A stretch of DNA of 64,000 nt from an uncultured Deferribacteraceae bacterium (GCA_947041165.1 CAMRCY010000001.1:1-64000); one strand, 5' to 3'; positions 1 to 64,000 are shown, counted from the stretch's first letter. Notes: generated by a model not told the origin, from the sequence alone. A program made the numbers and translations.

Positions 1-54
<54 letters not shown>

Positions 55-123
55 GAACTCAATTAATCTAAAAGAAATCAATGAGCGAACTTAAAACTAA
101 ATATTGTAAACTATCCAGCTGGT

Positions 124-168
124 TAATCTAATCTAATCTAATCTAATCTAATCTAATCTAATCTAATC
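124..168. repeat. (TAATC)9 pentanucleotide repeat
   Basis: Nine perfect TAATC units. Like the AACT tract 70 bases upstream it has stops in every frame, so any effect would be on promoter spacing or DNA structure. The 199 bases from here to the endolysin gene hold no other recognised element, so it could lie within or near the promoter of the lysis/tail locus. Confidence 0.95.
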
Positions 169-366
169 TGTTATTCCTCTTAATTATTAATTCATCAAAT
201 AAGTGTACTTATTTTCTATAAATCGAAAACATCCATAAAATATAATCAAATAAAAATCAACATAAATGAAACTATAAAATGCTTTAGGTACGCCATTTTC
301 TTTTAATCAGATATTATCACCCATGCTAAGAAAACAGTTAAGCGAAATAGGTGGAGAAATTAAGTC

Positions 367-798
367 ATGAGAAAGATAGATAAGATAGTTCTACATTGTT
401 CAGCAAGTTCGTTTGGTGATGTGGACACAATAACATCATGGCATATAGAGCGTGGCTTTGAGACGATCGGTTATCATTACGTTATCTTAAACGGGTATCG
501 TAAAAATAAAAAATATTTAGAAGAAGATAACGGAGTACTTGAGATAGGTAGAGATATTGAGGTAATAGGTGCTCATGCTCGTGGAGATAATGCAACATCT
601 ATCGGTATCTGTTTAATCGGTAATAAAGAGTTTACTGATGAACAGTTTGCAGAGTTAAAGAGATTGTTGAATGAGTTAATGAAGCGTTACGACATTCCTT
701 TATCAAATGTGATTGGGCATTACGGAACAGCATCGGGTATATCTGGCGGTAAGACTTGTCCTAATTTTAATGTTGAGAATTTGAGAACAGAGCTGTGA
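367..798 (+). CDS. Phage-type N-acetylmuramoyl-L-alanine amidase (endolysin)
   Basis: 143-residue Amidase_2 (T7-lysozyme-like) enzyme that cuts the amide bond between MurNAc and the stem peptide of peptidoglycan. The zinc ligands appear as H10 (in VLHCSA), H118 (in IGHYG) and C131 (in KTCPNF). Y36 and K129 match the catalytic Tyr and Lys of T7 lysozyme. The length is that of a single-domain endolysin, with no cell-wall-binding domain and no signal peptide, so it would need a holin for export. The ATG follows a GGTGGAG Shine-Dalgarno sequence. It is the first gene of a four-gene lysis cassette and its stop overlaps the GTG start of the inner spanin. Confidence 0.93.
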   Translation: MRKIDKIVLHCSASSFGDVDTITSWHIERGFETIGYHYVILNGYRKNKKYLEEDNGVLEIGRDIEVIGAHARGDNATSIGICLIGNKEFTDEQFAELKRLLNELMKRYDIPLSNVIGHYGTASGISGGKTCPNFNVENLRTEL

Positions 799-1157
799 AC
801 TATAAATACATTGCACTGATTGTTATAGTTGCAACTATCGCCTCTTATGTTTTTTATTTACAAGTAACTAATATGAAACTTTCAAGCAAAGTAAGAGAGC
901 AAGAGATAGTAATTGCATCACTTGATATAACAGTTATCGACGCTACAAAAAAATTAGAAGAAGCTACAATTTTACAAGCTTTAAGTTATAAATTGTGTGA
1001 TGAAAGGTTAGCAAATAATAATGAGATTAATAAAATTAAAGATAAACAAAATGCAACAACATGCACAGATAAACCTCTTCGTGAGAACTTGGTTAATGAG
1101 CAATCCTCTAAAGATTCTATTGCTTTCATTAACGCTCTTCTGTCTGGGTTGCAGTAG
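795..1157 (+). CDS. Inner-membrane spanin (Rz-like)
   Basis: 120 residues with an N-terminal transmembrane helix (about residues 5-24) and a long charged, coiled-coil-prone periplasmic part, the usual i-spanin plan. Spanins link inner and outer membranes and fuse them in the last step of lysis. It starts at a GTG overlapping the TGA of the endolysin gene. The call rests on topology, position and the out-of-phase lipoprotein gene overlapping its 3' end, because spanins are poorly conserved in sequence. Confidence 0.8.
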   Translation: MNYKYIALIVIVATIASYVFYLQVTNMKLSSKVREQEIVIASLDITVIDATKKLEEATILQALSYKLCDERLANNNEINKIKDKQNATTCTDKPLRENLVNEQSSKDSIAFINALLSGLQ

Positions 1158-1359
1158 CAAGATTATCAAAATACCCTCTTTGATAGTTCCATCTTGCTCT
1201 GCTCCTATTAGACCAGATTTGTATCTTTTAGATAACAGTTCTCACATTGCATCAATGGAGAATATAGAAAACATATTAGTTACTATGTCAGAGTTGGTAA
1301 TATATATAAAACAACTTGAGATTGTAATTAACTGTCTCAAGCCAAATGGAGGAAAGTGA
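1096..1359 (+). CDS. Outer-membrane spanin lipoprotein (Rz1-like)
   Basis: The reading frame is open from further upstream, but the ATG at 1096 places a lipoprotein signal peptide exactly at the N terminus: MSNPLKILLLSLTLFCLGC, with lipidated C19. The mature protein is about 69 residues. Its first 62 bases lie inside the i-spanin gene in another frame, the overlapping Rz/Rz1 arrangement of lambda-like spanin pairs. The product would sit in the outer membrane and pair with the i-spanin across the periplasm. Its TGA overlaps the GTG of the next gene. Confidence 0.82.
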   Translation: MSNPLKILLLSLTLFCLGCSSKIIKIPSLIVPSCSAPIRPDLYLLDNSSHIASMENIENILVTMSELVIYIKQLEIVINCLKPNGGK

Positions 1360-1670
1360 TTTTGAATGGAATTGAAGTTCTTTTAAACAATGAAGCACTG
1401 CTAGTTATGTTAATAGCTCCGTCGATGCTAGTTGGAATCGTAATAATATTTATGGCTTTTAAGCTATTGTCAAAACTGGGTGATAAGTACCTTGTATCAC
1501 AAGATAAGCAGACAGCTGCATTTGAAAAAATTGTTGATGGTGTTGATTTTCTCATTAAAGTTGAAGAACAAAGAACACGTCGAGATGATGATATTAGAAT
1601 TTCATTAAGAGTACTAACAGATAGGATAGAGAAGGTTGTAGATATTAATAACAGCAATGCTAATAGATAG
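1356..1670 (+). CDS. Small membrane protein, holin candidate
   Basis: 104 residues with one clear transmembrane helix (about residues 14-36) and a charged, coiled-coil-like C-terminal half. Translation starts at a GTG overlapping the TGA of the o-spanin gene, so it is translationally coupled to the lysis cassette. Size, single helix and position suggest the holin that releases the endolysin, but holins have no common motif. It could instead be an anti-holin or an XhlA-like accessory. Confidence 0.5.
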   Translation: MILNGIEVLLNNEALLVMLIAPSMLVGIVIIFMAFKLLSKLGDKYLVSQDKQTAAFEKIVDGVDFLIKVEEQRTRRDDDIRISLRVLTDRIEKVVDINNSNANR

Positions 1671-1687
1671 TTTAGAGAAGGTTATAA

Positions 1688-1744
1688 ATGTTGATAACAA
1701 TAATAATAACAGTAGTTGTGATAATAATAATTAAAAAATTATAG
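1688..1744 (+). CDS. Possible 18-residue hydrophobic peptide
   Basis: A tiny ORF encodes MLITIIITVVVIIIIKKL, one hydrophobic helix ending in two lysines. An AGAAGG Shine-Dalgarno sequence lies 7 bases before the ATG. The position, directly after the holin candidate, would suit a micro-holin or regulator. The coding bases are mostly ATA/ATAAT simple sequence, so a chance ORF is a real possibility. Confidence 0.25.
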   Translation: MLITIIITVVVIIIIKKL

Positions 1745-1755
1745 GTGATCAGTAG

Positions 1756-2052
1756 ATGAATGCAAGAACAGAAACACTTATACATGCACGCCGTAAAGGT
1801 ATGGTGTTGGAGATATTAAAGCATGAGTTTCCAAATGGTGTAGATTTTTTAGTGCTACGTTGTGCTCTCTCAAATATCGGTCAAGACGTCACAGAGAAAG
1901 AGTTAAGTGGTTATTTAGTTTATCTTGAAAATTCTAAATACCTAAAGTTAAGACGGGATGATGATAAGAATATTTTATTAGCAGTGATAGATAACTTAGG
2001 GCTTGATCTAATTGATGGGCTTGGAACAGATAATGCGATTATGTTTGTTTAG
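1756..2052 (+). CDS. Winged-helix phage protein (VpaChn25_0724-like)
   Basis: 98 residues. The arrangement of an N-terminal helix (RRKGMVLEILK), a helix-turn-helix-like middle (LRCALSNIGQDVTEKEL) and a recognition-helix/wing region (YLENSKYLKLR) resembles small winged-helix proteins found between lysis and terminase genes in Mu-like prophages, as I recall the VpaChn25_0724 family. The biochemical role of that family is unknown. Here it is the last gene before a degenerate stretch and then the tail module, so it marks where head genes would be expected. No signal peptide or membrane segment. Confidence 0.5.
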   Translation: MNARTETLIHARRKGMVLEILKHEFPNGVDFLVLRCALSNIGQDVTEKELSGYLVYLENSKYLKLRRDDDKNILLAVIDNLGLDLIDGLGTDNAIMFV

Positions 2053-2443
2053 GAGTTTATGAAAGAGGTAAAGTTTATAATACCCCTAAGAAGTTAGGAT
2101 ATGTATATTAAAAGTTTTCATAAAATCGAGTGTTGTTTAAGAGTGTTTAGATCAAAAGTGATCAGTTTGCAGAAGATGATTAAAAGCAGTTTTAAGATAG
2201 GGTAGATGTTTAATCGCATGGATTGTAGATAAGGACATCTATCTGATAAGGGGGGTTGCTCCCCCGAGTAAAGAAGAGCTATTAAGTTTGTTTGATAGGT
2301 TACAGGTTTTAATATTTAGCAGTACGCAATTTATTTATCTGATATTAAACATATTTAATAGAAATTAAAATTTGATAAATTTATAGATTTAGAAAGTTTT
2401 ATTAAAAGTAGTTGTATGAAAAAAATAACTGTAAGGAGAGGTA
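2053..2443. other. Gene-poor gap with GC hairpin
   Basis: No convincing gene in these 391 bases. The one notable element is a perfect five-pair G/C stem (GGGGG at 2251-2255, CCCCC at 2261-2265) with a TTGCT loop. It is the only G-rich run in an AT-rich stretch and is not followed by a T-tract, so it is not a standard terminator. The gap lies where Mu-like phages carry terminase, portal and capsid genes. Confidence 0.5.
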
Positions 2444-2590
2444 ATGAGTGAGTCTAAAATAAGTAATATATTGGAAGAGTTACAAACTGAGATTACGTCA
2501 TTAAAAGAAGATATTGGATCATTAAAAGAAGATATTGAAAAGCTCAAGTATACGTTTATCTTATCATGCAGAAAAAAGGATTACATATAA
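2444..2590 (+). CDS. 48-residue coiled-coil protein
   Basis: ATG preceded by an AAGGAGAGG Shine-Dalgarno sequence. The product is strongly helical, with a duplicated heptad unit (SLKEDIGSLKEDIEKLK, residues 19-35), and would be a short soluble coiled coil. It lies alone between the winged-helix gene and the tail terminator gene. It may be a small structural or regulatory protein of the tail locus or a remnant of a longer gene. I do not recognise a family. Confidence 0.5.
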   Translation: MSESKISNILEELQTEITSLKEDIGSLKEDIEKLKYTFILSCRKKDYI

Positions 2591-2794
2591 AATGAAACAT
2601 GAGTTTGTTGAAAAAGTTGCAGGCAGTTGATCAGTACAATTAATATGATATCTAATATTGATATAAGAATATTGATGATGATGAAAGTAATTGTAGCGAA
2701 ACATAGATGTGTAGATAGATATAAGAAAGATAAAAAAGGAATTGAAAACATGATGAAAATTCAGATGACAGATTGTTTTTATAGGTACAAATAG
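2591..2794. other. Short gap before tail terminator gene
   Basis: 204 bases with no supported gene. Very short ORFs (13-14 codons) occur but have no coding evidence. Confidence 0.4.
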
Positions 2795-3328
2795 ATGATT
2801 AAACTTGTGAAAGAAACTATTACTGATGCGTTAAATAAATCAGGAATAACGAGAATTATTGATATAGATAATAAAGATATACTTACAGAAAAACCATATG
2901 CTGTATTTCAGTTTTTAGGAGAAACCTTTGAAAAAACAGGGTTTACCTTATCAGGTGAAGTGAAAGAAGGCGGGACTACGAAGGTTTCAAGCAAGTATAT
3001 ATCTAAGCTTTCGGTGAGTTGTAATATAGTTACACAAACAGAGAATGAACTTATATCCATCACCGAGAGCTTTATTAAAAATATACCCAGCAAACTTAGG
3101 GATAAAAATAATAATATAGTGTCCGTAACAATGGCATCATCAACATATAAATTAGCCTCAGGTCAATTTATAGGAACAGAGATAGTTGATACTGATCCAT
3201 ATGTTAGCAGAGTTATAAATATTGATTTTAACTACCATATAATTGAAAAACAGGGCACTAAGAATATGGAATTAAGAAGTCTAACAGACCCAAATTTAAA
3301 TAAGGAGATGATAATTATGTCTAAATAA
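2795..3328 (+). CDS. Tail terminator/completion protein (Mu gp37-like position)
   Basis: 177 residues, no signal peptide or TM segment. The pattern of an N-terminal helix (KLVKETITDAL), a PYAVFQFLGE strand and alternating strands that include KLSVSCNIVTQTENE and VINIDFNYHI resembles phage tail-terminator/minor tail proteins, which cap the tube after tape-measure-guided polymerisation. Its position immediately before the sheath gene matches Mu gp37 and related tails. No catalytic residues are expected. Family membership was inferred from fold-like pattern and synteny. Confidence 0.6.
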   Translation: MIKLVKETITDALNKSGITRIIDIDNKDILTEKPYAVFQFLGETFEKTGFTLSGEVKEGGTTKVSSKYISKLSVSCNIVTQTENELISITESFIKNIPSKLRDKNNNIVSVTMASSTYKLASGQFIGTEIVDTDPYVSRVINIDFNYHIIEKQGTKNMELRSLTDPNLNKEMIIMSK

Positions 3329-3381
3329 GTTAACTCGAATGATCAAACATTTGGCATTAGACATCAAAACTTGAAGATAGT

Positions 3382-3440
3382 TGTGACAAGTAGTCACAGT
3401 TACCACCGCGTTTTTGTATAACGTAAGATAAGTGGGTAAC
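3382..3440 (+). promoter_or_regulatory. Two adjacent hairpins upstream of the sheath gene
   Basis: The 187-base gap before the sheath gene contains TGTGAC/GTCACA (3382-3387 with 3393-3398, 5-base loop) followed directly by GTTACC/GGTAAC (3399-3404 with 3435-3440). Neither is followed by a T-run. They could form a structured 5' leader or processing site that sets the expression of sheath and tube, the most abundant tail proteins. Function is inferred only. Confidence 0.4.
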
Positions 3441-3515
3441 ATTAGAAAGAGTATTATTATCTTTTCAAAAAGAGATATGTAGTTGTTAGAAAAAAATATA
3501 ATTAATAGGTGATTT

Positions 3516-5006
3516 ATGAGTGATGTATTTGAATATATCGTTGATGGCACGTCAGGGCTAAGTGGCGGTACTACTGGATCAGTTTTAGTAGCAGGAACAT
3601 GTACGTTAGGTGTGCTTGGTAAAAGTTATATCTGTGGTAATCGTACAGATATCAGAACTATGTTAGGTACAGGAACATTAGTTGATAGATTAGAAGATAT
3701 CTTTGCACAAGGTGGAGCTAATCCTATCGTAATCGCAGTACCAATTGGTGATAAACCTGAGTTAGATAAAGATGGAAATGTTATACCTAAAACACCTGTA
3801 GATATTGAAGTTATCAAAGATGCCAAAAACATATCAACATTGGTTGTAAGTGCAACAGGAACAATGACGGTTGATGCTTCAGTAGTTATTAAAATAACAG
3901 AATCTGGAATTTTAAATAAAGGAAGATTTCAATATTCGTTAAATGGTGGAAAAACATTTTCAGCAGATATAACACTTCCGGTTGAGAGTGATTTTATACT
4001 TGAAGATACTGGTGTTACTATTAAGTTTCCAGTGGCAGTTATGTCTGATGTAAACAACCCAGATTTGACAAAATTATATAATAAAGGTGATAGTTATTCG
4101 ATGAACCTCGTAGCACCACTTGTAACTGTAGACCAGATTGGAAATTATCTTTTAGATGCTTTAGAACTGCATGATGTTGAATTTGTATACATTGCAGGAG
4201 CGTCAAATAGCACAGTTTGGAGTTACTTACAAGTTCTTGCAGATGCTCAATTTAAGTCACATAGACCAACATATTTTAAAGCTGAAGCTGCTATGCCTAC
4301 AAAAGGTGAGATATGTAATGATTGGGCTGTAAGTCTAGTCGAAGCAGGAAAATTAATGTCTGCTAGATTTGTTCAAGTAACTGCATCTTACGGTTATATC
4401 ACAACAGCTAGAGGATCGGTAAAATTATCAAATATTGCAGGACTTGAAGCTGGAAGAACTATGGCTATCCCTGTTTCAAGAGCAACAGGTAGAGTACGTG
4501 ATGGAGCAATAGCAGGATTGTCAGTTCCTGATGAGTACACTCCATCTATTCAAACAGTATTAGAAGGTGCTGGATTTCTTACAGTAAAATCTTATGCAGG
4601 ATTAAACGGTTTATATTTTGGTGAGTCGAAAACATTTGCACCTGCAACATCAGATTACAGATATCAAAATATTATAAGAGTAGTATTTAAAGGTTTACGT
4701 CTAGCAAGAGTTGCATCATTAGCATCAATGTATGATGAGTTAGGAGATCCGACTATACCTGCAGATATGACAGGAGCTATCGCATTAAAAGCTCAAATTT
4801 CTAATTCATTAGATAGTATGAAAGATGCGAAACCGAAAGAGCTAGTTGATTATCAAATTGTTATTCCTGAGGGACAAGATTTTGTTGCAAATGGAGTTGC
4901 AATCGAGATGACATTTATTGGTATTCCAATAATAAACAAAATCAAGATTTTTGCTAATTACACATTTGCGGGTTCATCATTTGATCCTCGTTTAAAAGAT
5001 GCTTAA
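3516..5006 (+). CDS. Contractile tail sheath protein (Mu gpL/DUF2586-like)
   Basis: 496 residues, the usual size for a Mu-type sheath. The N-terminal region (SVLVAGTCTLGVLGKSY, then DRLEDIFAQGGANPIVIAVPIGD at about residues 54-80) is characteristic of the DUF2586 sheath family. The C-terminal region (RYQNIIRVVFKGLRLARVASLASM and a terminal IPIINKIKIFANYTFAG segment) corresponds to the conserved sheath core that wraps the tube. Hundreds of copies assemble around the tube and contract to drive it through the target envelope. It identifies the tail as contractile (myovirus or R-type), not flexible. Confidence 0.93.
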   Translation: MSDVFEYIVDGTSGLSGGTTGSVLVAGTCTLGVLGKSYICGNRTDIRTMLGTGTLVDRLEDIFAQGGANPIVIAVPIGDKPELDKDGNVIPKTPVDIEVIKDAKNISTLVVSATGTMTVDASVVIKITESGILNKGRFQYSLNGGKTFSADITLPVESDFILEDTGVTIKFPVAVMSDVNNPDLTKLYNKGDSYSMNLVAPLVTVDQIGNYLLDALELHDVEFVYIAGASNSTVWSYLQVLADAQFKSHRPTYFKAEAAMPTKGEICNDWAVSLVEAGKLMSARFVQVTASYGYITTARGSVKLSNIAGLEAGRTMAIPVSRATGRVRDGAIAGLSVPDEYTPSIQTVLEGAGFLTVKSYAGLNGLYFGESKTFAPATSDYRYQNIIRVVFKGLRLARVASLASMYDELGDPTIPADMTGAIALKAQISNSLDSMKDAKPKELVDYQIVIPEGQDFVANGVAIEMTFIGIPIINKIKIFANYTFAGSSFDPRLKDA

Positions 5007-5096
5007 TCTTTAGAGTAATGCTTAATCTTTCTAAGGAGAGGTTAGGCTACTGATTTAAAAGTAACTGTATAATAAAAATAGAATGGAGATAAAAAT

Positions 5097-5522
5097 ATGA
5101 TTAATGGATCAAGATATGACTGGGAGTCGATTACGGCACTAGCACCAAACGGAATAATGTTTAACATCACAGAGATTAACTATAGTGATGAGCAAGAGAT
5201 AAAAGAAGTATACGGTAAAGGTTCTGTTCAAGCAGGATATGGCAGAGGAAATTATAAAGCAAGTGGTTCACTTAAAATATTACTTGATGAGTGGGAAAGA
5301 TTTGCAGCAACACTTGGTGACACTATATATGATCACGCTGTATTTCCTATTACAGTAAGTTATGCAGCAGAAGGGAAAACAGTTACAGACCTTTTACCAG
5401 CTATAAAAATCATTAAGGTTTCAACATCAAATGCACAAGGATCATCTGCGGCTGGTGAAAAGAGTATAGATTTTATGATAACAAAACCTATCGTTTACAA
5501 CGGTAAATCAGCAAAGGCATAG
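5097..5522 (+). CDS. Tail tube protein
   Basis: 141 residues, directly downstream of the sheath gene as in Mu-like and P2-like tails. The features NGSRYDWESI at the N terminus, KGSVQAGYGRGNYKASGSLKI in the middle and a final strand-rich KSIDFMITKPIVYNGK are typical of myoviral tube proteins (the DUF of Mu gpM-like tubes). The protein stacks as hexameric rings to form the rigid inner tube. A duplicated segment (ATGCTTAATCTTT) lies in the sheath-tube gap, and the ATG has a GGAG Shine-Dalgarno sequence. Confidence 0.8.
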   Translation: MINGSRYDWESITALAPNGIMFNITEINYSDEQEIKEVYGKGSVQAGYGRGNYKASGSLKILLDEWERFAATLGDTIYDHAVFPITVSYAAEGKTVTDLLPAIKIIKVSTSNAQGSSAAGEKSIDFMITKPIVYNGKSAKA

Positions 5523-5545
5523 TTATAACAATGAGGAGATATTAG

Positions 5546-5890
5546 ATGAAAGAAGAGTACGATATAAATACAGTTAGTGAATTGAGTAACACAGAAGAGA
5601 AGTCAGTATATAAAGGATTTTCTCATTCATTCTTAGATGAATTTTTAGAGAAAGATGTAACGATCTCTGCTCGCTTTAGAAAGCCTACAAAGGCTGAGTT
5701 TAACCTTATGCAATCTTCAGCTGTAAAAAGTCCTGAGGCTGCATCAAATAATCTCCTCATGAGCGTAGTACATAAAAGTGATAGAGATAAATTTCTAGCA
5801 GATACAGAAGAATACCCAGGTGTAATAGTTACTATCGCAACAGTGATATTAAAATCATCAGGTTTCTCTGAGAAGCTGGGAAAGAGTTAA
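5546..5890 (+). CDS. Tail assembly chaperone, zero-frame product
   Basis: 114 residues, lying between tube and tape-measure genes, the invariant position of tail assembly chaperones in long-tailed phages. The zero-frame product ends at TAA 5888-5890, four bases beyond a perfect GGGAAAG slippery heptamer. A minority of ribosomes should shift to -1 and make the longer form ending at 6051. The short form is the G-like protein that, with the long form, coats the tape measure during tail assembly. Low sequence conservation is normal for this family. Confidence 0.8.
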   Translation: MKEEYDINTVSELSNTEEKSVYKGFSHSFLDEFLEKDVTISARFRKPTKAEFNLMQSSAVKSPEAASNNLLMSVVHKSDRDKFLADTEEYPGVIVTIATVILKSSGFSEKLGKS

Positions 5891-6051
5891 CAGAGTTTGA
5901 AAAAGCAGATGCATTGGTTTCAATGTATCTGCACAAAACTCCAAGCAATAACCTTGAAAAATATGCTGTTGAAGTTGAACAAGCAAAATGGTTAGAAGAA
6001 AGATATTTTGATAAACAGATGTTTATTATGGGTAAATTGTTTGGTAGTTAG
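5546..6051 (+). CDS. Tail assembly chaperone, -1 frameshift fusion (G-GT type)
   Basis: After codon AAG (5882-5884) a -1 slip re-reads base 5884 and continues in an open frame for 55 more codons to TAG 6049-6051, giving a protein of about 168 residues. The extension has no Shine-Dalgarno sequence of its own and ends 19 bases before the tape-measure gene. This is the organisation of lambda gpG-gpGT and P2 gpE-E', where the extension binds tube protein. The frameshift is inferred from the slippery site plus conserved gene order. Confidence 0.75.
5878..5884 (+). promoter_or_regulatory. -1 programmed frameshift slippery site GGGAAAG
   Basis: The heptamer is in the correct phase (G GGA AAG in frame 0, GGG AAA G after slipping) and is identical to the lambda G/GT slippery sequence. 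It lies at the 3' end of the zero-frame gene, just before its stop. Confidence 0.8.
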
Positions 6052-6070
6052 AAATATATAGAGAGTTATT

Positions 6071-7597
6071 ATGGAAATATTTAAAATGTTTGCAACATTC
6101 GGTTTAACTGATTCATTATCTGTACCACTTGCCAAGATGACTAGCAAGCTACAAGATTCTGGATTAGAGATAACAGGATTATCAAATCAGTTTATTTCAA
6201 TGAGTAATAAATTATTACCTGTTGCGGAGACCACTGATTTATTAACAAATGCATTTAGTTCATCAGCTACAATTGTGGATAAATTACAATCATCTGTAGC
6301 AAAGATATCTACTGTATTTAATAACGCTACAAATGGAACAGAGGGTTTTAGTAATAAAATTTTAGAGCTTGCAGGTTCTGCTCGTGAAGTTGCATTAAAT
6401 CTAGGTGCGAAATTAGTTAGCTCTATAACATCAAGTATCCCTGTAACGAAATTATTAGGAGATGTGATGTCTACAGTAGACAAAACATTGAAGTTTATAA
6501 AAACAGGTTTTAGTGATATGGGAAGTGTTGTTGATACGACAAAAACTATATTGAATAAGTTTGGTATTGATCTCACAAAAGTTGATATTATTCAGAAAGG
6601 TTTAGCATTCACACAGGGTGCAGGTATAGATGTTGTTAAAAAATTAAGTGAAGCCTTTTCTGGTACTGGTCCAACTGCTGAGTCTATGATAGGCGTTGTT
6701 AAAAGTATAGGCACATCAGTTTTAGAACTTGTAAAAACAAAGATACCGATAGATGGAATTGCATCTGATGTTACGTCATTTATATCAGGTATTGTTAAAG
6801 GTGGTTCAGATATTGGAAGCACACTTAAATCAGTGTTCACAAATGTTTCAAGCAGTGCAAGTGGTTTTGTTGGAAATATAATGCAAGCAGTTTCAAGTAT
6901 CAATATCGGTGATGTAATGAAAAAGATCGGTGGTTCAGATTTATTTGAGTCAGGTAAAAACATATTAACATCATTTGTAAACGGTATATCGTCAGTTGCA
7001 AGTTTACCAGGCAAAGTATTAGGTTCTGTGTTTGGATCGTTATCATCTACTATCAAAGGGCCTCAAGAGTTTTTGAGTAATGTTGTTGGAGGAATATCAT
7101 CTGCTATAAACACATTGCCTGCTAAAATCGGTGGTGCTATATCATCAGTTGCAAGTTTTGCAGGTAAGACACTAAACTCTGCTTTTAACAGTATCTCTTC
7201 AGTTATTAAAGCTCCTAAGGAGTTAATAGGCAAAGCGATAACTGGTGTGTCAGAAATCATTAAATCACCTCAAGAGTTTATGAAGTCACCTTTTAAAAGT
7301 ATAAAAAATATATTTATGCCTGATACAAATAAAGCGTTACAAGCGACTTCAATTGTTCCAAGCATTGCAAAAGGAATAGATGAAAGCAGTCCAAACTTAG
7401 TGAGTGCTACAGATCCTATTTTAGCAAATAATGGTGTGTCAACAGAGATAGGAGTGCAGAGAATGTCTGCTCAACCAAACGGTAAAGATTCTCAAAATGT
7501 AGTAATAAATATTGATAATTTAAATCTGCCATCTGTTGAAAATGTAGCATCATTTATTGATGAATTAAGATCATTAAAAATATCTTTAGGAGTGTAA
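6071..7597 (+). CDS. Tail tape measure protein (short)
   Basis: 508 residues of low-complexity, helix-rich sequence full of Ser, Val, Ile and Gly with repeated hydrophobic stretches (for example SSISVAS-like segments from residue 270 to 400), typical of tape measures. It lies directly after the frameshifted chaperone gene. At the roughly 1.5 Å per residue rule the tail would be about 75 nm, at the short end for myoviral tails. The C-terminal region (VVINIDNLNLPSVENVASFIDELRSL) resembles the conserved end of Mu-like tape measures. No peptidase or transglycosylase domain is visible. Confidence 0.82.
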   Translation: MEIFKMFATFGLTDSLSVPLAKMTSKLQDSGLEITGLSNQFISMSNKLLPVAETTDLLTNAFSSSATIVDKLQSSVAKISTVFNNATNGTEGFSNKILELAGSAREVALNLGAKLVSSITSSIPVTKLLGDVMSTVDKTLKFIKTGFSDMGSVVDTTKTILNKFGIDLTKVDIIQKGLAFTQGAGIDVVKKLSEAFSGTGPTAESMIGVVKSIGTSVLELVKTKIPIDGIASDVTSFISGIVKGGSDIGSTLKSVFTNVSSSASGFVGNIMQAVSSINIGDVMKKIGGSDLFESGKNILTSFVNGISSVASLPGKVLGSVFGSLSSTIKGPQEFLSNVVGGISSAINTLPAKIGGAISSVASFAGKTLNSAFNSISSVIKAPKELIGKAITGVSEIIKSPQEFMKSPFKSIKNIFMPDTNKALQATSIVPSIAKGIDESSPNLVSATDPILANNGVSTEIGVQRMSAQPNGKDSQNVVINIDNLNLPSVENVASFIDELRSLKISLGV

Positions 7598-7603
7598 CAA
7601 GTT

Positions 7604-8140
7604 ATGGCTTTACTTACAATTAATGATGGAATAGTAACTCTTGGTAGTACGTTAATCGATGCGGTTTTAATATCGTGTAATTTATCTACTAGTGTACGTT
7701 ATGACGCTGCAACAAAAGATTCAAGAAGTTCGTCAGTAAAAAGACCTATCGGTTTTAATGACTCTGAAATCACTATTGAGTTTGCATTATTAACTGACAA
7801 TATAAAGAGTTGTTACACGAGGTTATCAGCTATAAACAAGCTTTTTAAAGCAAGAGAAAATGGTGTGGCAAAGGTTTACAATATTAATAATAGACATCTA
7901 TTTGCTCGTGGCGTTAGGTCTGTATTTTTCGATAAAATAACATCATCTGAATCAAATACTGATGACACTATAAAAGTTGTCCTAACGTTTACAGAGCATA
8001 CTCAAGCAGATCACAACTTAGAGAATAAAGGTGCTAAGCTTCTGTCTGATATGATATCAACAATTAGTGCACCTCTAGAAAATGTTGACATGTTTTCAGA
8101 TATTAATCCTAATTCAGGCTCAACAAGTGGTGCTGTTTAA
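7604..8140 (+). CDS. Distal-tail/baseplate protein, Mu gp43-like position
   Basis: 178 residues, no signal or TM segment. Strand-rich, beginning with a short ring-forming type of N terminus (LLTINDGIVTLGSTLIDAVLISCNLSTSV). It lies between the tape measure and hub genes, where contractile tails encode the protein that connects the tube to the hub. No recognised catalytic motif. The last base of its stop is the first base of the hub ATG, showing translational coupling. The family was not recognised and the role is inferred from order. Confidence 0.55.
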   Translation: MALLTINDGIVTLGSTLIDAVLISCNLSTSVRYDAATKDSRSSSVKRPIGFNDSEITIEFALLTDNIKSCYTRLSAINKLFKARENGVAKVYNINNRHLFARGVRSVFFDKITSSESNTDDTIKVVLTFTEHTQADHNLENKGAKLLSDMISTISAPLENVDMFSDINPNSGSTSGAV

Positions 8141-8913
8141 TGAGTGATATAATTTGCAATATAAAGATAGGAAGTAATAGTTTAGTACGAGGAATTGAAT
8201 CGTTAATTATATCATCTGATATATCAACTCATGCAACAACTGCGAAGATAGAATTAACTTTAGAGAATGAGATGATAGCATCTGTGTTAAAAAAAGATGC
8301 ACGTATGATTATAGATTATGGAACGTCGGATAATAACAGAACAATCTCTATGGTTATCGAAGAGGCAAGTTATACAGTTGATAATAAGTTTAAAATATTT
8401 GCAATGACAGATGGCAGAAATCTTACGCTATCAAAAGTGAAAGAGTCATATAACGACGAGTCAAGTTCTGCAATTATCAAACGCTTAGTGTTATCGGCAT
8501 CGTTAGTTGTTGGGTCAGTTAAACTTGATGATATTATCATACCTCATATTTTATTTAATGATTTAACGATAAAACAAGCAATTGATAAAGTGTTGTCTAC
8601 AGTTCAAGAATCAACAGGAATAGATGTTATTTATTTTGTAGATAGTGATGGCAAGTTTATGATGATGCCTAAAGAAATAGAGTTATCAACTCCTAAAATG
8701 ATGCTTACAACAGGTATAAATATATTGACTCATATATCCAATCCAGAGGTTATAGGATCGTCTGTTTTAGAGACAGTTATTAATCCTAAATTAGAACAAA
8801 CAGACACAATTAAAATAGATGACACAAGGAAGAAAATAAATAAATTAGCTTCAGTAATTGCAATAGAGCATAGCATTATTAAAGGTATTGCTAGAAGCAA
8901 GGTATGGTATTGA
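8140..8913 (+). CDS. Baseplate hub protein (gp27/gpD-like)
   Basis: 257 residues. It follows the pattern of gp27/gpD-type hubs: an N-terminal strand domain that docks to the tube (ICNIKIGSNSL...SLIISSDIS), a helical insert (ESYNDESSSAIIKRLVLSAS) and a later domain with LTIKQAIDKVLSTVQESTGIDVIYFVDSDGKFMMMP, a motif common in hub proteins of Mu-like and P2-like tails. It forms a trimer carrying the spike. It is shorter than P2 gpD (about 390 residues). It precedes the spike gene by one base. Confidence 0.7.
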   Translation: MSDIICNIKIGSNSLVRGIESLIISSDISTHATTAKIELTLENEMIASVLKKDARMIIDYGTSDNNRTISMVIEEASYTVDNKFKIFAMTDGRNLTLSKVKESYNDESSSAIIKRLVLSASLVVGSVKLDDIIIPHILFNDLTIKQAIDKVLSTVQESTGIDVIYFVDSDGKFMMMPKEIELSTPKMMLTTGINILTHISNPEVIGSSVLETVINPKLEQTDTIKIDDTRKKINKLASVIAIEHSIIKGIARSKVWY

Positions 8914-8914
8914 T

Positions 8915-9481
8915 ATGAGTAGTAGAGAAGAGATTAAAAGTATTTTAACATCAATATTAAGTGAGTTATATCCACACCCTGCAACAATTCGCAAGGCAAA
9001 AGTTATAACAACATATGATGCAGAGGATACATATCTTTGTGATGTTGAAATATTAAATAACGATGAAAGTGTTGATGATAGTTATCCTATGATATCTAAG
9101 GTACGTATACCACAGATAATCGCAGGAGATGGTAGAGGAATAATCGCACCACCAGCAGTTGATAGTTTATGTGATATATCATTTTACAATGGTGATATCA
9201 ATTATCCTGTTGTGTCAAACTTTAGAGTAACAACATCATTTGCAAAAGCAAAGATGGACGAGCTTCATATAGCGAACTCAAGTAAGACATTTATCAAGAT
9301 GGATAAAGAAGGGATCACAACTGTAAAAAGTGACAAAGTATATGTTGACGCTGATAAAGTTTATTTAAGTGCAAAAGTAGGAGATGAATCAAAAACATCT
9401 GCTTTTGTAACAGATAAGTGTATATGTGCATTTACAGGAGCCGTACACCCAACTGTTACTCAAAATGTTAAAGGAGTTTGA
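8915..9481 (+). CDS. Baseplate spike protein (gpV/Mu gp45-like)
   Basis: 188 residues from ATG 8915, which is preferred over an upstream start at 8888 that would overlap the hub gene. The N-terminal part holds an OB-fold-like region (RKAKVITTYDAEDTYLCDVEIL, then RIPQIIAGDGRGIIAPPAVDSLCDISFYNGD), the signature of gpV/gp45 spikes. A repetitive strand segment follows (KTFIKMDKEGITTVKSDKVYVDADKVYLSAK), consistent with a trimeric beta-helix needle. The C terminus (CICAFTGAVHPT) resembles a PAAR-like iron-binding tip. It would be the membrane-piercing tip. Confidence 0.8.
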   Translation: MSSREEIKSILTSILSELYPHPATIRKAKVITTYDAEDTYLCDVEILNNDESVDDSYPMISKVRIPQIIAGDGRGIIAPPAVDSLCDISFYNGDINYPVVSNFRVTTSFAKAKMDELHIANSSKTFIKMDKEGITTVKSDKVYVDADKVYLSAKVGDESKTSAFVTDKCICAFTGAVHPTVTQNVKGV

Positions 9482-9482
9482 T

Positions 9483-9728
9483 ATGGGTTCAGATAAAACA
9501 AAAATTGAAAATGCGATAATAGATAAATTAGAAAGTCTATATTGGAAAGATTATAAAAAAACTGATGAAATGAAATGTTTCATAGATGCTGTTGCTACAG
9601 CCGTTGGTTTGGCAGTTACAGATGAGATAAACACCACGCTTTTAAAATCAAAAGTAATGGGCACATGCCCTCCAGGTACTGCTGGTGGTCCGCTCACAGG
9701 AGGTAACATTGTCTTACCAAAACAATAA
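9483..9728 (+). CDS. Small baseplate-associated protein, unknown
   Basis: 81 residues from ATG 9483, one base after the spike gene stop; an upstream in-frame start at 9426 lies within the spike gene and lacks support. The N-terminal half is helical and charged. The C terminus ends in a Gly/Pro-rich segment (GTCPPGTAGGPLTGGNIV) seen in small proteins next to spike genes in Mu-like clusters. No enzymatic motif. The last 20 bases overlap the start of the gp25-like gene. Confidence 0.55.
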   Translation: MGSDKTKIENAIIDKLESLYWKDYKKTDEMKCFIDAVATAVGLAVTDEINTTLLKSKVMGTCPPGTAGGPLTGGNIVLPKQ

Positions 9729-10131
9729 CCAGAATAACAATGATATTTTCGGTTCAGATATTTATATGGATGCTGATTTCAAGCCATCTATATTAAATAA
9801 CGGAGAACTCAGATTAGTTACAGGTGTAGAAACTATACTTCAAGATATCAGATTAAGACTTATAACATTGAAGGGTACACTATTTTACGACTCTACATAC
9901 GGATCAGAATTGCCATTATTTATGCAAGATGATGAAGTTGATAATACATCAATATCATCTGAAGTAGCTAGATCTTTAGAAGCAGATCCAAGGGTAGAGC
10001 CGTATTCAGTATCAACAGTAATAGAGAAAAATATGGATGAAATATCTATAATAGTTAATTTTCAATTGATAGGTGATGATACTCCACACAACATAACGTT
10101 ACCTAGAATAAATTTTTTACAAGAAGGATAA
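9709..10131 (+). CDS. Baseplate wedge protein gp25/gpW-like (Mu gp46)
   Basis: 140 residues if read from the TTG at 9709, which has a GGAGGT Shine-Dalgarno sequence 4 bases before it. The reading frame is open further upstream to 9685 but lacks a ribosome site there. The core segment (LVTGVETILQDIRLRLITLKGTLFYDSTYGSELP) is diagnostic of gp25-like wedge proteins: a conserved helix followed by the GSDLYD-type loop. It links sheath to baseplate and starts sheath assembly. Confidence 0.85.
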   Translation: MSYQNNNQNNNDIFGSDIYMDADFKPSILNNGELRLVTGVETILQDIRLRLITLKGTLFYDSTYGSELPLFMQDDEVDNTSISSEVARSLEADPRVEPYSVSTVIEKNMDEISIIVNFQLIGDDTPHNITLPRINFLQEG

Positions 10132-10135
10132 AGAT

Positions 10136-11467
10136 ATGAATAAATTAAATAAATCAGTTGATGATATTAGAAAAGAACTATTTGAGTTTATTGAAAGCAA
10201 GCAAGATGATTATATTAAAAAGGGTTTTTTGCCGACTAAAATAAACCTTAATAAAGGTATTCTTAGAGGTATGTTAGAGGTGTTTATTTTTGGTATTTGG
10301 CAACTATACAATACGATGTCAAAGATACTTATGCAGGCGATACCTATTCACTCAACAGGTGATTGGCTAAAGCTTCATGCAGAGTCAGTAGGGCTTACTC
10401 CAAAAAAGAAAACTAAGGCGATAGGGGTTGTTCAGTTTACTAGAGATATTCGTAAAACAGGAAATATTAATATAGCTCAAAATAAGATCGTTGGAACACT
10501 TCCAGATGGATTAGGTCAAGTATACCGTTATGCCGTAACTAAAGATACTGTGTTATTAGCTGATAAAAAAACTGTGTTCGTAGAAGTTGAGTCAGAAGAT
10601 TATGGAGAAAAAGTTAATGCAGAACATGGAATGATAACACAACTTATAACGCCTATTCCTGGTATAAGTTCCGTTATGAATATTAAAGTTCCAGTACTCA
10701 ATCCTCTAAATGGAAACACATTAATTAGTTGGTTAATAAGCGAGGGTACAGACGATGAAAGCGATACTTTATTGCGTGAAAGATATATAGCGCAATGGCA
10801 TCGTATAACGGGTGTTACGAGTAATGCTTATATAGCTGCAGCACTTTCTGTTAATGCCGTAACATCTGTTTCAGTAGAGGATCAACATCCTAGAGGACAA
10901 GGCACAATAGATATCTATATAAGAACATCTGCCAAAGAGGAAGGAGCTGGAGATACAGTGAAAGATGTTGAGAATGCAATTATGAAAGAGATTATGATTA
11001 ATGATGATGTCAAAGTTATGAACGCTCTTAATCATAATATTGATATAGAGATGGAGGTTGAATCGAAAGGTGTAAATTTAGAAAACCTCAAAGATACTAT
11101 AAAGAATACAGTAAAAGCATATATAGACACATTGGTAATTGGTGAAGATGTAGTACGAGATAAAGTAGCTTCTACCATTATAAATCTTGAAGGTGTTCGT
11201 AAAATAAATTGGCTATGCTTTAGTAAAGCACCGATACATTTAACACCTATAGAACCTATAGATCCGTCATTACCTGTAGATCCAGATGTTCCAGCAGAGA
11301 CACTTTCATCTGTAGACTCAACAGTTCAGGCAGAGTTAGTTTTAGAATCAATAGTTGTCGCACGAAGCGAACTTGCACAAATTTGTTGTCTTAAGATCAC
11401 AACAAAAGAGTTTGTAGAAGAGCTTGACGAGGCTATTACAAATAGTTTTAAAGTAGAGAAAATCTAA
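10136..11467 (+). CDS. Baseplate J-like protein (gpJ/Mu gp47)
   Basis: 443 residues. The conserved core (HSTGDWLKLHAESVGLTPKKKTKAIG, then LISEGTDDESDTLLRERYIAQWHRITGVTSNAYIAAALSVNAV) is the baseplate_J signature. It forms the wedge arms that hold the fibres and transmit contraction. A Pro/Asp-rich stretch (IEPIDPSLPVDPDVPAETLS, about residues 376-395) interrupts the C-terminal part, apparently an insertion or linker. Five bases separate it from the gp25-like gene, as in a Mu-type operon. Confidence 0.9.
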   Translation: MNKLNKSVDDIRKELFEFIESKQDDYIKKGFLPTKINLNKGILRGMLEVFIFGIWQLYNTMSKILMQAIPIHSTGDWLKLHAESVGLTPKKKTKAIGVVQFTRDIRKTGNINIAQNKIVGTLPDGLGQVYRYAVTKDTVLLADKKTVFVEVESEDYGEKVNAEHGMITQLITPIPGISSVMNIKVPVLNPLNGNTLISWLISEGTDDESDTLLRERYIAQWHRITGVTSNAYIAAALSVNAVTSVSVEDQHPRGQGTIDIYIRTSAKEEGAGDTVKDVENAIMKEIMINDDVKVMNALNHNIDIEMEVESKGVNLENLKDTIKNTVKAYIDTLVIGEDVVRDKVASTIINLEGVRKINWLCFSKAPIHLTPIEPIDPSLPVDPDVPAETLSSVDSTVQAELVLESIVVARSELAQICCLKITTKEFVEELDEAITNSFKVEKI

Positions 11468-11489
11468 GAAATTAATTAAGGAAAAGCTA

Positions 11490-12086
11490 ATGCAATATTT
11501 TTATAAATATTTTTTTAAAGTTTTAAATTTCATACCACTTTATAAGAAATCTGCTTTATCACTTATTATTGAGGCGTTAGCTGAATATTTTGATAAAGCA
11601 AGAGAGGATATTATATATCTTCAAAATCAGTTCATTGTAAGTTTGGCGGATGATGAATATATTCCAGATTATGCACGTTCTCGAGGAATACTTCGTTCTA
11701 AATATGATTATAAAGATAAGAAAATAGCCAAAGAGTTTCGTCACAGAGTTGCTAATGCTTATACATGGAATTTGTTAGCAGGCAAACATAAAGGTGTTGA
11801 GAAAATATTATCAACATATGGTTTTAAAGGTTTTAGTATTAGTAACTATTGGAATATCAATAATGCCCGTTGGGCAGAGTTTGATGTTGTCTATGGTACT
11901 AATGAGCTTTTTGATGATGGGGCTGGACTTGCAGAGCTGGTTAATTATTATAAACCTGCAAGAAGTAAAATAAGACAGATACGTTTTCCAACTAGCATCA
12001 ATGCTATAAGTTACCAAGGATCATTTTTACGAGTACATCAAAGTATTATTTTAAGTAATTATGAAAAAGAGGAGCAAAGTTTATGA
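11490..12086 (+). CDS. Tail protein I-like (gpI/Mu gp48)
   Basis: 198 residues. The conserved part LIIEALAEYFDKAREDIIYLQNQFIVSLADDEYIPDYARSRGI and the later ANAYTWNLLAGKHKGVEKILSTYGF match the tail protein I family, which joins baseplate wedge to the tail fibre. It lies between gpJ-like and fibre genes as in P2 and Mu. Its stop overlaps the ATG of fibre 1 by four bases. Confidence 0.85.
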   Translation: MQYFYKYFFKVLNFIPLYKKSALSLIIEALAEYFDKAREDIIYLQNQFIVSLADDEYIPDYARSRGILRSKYDYKDKKIAKEFRHRVANAYTWNLLAGKHKGVEKILSTYGFKGFSISNYWNINNARWAEFDVVYGTNELFDDGAGLAELVNYYKPARSKIRQIRFPTSINAISYQGSFLRVHQSIILSNYEKEEQSL

Positions 12087-13285
12087 ACTTAAAATTAACA
12101 AAAAAAGCGATAGAAGAAAAAGATAAGCTAACTGCTAGAGAAATTTCATCAATCAATTTCTCTAAAATGGCAGTAGGCAGTGGGTTATATACGTCAGAAG
12201 AATTAGCAAATGAGATCACAGAGTTGAGAATGGTAGAAATCACAACTGAGATAGTTAATGTTTACCAAGAAATGGTTGATATTAAAAATGATGTACCAAA
12301 CATCGATGAAGAAACAGTGAAGAAAGAGAGTCAACTTTTCATCACATCAACATTTTTTAATAAGGATGTAGAGGAGAAGTTTGAAGTTAGAGAAGTTGGT
12401 ATTTATTTCATATCAAACGAAGATAAGCAAGAGTATTTATATGCATATTATATTGTAGCATCAACTGATACAGCAATAGCTATCGTGCAAGATAAATCTC
12501 TTCCACAATACATGCCGATATCTGTTAACACAAAACTATCTAATATTGATGAAGTAAATATTGCTGTTGTAAATGATATGCTAGTTGTTAATCAAGATGA
12601 GTTTAAAAGATATAAAGTAGATATTAAAAAACATATTGATGATGAAGATATAAGTATCAGAACATATGTTGATGAAGAAGATAGAAAGATTAAAACATCA
12701 ATAATTGAGCAAGATACAAGTATTCGAACATATATTAATGAACGAGATGCTATTGTTAAAACATATGTTGATGTAGAAGATGCAAAGATTGAAACTTTAG
12801 TAAACACAAAAGCAAACAGTAGTCATACTCACTCTTTATCATCAGGTTATCTTACTGGTGTTCTGCCAACCAGTAAAGGTGGAACAGGAAGAACAGATGG
12901 TGGTGCTAACGCATATGTTTATAGTAGCGCTAGTAATCCAACATATTTACTAGGAACAAGCTCTTCTAGTTCATACCCCACGCTATATAGGGTTAATGAA
13001 GATAGCTATATTAAACATATTAATATGCAATCATCTCAAGCGTATTCTAATCACGTAATTCACCAAGCTCCTTATAATGGATGGATAAGGGCGTATGTTC
13101 AGGGGAATTCTATGTCAGTGATTAAAATAGGTTCCCATCCAAGCTATATAAACGATAGCCTCGATTCAGCAATTGCATTTAGTTACAAGGGAGGAGGGTT
13201 TATATATGCTCCTATTCGAGCGGGTTACTATTTTAGGACAGAATGGTGCAATCTTGGAGTTAGATTATATAGGGAGGTTTCATAA
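12083..13285 (+). CDS. Tail fibre 1 (receptor-binding)
   Basis: 400 residues. The N-terminal part (residues 1 to about 185) is the baseplate-attachment domain shared with fibres 2-4. Then come coiled repeats around a DEEDRKIKT/YVDVED motif, a HTH iron-site-like motif (SSHTHSL) and a LPTSKGGTG segment typical of Phage_fiber_2-type shafts. The distal tip (about residues 270-400) is unique. Such tips decide which surface sugar or protein is recognised. The stop is immediately followed by its chaperone gene. Confidence 0.85.
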   Translation: MNLKLTKKAIEEKDKLTAREISSINFSKMAVGSGLYTSEELANEITELRMVEITTEIVNVYQEMVDIKNDVPNIDEETVKKESQLFITSTFFNKDVEEKFEVREVGIYFISNEDKQEYLYAYYIVASTDTAIAIVQDKSLPQYMPISVNTKLSNIDEVNIAVVNDMLVVNQDEFKRYKVDIKKHIDDEDISIRTYVDEEDRKIKTSIIEQDTSIRTYINERDAIVKTYVDVEDAKIETLVNTKANSSHTHSLSSGYLTGVLPTSKGGTGRTDGGANAYVYSSASNPTYLLGTSSSSSYPTLYRVNEDSYIKHINMQSSQAYSNHVIHQAPYNGWIRAYVQGNSMSVIKIGSHPSYINDSLDSAIAFSYKGGGFIYAPIRAGYYFRTEWCNLGVRLYREVS

Positions 13286-13675
13286 ATGTTTTTACCAGAA
13301 AAAATTGAAACGTATTTAGGTAGAGTAGTAGATTTTATTAATGAAGTTGAGTTGGAGAGCAAAAATCATTTCGATGATAACGGTGAGTTCACTCATTTTA
13401 CAGAGCATGTTGTTAAGTGGAATGCTACGGACAAACCACAGCCAACAGATGAACAGCTTGAGGCTATAACAGAATATGTTAATCCATATGCTAGTGCTGA
13501 AGTTAGAAGTAAAAGGGATCAATTAATATCAGAAACTGATTGGACAGAGCTAAATGATACTGTCGTGCCAAAGGCTACTAAAGCTAAGTATAAAGTGTAT
13601 AGACAAGCGTTAAGAGATATAACAAAACAGGCTGGTTTTCCTCATGATGTAGTGTTTCCAGAAAAGCCTGTTTAA
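13286..13675 (+). CDS. Tail fibre assembly chaperone, copy 1
   Basis: 129 residues. The C-terminal motif RSKRDQLISETDWTELND plus YRQALRDITKQAGFPHDVVFPEKP is the Phage_TAC/APC fibre-assembly chaperone signature. The first six residues differ from copy 2 (15168-15557); residues 7-129 are nearly identical, with a single seen change (HFDD/NFDD). Helps trimerise the fibre encoded just upstream; the gene abuts the fibre stop. Confidence 0.88.
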   Translation: MFLPEKIETYLGRVVDFINEVELESKNHFDDNGEFTHFTEHVVKWNATDKPQPTDEQLEAITEYVNPYASAEVRSKRDQLISETDWTELNDTVVPKATKAKYKVYRQALRDITKQAGFPHDVVFPEKPV

Positions 13676-13826
13676 AAGTAGTTGAATTAAAAATTTGAAA
13701 TAGTATACCTACCACCACCTGTTAATATATACGTTACGACTATTAACATATGTGTTAATAGGCTTGTTATAATTTAATCTAGTTTACACAGCATTAAGGA
13801 AACCAATTTAATATTAAGGAAAAATT
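13674..13826 (+). promoter_or_regulatory. Repeated inter-cassette spacer with palindrome and TATAAT, copy 1
   Basis: This 150-base spacer is repeated almost unchanged at 15556-15708. It contains a 9-bp inverted repeat (CTATTAACA/TGTTAATAG, 13740-13761, 4-base TATG centre) and a TATAAT at 13768-13773 with a possible TTAACA -35 19 bases upstream. It could give fibre 2 its own promoter and operator. A second possible pairing is CCTGTTAA with TTAATAGG. Confidence 0.5.
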
Positions 13827-15146
13827 ATGAATTTAAAATTAACAAAAAAAGCGATAGAAGAAAAAGATAAGCTAACAGCTAGAGAAATTTCATCAATCAA
13901 TTTCTCTAAAATGGCAGTAGGCAGTGGGTTATATACGTCAGAAGAATTAGCAAATGAGATCACAGAGTTAAGTACTGTAGAAATCACAACTGAGATAGTT
14001 AATGTGTATCAAGAAATGGTTGATATTAAAACTGATGTACCAAAGATCGCTGAAGAAACAGTTAAGAAAGAGAGCCAACTTTTCATCACATCAACATTTT
14101 TTAATAAGGATGTAGAGGAGAAATTTGAAGTTAGAGAAGTTGGTATTTACGCTATATCAAACGAAGATAAGCAAGAGTATTTATATGCATATTATATTGT
14201 AGCATCAACTGATACAGCAATAGCTATCGTGCAAGATAAATCTCTTCCACAATACATGCCGATATCTGTTAACACAAAACTATCTAATATTGATGAAGTA
14301 AATATTGCTGTTGTAAATGATATGCTAGTTGTTAATCAAGATGAGTTTAAAAGATATAAAGTAGATATTAAAAAACATATTGATGATGAAGATATAAGTA
14401 TCAGAACATATGTTGATACAGAAGATAGAAAGATTAAAACGTACATTGATGAACAAGATACGACTATTAGAAATACAAAATCTGATTTGAGTCATGGACA
14501 TAACTTAGCAGATGAAAATATAGATGGTATTCTACCAATATCTAAAGGTGGCACAGGAAATAATCAGTGCAGAGTATCCTCATTAAATGAGCACCATAAT
14601 GGCAACTACGGAATGGCTGAGTCACTCTTTTCCTTAGCGTTAGGTGATAACAGTAGAAGCACATCTACTTACTCAAGGAACTATAATAGACTTTACAGAT
14701 TAACAACAAATGCTACAACTGGTGCAAAAAGTTATAGTAACGATATACAAGTTTACAAAGCGACAACTTCAGATAATGCGAGTATATCAAATCAACTTAG
14801 ATCTGTTTATCACTACAGTCGTAGTAATTATATCTTAGGGTCATCATCTTCTAATGGTCTTGGACAATCTTATACTATGCCTCTACACAATTTCCAAACT
14901 AAGCCTGACTACAGTAATAGGACTGTTAGATCTCCACATACTAACTACACTGCAAGTAGAGCAGGTATCTTAATAGCTAGTTTAGCGTTTAATGGTGGGG
15001 TTGGACAAATATTAATCAATGGCACTGTTATTATTCAGTCACATTCTAATGGTGGTGGTGGAACATGGTTCTGGTTACCAGTTAGACAAGGTGATCGTTA
15101 TCAATTTGTTAATGCTTATGAAGGGTGGTTTGTCACTGACATATAA
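13827..15146 (+). CDS. Tail fibre 2 (receptor-binding)
   Basis: 439 residues. Residues 1-190 are almost identical to fibre 1, including the MNLKLTKKAIEEKDKLTARE start. Then come a GHNLADENIDGILPISKGGTGN shaft motif and a unique distal domain of about 180 residues, Ser/Tyr/Asn-rich, ending with a strand-rich block. The tip has no similarity that I can see to fibre 1. The shared base plus different tips suggests alternative host ranges. Confidence 0.85.
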   Translation: MNLKLTKKAIEEKDKLTAREISSINFSKMAVGSGLYTSEELANEITELSTVEITTEIVNVYQEMVDIKTDVPKIAEETVKKESQLFITSTFFNKDVEEKFEVREVGIYAISNEDKQEYLYAYYIVASTDTAIAIVQDKSLPQYMPISVNTKLSNIDEVNIAVVNDMLVVNQDEFKRYKVDIKKHIDDEDISIRTYVDTEDRKIKTYIDEQDTTIRNTKSDLSHGHNLADENIDGILPISKGGTGNNQCRVSSLNEHHNGNYGMAESLFSLALGDNSRSTSTYSRNYNRLYRLTTNATTGAKSYSNDIQVYKATTSDNASISNQLRSVYHYSRSNYILGSSSSNGLGQSYTMPLHNFQTKPDYSNRTVRSPHTNYTASRAGILIASLAFNGGVGQILINGTVIIQSHSNGGGGTWFWLPVRQGDRYQFVNAYEGWFVTDI

Positions 15147-15167
15147 ATACTAATAGGAGAGAATATT

Positions 15168-15557
15168 ATGGAACTATATAAAAAAATTGAAACGTATTTA
15201 GGTAGAGTAGTAGATTTTATTAATGAAGTCGAGTTAGAGAGCAAAAATAATTTCGATGATAACGGTGAGTTCACTCATTTTACAGAGCATGTTGTTAAGT
15301 GGAATGCTACGGACAAACCACAGCCAACAGATGAACAGCTTGAGGCTATAACAGAATATGTTAATCCATATGCTAGTGCTGAAGTTAGAAGTAAAAGGGA
15401 TCAATTAATATCAGAAACTGATTGGACAGAGCTAAATGATACTGTCGTGCCAAAGGCTACTAAAGCTAAGTATAAAGTGTATAGACAAGCGTTAAGAGAT
15501 ATAACAAAACAGGCTGGTTTTCCTCATGATGTAGTGTTTCCAGAAAAGCCTGTTTAA
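15168..15557 (+). CDS. Tail fibre assembly chaperone, copy 2
   Basis: 129 residues, nearly identical to the chaperone at 13286-13675 beyond residue 6 (initial MELYKK versus MFLPEK). Contains the same TDW and GFP-x-x-VVFPEKP motifs of fibre-assembly chaperones. It follows fibre 2 by 21 bases, after an AGGAGAG Shine-Dalgarno sequence. The close identity suggests a recent duplication of the fibre-chaperone cassette or ongoing recombination between copies. Confidence 0.88.
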   Translation: MELYKKIETYLGRVVDFINEVELESKNNFDDNGEFTHFTEHVVKWNATDKPQPTDEQLEAITEYVNPYASAEVRSKRDQLISETDWTELNDTVVPKATKAKYKVYRQALRDITKQAGFPHDVVFPEKPV

Positions 15558-15708
15558 AAGTAGTTGAATTAAAAAAATGAAATAGTGTACTTACCACCAC
15601 CTGTTAATATATATGTTACGACTATTAACATATGTGTTAACAGGCTTATTATAATTTGATCTAGTTTACACAGCATTAAGGAAACCAATTGAATATTAAG
15701 GAAAAATT
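15556..15708 (+). promoter_or_regulatory. Repeated inter-cassette spacer with palindrome and TATAAT, copy 2
   Basis: Near-copy of 13674-13826. The inner palindrome (15622-15643) has one changed base, T to C, which breaks a pair there. The same base makes the outer pair CCTGTTAA/TTAACAGG perfect. TATAAT is kept. The spacer lies before fibre 3. Confidence 0.5.
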
Positions 15709-17211
15709 ATGAATTTGAAATTAACAAAAAAAGCGATAGAAGAAAAAGATAAGCTAACAGCTGGAGAAATTTCATCAATCAACTTCTCTAAAATGGCATT
15801 AGGCAGTGGGTTGTATACGTCAGAAGAATTAGCAAATGAGATCACAGAGTTAAGTACGGTAAAAATCACAACAGATATAGCTGATGTGTATCAAGAAATG
15901 GTTGATATTAAAACTGATGTACCAAAGATCGCTGAAGAAACGGTTAAGAAAGAGAGCCAGTTTTTCATCACATCAACATTTTTTAATAAGGATGTAGAGG
16001 AGAAGTTTGAGGTTAGAGAAGTTGGTATTTATGCTATATCAAATAATGATGAGCAAGAGTATTTATATGCATATTATATTGTAGCATCGACAGATATAGC
16101 TATATCGATTATGCAAGACAAGTCTCTTCCACAATACACACCTGTATCAATTAATACAAAATTATCTAATATCGATCAGGTAAATATTACTGTCATAAAT
16201 GATATACTTGTGGTTCATGAAGATGAGTTTAAAAGATATAAAGTAGATATTAAAAAACATATTGATGATGAAGATATAAGTATCAGAACATATGTTGAAG
16301 AACAAGATACCGATATTCGAAATACCAAAGCTGATTTAATTCATGGACATAATTTAACAGATGAAAATATCACAGGTATCTTACCTATTACAAAAGGTGG
16401 CACAGGAAAAGATAACGGTGATGCAGAGTTCAATAACCTAAAAGTAAAGTCATTGCTTATAAATAACAAACCGATTTCAAGAGCTTGTGGTATGCCAAGC
16501 TATGCAACATCTGCGACACAATTATTTTCTGCAACTGGCTACACAAATAGAGGATTCTCTATACCAGAAGATGCTTGGTACAGATTTAATGTTAAAGGTG
16601 GTGGGGTATCGTCACATAGCACAGTAATGCCTTATGGTTTTTTTATTAGATATTTAGTTGCAGGTACATACTGCTATATAGGTGTTGGTGGAAGAGGTTC
16701 AGGTTACGGTGGTGGAGGGTCTACTACATTAAAGATAAATAATGAAGTTTTTGATATGCCAGGAAATGGATCAATGGGCGGTGGTGGTTCTGCTGGTGGT
16801 GGTGGCTATCATAGAGGTAATGGTGGTAATGGAGGATACGGTGGTAGTGGTGGTACATCAAGTAGTCTTGGAGGAAAGCCTGGTGGTATAGGTTTTCCAT
16901 TCGGCTCAGGCGGTGGAGATGGTCTTGATTCTTCAAGTGGCTCTGCTGGTGGTGGTGGTGCAGGTGGCGGTCTCTCTGGTGGTAGTAGTGCAGCCGGTAC
17001 TGGTGGTGGATTATATGGAGGTAATTTCCTTAGCGATATCTTCAGCGCTGGTTCTGGGGGGATTGGAGGTTTTGGTGTTGGTGCTGGTGGTATATCTGGT
17101 GGTGGTTTCGGTGGACATTTCCCAGCTGGTATGTCAATGAATGTTGACTTCTTAGGCTATACTCCAGGTAACACAGACGGCTACTGTCGCATATACAAAA
17201 TCAATTGGTAA
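15709..17211 (+). CDS. Tail fibre 3 with glycine-rich tip
   Basis: 500 residues. The first 185 are clearly homologous to fibres 1 and 2 with scattered changes. The shaft motif GHNLTDENITGILPITKGGTG follows. The tip (about residues 315-490) is very glycine-rich, with motifs such as GGGGSAGGGGYHRGNGGNGG separated by variable segments and ending GYCRIYKINW. Glycine-rich tips of this form occur in phage adhesins such as S16 gp38, where glycine strands pack as a polyglycine-II lattice and the loops bind the receptor. The same structure is inferred here, not shown. Confidence 0.82.
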   Translation: MNLKLTKKAIEEKDKLTAGEISSINFSKMALGSGLYTSEELANEITELSTVKITTDIADVYQEMVDIKTDVPKIAEETVKKESQFFITSTFFNKDVEEKFEVREVGIYAISNNDEQEYLYAYYIVASTDIAISIMQDKSLPQYTPVSINTKLSNIDQVNITVINDILVVHEDEFKRYKVDIKKHIDDEDISIRTYVEEQDTDIRNTKADLIHGHNLTDENITGILPITKGGTGKDNGDAEFNNLKVKSLLINNKPISRACGMPSYATSATQLFSATGYTNRGFSIPEDAWYRFNVKGGGVSSHSTVMPYGFFIRYLVAGTYCYIGVGGRGSGYGGGGSTTLKINNEVFDMPGNGSMGGGGSAGGGGYHRGNGGNGGYGGSGGTSSSLGGKPGGIGFPFGSGGGDGLDSSSGSAGGGGAGGGLSGGSSAAGTGGGLYGGNFLSDIFSAGSGGIGGFGVGAGGISGGGFGGHFPAGMSMNVDFLGYTPGNTDGYCRIYKINW

Positions 17212-17236
17212 AAAAAAATAAAGGAGAATATTAAAC

Positions 17237-17695
17237 ATGATAAAAGTAGAAAGTATAAATTTAAATTTTGATATAACTGTTAAGCATAAAGAAGAGGTAT
17301 ATATATCTGATAGCAGAGTAGTTGTAGGTTGGATGCATGATAATAAAATGTGTTATCATCTATACGATTTTACTAAGGCGCAAGAGCGTTTAAACACAAT
17401 TAAGTTAGATAAAGAACGCCTTGCAATCAACAATATTATAGATACAGATTGCACCGATTGTGAGGTTGGTGATGGAGATATAATATCTAATATAAGAGTT
17501 GATGAAGATAGAAATATCAATATCACCTTAGGCGTATTGACAGATAATTTAGATGAAGAGTTTATCGTAAATCCTATTCCAAATGATATGAATTTTAGTG
17601 AAATAATTGAAGTTGAATATCAAGTTTTTAAGATAAATATTAAAGAAGAGAAAGCATTTGCTAAAATGTTAAATTTAGTTAAAACAAAAAAATAG
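17237..17695 (+). CDS. Unknown protein, possible fibre-3 chaperone
   Basis: 152 residues, no signal or TM segment. It takes the place, just behind fibre 3, of the chaperone found behind fibres 1 and 2. Its sequence is unrelated to them except for similar size, acidic character and a central helix (FTKAQERLNTIKLDKERLAINNIID). A different tip may need a different chaperone. The C terminus is lysine-rich. The ATG has an AAGGAG Shine-Dalgarno sequence. The family was not recognised. Confidence 0.45.
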   Translation: MIKVESINLNFDITVKHKEEVYISDSRVVVGWMHDNKMCYHLYDFTKAQERLNTIKLDKERLAINNIIDTDCTDCEVGDGDIISNIRVDEDRNINITLGVLTDNLDEEFIVNPIPNDMNFSEIIEVEYQVFKINIKEEKAFAKMLNLVKTKK

Positions 17696-17858
17696 TTTTC
17701 AAATGTTTATTATTTTGTGCATAGAGTAGTCAAAGAATTAAAAAGATATACCTCTATTATATAGATATTTACTTTCTGTTTAATGGTTATAAGGTTACAT
17801 GATACACAATTTTAAATATGATTCTAAAATATCAACATATATGTTTCTGGTTTGATAC

Positions 17859-17876
17859 CTTGAAACGAGTTTCAAG
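17859..17876 (+). promoter_or_regulatory. Palindrome upstream of fibre 4
   Basis: CTTGAAAC and GTTTCAAG are a perfect 8-bp inverted repeat with a GA centre, 43 bases before the fibre 4 start. The place is analogous to the palindromes before fibres 2 and 3, but the sequence differs. Possible operator or short hairpin; no T-tract follows. Confidence 0.35.
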
Positions 17877-17919
17877 TATAGTAACAATTAAATAAGTAAA
17901 ACCATAAGGGGTAATGTTT

Positions 17920-19191
17920 ATGAATATAAAATTAACAAAAAAAGCAGAAGAAGAGCAGTTAAAGTTAATAGCTAAAGAAATCAAATCAATTGAATTTTCT
18001 TCAATGTCTATCAATAATGGAATAAAAGTATCTGAAAAGTTAGGTGATGTTGTAGTAGAGAGTGAACGACAAGAACTTAAGGTTGCTATGAATCCATCAA
18101 CAGTTGAAATGACAGGCGATCTTTCTCAACTTGTACTATCAGCGACATTTCAAAATAGCGATGTTATCACTTCATTTTCAGTTAGAGAAGTTAATATTTA
18201 TGCTATAGGGAATGATGATAAAAAAGAGTATCTATACGCATATTATACGGTAGGTCAAGATGATCTAGCTATAGCTATAGTACAAGACAAATCAAAACCT
18301 CAATATATTCCAATATCAGTCAATATAAGTTTATCTAATATTGATGAAGTTAATATATCGGTTACCGATGACATATTAATTGTTAATCATGAAGAGTTTA
18401 CAATATATAAAAAAGCAATTCGAGATGAATTAGATGGCATGGCATTTACGCCTACATTGGACACACCTAAAACATCATTATTTAATATAGCAAGTTATAG
18501 TAACAAAATGCAAACACTTGAAAGAGGTTGGTACTATCTTGAGATGAGAGGTGGTGGTTGTAATGGTAATGGAGTTTCAAGAGGTGGTGCTAGAGGCTAT
18601 TCGATGTTTTATTTAAATTCTCCTAGCGTAGGATATTTTGGTTCAGGCGCATCAGGACAACATAATCGTTTATCAGGCGCTAATAGTTATAGTGGTGGTG
18701 GTGGATCAAGTTCTGCATTGGTTGCAGGCGTTCCATATAACTGTGGAGGAGCAGGAACTTTTGCTATTGATATTAATGCGCATCACGGTGGAGGCGGAGG
18801 TTCATGGGGTGCAGGTGGAAATGTTAAAGGCACAAGTGGTCCTGGATATGGTGGAAACGGTGGTTACTTTGGTATATCAGGCAGTATTAATATGGGTGGA
18901 AGTCCTTCAACTATTTATTCAGATATTTATAGTATAGGTGGCAATGGAGCTTATGGAGCAGGTGGAGCAGGTGGAGGTTCAGTTGGTATGGTGTGGAGTG
19001 ATAGCAATACAGATAGATTTACTTTAGGAGGCATCTCAGCAGTGAACACATCTAAATATGCTACAGGTGGCAGAGGTGGCGGTTATACTGTTGATGGAAA
19101 ATTAACTAATCCGACATGTTCTTCTAATATGGTTGCTTTACCTGAGGAAACTGGCGAAGGCTATATAAAACTTTATAAGTATAATGTATAA
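17920..19191 (+). CDS. Tail fibre 4 with glycine-rich tip
   Basis: 423 residues from ATG 17920. That start gives the same MN-x-KLTKKA N terminus as the other fibres and sits 8 bases from the AAGGGG site; the ATG at 17914 is too close to it. The base domain is a diverged relative of fibres 1-3. The shaft is shortened, with no GGTG motif. The tip is glycine-rich (GGGGSSSALVAGVPYNCGGAG, GGGGGSWGAGGNVKG) and ends GEGYIKLYKYNV, like fibre 3. No chaperone gene follows. Confidence 0.82.
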   Translation: MNIKLTKKAEEEQLKLIAKEIKSIEFSSMSINNGIKVSEKLGDVVVESERQELKVAMNPSTVEMTGDLSQLVLSATFQNSDVITSFSVREVNIYAIGNDDKKEYLYAYYTVGQDDLAIAIVQDKSKPQYIPISVNISLSNIDEVNISVTDDILIVNHEEFTIYKKAIRDELDGMAFTPTLDTPKTSLFNIASYSNKMQTLERGWYYLEMRGGGCNGNGVSRGGARGYSMFYLNSPSVGYFGSGASGQHNRLSGANSYSGGGGSSSALVAGVPYNCGGAGTFAIDINAHHGGGGGSWGAGGNVKGTSGPGYGGNGGYFGISGSINMGGSPSTIYSDIYSIGGNGAYGAGGAGGGSVGMVWSDSNTDRFTLGGISAVNTSKYATGGRGGGYTVDGKLTNPTCSSNMVALPEETGEGYIKLYKYNV

Positions 19192-19660
19192 GAGGGTTAC
19201 AATGTTTTCGATGAATCACATATTATTGATGTTGTAAAAAATACAATCACGAAAAGTTTTAGTTCAAAATCAAGAAGCAGATAAAAAACAGTAGTCAGTT
19301 GATTACAGTATATTAAGGTATTATAATATAGTTAGACTTAAAACCTCTAACTATATTTTCAATTTATTTACAGTGGCTATGATAATCAATAATCATAAAT
19401 CTTTCATTAAATCTATTTATCTCTCAATCTAACAAAATTTAATATACAATAATTTAATCGTTAAAATGGTTTTAATAATATCAGATAGATTTATAAAAAA
19501 GTTATCACACGATTGTTATAAAATTATCTCACTCCTCTATAGTGTATAAAAATTTAGTACAATAATGTTTAATATTGATTTTCATTGACTAAGCAGAAAC
19601 TATTAATTAAAATTTATTAAAGTGCAGTTCAGATCATAGGTTAGAGAGTAGGGGTTAGTG
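19192..19660. other. Gap with possible truncated gene end
   Basis: 469 bases. An in-frame stretch at about 19200-19284 (containing FDESHIIDVVKNTITKSF) lacks a proper start and may be the end of a lost chaperone gene for fibre 4. The rest is AT-rich without a gene. It separates the tail locus from the conjugation-type genes. Confidence 0.3.
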
Positions 19661-20203
19661 ATGACAAGTAGAAACAGAAGAGTTTTAAAACGTACAGCTA
19701 TATTATTTGTGATAATATTTTTTATATTTACAGTGTTATCATATTTTAGAAACAATTTTGAATATAATGTCACAAACAGCCTGCCTCAAGGCTTATATAA
19801 AGTAGTAGATAAAGAGATCGAGCGTAACGATTTAGTAGTGTTTTGTCTTAAAGATAATAAGTATATAAAATTTGCAGAAGAGCAGGGTTACTTTCAAGGT
19901 TTATCAAAAAAGTGTGGCACAACTCCTCAATTTATAAAAAAAGCAATGGGTTTACCGAGAGATAATATTACGATTAATAAGAGTGGTGTTTTTATTAATA
20001 ATATAAGGGTACGAAATAGTGAGGCATCAGAAGTTATTTTAAAGGACAAACTTTTTGATAGTTATGAGAAAGAGTTTCAGTTAGCATCAGACGAATATTT
20101 TTTAATGAGCGATCACAATCCGATGTCATACGATTCACGTTATTTTGGAACGGTTAAAAAATCAGAGATAAAAAAAGTTGTAGAACCATACATACTACGT
20201 TAA
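19661..20203 (+). CDS. traF: TraF-type pilin maturation peptidase (S26 family)
   Basis: 180 residues from the ATG at 19661; a GTG at 19658 is directly adjacent. One N-terminal TM helix is present (about residues 12-28). The catalytic Ser lies in NVTNSLPQGLY (S41 counting from the GTG) and the Lys in FIKKAMGLPRD (K94), the signature of S26C peptidases. In RP4, TraF trims the TrbC pilin and joins its ends into a ring. A TrbC homologue is present at 32424-32807, so the same role is likely. It is transcribed away from the trb operon. Confidence 0.85.
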   Translation: MTSRNRRVLKRTAILFVIIFFIFTVLSYFRNNFEYNVTNSLPQGLYKVVDKEIERNDLVVFCLKDNKYIKFAEEQGYFQGLSKKCGTTPQFIKKAMGLPRDNITINKSGVFINNIRVRNSEASEVILKDKLFDSYEKEFQLASDEYFLMSDHNPMSYDSRYFGTVKKSEIKKVVEPYILR

Positions 20204-20229
20204 TTATACATTTTTCGATTTATATCTAA

Positions 20230-20654
20230 TTACACATAACGTGTATATTATAAAATACACATAACGTTGATTATGTATTGCTTAATGCTTTTATTTAGCT
20301 CTACTCTGTATATATGCTATAAATACACACTATGTTGATTTGGTGTTATTTAGAGTTTTTTCCAACTCTGCTTTACATGTATGTTATAAAAATATGTTAT
20401 TTTAATTGCCTATTGTTAGAATTAGTACTGCTTTATTTTACATATATCATATTAATACACACTTTGTTGATTTGGTGTTATCTAAAAAGACAAGTCAGTT
20501 TAACTTTATAACATGTACTGTTGATACACGTTATGTTGATTACATATTGATTGTATGTTGCTTAGAATTTACATTCAATTCTTCGATATTCCTGTTATCA
20601 GGTTCGTTGTTGGAAACATTCAATTCTTCTATATTTCTGTTATCAGGTTCGTTG
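20230..20654. repeat. Degenerate repeats and a 45-bp tandem pair
   Basis: Four diverged copies of a unit around AATACACAYTATGTTGATT occur near 20256, 20323, 20453 and 20523, mixed with stretches resembling TGCTTTAnATGTAT. At the end a 39-base block (starting ACATTCAATTCTTC and ending GGTTCGTTG) is duplicated at 20571-20609 and 20616-20654, period 45. An 88-codon ORF here is built from these repeats and has no ribosome site, so I do not call it a gene. Function unknown. Confidence 0.6.
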
Positions 20655-20874
20655 AAGGTTATTTATTTATAGTATTTAATCTGCTTCGTTTGAGAAACAA
20701 TTTATTTAAGTCGTTAGAGAATTTATATTAACATTGTGAATATTTTTAAAGAGTTGATTTTTTTAATGTTTTGTCATATACTTATGAGTAGACCTAGTTC
20801 TTGAAACTAGATTTATTTCGTTAGCAACACAATTGATAGAAAGCAGTAAAAATATGTAGAATGGAGAGTATGGA

Positions 20875-21318
20875 ATGAAGAAATTATTAGTTTTAGCGTT
20901 AGGAATGTTTGTTGCTGTAGCGTGCAGTGATGATAGCAGTGGTGCAGGTGAAATTAAACAGAATCTAGAAACAAAATTAGTAAGAGTGGAATCAACAATT
21001 CAAGACTTAGGTGTGGTAGAGAATGGTGCAGTGCTTCCGCTTACATTCAAAATGGTAAATAAAACAGCTGCAGAGGTTGTATTAACACCTACAGGTGGAA
21101 ACGGTCTAGCTGAGGATTTCTATGGAGACTGTGTAGAGGAGTATGAACCATCTACTCTGACTATAGCGGGAAATCAAACTTGTGATGCAGGTGTGAATTT
21201 TACTGTTTTGAGAGATAACGCTGAAGGTATGTCACCAGTTACATTAATATATAAAGATGCTAATCAAGAGGTAATTACGATAGTGTTAGCACGTTTCACT
21301 ATTAAGCCTGTTAAATAA
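20875..21318 (+). CDS. Small lipoprotein, unknown function
   Basis: 147 residues. A typical lipoprotein signal peptide with lipobox VAVAC (C17) is followed by a Ser/Asp-rich linker and a beta-rich domain with two Cys residues (DFYGDC, NQTC) that could form a disulfide. The beta part resembles an Ig-like or DUF of cell-surface lipoproteins, but no family was recognised. A CTAGTT/AACTAG inverted repeat (20794-20810) lies upstream. A strong bidirectional terminator follows. Possibly an envelope partner of the neighbouring secretion system, on position only. Confidence 0.75.
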   Translation: MKKLLVLALGMFVAVACSDDSSGAGEIKQNLETKLVRVESTIQDLGVVENGAVLPLTFKMVNKTAAEVVLTPTGGNGLAEDFYGDCVEEYEPSTLTIAGNQTCDAGVNFTVLRDNAEGMSPVTLIYKDANQEVITIVLARFTIKPVK

Positions 21319-21344
21319 AAAATTAATATTTAAATGATAATAAT

Positions 21345-21375
21345 AAAAAAGGCACTTTTTCAAGTGCCTTTTTTT
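21345..21375. terminator. Bidirectional rho-independent terminator
   Basis: GGCACTT/AAGTGCC stem with a 4-base loop, flanked by an A-run on one side and a T-run on the other, so it can end both the lipoprotein gene (plus) and the trb operon tail (minus). Confidence 0.9.
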
Positions 21376-21395
21376 ATTGCTTTAATCGTTATTAC

Positions 21396-23684
21396 TTACG
21401 GACAATCATGTACCTTGCCTCCTGCAAAATAGACATTATGTTTTTTTGATATAGGAGGAAATCCATTAATTTTATACGTTATGATGACATCTGTATTTAC
21501 CCCATTTTTCCATGGGTTTCTCTTATCACCCTGATTTTTAAGTTGTATCCAATACTTATTCGCAGCTGGCGAGTGGTAACCATGTGATGCGCTATAATAA
21601 GCAGTCTTTGCAATATCAACAGAAATAATGACATTGTCTCTATTAATCCTTACATCTTCACCATGAACCTCCCATAAATTATCTATATATGAGTGAATGC
21701 TCCTATCCCCACCCCAAGTTGCAGAACATTTTACTACCCATGATCTCGAGTATAGTCCAGGCACTGTTAATGCTGCTAGCCCTTGATAAATAGTAGATTT
21801 TCCATCCTCGAAAACTAGATCTGAAACAACAAGTTCAAGATGATATAAATCAAGTTTATCAAATGTTACTTCAAAGCTTTTATCAGGAGATTCCTTAATC
21901 ACTGTTTTGTTATCACTGTCTTTAACTATCCATTTAAATTGAGGGTTTTTTAATAGTGGTGAAGATTCTGCACTACACTCATAAGTGATATTATTGATAT
22001 CATATCCCTCTTTCCCCATACAGATAATCTTAACCAGTATATTCTCATCTACGTTGACATGGCGAGTGACTTTTTTCTCAATAGAAGTGCCTACAATTCT
22101 CGCTGTCATCGTTACTTGGTAACTACCAGTATATTTAAAAGTATGATTTACCTTTTGTCCTTTTGCAGTATTCCCAAATCCGTAATCCCATTCATACTCA
22201 ACTTCATGTTTAAAAGTTGTATTATCGGCTGGGGTAATCGTAGATGTAGCTTCAAAATACACATCAAGCGGATTAACTTCACGTATAGTATCGTAGTCAT
22301 AAGCAGCCGTGAAGCTTGGGCTAGGCTTTATTACCTCATGGCTAATAGGGTTTGTTAATAAGATATCATCAACTCTTATGTTCAATGTGATATTTTCAGT
22401 ACCGTACTCATTAAACTTAATTAACGCAGTTCTTCCTGTTGCCACTTGTGTATCTTTATAACTCCAAAGAAACTCAATTGTGCCAGGCCCAGTAAGTTTG
22501 CCTTTTGCTTCAACCTTAAACTCTAACGGATGGTTTGTTGGTGTGATTATGAAATCAAACTTATCGATAGATGGCGGAGCAATATATATAGTTCGGTTAT
22601 CGTATGAATCAAGCTTATTTTTTGGTATATCAGCTTTTAACGAAACAGTATGAGGGCCATATTCTGCAAATGCATATGTGAATGCTTCTCTATCTTTAAC
22701 ATAGCCTGTTCCATCAATATTCCATTCATATATTGTGCCTTCAATGTCTGGACTAGAGATAGTCGAAAAAGCTATTTCTAGTAGATTTGCAGGATTGCTT
22801 TCTGTTACAAAACTAACATCTACATCAATATCACCTATCTGCACATTCTTATTAAATGACACCCCTTCATCTTCTGGATTCATTTTTGCAGTTAGGGTAA
22901 CATTATATAAACCTGAAGCGTTATCCTCATAATGATGCCTTGGTGTGTCCTTATCTGAATCGTATGAGTTCCCGGTACCATCTCCATAATCAAATACATA
23001 AATCGCATTCTCTATCTTTGGAATAGTAGTTATTTTAAACTGTATTACATTGGGAGTAAGATATGGACCATATGTAAAACTTACAGACTCAATAATTGGG
23101 TTTAGATCTATAATCTTTGTGATAGTTGAAGTCACACCAGTGTCGATAACTGTTGCAGTTAAAACCACCGTAACTTTACTACGTGATGGATAAGTTCTTA
23201 TTACTTTACGACCATTATCAAATTGATCACTATGACCTTCAAAATTCCAACTAAAGTCTAATAATCCGCCATCAGCCTCGCCTGTTGCTATAAATTCAAC
23301 TCTAGGTGATGACATATTATCTTGTTCAAATGTGAAATCAATATTCCTGAAATTTACAGTTACTTTTATGTTCTTTACAGTTTCAGATGCACGCATAAAC
23401 TCTTTACTTGATTTAAGAGATAACTTAACTTTATAATCTCCCTGATCTTTATAGGTGTGGGCGACTTGATCTTCTTTTAAAATCGTACCATCTCCCATAT
23501 CCCACTCTAGTGTGAGATCTCCATACTCTTCAGACTCAGGAACTACTGTTGAAAAATGAATCTTTAATGGATTGCTTTTGTCAACTTTATGTTCAAAATC
23601 TAGTGCTGGTAATCCACTTTCACTGCATGCGTTTAATGTTAAAAACATCAAACTGATAAATAATAATATACTCTTCTTCTTCAT
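21396..23684 (-). CDS. Multi-PKD-domain lipoprotein
   Basis: 762 residues from ATG 23684, preferred over an upstream start because it has a GGAGG Shine-Dalgarno sequence and a lipoprotein signal peptide with lipobox LNAC follows at once. It carries about seven PKD/Ig-like repeats (for example WDMGDGTILKEDQVAHTYKDQGDY, FDYGDGTGNSYDSD, EYEWDYGFGNTAKGQKVNHTF), then a C-terminal region with several Cys and aromatic residues. PKD repeats form extended surface stalks. It is the last gene of the trb operon, 13 bases behind the transglycosylase. An adhesin or mating-surface role is likely but unproven. Confidence 0.82.
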   Translation of the reverse strand: MKKKSILLFISLMFLTLNACSESGLPALDFEHKVDKSNPLKIHFSTVVPESEEYGDLTLEWDMGDGTILKEDQVAHTYKDQGDYKVKLSLKSSKEFMRASETVKNIKVTVNFRNIDFTFEQDNMSSPRVEFIATGEADGGLLDFSWNFEGHSDQFDNGRKVIRTYPSRSKVTVVLTATVIDTGVTSTITKIIDLNPIIESVSFTYGPYLTPNVIQFKITTIPKIENAIYVFDYGDGTGNSYDSDKDTPRHHYEDNASGLYNVTLTAKMNPEDEGVSFNKNVQIGDIDVDVSFVTESNPANLLEIAFSTISSPDIEGTIYEWNIDGTGYVKDREAFTYAFAEYGPHTVSLKADIPKNKLDSYDNRTIYIAPPSIDKFDFIITPTNHPLEFKVEAKGKLTGPGTIEFLWSYKDTQVATGRTALIKFNEYGTENITLNIRVDDILLTNPISHEVIKPSPSFTAAYDYDTIREVNPLDVYFEATSTITPADNTTFKHEVEYEWDYGFGNTAKGQKVNHTFKYTGSYQVTMTARIVGTSIEKKVTRHVNVDENILVKIICMGKEGYDINNITYECSAESSPLLKNPQFKWIVKDSDNKTVIKESPDKSFEVTFDKLDLYHLELVVSDLVFEDGKSTIYQGLAALTVPGLYSRSWVVKCSATWGGDRSIHSYIDNLWEVHGEDVRINRDNVIISVDIAKTAYYSASHGYHSPAANKYWIQLKNQGDKRNPWKNGVNTDVIITYKINGFPPISKKHNVYFAGGKVHDCP

Positions 23685-23697
23685 ACTAACGCCTCCG

Positions 23698-24201
23698 TTA
23701 TTTTTTAAAATCCCAAAAGTACGTGACATAATCACGACTTTCAAATAGTTTTCGCCATTTTGACGAATGCTCGATTAACAATGTTTGATAATATCTATTC
23801 AAATCTTTTGTCCTGCTGTGGTAGTTCGCAATACGCTCTAAAAAACTTCCACGATCATTTTTTAAATGATTAGATACCTTAAATGCTGCTATCTCAAACG
23901 AATAGCATGTTGATGCTAATAGATCTACAGGTCGAACTATCATATTGTGTTTCTCTGCCAACTCTTGAATGTAAACAGAGTTGATTTGCATCACACCATA
24001 ATCAAGACTTCCGTTACTGTTCTTGTACACAACGCCTTCACTACCATTTTCTATAGTAGATATCGCTAACAAAATATCAGCAGGTATATCGAATTTTATT
24101 GCACTCTTTACACCGCACTCTATCCTCTTCTCTAAATTCATTTCACCTCCTATTGCTGTTTTTGTTATAAATAATATTAGTGTTAAAAAGAGATATTTCA
24201 T
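23698..24201 (-). CDS. trbN: VirB1/TrbN-like lytic transglycosylase
   Basis: 167 residues with a signal peptide (about 1-18). An SLT-type catalytic Glu lies in ISTIENGSEG and the domain continues with LDYGVMQINSVYIQEL and IANYHSRT, as in VirB1 and TrbN enzymes. It would open the peptidoglycan so the secretion channel can pass. The start overlaps the TrbL stop by 4 bases. The trbN symbol follows the operon context; the sequence by itself only shows the transglycosylase fold. Confidence 0.8.
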   Translation of the reverse strand: MKYLFLTLILFITKTAIGGEMNLEKRIECGVKSAIKFDIPADILLAISTIENGSEGVVYKNSNGSLDYGVMQINSVYIQELAEKHNMIVRPVDLLASTCYSFEIAAFKVSNHLKNDRGSFLERIANYHSRTKDLNRYYQTLLIEHSSKWRKLFESRDYVTYFWDFKK

Positions 24202-25361
24202 TTTTCCTTATCCACCTTTCTATTATTTTTTTCTGACATATTTTTTGAATCATTAAATGGACTTTTGTTCGACTTATTGCTAAACAATTTTTTGCTAAGG
24301 TTCGCAGCTCCTCGTCCACTTTGATAAGCTGCACTTGATTCAGTATTCAAAAAATTGCCTCCATTATTTATCCCTCTATTTGATGCTAACTGATCTGTTA
24401 ATCCTGCCTTAAATAATCTGCCCGTTGTCATAGACTGGCTCATAACTGAACTGCCCATTTTCATTGCAGACATCTCTCCAGCCATTCCTGATAATCTGTT
24501 CACACTTCCCATTCCTCCCCACGCACTTAATATCATATTCGATATGACGTTTGGAAGTTTGGTCATCAACATCAATAATAATAACGAGATTGTAAATATA
24601 TAAATCATCGTAGAACTGTTTGTTGGATCTACCATTTGTGCAACATTAGAGATCAATTCGGTAGCCACTCCTGTCATAAAAATAATTGTTAAAAGTCGCA
24701 TGCCACCACTTAATATCGCTTTGATATATGATACTGCTATTTCTCGTGTCCACTCTGAACCACCAAATGCAAGTAGAAAATAACCTAGATAAACTAAAAT
24801 CCAAATAGACAAAATCTCAATAATATAACTTGCTACAATTAGCAGTAAAACAAAATATGTTGCAAAACCCAAAACGATATTGACAATGGCAGTTGGTAGC
24901 GACCATTCATTGATATCCATGAGTGATTTCTCAACTATATCCCAACCGATACTCAATATACTCTCTATCCCTACTGAACCAGATGATACACTTGAACCCT
25001 CATATGCGATCCTTAAAAAACTGTTAACTAACGCTTGACCTAGTGCTACTCCATTTTGTAAAAAATAAAAAAATATCCCAGTGATAAATAAATATTTTAC
25101 TAAAAATGAAATGGTTTTTTGTAAATCCGCACCTTCAATTAATAGTAAAATCATGCGTACAAGAATATTGAATGATCCTAGAAATAGAAACAAAAATAAT
25201 GCGTGTCTTTCTATAATCGTAATCCATACTCTTAACTGTTTTATAAACTCTTTTTGCAAATCAACTAAGATATCTCCACTGTCGTTAATCACTTGTTGTT
25301 GTGCAAATGCAATCGTTGTAATAGATAAAATCAACAAAATTATAAATAACTTTTTATACAT
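24198..25361 (-). CDS. trbL: TrbL/VirB6-like inner-membrane channel protein
   Basis: 387 residues with a signal peptide, five or six TM helices between residues 50 and 280, and a long hydrophilic Ser/Asn/Gly-rich C terminus, as in TrbL. VirB6-type proteins form part of the inner-membrane DNA/protein channel. Between trbJ and this gene RP4 carries trbK (entry exclusion); only one base separates them here, so trbK is absent. Confidence 0.85.
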   Translation of the reverse strand: MYKKLFIILLILSITTIAFAQQQVINDSGDILVDLQKEFIKQLRVWITIIERHALFLFLFLGSFNILVRMILLLIEGADLQKTISFLVKYLFITGIFFYFLQNGVALGQALVNSFLRIAYEGSSVSSGSVGIESILSIGWDIVEKSLMDINEWSLPTAIVNIVLGFATYFVLLLIVASYIIEILSIWILVYLGYFLLAFGGSEWTREIAVSYIKAILSGGMRLLTIIFMTGVATELISNVAQMVDPTNSSTMIYIFTISLLLLMLMTKLPNVISNMILSAWGGMGSVNRLSGMAGEMSAMKMGSSVMSQSMTTGRLFKAGLTDQLASNRGINNGGNFLNTESSAAYQSGRGAANLSKKLFSNKSNKSPFNDSKNMSEKNNRKVDKEK

Positions 25362-25362
25362 A

Positions 25363-26130
25363 TTATTTTAAATTTAAGAATTCATAATTAGTCGGCAAAG
25401 ATTGCACATCTGTTTCTAAAGTCTTTAATGTAGCTCTATTTGATAAAGCATCTTTAATTGCTTTCGAGGCATATAACTCATCCACAACTACCCTTATCTG
25501 ATTTTGTAATATTTGCATGTTGGCATTTAAATCCATTAATATTTTAGTCTGAATATATAACCACTGATTACTGTATTGAGCTGATTTCATTTGACCATCT
25601 GCACTTTTAGTCATTAATTTTAACTCTTCAATATCTTCTAAATCTTTTGTTGTAGTTACTAAATAATTATTAATTCCTTTTGCGATATCAATCGAACTTT
25701 TACGCATAGCTTCTAAACGCTCTTTTTTATATTTCGCTAATTCCTCCATCTGTTTAGGTGAGCAACCACCAAATTTAAAACATTTAGAGTCTTTATAGAA
25801 ATCTACATCGTGGTAATTATTTAAATAATCTTCTAATCCCTGATCACTAAATATATCAAACTTGTTTTTCAAAACTTCTAAATTAGATTCAAAGCTATTA
25901 GCTTTATTCCATACCCAGAAATCTGGTTGCGTCGTGTTTAGCAGAGAGTCATTGATTAATTCTCCTAATAGCTTTTCTTGTTGCTTAAGTTGATCTTTTC
26001 CTACATTTTCAATTTCTTTATTTACTCTGTAGTTTTGTGCATCAAATACATTGTCTGAATAACCGTTTTTTGTACCACATAGAACGAGGACGAAAACAGA
26101 TGCTTGAAGTAAGTAATTTGTGATTTTCAT
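25363..26130 (-). CDS. trbJ: TrbJ/VirB5-like minor pilin-associated protein
   Basis: 255 residues with an N-terminal signal peptide (to about residue 24, cleavage near GYS-DN). It is helical, with a CFKFGGCSP segment containing two cysteines and a long coiled-coil middle (KKERLEAMRKSSIDIAKGI). TrbJ proteins sit at the pilus tip and are needed for pilus formation. Operon position between trbI and trbL supports the call. Confidence 0.83.
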   Translation of the reverse strand: MKITNYLLQASVFVLVLCGTKNGYSDNVFDAQNYRVNKEIENVGKDQLKQQEKLLGELINDSLLNTTQPDFWVWNKANSFESNLEVLKNKFDIFSDQGLEDYLNNYHDVDFYKDSKCFKFGGCSPKQMEELAKYKKERLEAMRKSSIDIAKGINNYLVTTTKDLEDIEELKLMTKSADGQMKSAQYSNQWLYIQTKILMDLNANMQILQNQIRVVVDELYASKAIKDALSNRATLKTLETDVQSLPTNYEFLNLK

Positions 26131-26141
26131 AGTAGCTCCTT

Positions 26142-27467
26142 TTATTTATATGTTGGTAGAGTGATATCTTTTACTACCATAATATTGAACAAGTATCCTG
26201 GACGTATTGTTAATTCTGGTGCAATGTTTAAATTTTTTCTAACCATTTGTGACATAGTTTCACCTAGGTTTTGACCTAATGATTCTGATATCGCTGATGA
26301 TGAACTTTCTAAATATGATGGAACAAAATTGTTTAATAGATCGCTTTGTGATACGTTTACTCCAGCTACGATTAACGATAACAGTAGTGCGTTTCCAAAA
26401 ATACGTAAGTAATGATTATTGACTTTATCGTTGAAACCAGCTTTACCAGTCATGTCAACTCCTGGCATTGTTTCTATATCCAAGCTTGCACCGTTTGGAA
26501 ACACAAGACGGTTCCAAGCAATAAATAATCTACTCTGACCGTAAGGAACTTCAGAAGCATATGTTCCGACTAACCTAGTGCCTTGCGGGATTAGTAATTG
26601 ATTTCCAGTTGCTGTGTCGTAAACATTATTCCTTACTTGTCCTGTTATTTGTCCTTGAACTGATGAGTTGATTTGGGTTATCAAAGTTGCTGGTATGATT
26701 GAACCTGTTTTAATAGTATATGGATTTGGTGTGTCTACACTATTTTTTAATGTCCATTTATCACCATCATTTGATGAAGACGAGGCATTTGCTTTTGTTA
26801 CAATTAATGATTCTTGCAACTGTTCTTGATAAGATGTTTTACTACTATTCATATCTTTAGGATCTGTTTTAGACACAGTTTCTGAAAAGTTTTTATTAGA
26901 TGAAACTATAGTTGATTCTGATTTGTTTCCACTATAAACACTAATATTTGATTTGAGTGCACTATCTAGTTCATCAATTCTTTTTTGTCTATAAGAGATA
27001 ATTTCATTTGATGTTAAATTAACAGATGTGTATGTGTTGCTTCTATCAATAACGGCAAACTTGTTGGCAAGTATTGATATAGGGATAGGTGTATATAATA
27101 AGTCTAACTCTTTCTTTTTATCATCGTTATTTGTAGACTCAACTCTTGATGAAAAGGGTAGTGATTGATTACTTAAAATCTCTCTAAAATCATCTACTGG
27201 TTTCTCATCATCTTGATTGTTTTGCTTACTTCTTGTTGCTAAGTTTTTTATAAAATCATCATCACTATTGTAAGCATTATCTCTTTCTGCAACAGCTAAA
27301 CTTTCTGTTTTTTGAACAATACTACTTTGTGATTCTGCGCTTAAAATAACTACTAACAGCAGTGTTAGTAGTGCTAATAAAATTAATGCTATAAGTATTT
27401 TTGGTTTACTGTTCAAGCGTTTAGTGCCGTTAAAATTTTCTACGTCTGGATCAAACAAATTTTTCAT
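26142..27467 (-). CDS. trbI: TrbI/VirB10-like channel scaffold
   Basis: 441 residues: cytoplasmic N terminus, one TM helix (about residues 28-46), a long Ser/Asn-rich periplasmic linker and a conserved C-terminal beta-barrel domain (SIIPATLITQINSSVQGQITGQVRNNVYDTATGNQLLIPQGTRLVG), diagnostic of TrbI/VirB10. VirB10-type proteins span both membranes and transmit energy state from the ATPases to the outer-membrane pore. Confidence 0.9.
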   Translation of the reverse strand: MKNLFDPDVENFNGTKRLNSKPKILIALILLALLTLLLVVILSAESQSSIVQKTESLAVAERDNAYNSDDDFIKNLATRSKQNNQDDEKPVDDFREILSNQSLPFSSRVESTNNDDKKKELDLLYTPIPISILANKFAVIDRSNTYTSVNLTSNEIISYRQKRIDELDSALKSNISVYSGNKSESTIVSSNKNFSETVSKTDPKDMNSSKTSYQEQLQESLIVTKANASSSSNDGDKWTLKNSVDTPNPYTIKTGSIIPATLITQINSSVQGQITGQVRNNVYDTATGNQLLIPQGTRLVGTYASEVPYGQSRLFIAWNRLVFPNGASLDIETMPGVDMTGKAGFNDKVNNHYLRIFGNALLLSLIVAGVNVSQSDLLNNFVPSYLESSSSAISESLGQNLGETMSQMVRKNLNIAPELTIRPGYLFNIMVVKDITLPTYK

Positions 27468-27491
27468 ATCATCTCCTCTTTATCTCTATCT

Positions 27492-27953
27492 CTATCTTGC
27501 AGTCCAGCTACCTAATGATTGTGGTAGCTCATCAAGAGAATTTGTCTTATATACTTTTGAATACACTGAGTTGTTACTAAAAAGTTGTAAGCTTATATAA
27601 TATTCCTGACTGTTTTTATCTATTTCATAAATGTAATCAATTGAATAAGATAGTTTGATTTCATTTATTTTAGTTTTAACAGTTGCTAATTCTTCAGGAG
27701 ATATTTCTGATATAGCGTAACCTGTACTTCTGAGCCTGTTTATAAATAGTGTTGCAAATCTATCACCTTTTTTTGTGACAAATATTATTTTATAATGCGC
27801 TGGAGGACGCTGAGTTTTTAAGAAAGATATACTTTCGTGAATAAAATATTCTTTATAAATATCGTTTTCATAAGTGTATAAGTTATATCCTGGTGTATTT
27901 TTAGGTGCACAACTTGATGTTATAATAAATATCAATATTAATAGTTTTTTCAT
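27492..27953 (-). CDS. trbH: TrbH/VirB7-like lipoprotein
   Basis: 153 residues with a lipoprotein signal (lipobox ITSSC, C15) followed by a short helix-beta domain. TrbH is the outer-membrane lipoprotein of P-type systems and lies between trbG and trbI, as here. Sequence conservation in this family is low, so the call depends on position and lipobox. Coupled to trbG by adjacent stop and start. Confidence 0.7.
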   Translation of the reverse strand: MKKLLILIFIITSSCAPKNTPGYNLYTYENDIYKEYFIHESISFLKTQRPPAHYKIIFVTKKGDRFATLFINRLRSTGYAISEISPEELATVKTKINEIKLSYSIDYIYEIDKNSQEYYISLQLFSNNSVYSKVYKTNSLDELPQSLGSWTAR

Positions 27954-28817
27954 TTATTGATCCTTGATAATACGTATTTTTTCTTGCTTAGATCCAATTC
28001 CTGATATTAAAATTGCTTCATCAAATATAGCGTCTACAATAAACCTATTGTTTTGTAATCTATAGTTAACAAGCACTGGATCAGAGCTATCTTTTTGTAT
28101 TAATAGTAATGTTGGCATATTATCGTTTCTCACATCTTCAGACATTTCTATTATTGTTTTTAATCCATCGTTATAAACTCTTGCAGGTTTAAATTTTGCA
28201 GATCCTTTTATACGATATCCAAAATCTAAGTTACTTAAATATTCACCAGTTTCTAAAGTTTCCATTGATCTATTTACTTCTTGCTCCTTTTTTAAACCTT
28301 CGATTTTTTTATTTAAAACATCAGGGTAGAAGAATTTTACCATCGGGTAGTACTCTGTTTTATGCGATGTTAGTTTCATATGATATGTTCTTTTATTTGT
28401 TCCAACAATTAGTGATGTAGTTAAGTTTACATCTTTAGGTTTTATAATCAGGTGAGTGATATTTCCATACTCGCTACCTGTATATGACGGCTCAACAGAC
28501 CATCTTGAAGAGTCTCCAATATGTACGTTATAAATCGTTTCACCAGGTTGCAATTGGATATCGGTTACTTGTAATACAGCACATAATATTTGTGGCTGTG
28601 TTAATCCATAAATTATTTCTACTTCACCATTTTCACCAATTGTCATAGGGGAGGGGCGTTTACCGTTACGCCATGCATCAATTATTTTAAGTCCGTTGCG
28701 TTCAGATGTTGTTAAGTTTGGATTTTTAACAACGCTCATGTAATCATTAACAACATCAGCAGATATATTAAATGCAGTGAGTTGTATAATCCCGATTGTT
28801 AGTAATATTTTTTTCAT
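27954..28817 (-). CDS. trbG: TrbG/VirB9-like outer-membrane complex protein
   Basis: 287 residues with a signal peptide. Contains the VirB9 pattern LQPGETIYNVHIGDSSRWSVEP, a middle region TSLIVGTNKRTYHMKLTSH and a C-terminal RPVRVYNDGxKTIIEM-like stretch (KFKPARVYNDGLKTIIEM). It forms the outer-membrane core ring with TrbH and TrbI. Confidence 0.88.
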   Translation of the reverse strand: MKKILLTIGIIQLTAFNISADVVNDYMSVVKNPNLTTSERNGLKIIDAWRNGKRPSPMTIGENGEVEIIYGLTQPQILCAVLQVTDIQLQPGETIYNVHIGDSSRWSVEPSYTGSEYGNITHLIIKPKDVNLTTSLIVGTNKRTYHMKLTSHKTEYYPMVKFFYPDVLNKKIEGLKKEQEVNRSMETLETGEYLSNLDFGYRIKGSAKFKPARVYNDGLKTIIEMSEDVRNDNMPTLLLIQKDSSDPVLVNYRLQNNRFIVDAIFDEAILISGIGSKQEKIRIIKDQ

Positions 28818-28825
28818 AGCCTACC

Positions 28826-29560
28826 TTATGTTTTTAATTCTGATATATTAAAATCTCTTATAAATATCCCTAATGGATTTTTTATTAAATCATCAATATT
28901 GTCGTTAGCAGTTTCTACTAGATAGATTGTAATTAACGATCTATATGTTTTTATATCTATCATTGTACCCATTTTGTTATAGATCTTTTCTGTCCAATCT
29001 ACCTGATATGTTGTGTCAGTATTTGCAACAAGAGATAGGATTTGAATATCTACAGTAACTTCTTTTGAACGCTCAAATGGGTTAGTTTTTTGATCACCAT
29101 AGTATGCATTAACTTTGTTAATAGCAGGCTCGCCTTTACGTAGTGATGAATAAACTTTAAACACAATCGCACGCTGGAGAGTGTTATCAAATGTTACTAT
29201 TCTTAATCCATTTATAAACTCAGCAACTTTTGCTCTAATTATTCTCGTGTCTTTAACAGTGCCAACTTCCATAGGCTTTATAACAACAGTTTCGCCTAAT
29301 TTATTGACTTCAACGATATAAGGAACGTATTTAGCTTTTGCACCAAAATGTATTATTCCAGCCACTGATGCCAATGCGATAAATAATGAAATAAATGTAA
29401 TTAGTTGCCAGATCCTAAATTTATGATGCATCTCTGCTATTTTTGAATTCCATATATTTTTAGAATTCAGTAGGGGATGTTCATCTAAATATTTATCATT
29501 GTTCATGTTTTTTAACCGAACATTTAATGATGTTTCTTTAAATTTTTTTAATATATCCAT
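28826..29560 (-). CDS. trbF: TrbF/VirB8-like assembly factor
   Basis: 244 residues from ATG 29560, which has an AAGGAA Shine-Dalgarno sequence and follows the TrbE stop by one base. The frame extends upstream within trbE but without a site. One TM helix (about 49-70) and a periplasmic NTF2-like domain with VPYIVEVNKLGETV and YQVDWTEKIYNKMG motifs. VirB8-type proteins nucleate the T4SS channel. Confidence 0.85.
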   Translation of the reverse strand: MDILKKFKETSLNVRLKNMNNDKYLDEHPLLNSKNIWNSKIAEMHHKFRIWQLITFISLFIALASVAGIIHFGAKAKYVPYIVEVNKLGETVVIKPMEVGTVKDTRIIRAKVAEFINGLRIVTFDNTLQRAIVFKVYSSLRKGEPAINKVNAYYGDQKTNPFERSKEVTVDIQILSLVANTDTTYQVDWTEKIYNKMGTMIDIKTYRSLITIYLVETANDNIDDLIKNPLGIFIRDFNISELKT

Positions 29561-29561
29561 C

Positions 29562-32141
29562 TTAGTTATTCCTTTCATAGAGTTGTAAATAATCATCTAT
29601 GTTTATGTTTCTATCTAATAAATAATGTTTGTACCAATCGACATTATATTTTTCTATATAGCTTTTAATTGCTTTCACTTCAGGTTGACTACTAACTGCA
29701 ACAAATGATAACGCTAGAACACCAAGAGATAATTCAAACAATCTTGCTCCTTCGTTTGTATAGTGATAGTAATGTTTTTTAGGTATCGCTTTAGAAATTA
29801 TTCTTATTTGCTGTTCATTTAAACCGAATTTTTCATAAATTTTTGAAAACTCACTTTTTAAAGCTGATGCATTAGGTAAAAATATTTTAGATGATGTTGA
29901 TATGATTAACTCGGTTAATAAATTCTCAGCACTTGCCATATCATTTATATTTTGAGTAGCGAGGATAACGCTACAGTTACGTTTTCTAAAAATCTTTAAC
30001 CACTCAATTATTTGTTTCGCAAATACAGGGTTTTTAAAAGCAACCCATGCTTCATCCACAGCAACAAATGCAGGTTGACCTTCAAGCATTAGATCTATTC
30101 TTCTAAAAAGATAATCAAAAATTAATAACTTAATTTTATCATCTAGATTAAGTAGTTTTTCTATTTCAAATGTACAGAATGTTGATAGTTCTAAATTATC
30201 TTTAACAGCAGATATGTATCCACCATATGCACCATTAACATCGTAAAGAGATAACACCTCTTGCAGATTTATATTGTTGTAATGTAGCTGAGATATAAAA
30301 TCAGTTATAGAGTGCTTATAATTTGGGAATTGAATTTTTTGATCGTAAAGAGATCTAAGTGCATCAGATATAGCTGAAGTTATTGCGTAGTTTATAGCAA
30401 TTCCATTTAACGATAATAGACGCTCAATAAATCCCACTAACCATTGCCTGTCTTCCATCGTGTCGATATAGTTGAAAGGTGCAAAATTTAATCCACTATT
30501 TATATCAGAACCTAGTTCAAAGTGATTACCATTCACAGCTTTTGTTAATGCAAACATAGACATACCTTTATCAAAAACAAAAACACTTGCATTATCATAT
30601 CTAAATGCTTGTGCTACAATCATTGCTAATAATGTTGATTTACCAGCACCTGTTGGTCCTACGATTAATGTATGTCCAACATCATCAACATGTAAATTTA
30701 AATGATACGGAGTATTTCCTGCTGTAACACACTCTATTAATGCAGGAGAATCTTTAGTGTATTTATCACATGGTGCATTCTCTTTTCCTGTATAAACTGT
30801 ATGCTTAGGTATTAAATCACCTAGGTTTAGTGATGATAGAAAAAACCTTCTAACATTCTCAGTGTTATGTCCAGGCAATGTTCCAAGATAAGCTTCAAAA
30901 CAGTTTATAGTTTCAATTCTTGCGTTAAAGCCTAGCGATGATATTATCTTTTTTAGCTCCATACTATGTTCATCTAGCTTCACTCTATCGCTATCCATGA
31001 GTACAATATTTGCTGTGTAATATCCGAAACTTGCATTGTCTGATTTCTGTAATGTAATTCCTTCTATTGCATCATTAGTCATTTCAATTGCATCAAAATT
31101 AGTATTAGCATCGCTTTGTGGTTGGCTTAAAACAACAGACATTAAGCCTCGTTGTTTCTGTTGCCATTTCTTTTGTATCTTCTCTAACTGTTTCTCTGCA
31201 TTATATTTATCTATACAAATAAATCTTGTAGAGAAGCGTGATATGATCGGTAAGTCAGATAATTTATTCAAAATAGTTGGATAGCTTTCAGCAGGAAAAC
31301 CATCAATTGCAATACATGAAATAAACTTGTCGCCAATTTTAGGAGTTATACCTGTCATTAAATCTTCGCCACCGATCAATAAATCAATTGCAATCGGAAA
31401 CTTAGGTAATGCGATAGGTTGTGATTTGCCGGTGATACAGTAATGTAGGAACTCTAGTTGTGTGTCAAAATTATGAGCAGTACCATCTTCAAAAATATAC
31501 TCATTAGAACCCAGTCGTTCAATTGTGAAAATAATTGATAAAATTGATAAAAAATTCTCAATCTTTTGCTTAAATGTATTTAAATTCTTTTGATACACCG
31601 ATTGTTTGATCAAATTATGATCGTCATACATCATATCAATTAATTTAGTTTCAGCTTGTAGTGGGGGAGTGTATGTCAATGTGATCATATTGGTTGCTTT
31701 AAACATCACCCCTCTGCTTTCAAATAGACGACGACGCTCTTCATCCATAGCAAATGATATATCATTAGGGAAAAATGATGCTGAACGATCTGGATATACT
31801 AATGTTTCTGAACGTATTGCATCAAAATTTATACTCCAACCTGTGCCCAACTCTGAAATAGCTTTGCTAATTCTTGTTGTAGAGGTAATAAGTTCATCCT
31901 CGCTTAATAAAGATAAATCTTCGCCTTTGTATGTAAATGTACTTAGTAACGATCCATTTTTAAGCAGTATAATACCGTCTTCAATTATAGAAGCATATTG
32001 TAGCAAGTCAGATACACCTTCACTAATTCGCTTACTAAATTTAGCTTTGAAGAAATTGTTGATATCGAATAGTCTTGCAAATAATGCAATAGTTATGATA
32101 AGCCATAATATAGCGGCTGCAAAGATGACCATATAAAACAT
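29562..32141 (-). CDS. trbE: TrbE/VirB4-like T4SS ATPase
   Basis: 859 residues: N-terminal membrane segment (about 1-25), a large VirB4 N-terminal domain and a C-terminal ATPase with Walker A GPTGAGKST (495-503) and a Walker B-like AFVAVDEAW. The conserved RNCSVILATQNINDM segment follows. VirB4 ATPases power pilus assembly and channel function; this is the best T4SS marker in the window. Length agrees with RP4 TrbE (852). Confidence 0.95.
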   Translation of the reverse strand: MFYMVIFAAAILWLIITIALFARLFDINNFFKAKFSKRISEGVSDLLQYASIIEDGIILLKNGSLLSTFTYKGEDLSLLSEDELITSTTRISKAISELGTGWSINFDAIRSETLVYPDRSASFFPNDISFAMDEERRRLFESRGVMFKATNMITLTYTPPLQAETKLIDMMYDDHNLIKQSVYQKNLNTFKQKIENFLSILSIIFTIERLGSNEYIFEDGTAHNFDTQLEFLHYCITGKSQPIALPKFPIAIDLLIGGEDLMTGITPKIGDKFISCIAIDGFPAESYPTILNKLSDLPIISRFSTRFICIDKYNAEKQLEKIQKKWQQKQRGLMSVVLSQPQSDANTNFDAIEMTNDAIEGITLQKSDNASFGYYTANIVLMDSDRVKLDEHSMELKKIISSLGFNARIETINCFEAYLGTLPGHNTENVRRFFLSSLNLGDLIPKHTVYTGKENAPCDKYTKDSPALIECVTAGNTPYHLNLHVDDVGHTLIVGPTGAGKSTLLAMIVAQAFRYDNASVFVFDKGMSMFALTKAVNGNHFELGSDINSGLNFAPFNYIDTMEDRQWLVGFIERLLSLNGIAINYAITSAISDALRSLYDQKIQFPNYKHSITDFISQLHYNNINLQEVLSLYDVNGAYGGYISAVKDNLELSTFCTFEIEKLLNLDDKIKLLIFDYLFRRIDLMLEGQPAFVAVDEAWVAFKNPVFAKQIIEWLKIFRKRNCSVILATQNINDMASAENLLTELIISTSSKIFLPNASALKSEFSKIYEKFGLNEQQIRIISKAIPKKHYYHYTNEGARLFELSLGVLALSFVAVSSQPEVKAIKSYIEKYNVDWYKHYLLDRNINIDDYLQLYERNN

Positions 32142-32152
32142 GTTTTTATCCT

Positions 32153-32440
32153 TTACTTATATATACGTCGTGAGTTGCAAAAGAATGATGATTTAGCGAG
32201 ATAGGAGATGTTATATTTAATATGGCGAACATATACATGACGCATCAAAGGATCTGATTTTGCCATTAATCTGAAAAAATGCACAATTACTACCCATATT
32301 AAAGTTGATGTAGCAACGATTATTAGTGAAAATGAATAAACTGCGACAATTACACACGTAAACGCTGTTATTAATGTAAGCTCTCTATCTGCACCCATAA
32401 AGAGTACAGGTCGCCACCCGAATTTAAATATCTTGTTCAT
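32153..32440 (-). CDS. trbD: TrbD/VirB3-like inner-membrane protein
   Basis: 95 residues with a KFGWRPVLFMGADRELTL motif typical of TrbD/VirB3 followed by two closely spaced TM helices (about residues 22-58). It lies between trbC and trbE as in RP4, and its start overlaps the trbC end by 17 bases. Confidence 0.85.
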   Translation of the reverse strand: MNKIFKFGWRPVLFMGADRELTLITAFTCVIVAVYSFSLIIVATSTLIWVVIVHFFRLMAKSDPLMRHVYVRHIKYNISYLAKSSFFCNSRRIYK

Positions 32441-32807
32441 TTTCTATAGTTGTCAAAATTTTATCGGATAAAATTTCTTCACTTAATATAATCTCAATTC
32501 CTGATGAAGCGCCAAACCATTTATCCATTATTGTGTTTCCACCAAGCATTACACCAATTGAGAAACAAACCCCAACCAATGCCTTTGCCATACCAGATAA
32601 ATCACTGCCGAATACGAACATTGCAGCTGTTATGAATAAAGCTATGACTCCAACTGAAGTCCCAACAGGACCTGCTAAAGATGTTTTTAACTTTAATAAC
32701 GCTGATTCATAAGGCATATCAGATGAAGCTGCAAATAATTGATCATTAAATAATAATACTCCAAATAAAATAAGGAGACTTACTGTCACTAATTGTTTCT
32801 TACGCAT
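32424..32807 (-). CDS. trbC: TrbC/VirB2-like propilin
   Basis: 127 residues: a signal peptide ending near LFA-AS, two hydrophobic helices (about 50-70 and 76-96) and a hydrophilic C-terminal tail to be trimmed. In RP4 such propilin is cut and cyclised by TraF; that peptidase is encoded at 19661-20203. The GGNTIMDKWFG region lies where RP4 TrbC is cut at the C terminus. The cyclisation is inferred from family knowledge. Confidence 0.85.
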   Translation of the reverse strand: MRKKQLVTVSLLILFGVLLFNDQLFAASSDMPYESALLKLKTSLAGPVGTSVGVIALFITAAMFVFGSDLSGMAKALVGVCFSIGVMLGGNTIMDKWFGASSGIEIILSEEILSDKILTTIENEQDI

Positions 32808-32821
32808 TTTTATTATCCTTT

Positions 32822-33793
32822 TTAAATATATTTAAAGACGTAGCTGTTTTTAATTTGATCAAAACCATCTAACTCTATAATTTCTTCTACTTTTCTCTCT
32901 GAACCAACTTTACGAATATTCACAATTATATTTATTGCGTTACATATAACTGATTTTATATCTTTTGGTGCATATTCATGACGAGTTACCAATCCTTCAA
33001 TTCTGTCAAGTGCTTGAGATGCATTATTTGCATGCACTGTTGAGATGCCACCTGCATGACCTGTTGACCACGCATCGAGTAAATCAAGTGCTGCTTTATC
33101 CCTAACTTCGCCAATTATTATTCTATCAGGTCTCATTCTTAATGTTGTTTTTAGCAAGTCGCTCATTGATACTTCTTTTGAGGTATGGTACAAAATGGAG
33201 TTCTCTGCCTTGCATTGAATCTCTCCAGTATCCTCAATAATAACAATTCTTTCGTTCTTTGCGATTTTACTCATATGATCGATACATGCATTCACCAATG
33301 TGGTTTTTCCTGAAGATGTGCCACCGACAATAACAATATTTTTATGATCTGCTATAGCTTTTTTAATTAAATCAACCTGTTTAGAAGTTATTACGCCTTT
33401 CTCTAAATAGTCCTCTAGCGTAAAAACTAATGAAGCTTTTTTTCTTAATGCAAATGTTGGAGCAGAAACGATTGGTGCTATTTGTCCAGCAAATCGGGAG
33501 CGATCAAGTGGAAACTCTCCCTCAATAATTGGATTTTCTTTAGAAAGGGTTTGACCTAACATAGTCGCTATAGTGTTTAGAGCAATTCGGCTATTGTACA
33601 TAGAGATAGAACCGATTTTCGACATTCCAACGCTTAGCTCATCAACCCATAGATCGCCGTTGCTATTCAACATCACTTCTATTATTTTAGGGTTTCTTAA
33701 AGCTTTTAAAAAATCTTCACCTAAAGATCTTTCTAGACTTTCAATCTGTCTGATTGTTTCTTCCCTAATTATTTCAATATTAAAACTTTTCAT
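32822..33793 (-). CDS. trbB: TrbB/VirB11-like secretion ATPase
   Basis: 323 residues from ATG 33793 with an AAGGTG Shine-Dalgarno sequence; a longer frame to 33889 would cover the promoter. Walker A GGTSSGKT (157-164), Asp box IIEDTGEI (185-192), Walker B RIIIGEVR (224-231), His box GGISTVHANNA. VirB11-type hexamers switch the system between pilus building and DNA transfer. First gene of the trb operon, right behind a consensus promoter. Confidence 0.93.
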   Translation of the reverse strand: MKSFNIEIIREETIRQIESLERSLGEDFLKALRNPKIIEVMLNSNGDLWVDELSVGMSKIGSISMYNSRIALNTIATMLGQTLSKENPIIEGEFPLDRSRFAGQIAPIVSAPTFALRKKASLVFTLEDYLEKGVITSKQVDLIKKAIADHKNIVIVGGTSSGKTTLVNACIDHMSKIAKNERIVIIEDTGEIQCKAENSILYHTSKEVSMSDLLKTTLRMRPDRIIIGEVRDKAALDLLDAWSTGHAGGISTVHANNASQALDRIEGLVTRHEYAPKDIKSVICNAINIIVNIRKVGSERKVEEIIELDGFDQIKNSYVFKYI

Positions 33794-33860
33794 TTTACAC
33801 CTTGTGAAAACAAATATTTGTATATTGCATATTAACAAACTGTGTATCTCTATTGATTTA

Positions 33861-33906
33861 TATATAGGGGTTTTTTCTTGTGTTGTCAATTAAAAGTTGA
33901 TATAAT
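33861..33906. promoter_or_regulatory. Back-to-back divergent promoters of trb operon and korA-like gene
   Basis: Minus strand: TTGACA (33884-33889), 17-base spacer, TATATA (33861-33866), driving trbB. Plus strand: TTGTGT (33878-33883), 17-base spacer, TATAAT (33901-33906), driving the KorA-like gene. The two -35 hexamers touch, so two polymerases cannot bind at once. The plus promoter's expected start is at or next to the ATG at 33914, suggesting a leaderless or near-leaderless mRNA. An imperfect inverted repeat TCAATTAAAAGTTGA (33886-33900) inside is a candidate operator. Confidence 0.7.
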
Positions 33907-33913
33907 ATGATTT

Positions 33914-34270
33914 ATGAAAACTATCAGTGTTGCTAATATTACTGTGACAGAACTAGATGATTTTTTCTCTATAAAAAGATATTCAACACAAACTGAAAAT
34001 GCTATCAAAGCTTTATTTATTGATGGGATAAAGCAAGTTAATCTTGCTGCTATTTTAGAGATTTCACCGCAACGAATTAATAACATTAAGAATCAGTTTT
34101 TAGATGATTTTTTTGACAGTTATGAATACGTAAGGTTTGAAGCTGCATTGCCAATCAGTCAAATAAAAGACCTTAAAGAGTTTCAGGAAAAGTGTAAATA
34201 TTTTCAGGTTAAAACAAAATTACTCACTCCATCGCGTAGAAGTTTTAACGATGTTGAAAAATCATTTTAG
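33914..34270 (+). CDS. KorA/TrfB-like transcriptional repressor
   Basis: 118 residues. The helix-turn-helix (AIKALFIDGIKQVNLAAILEISPQRINNIKNQF, HTH about 41-61) matches the KorA/TrfB DNA-binding domain of IncP plasmids. It lies divergent to trbB with overlapping promoters, the place for an autoregulated repressor of the trb operon. The C-terminal half has no recognised motif and is unlike the KorA dimerisation region. Operator preference is unknown. Confidence 0.7.
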   Translation: MKTISVANITVTELDDFFSIKRYSTQTENAIKALFIDGIKQVNLAAILEISPQRINNIKNQFLDDFFDSYEYVRFEAALPISQIKDLKEFQEKCKYFQVKTKLLTPSRRSFNDVEKSF

Positions 34271-35017
34271 TGGTTTCAAAGATTAATGTTTAAGTAAGTG
34301 TCTTGCTTAAATTATTAATAGTGATAATTTAAAATTACTAATTATTAACTATAGAAGATCAGAAAAAGTACAGTCTAAAAGTTGATATTTTAATCGATTT
34401 TATTTACTAGTCTAACTATATCTAATCTAAAAAAAGGATATTTTATATATATAAATCAATGGTTATTTCTTTAAGAAAATGATACTGTTGTTTTAGCAGT
34501 TACAATAAATATTGTAGATATTTAGTTGATATATTTTTTCAAATTTCAAATATTAAAAATATTAATTATTTAAATATGTGACTTGATTTTTAATATATTT
34601 ACATCATTATATTTATCATATAAATTTATTTATTCTTAATAGATATCACAATAATATTCAAAGTTAATCTCATCGATGTTACATATGTTTATTATTTTTT
34701 GTTTATAAAAAAGATTATAATTTGTAATTTAGTTAGCTCTAATTATTTAGTTTATAAGAGATGAAGGTGACTGCAATATATATCTATATATTTCAATATA
34801 TGTAGTAACTATTTAATATTTTTATGTCTATTATTTTATAAAATAATATCTTAAATAAATAGCGTTAATCACTCTCTAAAGCGAGTGAAGTTTCATAAAA
34901 TAAATCTCTCTTGAATTGGTTTTTTTATGAGAAAATTTTGCTACAAATATTCTTTTAAAAACATTTTTTTTCTTAAAATTATTTTCAGAAAAAGTGTTTT
35001 GAAAAAAAATATATTCG
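34271..35017. other. Very AT-rich gap with terminator-like hairpin
   Basis: 747 bases without a supported gene. TTTAAGTAAG and CTTGCTTAAA (34289-34298 with 34302-34311) form a 10-bp stem with one G-T wobble just behind the korA-like gene and probably end its transcript. A TCACTC/GAGTGA stem lies near 34870-34888. The base composition before a ParB/KorB gene would suit an origin or centromere region, but I found no iterons. Confidence 0.4.
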
Positions 35018-35956
35018 ATGGAATTAATTCAAGCTATAAGGATGAAAGACAATATGAAAGAGCTAGATAATTTGATTTCAAACAAATCAAAATCAATTAT
35101 TAATGAAAATTTTAAAGTTATAAATCTTGATAAAATTAAAGTTGATCATAGTCAACCAAGAAAAAAGTTTGATGAGAATTCTCTACAAGAGCTTGCAAGC
35201 TCTATATCTTTATATGGAGTGATGATGCCTATTGTGGTGTCTGAAATCGATCATGATAGATATGTTGTGAGGCAAGGGGAGAGAAGGTATCGAGCGAGCC
35301 TTCTTGCGGGTATGCATGATATACCAGCCATTGTTGATAGAGACAAAAACAATGTTCTGGAAAAACAGTTAATAGAAAATATTGCAAGAGAAAATCTTTC
35401 AATGGTAGAGATTGCTAATGCAATAAAATATTTAGTAGAATATAAAAAAATAAAAAAGATAGATATCGCAAAATCACTTGCTAAGAGCAATGCGTTTGTT
35501 TCAAACTATTATGCGTTTGCTACTTTTGATCATCCATTAAAGGATATTATATTAGATAAAACTCAAGATTTGATTATAATTATAGAGTTAAAAAGATTGT
35601 TAGAAAACTCAAATGATGTAATTTTTAAAAGAGTAGAGGATTTTATTAGTAAAAGTGAAAGTATTAACCGTCATAGTTTGAATAATTTAAAACTCTCTTT
35701 AGATTACTATATCGATAGTGATAGTGGTCGTGAAACAATAGATTATAATAATGATGTATTACAAATCAAACATGGTGGTGATAACAATTATGATTTTATA
35801 ACACCAGTTGAAGAAACTCAGTCTATGCAAAATAAAAATAGTTATTCAGTTAATGTTGATTTGGTAAAAGTATTAGGATTTCTTAATAAAATATTGCCTG
35901 ATAAAATCAGGGAAGCCACTATTAAAAAAGTTGAAAAAAAGTTTGGCGCTAAATAA
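35018..35956 (+). CDS. ParB/KorB-like DNA-binding protein
   Basis: 312 residues. It has the ParB nuclease-like/CTPase N-domain with VDHSQPRKKFDENSLQELA and the GERRYRA box (87-93), then a ParB-type HTH (KKIDIAKSLAKSNAFVSNYYAF). With the KorA-like gene next door it is likely a KorB analogue, which in IncP plasmids both segregates the plasmid and silences operons. No ParA/IncC gene is visible. Starts at 35042 or 35054 are also possible; no good Shine-Dalgarno sequence marks the choice. Confidence 0.8.
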   Translation: MELIQAIRMKDNMKELDNLISNKSKSIINENFKVINLDKIKVDHSQPRKKFDENSLQELASSISLYGVMMPIVVSEIDHDRYVVRQGERRYRASLLAGMHDIPAIVDRDKNNVLEKQLIENIARENLSMVEIANAIKYLVEYKKIKKIDIAKSLAKSNAFVSNYYAFATFDHPLKDIILDKTQDLIIIIELKRLLENSNDVIFKRVEDFISKSESINRHSLNNLKLSLDYYIDSDSGRETIDYNNDVLQIKHGGDNNYDFITPVEETQSMQNKNSYSVNVDLVKVLGFLNKILPDKIREATIKKVEKKFGAK

Positions 35957-36201
35957 TATATGTTTCTAAAATAAAGACCTATTTAATGGTTAAGGAAAAG
36001 CGTACTAAAGTGACATTGGTTTCTTTGCAGTTAGCACAATAATGAAGTTTGTATTTTATGTTGATATAAAGCATTAACAGTGTATAAAAGATGAAAAAAG
36101 AGTGACTGTTCCGTCTTTTGGTAGTTGGTTAACGTCTACTCTTTGTTGTTGGTTGATAATATTTCTTTTTAATTCCTATTTTTTATTTTGATTAACCCAA
36201 C

Positions 36202-36411
36202 TTAAATATCCTTAAATAGATATGCACTAATACTATTCGTATTAGCTACACTGTTGTTACTTTTAGTAATATTACTAAACTGTTGAACTGTATCAATATA
36301 TTTATTAGTCACACTACTGCTTTTAGTGATACTGCTAGAGTTGGTATTTACGCTGTTAGAACTCTTAGTGATATTATAAAAACTACTATCTGTTATTATT
36401 TTATTTATCAT
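36202..36411 (-). pseudogene. Truncated third copy of the Asn/Ser-rich protein gene
   Basis: 69 codons. The first about 55 match the N terminus of the two genes upstream (MINKIITDSSFYNITKSSN and DTVQQFSNITK), then the sequence becomes unrelated (SAYLFKDI) and stops. The whole C-terminal domain is missing. Its ATG overlaps the end of the preceding copy by 11 bases, exactly as in the intact junction. It is best read as a broken tandem copy; a functional short product cannot be excluded. Confidence 0.7.
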
Positions 36412-37360
36412 TTTTATCTTCTTTATTTTTATCTAAAAGTTTTAAGAGTTCATCATCTAAATTTGTTTCTTCTTTATCTATAGAGCTTGATAAATAATTT
36501 AGCTCATCTGATATGTTTTCCATTGCTCTCTGTTTATGAATACTTGCAATCTCTGAAGAATTATCTGGATAAGGTATATTGTTTTTATCGGTAAACTCTT
36601 TAAAATCCTCTAATATTTTTGATAAACGAACAGCTATTGGATTTGTGAGATTCGTTGGAGGAGGGTATAATTCTATTTGCATTTCAAGTGAAAGAGTATA
36701 ATTATTTCTATCATTTAATTTTTCACCAAGTGGATGATAAGCAAGAATCCCTCCCATCAGGAAGATATCTTCAGGCTCTTCAAAATATTGTCCATCTGTA
36801 AGGCTTGCTTGTAAAGCTATAATTTCTACAGGAGTGGCATTGCTTGGATCAATTTTATTAACATCAATTAATTGAGTAAATTCTTTACCGTTTTCATCTC
36901 GTCCCCGTGCAGATATTATAGGGTTTTCATCAGTAGAATGTTCGGCGTATCGAAGTTGAAAAATTGGACCAGCTAAGTGTCCCCCTGAGTAAATTAGCCC
37001 CTCTGGTTCTAGTGGTTCAGTACTTAAATGAAAAACTCCTGCAGAATCAATAAATGTCGTTGACTCAGGTATATTATACTCATCAGGATCTACATTTTGT
37101 GTCGCACTGTTTGCACTATTAAAACTGCTAGATACACTATTGCTACCTTTAGCGATACTGTTAGAATCTTTAAGTGGATTGTTATATGTGTTAGCAACAT
37201 TGTTACTACCTTTAGTAATATTGCTAAACTGCTGAACTGTATCCATATATTTATTAGCTACATTGCTACTTTTTGCGATATTATTAGAGTTGTTGTTTGC
37301 GTTATTAGAACTCTTAGTAATGTTATAAAAACTACTATCTGGTATTATTTTATTTATCAT
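36401..37360 (-). CDS. Asn/Ser-rich unknown protein, copy 2
   Basis: 319 residues, no signal or TM. The N-terminal about 90 residues are a degenerate repeat of units like NITKSSN/SIAKGSN. The middle (about 90-130) is variable between copies. The C-terminal about 195 residues are nearly identical to copy 1, starting RYAEHSTDENPIISARGRDE, and include NATPVEIIALQASLTDGQ and an acidic Lys-rich end. I recall a similar NPIxxARGxDENGKxF...NATPxE motif in clostridial hypothetical proteins, but could not check. Function unknown; cargo of the element or a secreted substrate are options. Confidence 0.75.
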   Translation of the reverse strand: MINKIIPDSSFYNITKSSNNANNNSNNIAKSSNVANKYMDTVQQFSNITKGSNNVANTYNNPLKDSNSIAKGSNSVSSSFNSANSATQNVDPDEYNIPESTTFIDSAGVFHLSTEPLEPEGLIYSGGHLAGPIFQLRYAEHSTDENPIISARGRDENGKEFTQLIDVNKIDPSNATPVEIIALQASLTDGQYFEEPEDIFLMGGILAYHPLGEKLNDRNNYTLSLEMQIELYPPPTNLTNPIAVRLSKILEDFKEFTDKNNIPYPDNSSEIASIHKQRAMENISDELNYLSSSIDKEETNLDDELLKLLDKNKEDKNDK

Positions 37361-38303
37361 TTTTATCTTCTTTATTTTTATCTAAAAGTTTTAAGAGTTC
37401 ATCATCTAAATTTGTTTCTTCTTTATCTATAGAGCTTGATAAATAATTTAGCTCATCTGATATGTTTTCCATTGCTCTCTGTTTATGAATACTTGCAATC
37501 TCTGAAGAATTATCTGGATAAGGTATATTGTTTTTATCGGTAAACTCTTTAAAATCCTCTAATATTTTTGATAAACGAACAGCTATTGGATTTGTGAGAT
37601 TCGTTGGAGGAGGGTATAATTCTATTTGCATTTCAAGTGAAAGAGTATAATTATTTCTATCATTTAATTTTTCACCAAGTGGATGATAAGCAAGAATCCC
37701 TCCCATCAGGAAGATATCTTCAGGCTCTTCAAAATATTGTCCATCTGTAAGGCTTGCTTGTAAAGCTATAATTTCTACAGGAGTGGCATTGCTTGGATCA
37801 ATTTTATTAACATCAATTAATTGAGTAAATTCTTTACCGTTTTCATCTCGTCCACGTGCAGATATTATAGGGTTTTCGTCTGTAGAATGTTCTGCATACC
37901 TAAGATCAAACATCATATCTGACGCTGTTCCTCCTGAGTAAATTAGACCTACTGCTGTTTCGCTTGATATATGAGAAGTTCCTGTGGCATATATCCAGCT
38001 ACTAGCTTCAGGTATATTATATTCATCCGGATCTACATTCTTTGTCGCACTGTTTGCACTATTAAAACTGCTAGACACACTGTTGTTACCTTTAGCGATA
38101 CTGTCATAATCTTTAAGTGCGTTGTTATATGTATTCGCTACACTTTTACCACTTTTAGTAATATTGCTAAACTGCTGAACTGTATCAATATACTTATTAG
38201 CGACTGTACTGCTTTTAGTGATACTGCTAGAGTTGGTATTTATGCTATTAGAACTCTTAGTGATATTATAAAAACTACTATCTGTTATTATTTTATTTAT
38301 CAT
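37350..38303 (-). CDS. Asn/Ser-rich unknown protein, copy 1
   Basis: 317 residues, paralogue of the gene at 36401-37360, arranged head to tail with an 11-base overlap in which the stop of this gene lies in the start codons of the next. The last about 165 residues are identical or nearly so. The segment SSWIYATGTSHISSETAVGLIYSGGTASDMMFD replaces the corresponding middle of copy 2. No signal peptide is present. Shared ends with a changing middle is the pattern of antigenic or interaction-specificity variation, or simply of gene conversion. Function unknown. Confidence 0.75.
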   Translation of the reverse strand: MINKIITDSSFYNITKSSNSINTNSSSITKSSTVANKYIDTVQQFSNITKSGKSVANTYNNALKDYDSIAKGNNSVSSSFNSANSATKNVDPDEYNIPEASSWIYATGTSHISSETAVGLIYSGGTASDMMFDLRYAEHSTDENPIISARGRDENGKEFTQLIDVNKIDPSNATPVEIIALQASLTDGQYFEEPEDIFLMGGILAYHPLGEKLNDRNNYTLSLEMQIELYPPPTNLTNPIAVRLSKILEDFKEFTDKNNIPYPDNSSEIASIHKQRAMENISDELNYLSSSIDKEETNLDDELLKLLDKNKEDKNDK

Positions 38304-38330
38304 TTTTATCTTCTCTCCTTTAAGATAAGG

Positions 38331-38408
38331 TTATACACAGCCAATACAAATAATTGTTGTCGACTGTGTATAATTTTTTATGCTTAGTTCTTAATGATTA
38401 TTTGTATT
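38331..38408. promoter_or_regulatory. Two interleaved perfect inverted repeats
   Basis: Arm A TTATACACAG (38331-38340) pairs with CTGTGTATAA (38364-38373). Arm B AATACAAATAAT (38343-38354) pairs with ATTATTTGTATT (38397-38408). The arms cross (A-B-A'-B'), so in RNA both pairs together would be a pseudoknot, or they are alternatives. The site lies in the minus-strand gap between the secreted-protein gene and the paralogous pair. Confidence 0.5.
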
Positions 38409-38410
38409 AA

Positions 38411-38998
38411 TTAAGAGTTGAAGCTTCTTTTAGCACTTATAGTTTTTGGATAGCCTTTAAGAGATCTAAATGTTGCGGTAAAAACCCATCCACTGCCTGG
38501 TCTAAGTTTTCCAAAATTATAGGTATACGTAGTCCCAATAACTAAACCAGTTGAACCACCGCTAGCTGTATGTTGCTTATAAGACTTAGCATATACATAT
38601 GCTCCATTTAGTCTTGGAGCCCACTCTGTCGCATGAGTGCCCATTACCTTAACATCAACAACCCACTCGCCTTTATAGTTAGGTCTTGGGTTACCTAATA
38701 TATTTACTGATGATAGTGCTGGATATCTACTTCTTGATGATTGCTCTTCTTCTGTGAAATTTGAGTCCTCAGCTGGAGTGTCTATGAATATTTCTGGTCC
38801 ATCATAGTAATTTCCGTTTTCAAACTGTTCTGAATTATTTGTTTCATCTGAATTTGACTCTAAATGAATAGGCATATAATTCTCATCAGTAGGCTCTGAT
38901 GCATACGATGATAAAGTGAAACCTACTCCTAAAAACATTGAAATAATAAGCGTTAATCCAATAAGCTTGAAGTTTAACTTGTTTCTGATTCTTAACAT
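38411..38998 (-). CDS. Secreted protein, unknown
   Basis: 195 residues with a signal peptide (to about residue 34, cleavage near SYA-SEP), an acidic linker with many Asn, Glu and Ser, and a C-terminal beta-rich domain of about 95 residues (GEWVVDVKVMGTHATEW..., GTTYTYNFGKLRPGSGWVFTATF). The long linker and beta domain recall Firmicutes-type small secreted proteins, suggesting acquisition by transfer; this is an impression, not a search result. Only cysteine-free sequence is seen. Transcribed toward the Asn/Ser-rich pair. Confidence 0.65.
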   Translation of the reverse strand: MLRIRNKLNFKLIGLTLIISMFLGVGFTLSSYASEPTDENYMPIHLESNSDETNNSEQFENGNYYDGPEIFIDTPAEDSNFTEEEQSSRSRYPALSSVNILGNPRPNYKGEWVVDVKVMGTHATEWAPRLNGAYVYAKSYKQHTASGGSTGLVIGTTYTYNFGKLRPGSGWVFTATFRSLKGYPKTISAKRSFNS

Positions 38999-39690
38999 AA
39001 CTTTTTCTCCTTTTTTTGTATTAGCGTTTGCTAATTTTTATCACAGTAAAGTTTTCTATCCTTATCTGTGATAAATCTATCTCTATTTGATATTTCTAAA
39101 ATTTTGTAATCTGTAAAATCTTAACTATCGAAAAATAATTACTTTTATCTATAAAATCATATAAGTAGGGGAAATTTTTTCCTACTATACGGTAAAAAGT
39201 GTGCATAAATTATTAAATATTTTTATCATATTAAATTGTAATCAATCTTAATAGATATATTTGTTAACCTGTTTTATAATCTAAAATATACAATTTTACT
39301 CTTATTATTTATGCTAGATTATTTTAATATATAACATATCCCAATTGATCTAACTGTAGACCCATTATCTAAATATGCTAAGAATTACAACATTAAATTA
39401 CTTTGTTTTTTTGATTATAAAACTCTAAAATATTCAGAACATAATTAAGTTAGCGTTGTTGATTTCAATTAAGGCAATCAACAGCGATATTACTGTGTGG
39501 TGTAACATTACTTATAATCGTTAATACTTTTAAAGCGTGGCAGAATAAATTGCCTAGGTATTATTGAAGTTACTAGAGTAGATAGAAATCACTACTTTTC
39601 GTATTGTGTATTTACACGCAATTAATATGCCATTTGTATATCAATTTAAGAGTACTGGGTAGAAAGATAGGTGTATTTTCGTGTTTTTGT
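38999..39690. other. Non-coding region rich in inverted repeats
   Basis: No gene supported. Inverted repeats seen: TTAGC/GCTAA (39021-39034), TTTATCACAG/CTGTGATAAA (39037-39046 with 39066-39075, perfect), AGTAGG/CCTACT (about 39165-39187) and CGTTGTTGATT/AATCAACAGCG (about 39453-39485, one mismatch). Those nearest 39000 lie in the leader of the secreted-protein gene. The region marks the change from accessory to chromosomal genes. Confidence 0.5.
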
Positions 39691-39743
39691 AAAAAAAAAT
39701 GCCTTTACAATAAAACCGTACGGAAGGTTATTTATAAAGGCAT
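39691..39743 (-). terminator. Rho-independent terminator of the hcp unit
   Basis: On the minus strand an imperfect long stem (ATGCCTTTA at one end, its complement TAAAGGCAT at the other) is followed by a run of nine T. It is 134 bases behind hcp. Between them a second inverted repeat (39781-39795 with 39828-39842, one mismatch in 15) could be a processing site. Confidence 0.8.
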
Positions 39744-39876
39744 AATTAATAACTCAAAAAGGAAACGTATTGTGATGTGTACAACTGCAATATATAGATT
39801 TGTTAAAATCACATTATCATATAATTGATATATTACAGTTGTATTAACTTAAAAATTGCTGCATACCATAATCAGA

Positions 39877-41424
39877 TTATCCTAAAATTTTCTCTAAATC
39901 TGCTTCTGGTGTAGAAATAGGAGTTAGGTTAAACTTCTCAACTAAAACCGATAAAATAGCAGGAGAAATAAATGCTGGAAGGCGTGGACCTATGTATATA
40001 TTTTGAATTCCAAGTGCTAGTAAAGTTAATAAAACACATACTGCTTTTTGCTCATACCAAGAAAGGACAAGAGTAAGTGGCAGTTCATTAACCGAGCATT
40101 CAAACGCTTCTGATAATGCCACAGCAACTTTGATAGCACTGTATGCATCGTTACATTGTCCCATATCCATAATGCGTGGAAGTCCGCCAATTTCACCTAA
40201 ATCCATATCGTTAAATCTATATTTACCACAACCTAATGTTAAAATTATTGAATCACTTGGTGTTTGATCAACAAAATCAGTGTAATAATTACGACCAGGA
40301 TTTGCACCATCGCAACCACCAACTAAGAAGAAATGTTTAATAGCTCCTTGTTTAACTGCATCAACCACAGTGCCTGCAACTGATAATACTGTTCCATGTC
40401 CATAACCAGTTGTAAGAGTGTCGCCACCATTAATACCAGTCATTTTATGAAGCTCTTTATATCCACCAAGTTCTAATGCTTTTTTAATAACTATTGTGAA
40501 ATCTTTTTTATCATCAATATGAACTATGTCAGGATATGATACCATCGACGTTGTGAAAACACGATCAGCATAACTTGATTTAACAGGCATAAGACAATTT
40601 GTTGTGAATAAAATAGGTGCAGGAAGATCGGCAAACTCTTTCTGTTGTGATTGCCATGCAGTACCAAAGTTACCTTTTAAATGTGAATATTTTTTCAGTT
40701 CAGGATATCCATGTGCAGGTAGCATTTCACCATGAGTATAGATATTAATTCCTTTACCTTCAGTTTGTTCTAAAAGTAATCCTAAGTCATGTAGATCGTG
40801 ACCAGTTATAACAATAAATGGACCAGCTTCAATATTTGTGCTTACTTTTGTTGGCACTGGTGTTGCAAACGCACCTGTATTTGCACTGTCTAATAGTTCC
40901 ATACATTTTAAATTAACCATACCAGATTCCATAACTAATCCTAGTAACTCATCAATTGAAAGATCTTTATGTATAGCTTCAAGTCCAAGGTATAAAAAGT
41001 TTAAAACATCTTCATCTGTTTTACCAAATATAGAGGCGTGATGAGCGTATGATGCCATACCACGGATACCAAATAGAAGTATAGATTTTAACGAACGAAT
41101 ATCTTCATTACAAGTCCAAAGAGTATTCATATCAATTTCAACAACAGGTGCATAATTTTCTCTTAGTTTATCTGTTGCAACACAAAGATCGTTACAAGTT
41201 TCATTGTTGAAACTTACATTTGTAACTGTAGTAAATAAACCATCCATCAACATCTGATCTGTTTGCTTAGTACGGTTTGATTTTGCAGCTGTTGCAAGAG
41301 CGATTAATTTTGTGGTTAATAGATCTTGTAAATTTGCTGTATCCGATTTTTTCCCACATGAACCATTTACTGTGCAACCAGTACCTTTAGTAGTGCCTTC
41401 ACACTGATAACAAAACATTGACAT
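39877..41424 (-). CDS. hcp: Hybrid-cluster protein (hydroxylamine/NO reductase)
   Basis: 515 residues. The N-terminal iron-sulfur motif is C-x2-C-x8-C-x5-C (C5, C8, C17, C23), the pattern of class I Hcp of anaerobes. Hcp carries a [4Fe-4S] and a hybrid [4Fe-2S-2O] cluster and reduces NO to N2O or hydroxylamine to ammonia. Ligand motifs are visible: ITGHDLHDLG, GCDGANPGRNYY, LGCGKYRFND, MGQCNDAYSAI. It forms an operon-like unit with the ferredoxin at 41607-42380 and is likely controlled by the divergent Crp/Fnr gene. Confidence 0.97.
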   Translation of the reverse strand: MSMFCYQCEGTTKGTGCTVNGSCGKKSDTANLQDLLTTKLIALATAAKSNRTKQTDQMLMDGLFTTVTNVSFNNETCNDLCVATDKLRENYAPVVEIDMNTLWTCNEDIRSLKSILLFGIRGMASYAHHASIFGKTDEDVLNFLYLGLEAIHKDLSIDELLGLVMESGMVNLKCMELLDSANTGAFATPVPTKVSTNIEAGPFIVITGHDLHDLGLLLEQTEGKGINIYTHGEMLPAHGYPELKKYSHLKGNFGTAWQSQQKEFADLPAPILFTTNCLMPVKSSYADRVFTTSMVSYPDIVHIDDKKDFTIVIKKALELGGYKELHKMTGINGGDTLTTGYGHGTVLSVAGTVVDAVKQGAIKHFFLVGGCDGANPGRNYYTDFVDQTPSDSIILTLGCGKYRFNDMDLGEIGGLPRIMDMGQCNDAYSAIKVAVALSEAFECSVNELPLTLVLSWYEQKAVCVLLTLLALGIQNIYIGPRLPAFISPAILSVLVEKFNLTPISTPEADLEKILG

Positions 41425-41502
41425 AATTATTCTCCTTTTATAAAACTAAATTTAAAACATGAATGTATTTATAAATCACTTAAATTTATAAAATACCTAA
41501 AA

Positions 41503-41570
41503 ACATTTATATGAACTAATTAGTTATGAAATTAAAACATTTATATAAACTAAATAGTTGTGAAATTAAA
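41503..41570 (-). promoter_or_regulatory. Two 34-bp direct repeats with AACTA/TAGTT palindromes upstream of hcp
   Basis: A 34-base unit beginning ACATTTATAT is present twice in tandem (41503-41536 and 41537-41570). Each carries a palindrome, AACTAATTAGTT (perfect) and AACTAAATAGTT (one mismatch), spaced about three helical turns apart. This is a plausible double operator for the hcp transcript. Confidence 0.5.
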
Positions 41571-41606
41571 ACAATTACAATAATCTAAAATTTTTAGATC
41601 GGTTGT

Positions 41607-42380
41607 TTAAAGTGTCAAACTTCTCTCACCTAAAATGTTACCATCGGTTGAGATTGTTACAAGTTGCCACTGAATCATTTTTGAACAATTTTTAAGAGCA
41701 GTTTTTACAGAGTTTTCTATCCCTTTACAACAAGGCACATCCATACGAACAATAGTTACAGACTCTATATTATTTGTTTCAAATATAACGCTAAGTTTCT
41801 CTGCGTAATCACCTTCATCTAATTTAGGACAACCTATAAGTGTGATTTTGTTTTTCATAAATTCATTATGAAAGTTTCCATAAGCATAAGCTGCACAATC
41901 AGCAGAGATAAGAAGTTTTGCATTATCAAAATATGATGCGTTTTCTGATACAAGTTTTAATTGTACAGGCCACTGATTAAGATTAGTTTGAGCCTTACTA
42001 ACTGTACTCACAGTTTCTGAAACTTCAAGAGTAGTTGCTGAGATATCATGAGCAGGCGAGTGTGCAAGATTTATCGGTTGCATATTAGGACGGTCAAAAG
42101 TTTTGATGTTACTGCTAGGACAATCACAACCTGCTGTTTCTGTATGAGTTTCTTTACTATTTCTATTGTTGCCTTCTTTAAATGTGACATCTATATCACT
42201 AAAGCTAATTGCATCAACAGGGCATTTAGGCATACATTTTCCAAGTCCGTCACAATAATCATTACTAATAAGTTTAGCTTTTCCATCAATGATTTTAAGA
42301 GCACTTTGTTGACAAGCATTTGCACAAAGTCCACATCCGATACATTTTTCTTCATCTATTTGAATTATTTTTCTACTCAT
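41607..42380 (-). CDS. Dicluster ferredoxin, Hcp-associated
   Basis: 257 residues. The N-terminal 2[4Fe-4S] domain has CIGCGLCANAC and CDGLGKCMPKCP. A linker with a CDCPSSN segment follows, then a C-terminal domain with further cysteines (ISADCAAYAYG, LIGCPKLDEGD, VPCCKG) as in the iron-sulfur proteins often encoded beside class I hcp in anaerobes. It probably delivers electrons to Hcp in place of the Hcr reductase of enterics. Confidence 0.85.
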   Translation of the reverse strand: MSRKIIQIDEEKCIGCGLCANACQQSALKIIDGKAKLISNDYCDGLGKCMPKCPVDAISFSDIDVTFKEGNNRNSKETHTETAGCDCPSSNIKTFDRPNMQPINLAHSPAHDISATTLEVSETVSTVSKAQTNLNQWPVQLKLVSENASYFDNAKLLISADCAAYAYGNFHNEFMKNKITLIGCPKLDEGDYAEKLSVIFETNNIESVTIVRMDVPCCKGIENSVKTALKNCSKMIQWQLVTISTDGNILGERSLTL

Positions 42381-42438
42381 TATTTATCTCCTTACTTGCG
42401 TTTGTAAAATTAATGTAGCATACTTAAATCAACATGTA

Positions 42439-42454
42439 TGTTGTAGTTACAACA
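42439..42454. promoter_or_regulatory. 16-bp palindrome in the ferredoxin/regulator gap
   Basis: TGTTGTAGTTACAACA, symmetric except for the central GT. It lies 12 bases before the start of the Crp/Fnr-like gene and about 60 bases from the ferredoxin start, as expected of an operator for auto- and divergent control. Confidence 0.5.
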
Positions 42455-42466
42455 AAGGATGTAAAT

Positions 42467-43120
42467 ATGGAAAAAATTTTTAATATTGTAAAAAACAACG
42501 ATTTGTTTGAAGGGGTCATATTCAAAGATTTTGAAAAACTGTATCCTTGTTTATCACCGATACGAAAGAAATTTAAAAAATCAGAGATCATTTTAAACGC
42601 TGGCGATAAGGCTAATTATGTGTACATAATCTTATCGGGTTCGGTAAAGATAGTGAAAAGTGATATAGATGGAAAAGATAATGTTCTGACGGAACTATCA
42701 GTTTCCGATATTTTTGGAGAGGTGTTTGCTTGTGCAAATATTTTGCATAGCCATGTTACAGTTGTATCGTTGCAAGAGAGTGAAGTGTTATTTTTGAACT
42801 ATAAAAAAATTATCACATCATGTCAATCTGCGTGTAGTTATCACTCAAAATTGATATCAAATATGCTTAAATTAGTTGCTAAAAAGAACATCATGTTACA
42901 TCAAAAAATAGAGCTTATTTCTAAACGTACTACAAGAGAGAGATTGTTACTGTATTTTGATATTCATCGCAGAAATCAAAAAAAATTCACTATACCGCAT
43001 AGTCGTGAAAATCTTGCAGCATATCTTTGTGTAGATAGAAGTGCTATGTCAAATGAGTTTAGTAAAATGCAGAAAGAAGGGATTATTAAATACGATAAAA
43101 ATCAATTTGAGATTTTGTAA
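42467..43120 (+). CDS. Crp/Fnr-family regulator, probably of hcp (HcpR-like)
   Basis: 217 residues from ATG 42467, which has an AAGGA site; the ATG at 42434 lies upstream of the palindrome and would put the operator inside the gene. N-terminal cyclic-nucleotide-binding-type barrel (AGDKANYVYIILSGSVKI, SVSDIFGEVFA), C-terminal winged HTH (SRENLAAYLCVDRSAMSNEFSKMQKEGII). There is no Fnr-type N-terminal cysteine cluster. Divergence from the hcp unit suggests an HcpR-like NO sensor; ligand unproven. Confidence 0.8.
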   Translation: MEKIFNIVKNNDLFEGVIFKDFEKLYPCLSPIRKKFKKSEIILNAGDKANYVYIILSGSVKIVKSDIDGKDNVLTELSVSDIFGEVFACANILHSHVTVVSLQESEVLFLNYKKIITSCQSACSYHSKLISNMLKLVAKKNIMLHQKIELISKRTTRERLLLYFDIHRRNQKKFTIPHSRENLAAYLCVDRSAMSNEFSKMQKEGIIKYDKNQFEIL

Positions 43121-43342
43121 CGGTGTGCTTTTTGATGGTATTATAACTTTAGAGAGAGTTTCGTGATCTAGGTTTTTATATAAAGTGAATATAGTGATAT
43201 TGTAAATAATGCTATAAAGATAGATGTGCAAAATAAAAAGATCTTACCATAAATCGAATATTACAGTATCATACAAATATAGATAATATAATCTTCGTAC
43301 AGAAGTGTATTTATGTTGTTAAAATTATTAAGGGAAAGGTAT

Positions 43343-43696
43343 ATGAGTTTTAAGAGTGATACATGTGTTGATCGTAACAACAAGCCCTTAACATCCTACT
43401 CTTCTAAATCAGAGGCAGATGATGGGATAAGATATATTAAAGATACTTATCGTAAAGATATGGTTTTATATAAATGTTCAAGTTGTAGTTATTATCATCT
43501 TGCACCAGCTGGTAGACATACTCCACTAGCAGAGAAGAGATGTAGCTGTTTTGATAGAAATGGATCGGGTAAAGATTTATATAGTAGTAAGGCATCAGCT
43601 GAGATGCGTGCAAAAATTTTATCAGCTGAAAACCATATAAAACTAACTGTATATAAATGTCCAGAAGAGAGAGGTTATCATCTGTCAAAGGCGTAG
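43343..43696 (+). CDS. Small protein with two zinc-ribbon-like repeats
   Basis: 117 residues from ATG 43343, behind an AAGGGAAAGG site; a start at 43313 is also open. Two related halves are visible: KPLTSYSSKSEADDGIRYIK plus YKCSSCSYYHLAP, and KDLYSSKASAEMRAKIL plus YKCPEERGYHLSK. The first half keeps a C-x2-C and a YHL motif; in the second the C-x2-C is reduced to C-P-E-E. It looks like a duplicated zinc- or nucleic-acid-binding module. Function unknown. Confidence 0.65.
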   Translation: MSFKSDTCVDRNNKPLTSYSSKSEADDGIRYIKDTYRKDMVLYKCSSCSYYHLAPAGRHTPLAEKRCSCFDRNGSGKDLYSSKASAEMRAKILSAENHIKLTVYKCPEERGYHLSKA

Positions 43697-44015
43697 CTAA
43701 TGACTTATTATATAGAGTAGGGTGTGCAGTTTTTTGTTAATATCCCACTCGCATAAATAGTCTTACTTCTAAATGATTTTATAAATTTACAGTAAAGCAT
43801 TATACTTTTTTTTGCAGAAACAAATATTGTAATGATATAAAAATATTTATCAACGATAGCTAATGACTTATTATATAGAGTAGGGTGTACAGTTTTTGTT
43901 AATATCCCACTCGCATAAATAGCCTTACTATTTCTAAATGATTTTATAAATTTACAGTAAAACATTATACTTTTTTTGCAGAAACAAATACTGTACTGAT
44001 ATAAAAATATTTAAA
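43694..44015. repeat. 163-bp tandem duplication
   Basis: Two nearly identical blocks (43694-43856 and 43857 to about 44015) both start TAGCTAATGACTTATTATAT. The first block begins exactly with the stop codon of the preceding gene. Each contains TATCCCACTCGCATAAATAG and an ACAGTAAA(G/A)CATTATAC segment. No coding capacity. Could be a duplicated 3' UTR or small RNA unit. Confidence 0.85.
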
Positions 44016-44082
44016 CAGATAAAGTAAAAGGTGTGTATCTCTTTCACTGATTTACTTAATTAAATTTGTTATAATTAAATGT

Positions 44083-45267
44083 TTAAGATTTATTATTTGT
44101 TTGACACTTTCCAGCTATAAACCCACTCGCAAATGCAAACCAAATATTGTATCCTCCCAAGTTTCCAGCGATGTCGATAGCTTCGCCTATAAAATAAAGC
44201 CCTGACACTTTATTTGCTTCAAAAGTTTTTGATGATAATTCTTTAGTATCAATTCCACCTTTACATATTTCTGCTAGATCATATCCCATATCTGCCACAG
44301 GTTTTACTATGAAAAAATGTATAAATTTATACAGTAGTTCAACTTGATGATTAGATAGTTCTTGAATATTTTTATTCTCTATATCTGTTTCATATAAAAT
44401 CCAGCTTGCAACTTTTGCAGTGAAATAAGTTTTCATAAATGAATGAATTTTTTCTTTAACCTTTGATGATTTATCTCGATCGATAAGTTCTTTTATATTT
44501 GCATTTGGTAAAAGATCTATACTCACTGAATCACCCTTGCTCCAATACGATGAAATCTTTAATATCACAGGTCCACTTAATCCTTTATGAGTAAACAATA
44601 GATTGTCATAAAAGAATTTCTTGCCGATACTTGCTTTACAGTGCAATGCTGTTCCTGAAAGCTCTGTATATGGATTTTGTAATTTGAGTGGCACAAGTGC
44701 AGGACTAAAATCTATGACATTAAGCCCAAAGTTTTTCGCTGTTTCTGCTGCAAAATTACTAACCCCTAGGTTAGGAAATGATATTCCACCTGTTGCTATT
44801 ATTACAGATGTAGAATTGTAAGATCCTTTGTTTGTTTCTATTTCAAATATATTATTGTTTTTTTGTAAAGATGTTATATCTGTGTTAAATGAAAAATCTG
44901 CATCCTTTGATTGATCTAGCAGGTAATTGATAATATCGGTAGATGAATTTTTACAAAATATTTGTCCCAATTTTCTTTCTTGATATTGAATATTGTTTTC
45001 ATCCATTTCTTGAAGAAAATCAGCAACATCAAATTGCGTAAGTGCAGACTTAACGAAATGAGGGTTTTTAGAAATATAATGATCAGCTGACATATCAAGA
45101 TTTGTAAAATTACATTTACCACCGCCAGATATTTTAACTTTCCTAAGTGGAGCTTCATGATTTTCAATCACAAGCACAGTTTTATTATCCTTCAAAGCAA
45201 CCGCCGCAGCCATAATACCACTTGCTCCTGCACCTATAATTATTACGTCATATTTGTTACCAGTCAT
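44083..45267 (-). CDS. HI0933/YhiN-family FAD-dependent flavoprotein
   Basis: 394 residues. N-terminal Rossmann motif IIIGAGASGIMAA, then RKVKISGGGKCNFTN, the ATGGISFPNLG second dinucleotide motif and the C-terminal GLYFIGEAIDIAGNLGGYN(I)WFAFASG signature of the HI0933 family. Often annotated BaiN or YhiN; the substrate of most members is unknown. Length agrees with the family (about 390-410). Single gene with no obvious operon. Confidence 0.9.
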   Translation of the reverse strand: MTGNKYDVIIIGAGASGIMAAAVALKDNKTVLVIENHEAPLRKVKISGGGKCNFTNLDMSADHYISKNPHFVKSALTQFDVADFLQEMDENNIQYQERKLGQIFCKNSSTDIINYLLDQSKDADFSFNTDITSLQKNNNIFEIETNKGSYNSTSVIIATGGISFPNLGVSNFAAETAKNFGLNVIDFSPALVPLKLQNPYTELSGTALHCKASIGKKFFYDNLLFTHKGLSGPVILKISSYWSKGDSVSIDLLPNANIKELIDRDKSSKVKEKIHSFMKTYFTAKVASWILYETDIENKNIQELSNHQVELLYKFIHFFIVKPVADMGYDLAEICKGGIDTKELSSKTFEANKVSGLYFIGEAIDIAGNLGGYNIWFAFASGFIAGKCQTNNKS

Positions 45268-45369
45268 TGTTTCCTTTTCCTCTTATTATATATTATTACA
45301 CTATATTATTAATGTTATTTATGAACTAACTATTTTGTAAAAAATTACATTGTCGTCTTCTTGTTGATG

Positions 45370-46143
45370 CTATTTAATACTCTCTAAATATTCAACAACT
45401 TCAGGTTGTTCTTCATGTATAGCTATATCAATAGCTGTTTGATCTTTATTGTTTTTAAGATAAGTATCAGCACCTTGTTCTACTAAATATTGCACTATAT
45501 TCACAAATCCACTGTCTGCTGCTTGCATTAATGCTGTCCAGTTTGATGTGCTCACATCATTGATATCAACACCTTGTTCTCGTAAATATTTAACAACTTC
45601 TAACTGTCCTTTATTTGCAGCCCACATGAATGCAGTGAGTCCACGTTTGTTCTTGGAGTTAATATCAGCACCTTGCTCAATAAGATATTTAACAACTTTT
45701 AAATGTCCATGACGAGAAGCATACATAAATGCTGTAGCATAATGGATATTTTTAATATGAATATCAGCACCTTGTTCTACTAGATATTGCACAACTTCTA
45801 AATATCCTTTAATAGAAGAATTTATCAATACTGTTTTGCCCCATCTATCTTTAGCATGAATATCTGCTCCGTTTTCGATTAGGTGTTTTACAATTTTTAG
45901 ATGTTGATTGCATGAAGCATATATCAAAGCTGTAAATGCATCATCATTTGTAGAATTAATATCTGCTCCATTTTTAATTAAATATTTCACCACTTCTAGA
46001 TATCCATTTTCAGAAGCCATCATTAGAGCTGTATGATTGTTGTCATCTTTAGCATTGATATCTGCACCTTTTGATAGACATTCTTGTACGCCAGCTAAAT
46101 TGCCGTGTTTTGCACTCTTAATAAAAGTATTATTATTACTCAT
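45370..46143 (-). CDS. Ankyrin-repeat protein
   Basis: 257 residues made entirely of about eight 33-residue ankyrin repeats (consensus GxTALMxASxxGxLEVVKYLIEQGADIN), with no signal peptide, TM helix or other domain. The repeats are very regular, so they may have expanded recently. Ankyrin proteins serve protein-protein binding. In host-associated bacteria some are secreted effectors; nothing here shows secretion. Confidence 0.93.
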   Translation of the reverse strand: MSNNNTFIKSAKHGNLAGVQECLSKGADINAKDDNNHTALMMASENGYLEVVKYLIKNGADINSTNDDAFTALIYASCNQHLKIVKHLIENGADIHAKDRWGKTVLINSSIKGYLEVVQYLVEQGADIHIKNIHYATAFMYASRHGHLKVVKYLIEQGADINSKNKRGLTAFMWAANKGQLEVVKYLREQGVDINDVSTSNWTALMQAADSGFVNIVQYLVEQGADTYLKNNKDQTAIDIAIHEEQPEVVEYLESIK

Positions 46144-46342
46144 TACGCTTCCTTCACTTGTTTTATATGCTTATAATTTCAAATCTTTTTTAGTTGTAAA
46201 AAACTATATTTTGATTTCAATATCTAGTAATTAAGATCAATATTATGCACTCATTTATTTTAGCATAAATATCAGTGCCTTGCCAATTGATGGTTGCCTA
46301 TCATTAATAAATAGAAAACTCTCATATAAATATTAGGTGGTT

Positions 46343-46729
46343 TTAAGAGTGACTTGTGCCATGTTTTTCGTAATCAATAATTTTATCAATTGAGTTATCT
46401 GAATTCATGAGAACAACTTTAGGTATATGCTTATTAGCCTCAAGAGGAGTCATATTTGCATACGTCATAACAATAACCAAATCACCAGGCTGAACACATC
46501 TTGCAGCAGCACCGTTTAGACAGATAACACCAGATCCTCTCTCCCCAGCTATCGTATAAGTTTCAAATCTGTTACCGTTATTTATACAAACAACTTGAAC
46601 TTTTTCATACTCATAAATATTTCCAGCTTCCATCAGATCAATAGCGATAGTAATACTTCCAACATAATTTAAATTAGCCTCAGTTACAGTTGCTCTATGT
46701 AATTTACTTTTAAGTAAAGTTATTTCCAT
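46343..46729 (-). CDS. panD: Aspartate 1-decarboxylase
   Basis: 128 residues, the usual length. The self-cleavage site YVGS (G24-S25) that makes the pyruvoyl cofactor is intact, and the [16 protein letters not shown] motif is conserved. It makes beta-alanine for pantothenate. Last gene of panB-panC-panD; its start overlaps the panC end by 20 bases. Confidence 0.97.
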
Positions 46730-47591
46730 TACTATCCTCCACAGATTTAAAAATGATATTATCTATCAAACGAGTTTTACCGATAAAAACTGCTATAACG
46801 CACATAGAAACCGATGAGATTTCTTTGATTGGTTTTAAATATATAGTATCAACAATTTCAACGTAGTCAATCTTTGCTAACGGTTCTTGTGATATAATTT
46901 TCTCTACTTCAAACTTAATTTTTTCAACATCTGTCAAACCAGCATCAACTAAATTTTTACTATGCGTAAGAGCTTTAGATAGTGATAGTGCAGCCACTCT
47001 TTCATCAGCATTAAGATAAGAATTTCTTGAACTCATCGCAAGTCCATCAGCCTCTCTTACAATCTTGCAACCTACAATATTAATATCAATATTTAGATCA
47101 CGAACCATTTGTTTAATAACAGCTAACTGTTGAGCATCTTTCTGTCCAAAATAAGCGTTGTTAGGTTTTACAACTGCGAAAAGTTTTGCAACAACTGTAC
47201 AAACTCCGTTGAAATGCCCGAGCCTTGATGATCCACATAAACCTTCAGATGCTCCTTTATCCATTGTAACATAAGTTGAAAAACCAGCTGGATATATCTC
47301 ATTAGTTGTAGGTAAAAATATTAGATCAGCACCTGCTTGCTCACAAATTTTTGTGTCATTAATAATGTCTTTAGGGTAACTATCTAGATCTTCATTTTGT
47401 GAAAACTGTGTAGGGTTTAAAAAGATACTCACAACAACTTTATCATTTTCTAACACGGCTCTATCTATAAGGCTTTTATGTCCATCATGAAGATATCCCA
47501 TCGTAGGCACAAAACCTATTGTATATCCTAATTTCTTCCATTCATATATAGTTTTGCGTATCTCTTTTATTGTATCTATTTTTTGTAACAT
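46710..47591 (-). CDS. panC: Pantothenate synthetase
   Basis: 293 residues. ATP-dependent ligase of pantoate and beta-alanine. [13 protein letters not shown] (HIGH-like, residues 29-41), [35 protein letters not shown] and the [11 protein letters not shown] (KMSKS-like) segment are intact. Starts within the panB stop (1-base overlap). Confidence 0.97.
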
Positions 47592-48442
47592 TATTTATTA
47601 CCAGATTTATCACTAGATATTAATTGATTAAATATATCATCACTCATTTTAAATGAATGTTTTGATGTTGGAAATAAACCAGATTTAGTTTCATCAATAT
47701 ACGACTTAAAAGCTGTTTTAAATATCTCTGTACCGTTTGCAAACTGTTTAACAAATGAGGGTACAATATCACCGTAAAGATTAAGAAGATCTTGATACAC
47801 AAGAACTTGTCCATCGCATCCAGCACCTGCACCGATACCGATTGTTGGAATAGATATATTTTTTGTTATATATTCAGCAAGTACCATCGGAACACACTCA
47901 AGCACAACTGCAAACGCTCCTGCTTCTTCAACAGCTCTTGCATCATCTAATAGTTTTTTTGCAACATCTAAACTTTTACCTTGTACATAGTTGCCACCTA
48001 AACTATTAATAGATTGAGGTGTAAAACCTAAGTGAGCCATAACAGGTATCGAGGCGTTACTTATAGCTTTGATATGAGTAGTAAACTCTTTTCCACCCTC
48101 AAGTTTAACGGCGTTAGCGTTACCTTCTTTTATCAACCTTCCAGCGTTCACACAAGCATCATACACAGATGTTTGATACGACATAAAAGGTAGGTCAGTT
48201 ACGATCAGTGGGTTAATAACTCCTCTTGCAACAGCTTTACTATGGTGTATCATATCATCCATTGTAACAGACAGAGTGTTATCGTATCCAAGCATAACCA
48301 TGCCTAGTGAGTCGCCAACTAAAATTATATCAATCCCAGCTTCGTCCATAAGTTTAGCAGTTGAATAATCGTATGCTGTAAGCATAGTGATTTTATCGTT
48401 ATCTATTTTTTGTTGCTTAACAGTAACAACTGTCCTTTTCAT
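47591..48442 (-). CDS. panB: Ketopantoate hydroxymethyltransferase
   Basis: 283 residues. Transfers a one-carbon unit from methylene-THF to ketoisovalerate. Signatures: [39 protein letters not shown], GLPxxxHLG-like [13 protein letters not shown] and [19 protein letters not shown]. First gene of the operon and divergent to coaB. Ketopantoate reductase (panE) is not in the window. Confidence 0.97.
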
Positions 48443-48610
48443 ATATTGTCCTTTAGTTCTCTATTTATATAATAAGAACTACAACTATATGATATTCGAT
48501 TAAGTTATGCAATGTAAATTTATTGACTATGTGGCAATGCTATAATATGATTAGTTGGTATAGATTAATAGCTATTTATTGAAAATATATATTTTAGAAA
48601 AGAGGCAAAT

Positions 48611-49453
48611 GTGATTGAAAAAAATATAGATAATAAAATGACTGTGCTTGTAACAGCAGGGGACACATCTGAAAAAATTGATTCAGTACGTAGTATTGTA
48701 AATACATCATCAGGTAAACTAGGGAGTATGATCGCAGATGCTTTCTCTATGAGTGGAGCAACAGTTGTATATCTGTGTAGTAGAAAAGCGATCCGTCCGA
48801 ATATTGCAGTTGATGAAACTATTTTTGCAGATGATGTTACATCATTATACGACGCTATAGAAGAGGTTATGAGTAGAAAAAAATTTGATTGTGTAATACA
48901 CGCTATGGCAGTGAGCGATTATAAAGTCGCTTCTGTTTCATCTTTTATGGATATAGCAACGATGATAACATCAAAAATTGTAGAACAAAAAGATATGAAT
49001 TTTAAAGATGAAACCAATCTTACATCATTAATATACGGTGCGATAAAAGAGTGTAATATAAGTATCAATAATAATGATAAAAATAATAATGATAAGAACC
49101 ATGATAAAAAGAAGATAAGTTCTGATATGAAAGATTTGATGATAATGCTTGAGCAAGCACCTAAAATTATTTCAAGAATAAAGGTGTTACAACCTGAAAC
49201 AATTTTGGTTGGATTTAAGTTATTAGTCGGTGTAGATGAGAGTGAGTTAATTGATGTTGCTTTTAAATTATTAAAGAAAAACAAGTGTACCTTGGTACTT
49301 GCAAATGATCTTGAAAAAATCACAAAAGATAATCATATCGGGTTACTTGTTGATGAGTATGGGGCGTATAAAAAATCGAGTACAAAAGCTGAAATAGCAG
49401 ATACGATAGTTAGTTCTGTTATGCGAATAAAGCAAGGCAGGGTAGATAGTTGA
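48611..49453 (+). CDS. coaB: Phosphopantothenoylcysteine synthetase (monofunctional CoaB)
   Basis: 280 residues from GTG 48611. It has VTAGDTSEKIDSVRSIVNTSSGKLG (nucleotide-binding), VIHAMAVSDYKV, GFKLLVG and VLANDL, the CoaB motifs, without a CoaC domain. A low-complexity Asn/Asp/Lys insertion (about 155-172) is present. It condenses phosphopantothenate with cysteine. Separate coaB and coaC are found in streptococci and a few others; most bacteria have a CoaBC fusion with CoaC first. Confidence 0.88.
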   Translation: MIEKNIDNKMTVLVTAGDTSEKIDSVRSIVNTSSGKLGSMIADAFSMSGATVVYLCSRKAIRPNIAVDETIFADDVTSLYDAIEEVMSRKKFDCVIHAMAVSDYKVASVSSFMDIATMITSKIVEQKDMNFKDETNLTSLIYGAIKECNISINNNDKNNNDKNHDKKKISSDMKDLMIMLEQAPKIISRIKVLQPETILVGFKLLVGVDESELIDVAFKLLKKNKCTLVLANDLEKITKDNHIGLLVDEYGAYKKSSTKAEIADTIVSSVMRIKQGRVDS

Positions 49454-50001
49454 GTAATATATTATTAGGTGTTACGGGCAGTATATCTGCGTATAAATCA
49501 GCAGATATTGTGAGTAAATTAAAAACATTAGGACATAATGTTCATGTGATTATGACAGAAGCAGGAGCGTCATTTATAACACCTCTCACAATGGAGGCGT
49601 TGTCAGGAAAACGTGTATTTGTGGATGTTCTTAAAGAGGATAATCCTTCACAGATTGCACATGTTGCTTTAGCAAACGAAGCAGATATTTTTATTGTTGT
49701 GCCTGCTACGGCAAATATAATAGGTAAGTTAGCGAACGGTATAGCTGACGATATGTTGACATCAACTGCGTTAGTTGTGCATGATATTCCTAAATTTTTT
49801 GCACCAGCTATGAATGTTAATATGTATGAAAACATAGCAGTTCAAGAAAACATAAATACGCTCACAAAAAGAGGGTGGATAGAGATTAAACCAAGGGTAG
49901 GTCGTCTTGCTTGTGACGTTATAGGTATGGGTGCGTTAGCGACTACTGATACTATCATAACAGTAATTGTAGATATGCTTGAAAGAAGCAAAGATATTTA
50001 A
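49450..50001 (+). CDS. coaC: Phosphopantothenoylcysteine decarboxylase (monofunctional CoaC)
   Basis: 183 residues. Flavoprotein of the HFCD family. Flavin-binding GVTGSISAYK, active His71 (IAHVAL), PAMNVNMY (N122) and GRLACDVIGMG with C155 as catalytic acid. Starts at a TTG that overlaps the coaB stop by 4 bases, so the pair is co-translated. With panBCD next door, the locus supplies coenzyme A precursors. Confidence 0.92.
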   Translation: MSNILLGVTGSISAYKSADIVSKLKTLGHNVHVIMTEAGASFITPLTMEALSGKRVFVDVLKEDNPSQIAHVALANEADIFIVVPATANIIGKLANGIADDMLTSTALVVHDIPKFFAPAMNVNMYENIAVQENINTLTKRGWIEIKPRVGRLACDVIGMGALATTDTIITVIVDMLERSKDI

Positions 50002-50047
50002 TCAATGTATCAGTTATAAATGTAGCTTATGCCGTACGGTTAAATTA

Positions 50048-50118
50048 TTTTAGAGTATTGACAAATCGGTGATCATATATAATTATAGTGAACGACCCTA
50101 TCTGAAACATAAAGTTTA
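50048..50118 (+). repeat. 71-bp direct repeat, left copy
   Basis: Begins TTTTAGAGTATTGACAAATC and ends AAACATAAAGTTTA. The same 71 bases, with one A/G change, recur in the same direction at 58883-58953. Together they bracket the type I restriction-modification genes and a broken transporter gene. It contains TTGACA, TATAAT and TATAGT, so it may carry a promoter, but the spacings (14 and 20) are not ideal. Confidence 0.95.
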
Positions 50119-50422
50119 GATATCGGTTAATGATATAATTTGTATTAGAGGTTAATGTTAACAAAATATCAGCCTGTACCTCTTATTAACACAAGCATTA
50201 AAATAATGTATTTGTATTCATATTAATTTTACACATTATGTTAATTTTATAACTTGTTATTTGTTTATATTCTTGATGTTACATTGTGATACTTTTTGAC
50301 TTTGTTAAATAACAATAAATCGTAGCATAGTTGTATTATACAGGAAGGTTGTTATGTTAAGTTTAATTTTTAAATATTAAATTTGTTTTGTATTTTCAAT
50401 AAAATATCAGATACATATTTTT
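50119..50422. other. Gap inside the left end of the island
   Basis: 304 AT-rich bases without a gene or clear signal. Confidence 0.4.
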
Positions 50423-50917
50423 TTATTTTCTTGTAGTAATCATTTTTATTATAATCCATTTTGTAAAATATATTTTCATATTCATCACTACAATTATTTT
50501 TATAGAATGTTTTTTGCCTGTTATCTGTTTTACTATATCACTTTTATTTTCAGCACAATCACACTTTACAAGTTCCCCTAATTGAAGTATTGGAAGAAGT
50601 AGCCATCCCCAAATAAAACTATTAGCTATCCAAAATGTTTCTTGTTCACCTATAGCATTAACCATTTTAATGATCATAGCTAAAAAGAAGAAGTTTCTTA
50701 TAAAGCTTTCAAGCCCAGAAATCCCACCGATATGTATAAGTGTTTTTATCCAACTGAAATCAAGTTTTGTTTTATTAAAGATCTCTATATTTTTATTTAA
50801 TAATATTAATGAAGCAATAAATAATAGTAAGTTTACTATTATGTTTGTATAGGCGATGCCGTTAATTCCTAAGTATAGAGAGATTTCTAAAGTAGAGATT
50901 AACATTATTTTCTTCAA
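50423..50917 (-). pseudogene. MATE transporter fragment
   Basis: The 164-residue frame matches the C-terminal half of Na+-driven MATE efflux pumps: several TM helices, the FWIANSFIWGWLLLPILQLGELVKCDCAEN stretch typical of the family, then a Lys/Ile-rich end that looks like a shifted frame. The expected length is about 450 residues; the first half and a normal end are missing. It lies between the direct repeat and hsdM, probably debris of an earlier insertion. Confidence 0.65.
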
Positions 50918-51211
50918 TGTGTAATAACTTTCTACAATATTGTAATAAGCTTAGCAGTCTTTATGATATTTTATTAGGCATATCATGGTTTGTAGCATAA
51001 TGCAGACATTTTGCGATAAAAGTATGTTCAAGTTAATTGATTTAATAGTTGAATATTCATATATATGTATTGAAAATAGTCACTATTTAGTAATAAGTTA
51101 TGATATTGAGATAGTGATTGAAAAAATGGAATAATAAAGTACAATATAAATATTAAGCACCATATATGATTATAGAAACATAATAATGTATATATTACCT
51201 AAGGAGTAGAG
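50918..51211. other. Promoter region of the hsd operon
   Basis: About 290 AT-rich bases without a gene. A CTAAGGAG Shine-Dalgarno sequence precedes hsdM. No clear promoter could be selected. Confidence 0.4.
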
Positions 51212-52711
51212 ATGTCAGATAAGAAAGAAATTGTTGTGGATATAAATAAGGAGATCTGGGCAGCTGCTTGTATATTGCGAGGCAACTTAGATGCGTCAGA
51301 ATATAAGCAGGTAGTATTGGGTTTAATATTTTTGAAATATATTTCTGATAAATTTGAAGAGAAGTATCAGTCGTTAGTAGCAGAGGGCGAGGGTTTCGAG
51401 GAAGATAAGGACGAGTATATGTCAGAGGGTATATATTTTGTTCCAATAGATGCAAGATGGGGCTATATATCAGAGCATGCTCATGTTGAGGAGATCGGCA
51501 CGGTTATAGATACAGCGATGCGATCAATAGAGAAAGAGAATAAGAAGTTGAAAGATATATTACCTAAGAATTTTGCAAGGGCAGAGTTAGATAAGCGACG
51601 TCTAGGCGATGTGGTGGATTTATTTACTAATAAATTACCTCTTGTTGATAGCAGTTCAAATAAGGATATATTAGGCAATGCGTATCAGTTTTGTTTATCT
51701 AAATTTGCAGAACAAGAGGGTAAACTAGCGGGCGAGTTTTACACACCATCAAGCATAGTAAAAACTTTGGTAGAGGTTTTAGAACCATATAAAGGCAGGG
51801 TATACGATCCAGCCTGTGGCAGTGGAGGAATGTTTGTACAGTCGGCAAGGTTTATAGAGAGCCATAGTGGAAAGATAAATGATATCTCAGTTTATGGACA
51901 AGAGTCAAATCCGACAACATGGAAACTAGCACAGATGAATTTAGCGATACGGGGTATAGATGCGAATTTAGGAGAATATCATTCAGACACATTTTTCAAT
52001 GATCTTCATAAGACATTGCGAGCAGATTATATATTAGCAAATCCACCGTTTAATTTATCAGACTGGGGCGGAGATAAGCTTCAAGATGATGTAAGATGGA
52101 AATATGGCATGCCACCATCAGGCAATGCAAACTTTGCATGGCTTCAACATATGATACATCATTTATCAGCGAGTGGACAGATAGGAATGGTTTTAGCGAA
52201 TGGCTCATTATCATCACAAACAAGTGGCGAGGGGGAGATCCGTAAGCGAATAATCGAGGATGATTTAGTTGATTGTATAATCTCAATGCCAGCGAATTTA
52301 TTTAGCTCAACAGGTATCCCAGTGTCGTTATGGTTTTTGAGTAAGTCGAAGGTTCAAAAAGGTAAGACATTATTTATCGATGCACGCAATCTGGGCAGTA
52401 TGACAACAAGGAAGCTTAGAGAATTAAGCGATGCTGATATATCAAAGATATCAGAAACACATAGATTATATTTACAAGGTAAGTTGGAGAATGAGAAAGG
52501 CTTTTGTGCAGTAGTGGATATATCGGATATAGCGAATCAGGATTATATATTAACACCGGGACGCTATGTAGGTATCGAGGCAGAAGCAGAAGATGATGAG
52601 TTGTATACGGATAAAATGGAGCGTTTAACAACGGAATTATACACAATGTTTGAAACGAGCCATTCATTGGAAAAAGAGATCAAAAAGAGGTTAGGTAAGC
52701 TAGATGCCTAA
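51212..52711 (+). CDS. hsdM: Type I restriction-modification methyltransferase subunit HsdM
   Basis: 499 residues. N-terminal helical domain, then SAM-binding DPACGSGGMF (199-208) and catalytic NPPF (277-280) of N6-adenine methyltransferases. The C-terminal part (LYTDKMERLTTELYTMFETSHSLEKEIKKRL) interacts with HsdS. First gene of the operon; the hsdS start overlaps its end by 8 bases. Confidence 0.97.
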   Translation: MSDKKEIVVDINKEIWAAACILRGNLDASEYKQVVLGLIFLKYISDKFEEKYQSLVAEGEGFEEDKDEYMSEGIYFVPIDARWGYISEHAHVEEIGTVIDTAMRSIEKENKKLKDILPKNFARAELDKRRLGDVVDLFTNKLPLVDSSSNKDILGNAYQFCLSKFAEQEGKLAGEFYTPSSIVKTLVEVLEPYKGRVYDPACGSGGMFVQSARFIESHSGKINDISVYGQESNPTTWKLAQMNLAIRGIDANLGEYHSDTFFNDLHKTLRADYILANPPFNLSDWGGDKLQDDVRWKYGMPPSGNANFAWLQHMIHHLSASGQIGMVLANGSLSSQTSGEGEIRKRIIEDDLVDCIISMPANLFSSTGIPVSLWFLSKSKVQKGKTLFIDARNLGSMTTRKLRELSDADISKISETHRLYLQGKLENEKGFCAVVDISDIANQDYILTPGRYVGIEAEAEDDELYTDKMERLTTELYTMFETSHSLEKEIKKRLGKLDA

Positions 52712-53984
52712 AGATAAATTGACGAACTGGAAAGAGGTAACGCTCGGCGATGTGTGTGATATAATAGGAGGAGGAACTCCTAAAACAAAAATAGATGAGT
52801 ATTGGAACGGAGATATTCCTTGGTTATCTGTAGTAGATTTTAATAATGGTTATAGAACTGTTTACAAAGCAGAGAAAAGTATTACAGAACTAGGCTTGCA
52901 AAATAGTTCAACAAAATGCTTAGATAAAGGCGACATTATAATATCTGCAAGAGGAACGGTTGGAGCATTAGCACAATTAGGGGAAACTATGGCATTTAAT
53001 CAATCTTGTTATGGGTTAAAAGCAAATTTAGAAACAACCAATGATTTTTTGTATTACTTAGTAAAAAATTCAATAAAAGAGTTACAGAATAATACACATG
53101 GTTCTGTTTTTGACACAATTACTAAAGATACGTTTGAAAAAATTTCAACTTTTCTTCCCCCTCTTTTAGAGCAAGAGAGTATAGCGTTAACGTTGTCATG
53201 TTTAGATGATAAAATAGAACTGAACGCCCAAATGAACAAGACACTGGAAGAAATGGCACAAGCAATTTTTAAATCTTGGTTTGTGGATTTTGATCCATTC
53301 AAAGATGGCGAATTTGAAGATAGCGAACTAGGAAAAATCCCGAAAGGCTGGAAAGTCGGAACACTAGATGAGGTAGCTGATTTTTCTAACGGATATGCAT
53401 TTAAAAGTAAAGAATTGTTAAAGACGCCAACAGATGATTGTTATCATATCTTTAAAATGGGACACATCTCAAAAGGTGGAGGTATGAATATTAATGGAAC
53501 AAAAAGTTGGATAAAAAAAGATCAATGCGGTGGATTATTAAAATATGTCTTAAAAGAAAATGATTTACTGATGTGTATGACAGACATGAAAGATAATGTC
53601 GCTTTACTAGGACATACAGCTTTACTTTATGAGAATGACAAGTATATTCTAAACCAAAGAGTTGGGTTGTTGCGTAAAAGAAATGATATAGGAATAGACT
53701 TTCCTTTTCTTTTTATTCTCACAAATTATTACAGATTTATTGAGGATTTACGAGGTAGGGCAAATAGTGGTGTACAAGTTAACTTGTCTACAAGTGAAAT
53801 TAAGAGTTCATTGTTAGTTATTCCTAAAAAAGAAATTAATGAAAAGTTTGATAAAATAGTAAAACCTTTATTTTCTAAAATTTTTAAAAACAATATTGAA
53901 ACAGAACGATTAATAAATCTTCGTGATTATCTACTCCCAAAACTTATGAGTGGAGAAATCCGTGTACCTCTGGAGAAAAAATAA
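52704..53984 (+). CDS. hsdS: Type I R-M specificity subunit HsdS
   Basis: 426 residues with two target-recognition domains: TRD1 about 5-165 (VTLGDVCDIIGGGTPKTKIDEYWNGDIPWLS) and TRD2 about 210-400 (VGTLDEVADFSNGYAFKS). The central conserved helix carries QAIFKSWFVDFDPFKDGEF, and the C-terminal one RLINLRDYLLPKLMSGEIRV. Each TRD reads one half of a bipartite site. The recognised sequence cannot be predicted from this. Confidence 0.95.
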   Translation: MPKDKLTNWKEVTLGDVCDIIGGGTPKTKIDEYWNGDIPWLSVVDFNNGYRTVYKAEKSITELGLQNSSTKCLDKGDIIISARGTVGALAQLGETMAFNQSCYGLKANLETTNDFLYYLVKNSIKELQNNTHGSVFDTITKDTFEKISTFLPPLLEQESIALTLSCLDDKIELNAQMNKTLEEMAQAIFKSWFVDFDPFKDGEFEDSELGKIPKGWKVGTLDEVADFSNGYAFKSKELLKTPTDDCYHIFKMGHISKGGGMNINGTKSWIKKDQCGGLLKYVLKENDLLMCMTDMKDNVALLGHTALLYENDKYILNQRVGLLRKRNDIGIDFPFLFILTNYYRFIEDLRGRANSGVQVNLSTSEIKSSLLVIPKKEINEKFDKIVKPLFSKIFKNNIETERLINLRDYLLPKLMSGEIRVPLEKK

Positions 53985-53986
53985 AT

Positions 53987-54721
53987 ATGAAAACTTTTAT
54001 AATTATATGCTGTACAGTTGTTGCCGTTGCTCTTATATTTGTTGTAGTACCATATCTTATTTTTGGATATGTTTTTGTTTATTCAAAAACTTTCGGTTTT
54101 GAATTAGAACATACATATTTTGTACTTAGTTCTATAGGTGCAATTGCGACACTTTTTGCAATCATCGTTGCAATCTATATGCCTAGAAAAATTGCAAAGC
54201 GACAAAATGATATTTCAGAACAACAAAATGAAATTGCAGATCAACAAAATAAAATCGCTCTATTTGAAAAAAGATTTGAGCTGTATACTATTTATAGTTT
54301 TTTTAATATATATGTAGTTGATGAGTATGACGCCTTAACAGCTAATATGGATCATATGTGGAATAAATATTTTTTGGCTAAAGCTTTCATAAAAGATTTG
54401 ATATATCCCAAAGGAATACAAAGGCTTATTATATTAAGAGATGTTAACGAAGAAGAAAACGCAATGCTAGGACTCGAAATTGGTGATCACTTGAGAAACT
54501 TTATATTAGAATTAGAAAAAATAAAATACTTATTCTCAGTTAGTGAAAATGAGATAGATGTATTAAGTGAAATTATATCAAAATTAAAGGATATTTCTGA
54601 GGATTTTAAAAATAATGAAATTAATTTTTATGAGTTTAAAGAGAATGTTATAGCTTTATATGACTATATAAAAGACTCAACTGTACATACAACAATGCAA
54701 CAACAACTAAAACTAGATTAA
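53987..54721 (+). CDS. Two-TM protein A embedded in the hsd operon
   Basis: 244 residues with TM helices at about 4-32 and 43-65, then a Gln/Asn/Ile-rich coiled coil (67-92), a KIALFEKRFELY motif (89-100) and a helical cytosolic C-terminal domain ending TTMQQQLKLD. Two bases behind hsdS. It is paralogous to the next gene. The KIALFEKRFELY motif after a two-TM anchor is common in uncharacterised bacterial membrane proteins; their function is unknown to me. The context suggests a defence accessory. Confidence 0.75.
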   Translation: MKTFIIICCTVVAVALIFVVVPYLIFGYVFVYSKTFGFELEHTYFVLSSIGAIATLFAIIVAIYMPRKIAKRQNDISEQQNEIADQQNKIALFEKRFELYTIYSFFNIYVVDEYDALTANMDHMWNKYFLAKAFIKDLIYPKGIQRLIILRDVNEEENAMLGLEIGDHLRNFILELEKIKYLFSVSENEIDVLSEIISKLKDISEDFKNNEINFYEFKENVIALYDYIKDSTVHTTMQQQLKLD

Positions 54722-54732
54722 AGGTAAAATAA

Positions 54733-55467
54733 ATGAATACAAGAACTCTTACAATTATTATTCTTTCAGTTTTTGCAATGATTATACTTGCTATACTATT
54801 TGTTGGATTACATCTTTATGGTGGATTTGAAAAAACATCTTCCTTCTTTACTTCTTTAGGTGTTTTTCTAACTCTTGGAGCAATCGCTGTCGCAATTTAT
54901 ATTCCTAATAAAATCGCCAATCAACAAAATAAAATCGCTCTATTTGAAAAAAAATATGAGTTGTATACAACATATGATAATCTTATTTACAGTGCTAAGA
55001 AAACTTATATAACACTAGATAATAAAGAATTTGAAGATAGTTGTGGTAAAGTAGTTCAAGGTAATAAACTTTTCACATGGTTGATTTTTGTTGATTTTTT
55101 ATTAGAATTAAAACAGTTCGATAAGTTTCTAGAAAAGGGAGGTTATTTCAGCGAACCTAATGCAGAGCAAAATATTGTTGAAGTAAAACTAATGATGGAT
55201 TTTCAAAATAAAATCACCTTAATAAATACTGAATTAGATAAAATTCGATACTTATTTTCTTTAAGTAAAAATGAGTTAAAAAAACTTGATCTTATTGTAG
55301 ATGGATTTCGTAGTATTCATTTCTTTACTATTGATAATGAGGATAATAATAAAATGGATGTTAAAGATTATGTAAATACTTTAAAAATCTTTACTATGCT
55401 TATTACAGACTCCACTATTCTTGAAACAATGCAACAACAATTAGAACTTCCATTAGAGGTAAAATAA
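54733..55467 (+). CDS. Two-TM protein B, paralogue of A
   Basis: 244 residues, TM helices about 6-30 and 39-57, short coiled coil, KIALFEKKYELY (67-78), and the same end pattern (ETMQQQLELP). The soluble domain differs from A in length and sequence but shares KIRYLFSLSKNELKKLD with A's KIKYLFSVSENEIDVL. Its stop overlaps the hsdR start by one base, so it is part of the operon. Likely a hetero-oligomer with A, inferred from pairing. Confidence 0.75.
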   Translation: MNTRTLTIIILSVFAMIILAILFVGLHLYGGFEKTSSFFTSLGVFLTLGAIAVAIYIPNKIANQQNKIALFEKKYELYTTYDNLIYSAKKTYITLDNKEFEDSCGKVVQGNKLFTWLIFVDFLLELKQFDKFLEKGGYFSEPNAEQNIVEVKLMMDFQNKITLINTELDKIRYLFSLSKNELKKLDLIVDGFRSIHFFTIDNEDNNKMDVKDYVNTLKIFTMLITDSTILETMQQQLELPLEVK

Positions 55468-58400
55468 TGTCATTCACTGAAGAAAACTACGAAAACGCTA
55501 TAATTCAGCTATTCACGTCTATCGGATACACGCATATTTACGCACCTGATATTAACCGTGATTATCACTCGCCGATATATACTGACATGCTCAAAATTAG
55601 TCTCACGAAGCTCAACCCTAATATTCCAACAGACGGAATTGATGATGCAATCTATAAACTAACAAATTTTGAAACCGCACCTCTGATTCAAAAAAATCAA
55701 CTCTTTATGCAATATATACAAAACGGGATAAATGTTAAATTTTGCATAGACGGACAAGACAGAACTGAACTAGTTTATCTAATAGATTACAATAACATCA
55801 ACAATAACTCCTTTCACGTTATTAATCAGTGGACAGTTATTGAAAATAGTGAGAAACGTCCTGACATCATTCTATTTATCAACGGATTGCCACTTGTAGT
55901 TATTGAACTTAAATCTCCATCAAGAGAAGAAACTAATGCTAGTGAAGCTTATAGACAAATTAAAAACAATATGAAAGAAATACCCGTACTTTTTATCTAT
56001 AACATCGCCTGTGTCATGAGCGATCAACTAACTAATAAAATCGGAACTTTAACTTCTGATGAAAATAGATATATGGAATGGAAAACTAAAGACGGAAAAT
56101 ATGAAAATAATAAACACGCGCAATTTGATACTTTCTTTGAAGGGTTATTTATTAAAGATAGATTCTTAGATATTATTAAAAATTTCTGCTGTTACGCAAG
56201 TAATGGAACTAATCAAAATAAAATCCTTGCTGGATATCATCAATATTTCGCCGTAAAAAAAGCAGTCGATAGCACCGTGCATGCTGTTGATAACGATCAG
56301 AAAGGTGGCGTGTTTTGGCATACTCAAGGAAGTGGAAAATCGCTATCTATGGTGTTCTATGCGCATCTATTACAAGAGGCGTTAAACAGTCCAACTATAA
56401 TCGTACTAACTGATAGAAACGATCTTGATAATCAACTTTATCTACAGTTCTCTAAATGTAAAGATTTTCTACGTCAAGATCCGCAACAAGCTGAAAATAG
56501 AGAGGGTTTAAAAAAACTTTTAAATAACCGTATTGCTAACGGAATAATTTTTACTACTATGCAAAAATTTGAAGAGTCTGATGAGCCTTTATCTACTCGT
56601 AAAAATATAGTAGTGATTTCTGATGAAGCTCACCGTGGACAGTATGGACTTAAAGAAGAGGTAGGCAAAGACGGAAAAATTAAAATCGGGTTCGCAAGAA
56701 TTATTAGAAACAGTCTACCTAATGCTACATACATCGGCTTTACTGGAACTCCTATTTCTATGAATGATCGAAGCACCCGTGAAGTGTTCGGAGATTATAT
56801 AGATATTTACGATATGACTCAAGCGGTGGAAGACGGTGCAACTAGACCTGTGTATTATGAAAGCCGTGTGATTAATCTAAAACTTGATACGGGTACGATG
56901 GATAAAATCGATCAACAGTACGATGAGTTCGCTCAAACAACTGATGATTATACTATTGAAAAAAGTAAGAAAGAACTGTCAAAAATGGACGCTCTACTTG
57001 GGGCTGAACAAACGATCAACTCGCTTGTTGATGATATCCTGTTGCACTATGAAAACAACCGTCAAAATCTGCTCACTGGTAAAGCTATTATTGTTGCGTA
57101 CTCTCGTCCTATCGCTATGAAAATTTATGAACGCATACTCGAACTTAGACCTGCATGGGATAAAAAAGTTAATGTAGTTATGACATCTGCTAACGGCGAT
57201 CCTGAAGAGTGGAGAGAGATAATAGGTAACAACACTCACAAAGAAAAGTTAGCAAATAAATTTAAAGATAACGACGATGATATGAAAATAGCTATCGTTG
57301 TTGATATGTGGCTCACTGGGTTTGATGTGCCATCATTATCGACTATGTATATTTATAAACCGATGGCTGGACACACTCTTATGCAAGCGATCGCAAGAGT
57401 TAATAGAGTGTTTGAAGATAAAGAGGGTGGACTTATTGTTGACTATATAGGTATAGCATCAGCACTAAATCAAGCGATGAGCGATTACACGAATAGAGAT
57501 AAGTCGAACTACGGTAATACTGATATCAAAGAGGAGGCATATCCTAAATTTTTAGAAAAATTATCGGTGTGTCGTGAAATCTTTCATTCACTTAATTACA
57601 ATAATTTTATTGAAGCGACAGATATTGAACGTGCAAAAATTATTACCGATGCTTTAAACTTTATAACTGATATATCGCAAGAGGAAAATAAAAAAACATT
57701 TATAAAAGAAGCGTTACTGCTTAAACAAGCGTTATCACTTTGTTCTAGTATAGTTGATAGAGATAAACGTGTTGAAGCTGCATTCTTTGAAGCAGTACGC
57801 ACGCTTGTTGTACGGTTATCTAATGAGGGTGGAAACGGTAAAGCTTTCTCTCTAAAAGATATCAATGAGAGTATCAACAATCTTTTAAAACAATCTATCA
57901 AAAGCGATGGAGTGATTAATCTTTTCACTGAGATTGATAAAGAATTTTCGCTTTTTGATCCGATATATTTAGATCAACTATCTAAAATTGAACATAAAAA
58001 TATAGCGGTTGAACTCCTCAAAAAATTAGTAGCAGAAAAGGTAAAGCTATATAGCAAAACTAACCTCGTAAAATCTGAAAAGTTCTCTGATAAAATGCAA
58101 CGGATTTTAATTAGTTATCACAACGGAATGCTAACGAACGAACAAGTAATTGATAAGTTGATCCGTATGGCAGAGGAAATGAATACAGAAAATGCTATGG
58201 GTGATGAGTTGGGATTAACTGGAGATGAGTTAGCTTTTTATGACGCATTAACTAAGCCTGAGGCGATAAAAGATTTTTATGAAAACGAACAACTTGTAGT
58301 GATAACAAAAAAACTTACTGATATGTTGCGTGATAACCGTACTATAGATTGGGAGAGAAAAGAGAGTGCAAGAGCTGGTATGCGTAAAATGATTAAACGA

Positions 58401-58490
58401 TTATTAAAGAAGTATAAGTACCCACCTGAGGGGATTGATGATGCGATGGATACGATTATAAGACAGTGCGAACTTTGGACAGATAATTAA
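55467..58490 (+). CDS. hsdR: Type I R-M restriction subunit HsdR
   Basis: 1007 residues. N-terminal PD-(D/E)xK nuclease (D133, E147, K149 in RPDIILFI and VVIELK), superfamily 2 helicase with Walker A QGSGKS (287-292), DEAH box (385-388), motif III FTGTP and motif VI QAIARVNR. C-terminal helical domain binds HsdM. It translocates and cuts unmodified DNA. Apparently intact. Confidence 0.97.
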   Translation: MSFTEENYENAIIQLFTSIGYTHIYAPDINRDYHSPIYTDMLKISLTKLNPNIPTDGIDDAIYKLTNFETAPLIQKNQLFMQYIQNGINVKFCIDGQDRTELVYLIDYNNINNNSFHVINQWTVIENSEKRPDIILFINGLPLVVIELKSPSREETNASEAYRQIKNNMKEIPVLFIYNIACVMSDQLTNKIGTLTSDENRYMEWKTKDGKYENNKHAQFDTFFEGLFIKDRFLDIIKNFCCYASNGTNQNKILAGYHQYFAVKKAVDSTVHAVDNDQKGGVFWHTQGSGKSLSMVFYAHLLQEALNSPTIIVLTDRNDLDNQLYLQFSKCKDFLRQDPQQAENREGLKKLLNNRIANGIIFTTMQKFEESDEPLSTRKNIVVISDEAHRGQYGLKEEVGKDGKIKIGFARIIRNSLPNATYIGFTGTPISMNDRSTREVFGDYIDIYDMTQAVEDGATRPVYYESRVINLKLDTGTMDKIDQQYDEFAQTTDDYTIEKSKKELSKMDALLGAEQTINSLVDDILLHYENNRQNLLTGKAIIVAYSRPIAMKIYERILELRPAWDKKVNVVMTSANGDPEEWREIIGNNTHKEKLANKFKDNDDDMKIAIVVDMWLTGFDVPSLSTMYIYKPMAGHTLMQAIARVNRVFEDKEGGLIVDYIGIASALNQAMSDYTNRDKSNYGNTDIKEEAYPKFLEKLSVCREIFHSLNYNNFIEATDIERAKIITDALNFITDISQEENKKTFIKEALLLKQALSLCSSIVDRDKRVEAAFFEAVRTLVVRLSNEGGNGKAFSLKDINESINNLLKQSIKSDGVINLFTEIDKEFSLFDPIYLDQLSKIEHKNIAVELLKKLVAEKVKLYSKTNLVKSEKFSDKMQRILISYHNGMLTNEQVIDKLIRMAEEMNTENAMGDELGLTGDELAFYDALTKPEAIKDFYENEQLVVITKKLTDMLRDNRTIDWERKESARAGMRKMIKRLLKKYKYPPEGIDDAMDTIIRQCELWTDN

Positions 58491-58612
58491 AATTCAACTA
58501 TATTAATTTATAAAAATATATTTGATTTATTCTCGATTGATTTAAATAGAATTGAAACTATATGATGAGAGGGGTGGTTGTTAATTGATAGGTTTGTATG
58601 TATAAACAGAAG

Positions 58613-58641
58613 GCGTAAGATTAACCACTTACGCTTTATTA
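58613..58641 (+). terminator. Probable terminator behind hsdR
   Basis: Stem GCGTAAG/CTTACGC (58613-58619 with 58628-58634) with an 8-base loop, followed by TTTATTAT. About 120 bases behind hsdR. Confidence 0.6.
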
Positions 58642-58882
58642 TCTGTACTTATTTAGATTGTTTTAACTTATCCATTTTGCAGAGTCTGATTATTTATTAA
58701 GCAACTTTATCTAACTTGTTAACAATACTGATTTTTTGAGGTTTATTAATTGTGAATACTTATATCTAGCTAACGCTCAATATTGAGAGTAGTGCGAGTT
58801 TGTACGTTTTAATATTTTCTATTGTCATGGCAGATAGATGAGATATATAACAATTTTTATTATATATATAAATGCTAAAGTT

Positions 58883-58953
58883 TTTTAGAGTATTGACAAA
58901 TCGGTGATCATATATAATTATAGTGAGCGACCCTATCTGAAACATAAAGTTTA
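58883..58953 (+). repeat. 71-bp direct repeat, right copy
   Basis: Same orientation as the copy at 50048-50118, with a single A-to-G difference. The centre-to-centre distance is 8835 bases. The flanks of the two copies differ, apart from loosely similar words such as AGATAT and CGGTTAA/CCGTTAG nearby. Confidence 0.95.
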
Positions 58954-59005
58954 AATGTATAGATTTTAGATATTGATGTCCGTTAGACTTCAGTATATCT
59001 GATAT

Positions 59006-59152
59006 TTATTTTACGCTAAGAACTAGGTTTCGATAGTAAACGCACAAACATAAACACGCACAAAAACACTTGCCAAAGTGGTAAGCTCTTGTGGGCTCAA
59101 AATTCAGTGTATGTAAAAAGTCATTCAATTCAAAATCATTTTCAACAAACAT
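59006..59152 (-). pseudogene. 48-codon ORF, possibly the 5' remnant of a gene
   Basis: ATG (minus strand, 59152) with a strong GGAGGGG site 6 bases before it. The first half (ELNDFLHTLNFEPTRAYHFGK) looks like normal protein; the second (FCACLCLCVYY) does not and suggests a frameshift into non-coding sequence. It lies just outside the right direct repeat, so it may be a gene cut by an insertion. The family was not recognised. Confidence 0.35.
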
Positions 59153-59460
59153 TTAAAACCCCTCCATAAGCGTATTTCATGAATATATTACTCATATCGG
59201 CAGATAATTTCAATTGATTAGTTATAATGAAGTTAAAATCAAAACTTATTTTTATATTTATCCTTCAAGATTATATTCTAGGTTGTCATGTTTTGACACA
59301 TATCTACAGTATCTCTAGTAGTCATTTCTAGTGGCTTTCATTTTGATTGGAATTGCACAATAGGGTCATTAAAATTTCACCAAAAAATAATTTGAATAGT
59401 TGTTTTTTTAGAGAGATATTCAAAAAAAAAGCGAAAAAAAATGATATTTTTAACAATAAG
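59153..59460. other. Gap upstream of the TPR-lipoprotein promoter
   Basis: 308 bases, no gene. Ends in A-rich blocks (59422-59451) that resemble those before the promoter at 63640. Confidence 0.4.
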
Positions 59461-59520
59461 TTTAGGCGTGACTAAACTTTTACTTGACAATTCGTATTAA
59501 AATAGTTTAATTTCAGTTTA
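59461..59520 (+). promoter_or_regulatory. Promoter with TTTAGGCGTGACTAAACTTT box
   Basis: The box is directly followed by TTGACA (59484-59489) and, 17 bases on, TTAATT. TAAAAT also lies 8 bases behind TTGACA. The same arrangement occurs at 63633-63694, so both genes may share a regulator. ATG of the lipoprotein gene is about 100 bases downstream. Confidence 0.55.
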
Positions 59521-59586
59521 ATACATTTATGAATAGTTAGATTATCATAATAATGAGTATTTTATAAAGATTAGGGAGTTTATAAT

Positions 59587-62500
59587 ATGAAAAAGTTGTC
59601 TACGGCATTAGTTTTGATGTTATCGATGTTTATTATTTCATGTGGAGATGATAAAAAGAGTGATGGGGATGATCAAGCAGTTGGTTTAAAGCTAAAGGGT
59701 GTGGTTGTTGATCCATATATAAGAGATAGTCGAGTATCTCTTATCAAAAAAGGTGAGACGGTTACAGCGAGGGTTTGTGGATCAAGTGGAAACTTGCCTT
59801 GTGAGGGTTGGAGTAATGAGATTGGTGAGTGGCAGATATCTATTAATATTGGTATGAATTTAGATGATTTTTATTTAAATGCGATAGGTGGGATAGATAC
59901 AAAGTACGGCATAGCGTTTGACAATATTCCGTTACGCAGATCAAAGTTTGCGTTGAATAATAAGATTGTTATCTCTCCTATAACTACAGTTTTACATGAT
60001 TATAGCAGTGATACTAATGATAGTGCAAAAGCTGAAAGCACTGTTAAGAAAGCTTTAGGGCTTGATGATAGTATAGATCTATATGCAGATCCTATGGATA
60101 ATATATCGTTACTTAAAGAGTCTTATATGATTGTAAAGACTGCAATATTATTAAATGAAAAAGGTGGTAGTAATTCTATTGATGTTATTGCAACAAATAT
60201 AGGCAGTAATGAGAATATATTTAGTAATGACACATATTTAGAGGCTATACTTGTGGGTGCTGATAATGCAACTTCAAGGGCAGAGATTAAAGCTTCTAAA
60301 GTGAGCTTAGATGCAACAATAGGAGAGATTAATGATGTTGTCGCAAAAATTGCAAAAACAGAGAAACTTGTATATTTCAAAGAGGCGATAGTAAACGGAT
60401 TGCAAAATTATCCAACTGATCCTACTGCTGATTTTGCAACAAATGTTGAGCAGTTATACGATAGAGTAGAGATTGTTATGGAGAGTGATCTATCGGTTAT
60501 TCAAACGAATATTAATCAGATTGTACGACTTCTTAAAGCAACTCAAGAAACTGATGAGCTAGATGATTACGTTAATTTTAATGTAACTGAAAGTGAGTTT
60601 CAAGGAAAGTTAGCTACATATGTTCCAGATACTTTAAAAGCAAGATTAGTGAGTGTATCAAATGATAGCGTGATATCTGTAGATATCCCTTACTTTGAAG
60701 TTTTGGGTGATGATAATGCTAAACGTAGCAGTTATTACTTTAATTCAACGGCTGATAATACTTATAAAGCAAGACAGTTAATTTCTAAAGTGAATAGCGA
60801 TGCGATTAACGATACTATTTATACGCAAGTAATAATTGCGAATACTAAATATGGTTTACATGAAAAAGCAGCAAATTTTGCTAATGTATATATAATCGAC
60901 TCTCTAAAGAGAGCAGAAGCTTATAGAATAATTGGAAGTTATTCTTTAAATTATGATAAAGCAAAAGCTATAGAGTATTTAGATGAGAGTAAAAGGTTGT
61001 TAGATGCGATATATAAAGTTACCCCTCCACCGTCAGGCAATACTGTAGCTACGATAGCGGGTGCTTATCAAGTATTATCTACTCAGTATAATCGTGCAGG
61101 AGCAATAGATAAAGGAACAAATGTAAGAAACTTTCTATTTGATGAGCTGTTAGAGAGTTTAAGTGCTATAACATCTCCAAAGAAACAGGTGGTAATCGGG
61201 AGGCTAATATCTTCAATGGCTAATGCAAATAGAGAAGGAGCTATCTATGAGCTTATTACAGGTAAAGAGTATGAAGCAGCAGATGTGATGATGCAAGAGT
61301 ATAAAAATCTTGTAGATCAGTATCCAGCAGGCACAAAGGAAGGTAGTAAATACTCTATACCTATACTGTATTCTCAATTTCTTATGGATGCATATTATAC
61401 TATTGCACAAGAAAAAAACTCAGATGGTGCAAGTGATGCTGATGTTGCTAAATATAAAACCTTAATAGAAACAGCTTTTACTGACGCTGATAAATTAAAA
61501 AAGATAGATGCAGCAGCTGGAGGTACGCAGTGGGAAGGTTATTATAGCAAGATGGCTGAATCAGTTGCATGGGCTAAAGGAGTGCAATACGTTGACACGA
61601 ATATCATTAACGTGATGTCTATTCAGAACAACAAAACTAAAGCATACGGTAATTATCTCAAATTATTAGCTAAGGAGCAAGGGTTTAACGCAGCTAAATC
61701 ATATTATGAAACTAAAGCTCCAATAGGTGATGATTTTGCTATGCTTGATAGTTATGTTGATACTTTTCTGTCTTTGGATACAGATACAGAAAATGCGTTG
61801 GCTTATATAGTTACACAACTTGATAATGCAGTAATATATTTTAACAAACAAGAGGTTAAACCACTTAAACTTGGAGAACTGATAACAGTTAATACTAATA
61901 TTGTTAGTCAAAGATATCAACATGAGGGGTATTTAAAAGTTGCAGAGAGATATAGAGTGCTTAATAAAATACTCGAGGCAAAAGCTGTATTGGTAAAAGC
62001 TATGGCTTATGTAGATACAGCAGATAATTCATTTTTGAAATCAAAAGCTTATGCAGCGATCGGAAAGATGTATCTTGATCTTGGAGATAAAGAGAGTGCT
62101 GAAACTGTATTTGATAAAGCAGCAGGTGTTGCTCTACCAGCAGGCGATAAAAAGATTGAGGCTGACTTCTATTTCGGTTTAGCACACGATGAGTTTCGTA
62201 TGAATAATGTAGATAAAACTGAAAAAATGAGTGAATATCTACAAAAAGCAACTGAGGCTACAGAATTAATGCCTAAAAGTACAGATAATGATAAGAAAGC
62301 TAGAGTTGGTAGTTTAAACTATATAGCGATAGAGTATGCAAATATTCCAGACATAACTAAAGCAGATACAACTTTACAACTTGCTATAAAAGAGGCTCAA
62401 ACTATTAATGCTGCTTCACAAAAGAAAAGTGCTTTAATTGGTGTAATGGGTAAATATGTAGCTATAGGTTTAGTAGATAAAGCAGGCACTCTTGCAAATG

Positions 62501-62757
62501 ATAATACCATTATGACAACAGAAGCAGATAAGTATTCTGCGTTAGAGTCGATAGCAGAAGCTGTTGTATTAATTGATGTGTTTAAGGGTACGGATATCGC
62601 AATTTCAGATATGGATAAAGACGGTAAACCAGATTTCTTTGCACCATGGGCAACAGAGGCACAGATAACAGCTTCAGGATTAACGCTTGATGATGATATT
62701 GACGGCGACGGCGTTTTAGATAGTACCGATTTAAGACCGTTTTTTAAAGATAATTAA
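59587..62757 (+). CDS. Large TPR-like lipoprotein with Ca-binding-type C terminus
   Basis: 1056 residues. Lipobox FIISC (C19) at the N terminus, then a carboxypeptidase-regulatory-like domain (KLKGVVVDPYIRDSRVSL... about 35-110), a long helical region with TPR-like pairs (for example VAERYRVLNKILEAKAVLVKAMAYVD and AAIGKMYLDLGDKESAETVFDKAA, about 780-850). At the end are two DxDxDG-type motifs (DMDKDGKPDF, DDIDGDGVLDSTD) as in Ca-binding surface proteins. Located at the cell surface or in the periplasm. Function unknown. Confidence 0.82.
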   Translation: MKKLSTALVLMLSMFIISCGDDKKSDGDDQAVGLKLKGVVVDPYIRDSRVSLIKKGETVTARVCGSSGNLPCEGWSNEIGEWQISINIGMNLDDFYLNAIGGIDTKYGIAFDNIPLRRSKFALNNKIVISPITTVLHDYSSDTNDSAKAESTVKKALGLDDSIDLYADPMDNISLLKESYMIVKTAILLNEKGGSNSIDVIATNIGSNENIFSNDTYLEAILVGADNATSRAEIKASKVSLDATIGEINDVVAKIAKTEKLVYFKEAIVNGLQNYPTDPTADFATNVEQLYDRVEIVMESDLSVIQTNINQIVRLLKATQETDELDDYVNFNVTESEFQGKLATYVPDTLKARLVSVSNDSVISVDIPYFEVLGDDNAKRSSYYFNSTADNTYKARQLISKVNSDAINDTIYTQVIIANTKYGLHEKAANFANVYIIDSLKRAEAYRIIGSYSLNYDKAKAIEYLDESKRLLDAIYKVTPPPSGNTVATIAGAYQVLSTQYNRAGAIDKGTNVRNFLFDELLESLSAITSPKKQVVIGRLISSMANANREGAIYELITGKEYEAADVMMQEYKNLVDQYPAGTKEGSKYSIPILYSQFLMDAYYTIAQEKNSDGASDADVAKYKTLIETAFTDADKLKKIDAAAGGTQWEGYYSKMAESVAWAKGVQYVDTNIINVMSIQNNKTKAYGNYLKLLAKEQGFNAAKSYYETKAPIGDDFAMLDSYVDTFLSLDTDTENALAYIVTQLDNAVIYFNKQEVKPLKLGELITVNTNIVSQRYQHEGYLKVAERYRVLNKILEAKAVLVKAMAYVDTADNSFLKSKAYAAIGKMYLDLGDKESAETVFDKAAGVALPAGDKKIEADFYFGLAHDEFRMNNVDKTEKMSEYLQKATEATELMPKSTDNDKKARVGSLNYIAIEYANIPDITKADTTLQLAIKEAQTINAASQKKSALIGVMGKYVAIGLVDKAGTLANDNTIMTTEADKYSALESIAEAVVLIDVFKGTDIAISDMDKDGKPDFFAPWATEAQITASGLTLDDDIDGDGVLDSTDLRPFFKDN

Positions 62758-62792
62758 AAAGTAGTTTAGAAAGAATTGATAGAGTAACGATA

Positions 62793-62831
62793 ATACTACT
62801 GTATATATTGTAACGGTATATGCAGTAGTAT
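62793..62831 (+). terminator. Hairpin behind the TPR lipoprotein gene
   Basis: ATACTACTG/CAGTAGTAT, 9-bp perfect stem with a 21-base loop that can pair further (TATATA/TATAT). No long T-run follows, so it is a weak terminator or an mRNA end stabiliser. Confidence 0.45.
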
Positions 62832-62963
62832 ATAGATTTAATTGATATTTTTGTATATGGAGTAAATATTTATACTCATTGAGATAGTGGTAGTTGCTAT
62901 ATATAAAGTAAGGAGGGTATAGGTTTAAAAATAGTAACTACTATATATAAAAAGGAGGATATT

Positions 62964-63177
62964 ATGGATAATAATTCAAAAAAGATTGTAGATGCAGATG
63001 GAAAAGAGTTAGTAGTTGACAAGTTGCGTTGCACTAGTTGTGGAGCTTGTATTGAAGTTTGTGGCACAAATGCGATATATATGAAAGCACACTAGACTAG
63101 ATAGTGACGCCTGTACAGTGTGTGGTGATTGTGCAGAAGAGTGCCCATCAGATGCTCTTACTATAGAGAAAGAGTAG
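62964..63177 (+). pseudogene. 2[4Fe-4S] ferredoxin gene with a frameshift
   Basis: An AAGGAGG Shine-Dalgarno sequence and ATG start a frame with CTSCGACIEVC (first cluster), which stops at TAG 63093-63095 after IYMKAH. The second cluster (CTVCGDCAEECP) continues in the +1 frame to TAG 63175-63177. Taking out four bases in the ACTAGACTAGATAG stretch would restore one 70-residue ferredoxin (...IYMKARLDSDACTVCGDC...). A slipped insertion at the CTAGA repeat is likely; a sequencing error is possible. Confidence 0.8.
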
Positions 63178-63475
63178 ATAGTAGTATTATAAAACTTGAT
63201 TAGAAGTTCTATGAAACAAGGGTTATCTGTATCATAATTCATAGAAAGGTATACTCTCTTCAAGATTTAGAGGAGTAGTAATAGATTTAGTTTCACTAAG
63301 ATTAATAGTATTGATAAAGTAGCTAATAATTTTACTATTAATCATAAATATAGACGTTAAAGTACGATTTTTTGTTGTATAACTTAGGATTTAAGATTTT
63401 CATAGAATAAAGTTGATAAGAATTAGCTAATTTCTTATCAGTGATTCTCCCCTTCTTAATTTCTATTATTTCTTG
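63178..63475. other. Gap before terminator
   Basis: 298 bases without a gene; nothing recognised until the terminator. Confidence 0.4.
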
Positions 63476-63515
63476 GTAGGTAGGGAGATTTCATACTCTC
63501 TACCTACTTTTTTTT
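63476..63515 (+). terminator. Strong rho-independent terminator
   Basis: Stem GTAGGTAGGGAG/CTCTCTACCTAC (63476-63487 with 63496-63507, one mismatch), 8-base loop, followed by eight T. It closes the ferredoxin transcript and insulates the next promoter. Confidence 0.9.
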
Positions 63516-63632
63516 ACTTAATTTTATCTATAGTAATGCTGTAATAATACCGTGATAATACCATAGTAATGCCCATAATAATGACATAATTGTGTCAATA
63601 AATAACCAAAAAAACAGCAAAAAGCAGTAAAG

Positions 63633-63694
63633 ATTAGCTTCAACTAAACTTTTAACTTGACAAAACCTGTTAAAATGCTTAGGCTTAACTAAAG
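63633..63694 (+). promoter_or_regulatory. Promoter with paired TTAG...ACTAAA boxes
   Basis: Box 1 TTAGCTTCAACTAAACTTTT (from 63634) precedes TTGACA (63657-63662). TAAAAT lies 8 bases behind it, as at 59461-59520. Box 2 TTAGGCTTAACTAAAG (63679-63694) overlaps the expected -10 or start. The boxes flank the -35, as expected of a repressor site. Confidence 0.55.
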
Positions 63695-63803
63695 TATTTA
63701 TACAAATATGAATATAAATATAGATTTAGAGTATTTTTCTTCTAAATCATTCAATAATTTGTATATTTTACGTTTTTATTATGGGTTATGGTGTAATTTA
63801 TCT

Positions 63804-64000
63804 ATGAGTTTTATAAGAATTATATACAATACAGCTTTCTTTTTAACGATTATGATGTTAATCACGTCAATTTCTTTTAAAAGTGTTTACGCTCTTGATA
63901 ATAAAACAGAAAATATCACAGCAATAGATAATAATAGCTCAAAACTCGATAATAATAGCTCAAAATTAGATGATGATGAGATGGATGCTGTCTTAGATGA
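63804..64000 (+). CDS. Start of a secreted protein, cut by the window edge
   Basis: Open to the last base (65 complete codons). From ATG 63804 the N terminus is a signal peptide (MSFIRIIYNTAFFLTIMMLI, cleavage near VYA-LDNK). Then a doubled ALDNNSSKLD-like acidic segment follows. The frame is also open from ATG 63708, but that would bury the signal peptide behind 32 residues. Product unknown. Confidence 0.6.
   Translation, partial: MSFIRIIYNTAFFLTIMMLITSISFKSVYALDNKTENITAIDNNSSKLDNNSSKLDDDEMDAVLD

Follow-up and report, generated by a model that had tools for sequence, protein, structure and literature searches.

From its genes, a locus in the window (the whole 64,000-nucleotide stretch that was analysed) very probably encodes an R-type tailocin, a headless contractile tail that would derive from a Mu-like phage of Deferribacterota. 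The initial annotation had proposed a probable R-type tailocin at 367–19,191, and this reading is supported, at the level of genes, by a complete tail and lysis set, the lack of head genes, intact reading frames and purifying selection. All the parts it named lie in that interval (Table 1), but the regulatory and transposition half was left out: the full locus runs from approximately position 59,525 of another contig, C10, through a repeat to approximately position 19,541 of the window, about 26 kb.

Lysis genes, tail genes and the head-deletion point

No terminase, portal, protease or capsid gene was found among the lysis-to-tail genes at 367–19,191 of the window. The locus has its own lysis cassette, in which an HMM identified the amidase; the spanin-like pair and the holin-like ORF were assigned from their position and their homology to the lysis genes of intact Mu-like prophages in the sister genus. 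Three of these prophages, 37–38 kb each (G006:C12:17430–55324, G007:C6:26843–63898 and G008:C1:33575–70332), served for comparison, together with a fourth sister locus (G007:C14), which has the early operon in common with them and carries head genes of its own. The winged-helix gene after the lysis cassette had been called typical of the lysis–terminase border, and its phrog_436 homologues in the three prophages do adjoin terminase genes, followed by genes for portal, F-like protein, protease, decoration and capsid; together these packaging and head genes span about 11 kb. Because the intact prophages place terminase, portal and capsid exactly where our locus jumps from the border gene to the terminator, the predicted loss is of the packaging and head block only. 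With both the tail and lysis sets complete, the earlier proposal that only the head block had gone stands.

An AlphaFold model of the gene at 2795 (two sequences, mean pLDDT 64) gave Foldseek matches to the terminators of T5, T4 and lambda and to the collars of pyocin R2 and diffocin; Pfam gave no match for this gene. These matches identify the first structural gene past the gap as the putative tail terminator, precisely at the head/tail border. The contractile tail is complete, with terminator, sheath, tube, chaperone, tape measure, hub, spike, wedge and fibre, and the genes from sheath to wedge that had been described as intact were all confirmed as such. The PDB holds no sequence relatives of the sheath.

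Table 1. Features of the locus and its ends, in window coordinates.
Feature	Position	Strand	Basis or remark
(AACT)n array at contig end	1–54	.	Faces the (AACT)n end of contig C10; spanned in relative G003
Endolysin, N-acetylmuramoyl-L-alanine amidase	367–798	+	Amidase_2, 64.5 bits; phrog_822
Spanin-like (Rz/Rz1) pair, overlapping ORFs 795–1157 and 1021–1359	795–1359	+	Putative, from position and nesting
Holin-like membrane protein	1356–1670	+	Putative, from homologue among sister prophage lysis genes
Winged-helix gene of lysis–terminase border	1756–2052	+	phrog_436, E 4e-9
Head-deletion scar, 742 bp, short ORFs only	2053–2794	+	About 11 kb of packaging and head genes here in sister prophages
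Putative tail terminator/collar protein	2795–3328	+	AlphaFold model, Foldseek matches
Tail sheath	3516–5006	+	DUF2586, 208 bits; phrog_907 (PHROG tail sheath)
Tail tube	5097–5522	+	phrog_4579 tail protein; position following sheath
Tail assembly chaperone (G-type)	5546–5890	+	DUF6848; phrog_20303
Slippery heptamer GGGAAAG (5878–5884) and −1 frame to 6051, GT-type extension	5878–6051	+	Sequence conserved in G003
Tape measure	6071–7597	+	phrog_58 and others
Baseplate/hub proteins, two genes	7604–8913	+	phrog_1398, phrog_5233, phrog_400
Baseplate spike (gpV-like)	8888–9481	+	Phage_base_V, 25.5 bits (cut-off 23.8)
gp25-like sheath initiator	9685–10131	+	PF10934 and PF04965, under cut-off; several PHROG baseplate families
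Baseplate wedge gpJ	10136–11467	+	Baseplate_J, 111 bits
gpI-like baseplate protein	11490–12086	+	Tail_P2_I, 29.9 bits
Fibre 1 and Tfa-like chaperone	12083–13675	+	
Fibre 2 and chaperone	13827–15557	+	Duplicate of cassette 1 with other C-terminal half; absent from G003
Fibre 3 (glycine-rich C-terminus) and companion gene	15709–17695	+	
Fibre 4 (glycine-rich C-terminus)	17914–19191	+	
Mu-type end, tail side	19458–19541	+	TTAAAATGGTTTTAA palindrome and paired TTATC(A/T)CA sites

Beyond the initial annotation, a frameshift site was recognized at the end of the chaperone gene. The sequence GGGAAAG, the slippery heptamer of lambda G/GT, stands in the correct frame, and the −1 frame is open from it to 6051. 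Both the heptamer and the sequence around it are conserved between G000, the window's own genome, and its relative G003, and the retention of this predicted programmed frameshift across two species argues that tails are still assembled.

Setting of the locus and its early module

G000 is a 2.14-Mb draft in 70 contigs, and the window covers the first 64 kb of its contig C1; the carrier is a gut bacterium of the phylum Deferribacterota. Base 1 is the contig end and lies inside an (AACT)n array, and whatever stood left of the amidase is absent from C1, so the lack of head genes cannot be proved from the window by itself. In the same genome, contig C10 terminates in (AACT)n in an orientation matching the start of C1, and besides the runs at these two contig ends the assembly has just one more run of at least nine AACT units, on C4. 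From the repeat and the synteny with G003, we infer that C10 joins C1 across the assembly gap. The C10 end carries genes for Mor, MuB, a MuA homologue, a 336-aa ORF, a winged-helix protein and a repressor.

In G003, whose sheath is 81% identical, the whole locus lies on a single 54.8-kb contig. A host membrane gene is followed on the minus strand by Mor, GemA, Gam, MuB, MuA, the 336-aa ORF, the winged-helix protein and a small ORF, and then on the plus strand by a CI-like S24 repressor, (AACT)13, the amidase and other lysis genes, the tail, the fibres and TraF of a type IV secretion system. This continuous contig has no terminase, portal, protease or capsid gene from host gene to tail, and neither the C10 nor the C1 end of G000 has head genes on its side of the repeat. 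The earlier statement that head genes are lacking was therefore correct inside the window and, for the left side that could not be read there, was settled through C10 and the G003 contig, where a search to the left and elsewhere in the prophage also found none.

The early module (MuA, MuB, Mor and repressor) and the Mu-type ends are further additions to what had been annotated. The DDE transposase MuA matched phrog_310 (E 3e-52) and the ATPase MuB phrog_296 (E 5e-36); MuA at the C10 end is 87% identical to its G003 homologue, and each of the two genomes has one MuA copy. Residues D141, D248 and E284 of MuA are invariant in six sequences and, from their spacing and motifs, presumably form the DDE triad. 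The repressor has HTH and S24 peptidase domains. Gam and GemA, present in G003, are missing from the early operon of G000.

The sister prophages resemble the locus in early operon (MuA 41–49% identical), divergent repressor, lysis genes, phrog_436 gene, end motif and gene order, but differ in having terminase, portal and head genes, 5-bp target duplications and another sheath and tail family; only the wedge and the Tfa-type chaperone matched among tail proteins. By sequence, the locus thus belongs to an early and lysis lineage common to the sister prophages and has a different tail. Given the other family of their sheath and most of their tail proteins, mere loss of the head from a sister prophage does not account for the tailocin. 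Viral contigs queried with the sheath or a single MuA gave no match, and a query with a MuA alignment found 45 loci, none with the tail proteins of this locus in the DNA examined.

On the tail side, the end motif lies directly before window position 19,535, and at the equivalent place in G003, adjoining the TTAAAATGGTTTTAA palindrome in both. A variant motif is found past Mor in G000, at C10:59,525; on the Mor side of G003, the spaced pattern detected no recognizable end. This pattern matched three locus ends and six sister ends, with no others in the remaining loci scanned and none in 2.66 Mb of resampled sequence. A matrix of fixed spacing missed the window's end on account of a one-base spacing change, and the Mor-side end of G000 is a weaker call because the pattern was loosened after that end had been seen. 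The three sister prophages each have a 5-bp target duplication (GTTAT, TGTAT and TGTAT) lying outside ends of the form TTATCTC(A/G)CCCC, whereas none was seen by inspection in G000. The right flank (TraF) is common to G000 and G003 and the left flanks differ; the element looks settled and not freshly inserted. The type IV secretion system was considered as part of the element and rejected: VirB4 also occurs in G001, G005 and G007, three genomes where no relative of the sheath turned up, and the end motif precedes the secretion genes.

Selection and competing explanations

Every locus gene compared between G000 and G003 is open, with dN/dS of 0.06–0.40 (MuA 0.13, MuB 0.115, Mor 0.06, repressor 0.15, tube 0.08, sheath 0.29, fibres 0.19–0.32). 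Values of dS were 0.27–0.79 inside the locus and 0.63–0.76 in the neighbouring TraF and VirB4; this similarity does not suggest recent transfer, and the two adjacent genes are the one basis on which probable vertical descent is supported. Neither of two core genes chosen as dS controls, for hybrid cluster protein and DinB, gave a match in G003. Together, the dN/dS values, the open frames in two species and the frameshift site indicate that the locus is probably maintained as a functional unit and is not decaying.

The unusual trait of the locus is that, although headless, it retains MuA, MuB and at least one transposon end. This is a point against a tailocin, since these parts are superfluous for a plain bacteriocin. 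They might have been kept for a regulatory role, an increase in copy number or residual mobility, or there may have been too little time for their loss, the last being weakened by the low dN/dS. A tailocin that still uses transposition is one way to account for them: replicative transposition would copy or move the headless unit, and selection would keep MuA and MuB for that purpose. The unit might, for instance, multiply during induction, ahead of lysis, or hop onto the adjacent type IV secretion or ICE-like region and so gain a capsid-free spread between cells. We consider this variant, with both of its examples, unlikely.

That the locus is a defective prophage, which lost its head by chance and now decays without function, is quite improbable. 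The loss of Gam and GemA in G000 and of the Mor-side end in G003 and the missing target duplication would fit such decay, but the headless form is present in two species with the low dN/dS, open genes and conserved frameshift signal described above.

Still less probable is a tail-only mobile element or satellite that borrows the heads of a helper phage and still transposes by MuA and MuB. Both genes are intact and under purifying selection, G000 has both end motifs, and the sister genus harbours intact Mu-like phages. Searches of the genomes, done family by family, speak against it. The phrog_2 terminase model, which finds the sister-prophage terminases, had matches in five of the six genomes searched but none in the whole G003 assembly, an absence that rests on draft assemblies that are 96–99% complete. 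The single phrog_2 terminase of G000, on contig C25, is in an unrelated prophage whose portal, capsid and other genes look podovirus-like by eye. Phage_portal_3 matched in sister genomes and not in G000 or G003; Portal_Mu matched nowhere and is therefore uninformative. The single MuA copy per genome, the identical right flank in both species and the end lost in G003 also argue against a satellite.

There are four fibre genes in G000 versus three in G003. Fibres 1 and 2 have 95–98% of their 5′ DNA in common and their chaperones are 99% identical over 300 bases, with unlike C-terminal halves; fibre 2 thus appears to be a duplicated cassette whose receptor-binding part is new, which is what a change in target range would entail. 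A contractile injection system of the extracellular type, directed at eukaryotic host cells instead of bacteria, would suit the animal-gut habitat of the organism's relatives and the glycine-rich fibre ends without known target, but is hardly credible given the phage-type fibres with Tfa chaperones, the lysis cassette and the lack in the locus of an AAA ATPase or cargo gene of the Afp/PVC/MAC type, MuB being the sole AAA protein.

For the R-type tailocin that we favour, established phage biology, set beside the gene content, deletion point, intactness, selection and frameshift site observed directly, suggests the following course. Upon DNA damage and the SOS response, autocleavage of the S24-type CI-like repressor would free the divergent early operon, and Mor would in turn activate the operon for lysis and tail. 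A closed tail bearing one or more of the several fibres would then assemble from terminator, sheath, tube, tape measure and baseplate, and holin, amidase and spanins would lyse the producer and release the particles, which may bind related bacteria and kill them by membrane puncture.

Comparison with known systems

BceTMilo of Burkholderia cenocepacia is an R-type tailocin derived from a P2/KL3-like phage (PMC5411513), and was for this reason rejected as a Mu-derived example. Like our locus, it combines a headless contractile tail with lysis genes and a CI-like repressor, and its head block is missing exactly at the head/tail border; it has also kept an integration gene, a tyrosine integrase, and RecA-dependent induction has been reported for it (PMC5411513). 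In place of integrase and Ogr, our locus has MuA, MuB and Mor, Mu-type ends and a DUF2586 sheath.

The R-type syringacin of Pseudomonas syringae, located at the trpD/trpE site (PMC6331570), is Mu-derived according to the statement in PMC12090994 that cites Hockett 2015. On that account it would be an independent co-option of a Mu-like contractile tail with loss of the head, in a different phylum. Tailocins that lack exactly the head block and keep an integration gene are thus already known, as is, by the same statement, a Mu-derived R-type tailocin in P. syringae. The literature searched, which did not include the primary P. syringae paper, yielded no tailocin that has a Mu module for transposition and regulation, and no report of a tailocin from Deferribacterota, where the present locus places a probable one.

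Pyocin R2 and diffocin share the particle plan predicted for our locus, and their collars match the terminator model, but they have other phage ancestors. We know of no transposition module in either. The best sheath match among annotated phages, at 29% identity over 68% of the query, was Faecalibacterium phage FP_Mushu, which differs in being a 36.6-kb phage and a distant relative.

A 2023 review of contractile injection systems noted that the evolution from prophage to particle is still little understood (PMC10598620). The intact prophages of the sister genus, of like early and lysis lineage, and the headless form in two species, with its regulators and transposase pair, provide a before-and-after comparison, and raise the testable question of what a domesticated tail retains of the phage's functions, and why this should include a transposase.

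Early operon and short-repeat arrays

In the window's own genome, Gam and GemA are cleanly absent between Mor and MuB (L008 8091-8202, part of contig C10); both were found in sister prophages and in G003, the relative with the same headless locus. Tetra- and pentanucleotide units (AACT, TAATC, AAACT and ATAC) form long, perfect intergenic arrays, several of them at contig ends. In both species one such array separates the repressor from the lysis operon, where it could mediate phase variation of that operon.

Features of the window, its genome and locus L004
Feature	Location	Details
Perfect tetra-/pentanucleotide arrays	window 1-54, 124-169	
Perfect tetra-/pentanucleotide arrays	locus L004 1-60, 751-800, 9925-9977	
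Type IV secretion genes	window 19658-33889	TraF, transglycosylase, VirB4/5/6/8/9/10/11-like
Two neighbouring ORFs	window 36401-38303, minus strand	319 and 317 aa
Tandem repeat	window 43694-44013	164-bp unit x2, 93% matches
Type I restriction-modification operon	window 51212-58490	HsdM, HsdS, HsdR
Kiwa defence pair	L008 5626-7208 (C10:57625-59207)	KwaB E 5e-90, KwaA E 8e-58
Second prophage	contig C25, L053 5782-17715	terminase, portal-like, capsid-like genes

Other features of the genome

The second prophage is podovirus-like in gene content and unrelated to the headless element. In the window, HsdS is separated from HsdR by two membrane-protein-like ORFs without assigned function (53987-55467). 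The 319- and 317-aa ORFs, which gave no match in PADLOC, have near-identical C-terminal parts and Asn/Ser-rich N-terminal repeats. The 164-bp tandem repeat lies 3' of a small ORF.

Flanks of the element

The Kiwa pair immediately adjoins the Mor-side end of the element on its outer side, and is absent from the corresponding place in G003. The tail-side end borders the type IV secretion genes, and in another genome (G005) a homologous set adjoins probable relaxase, coupling-protein and topoisomerase genes, an ICE-like arrangement.
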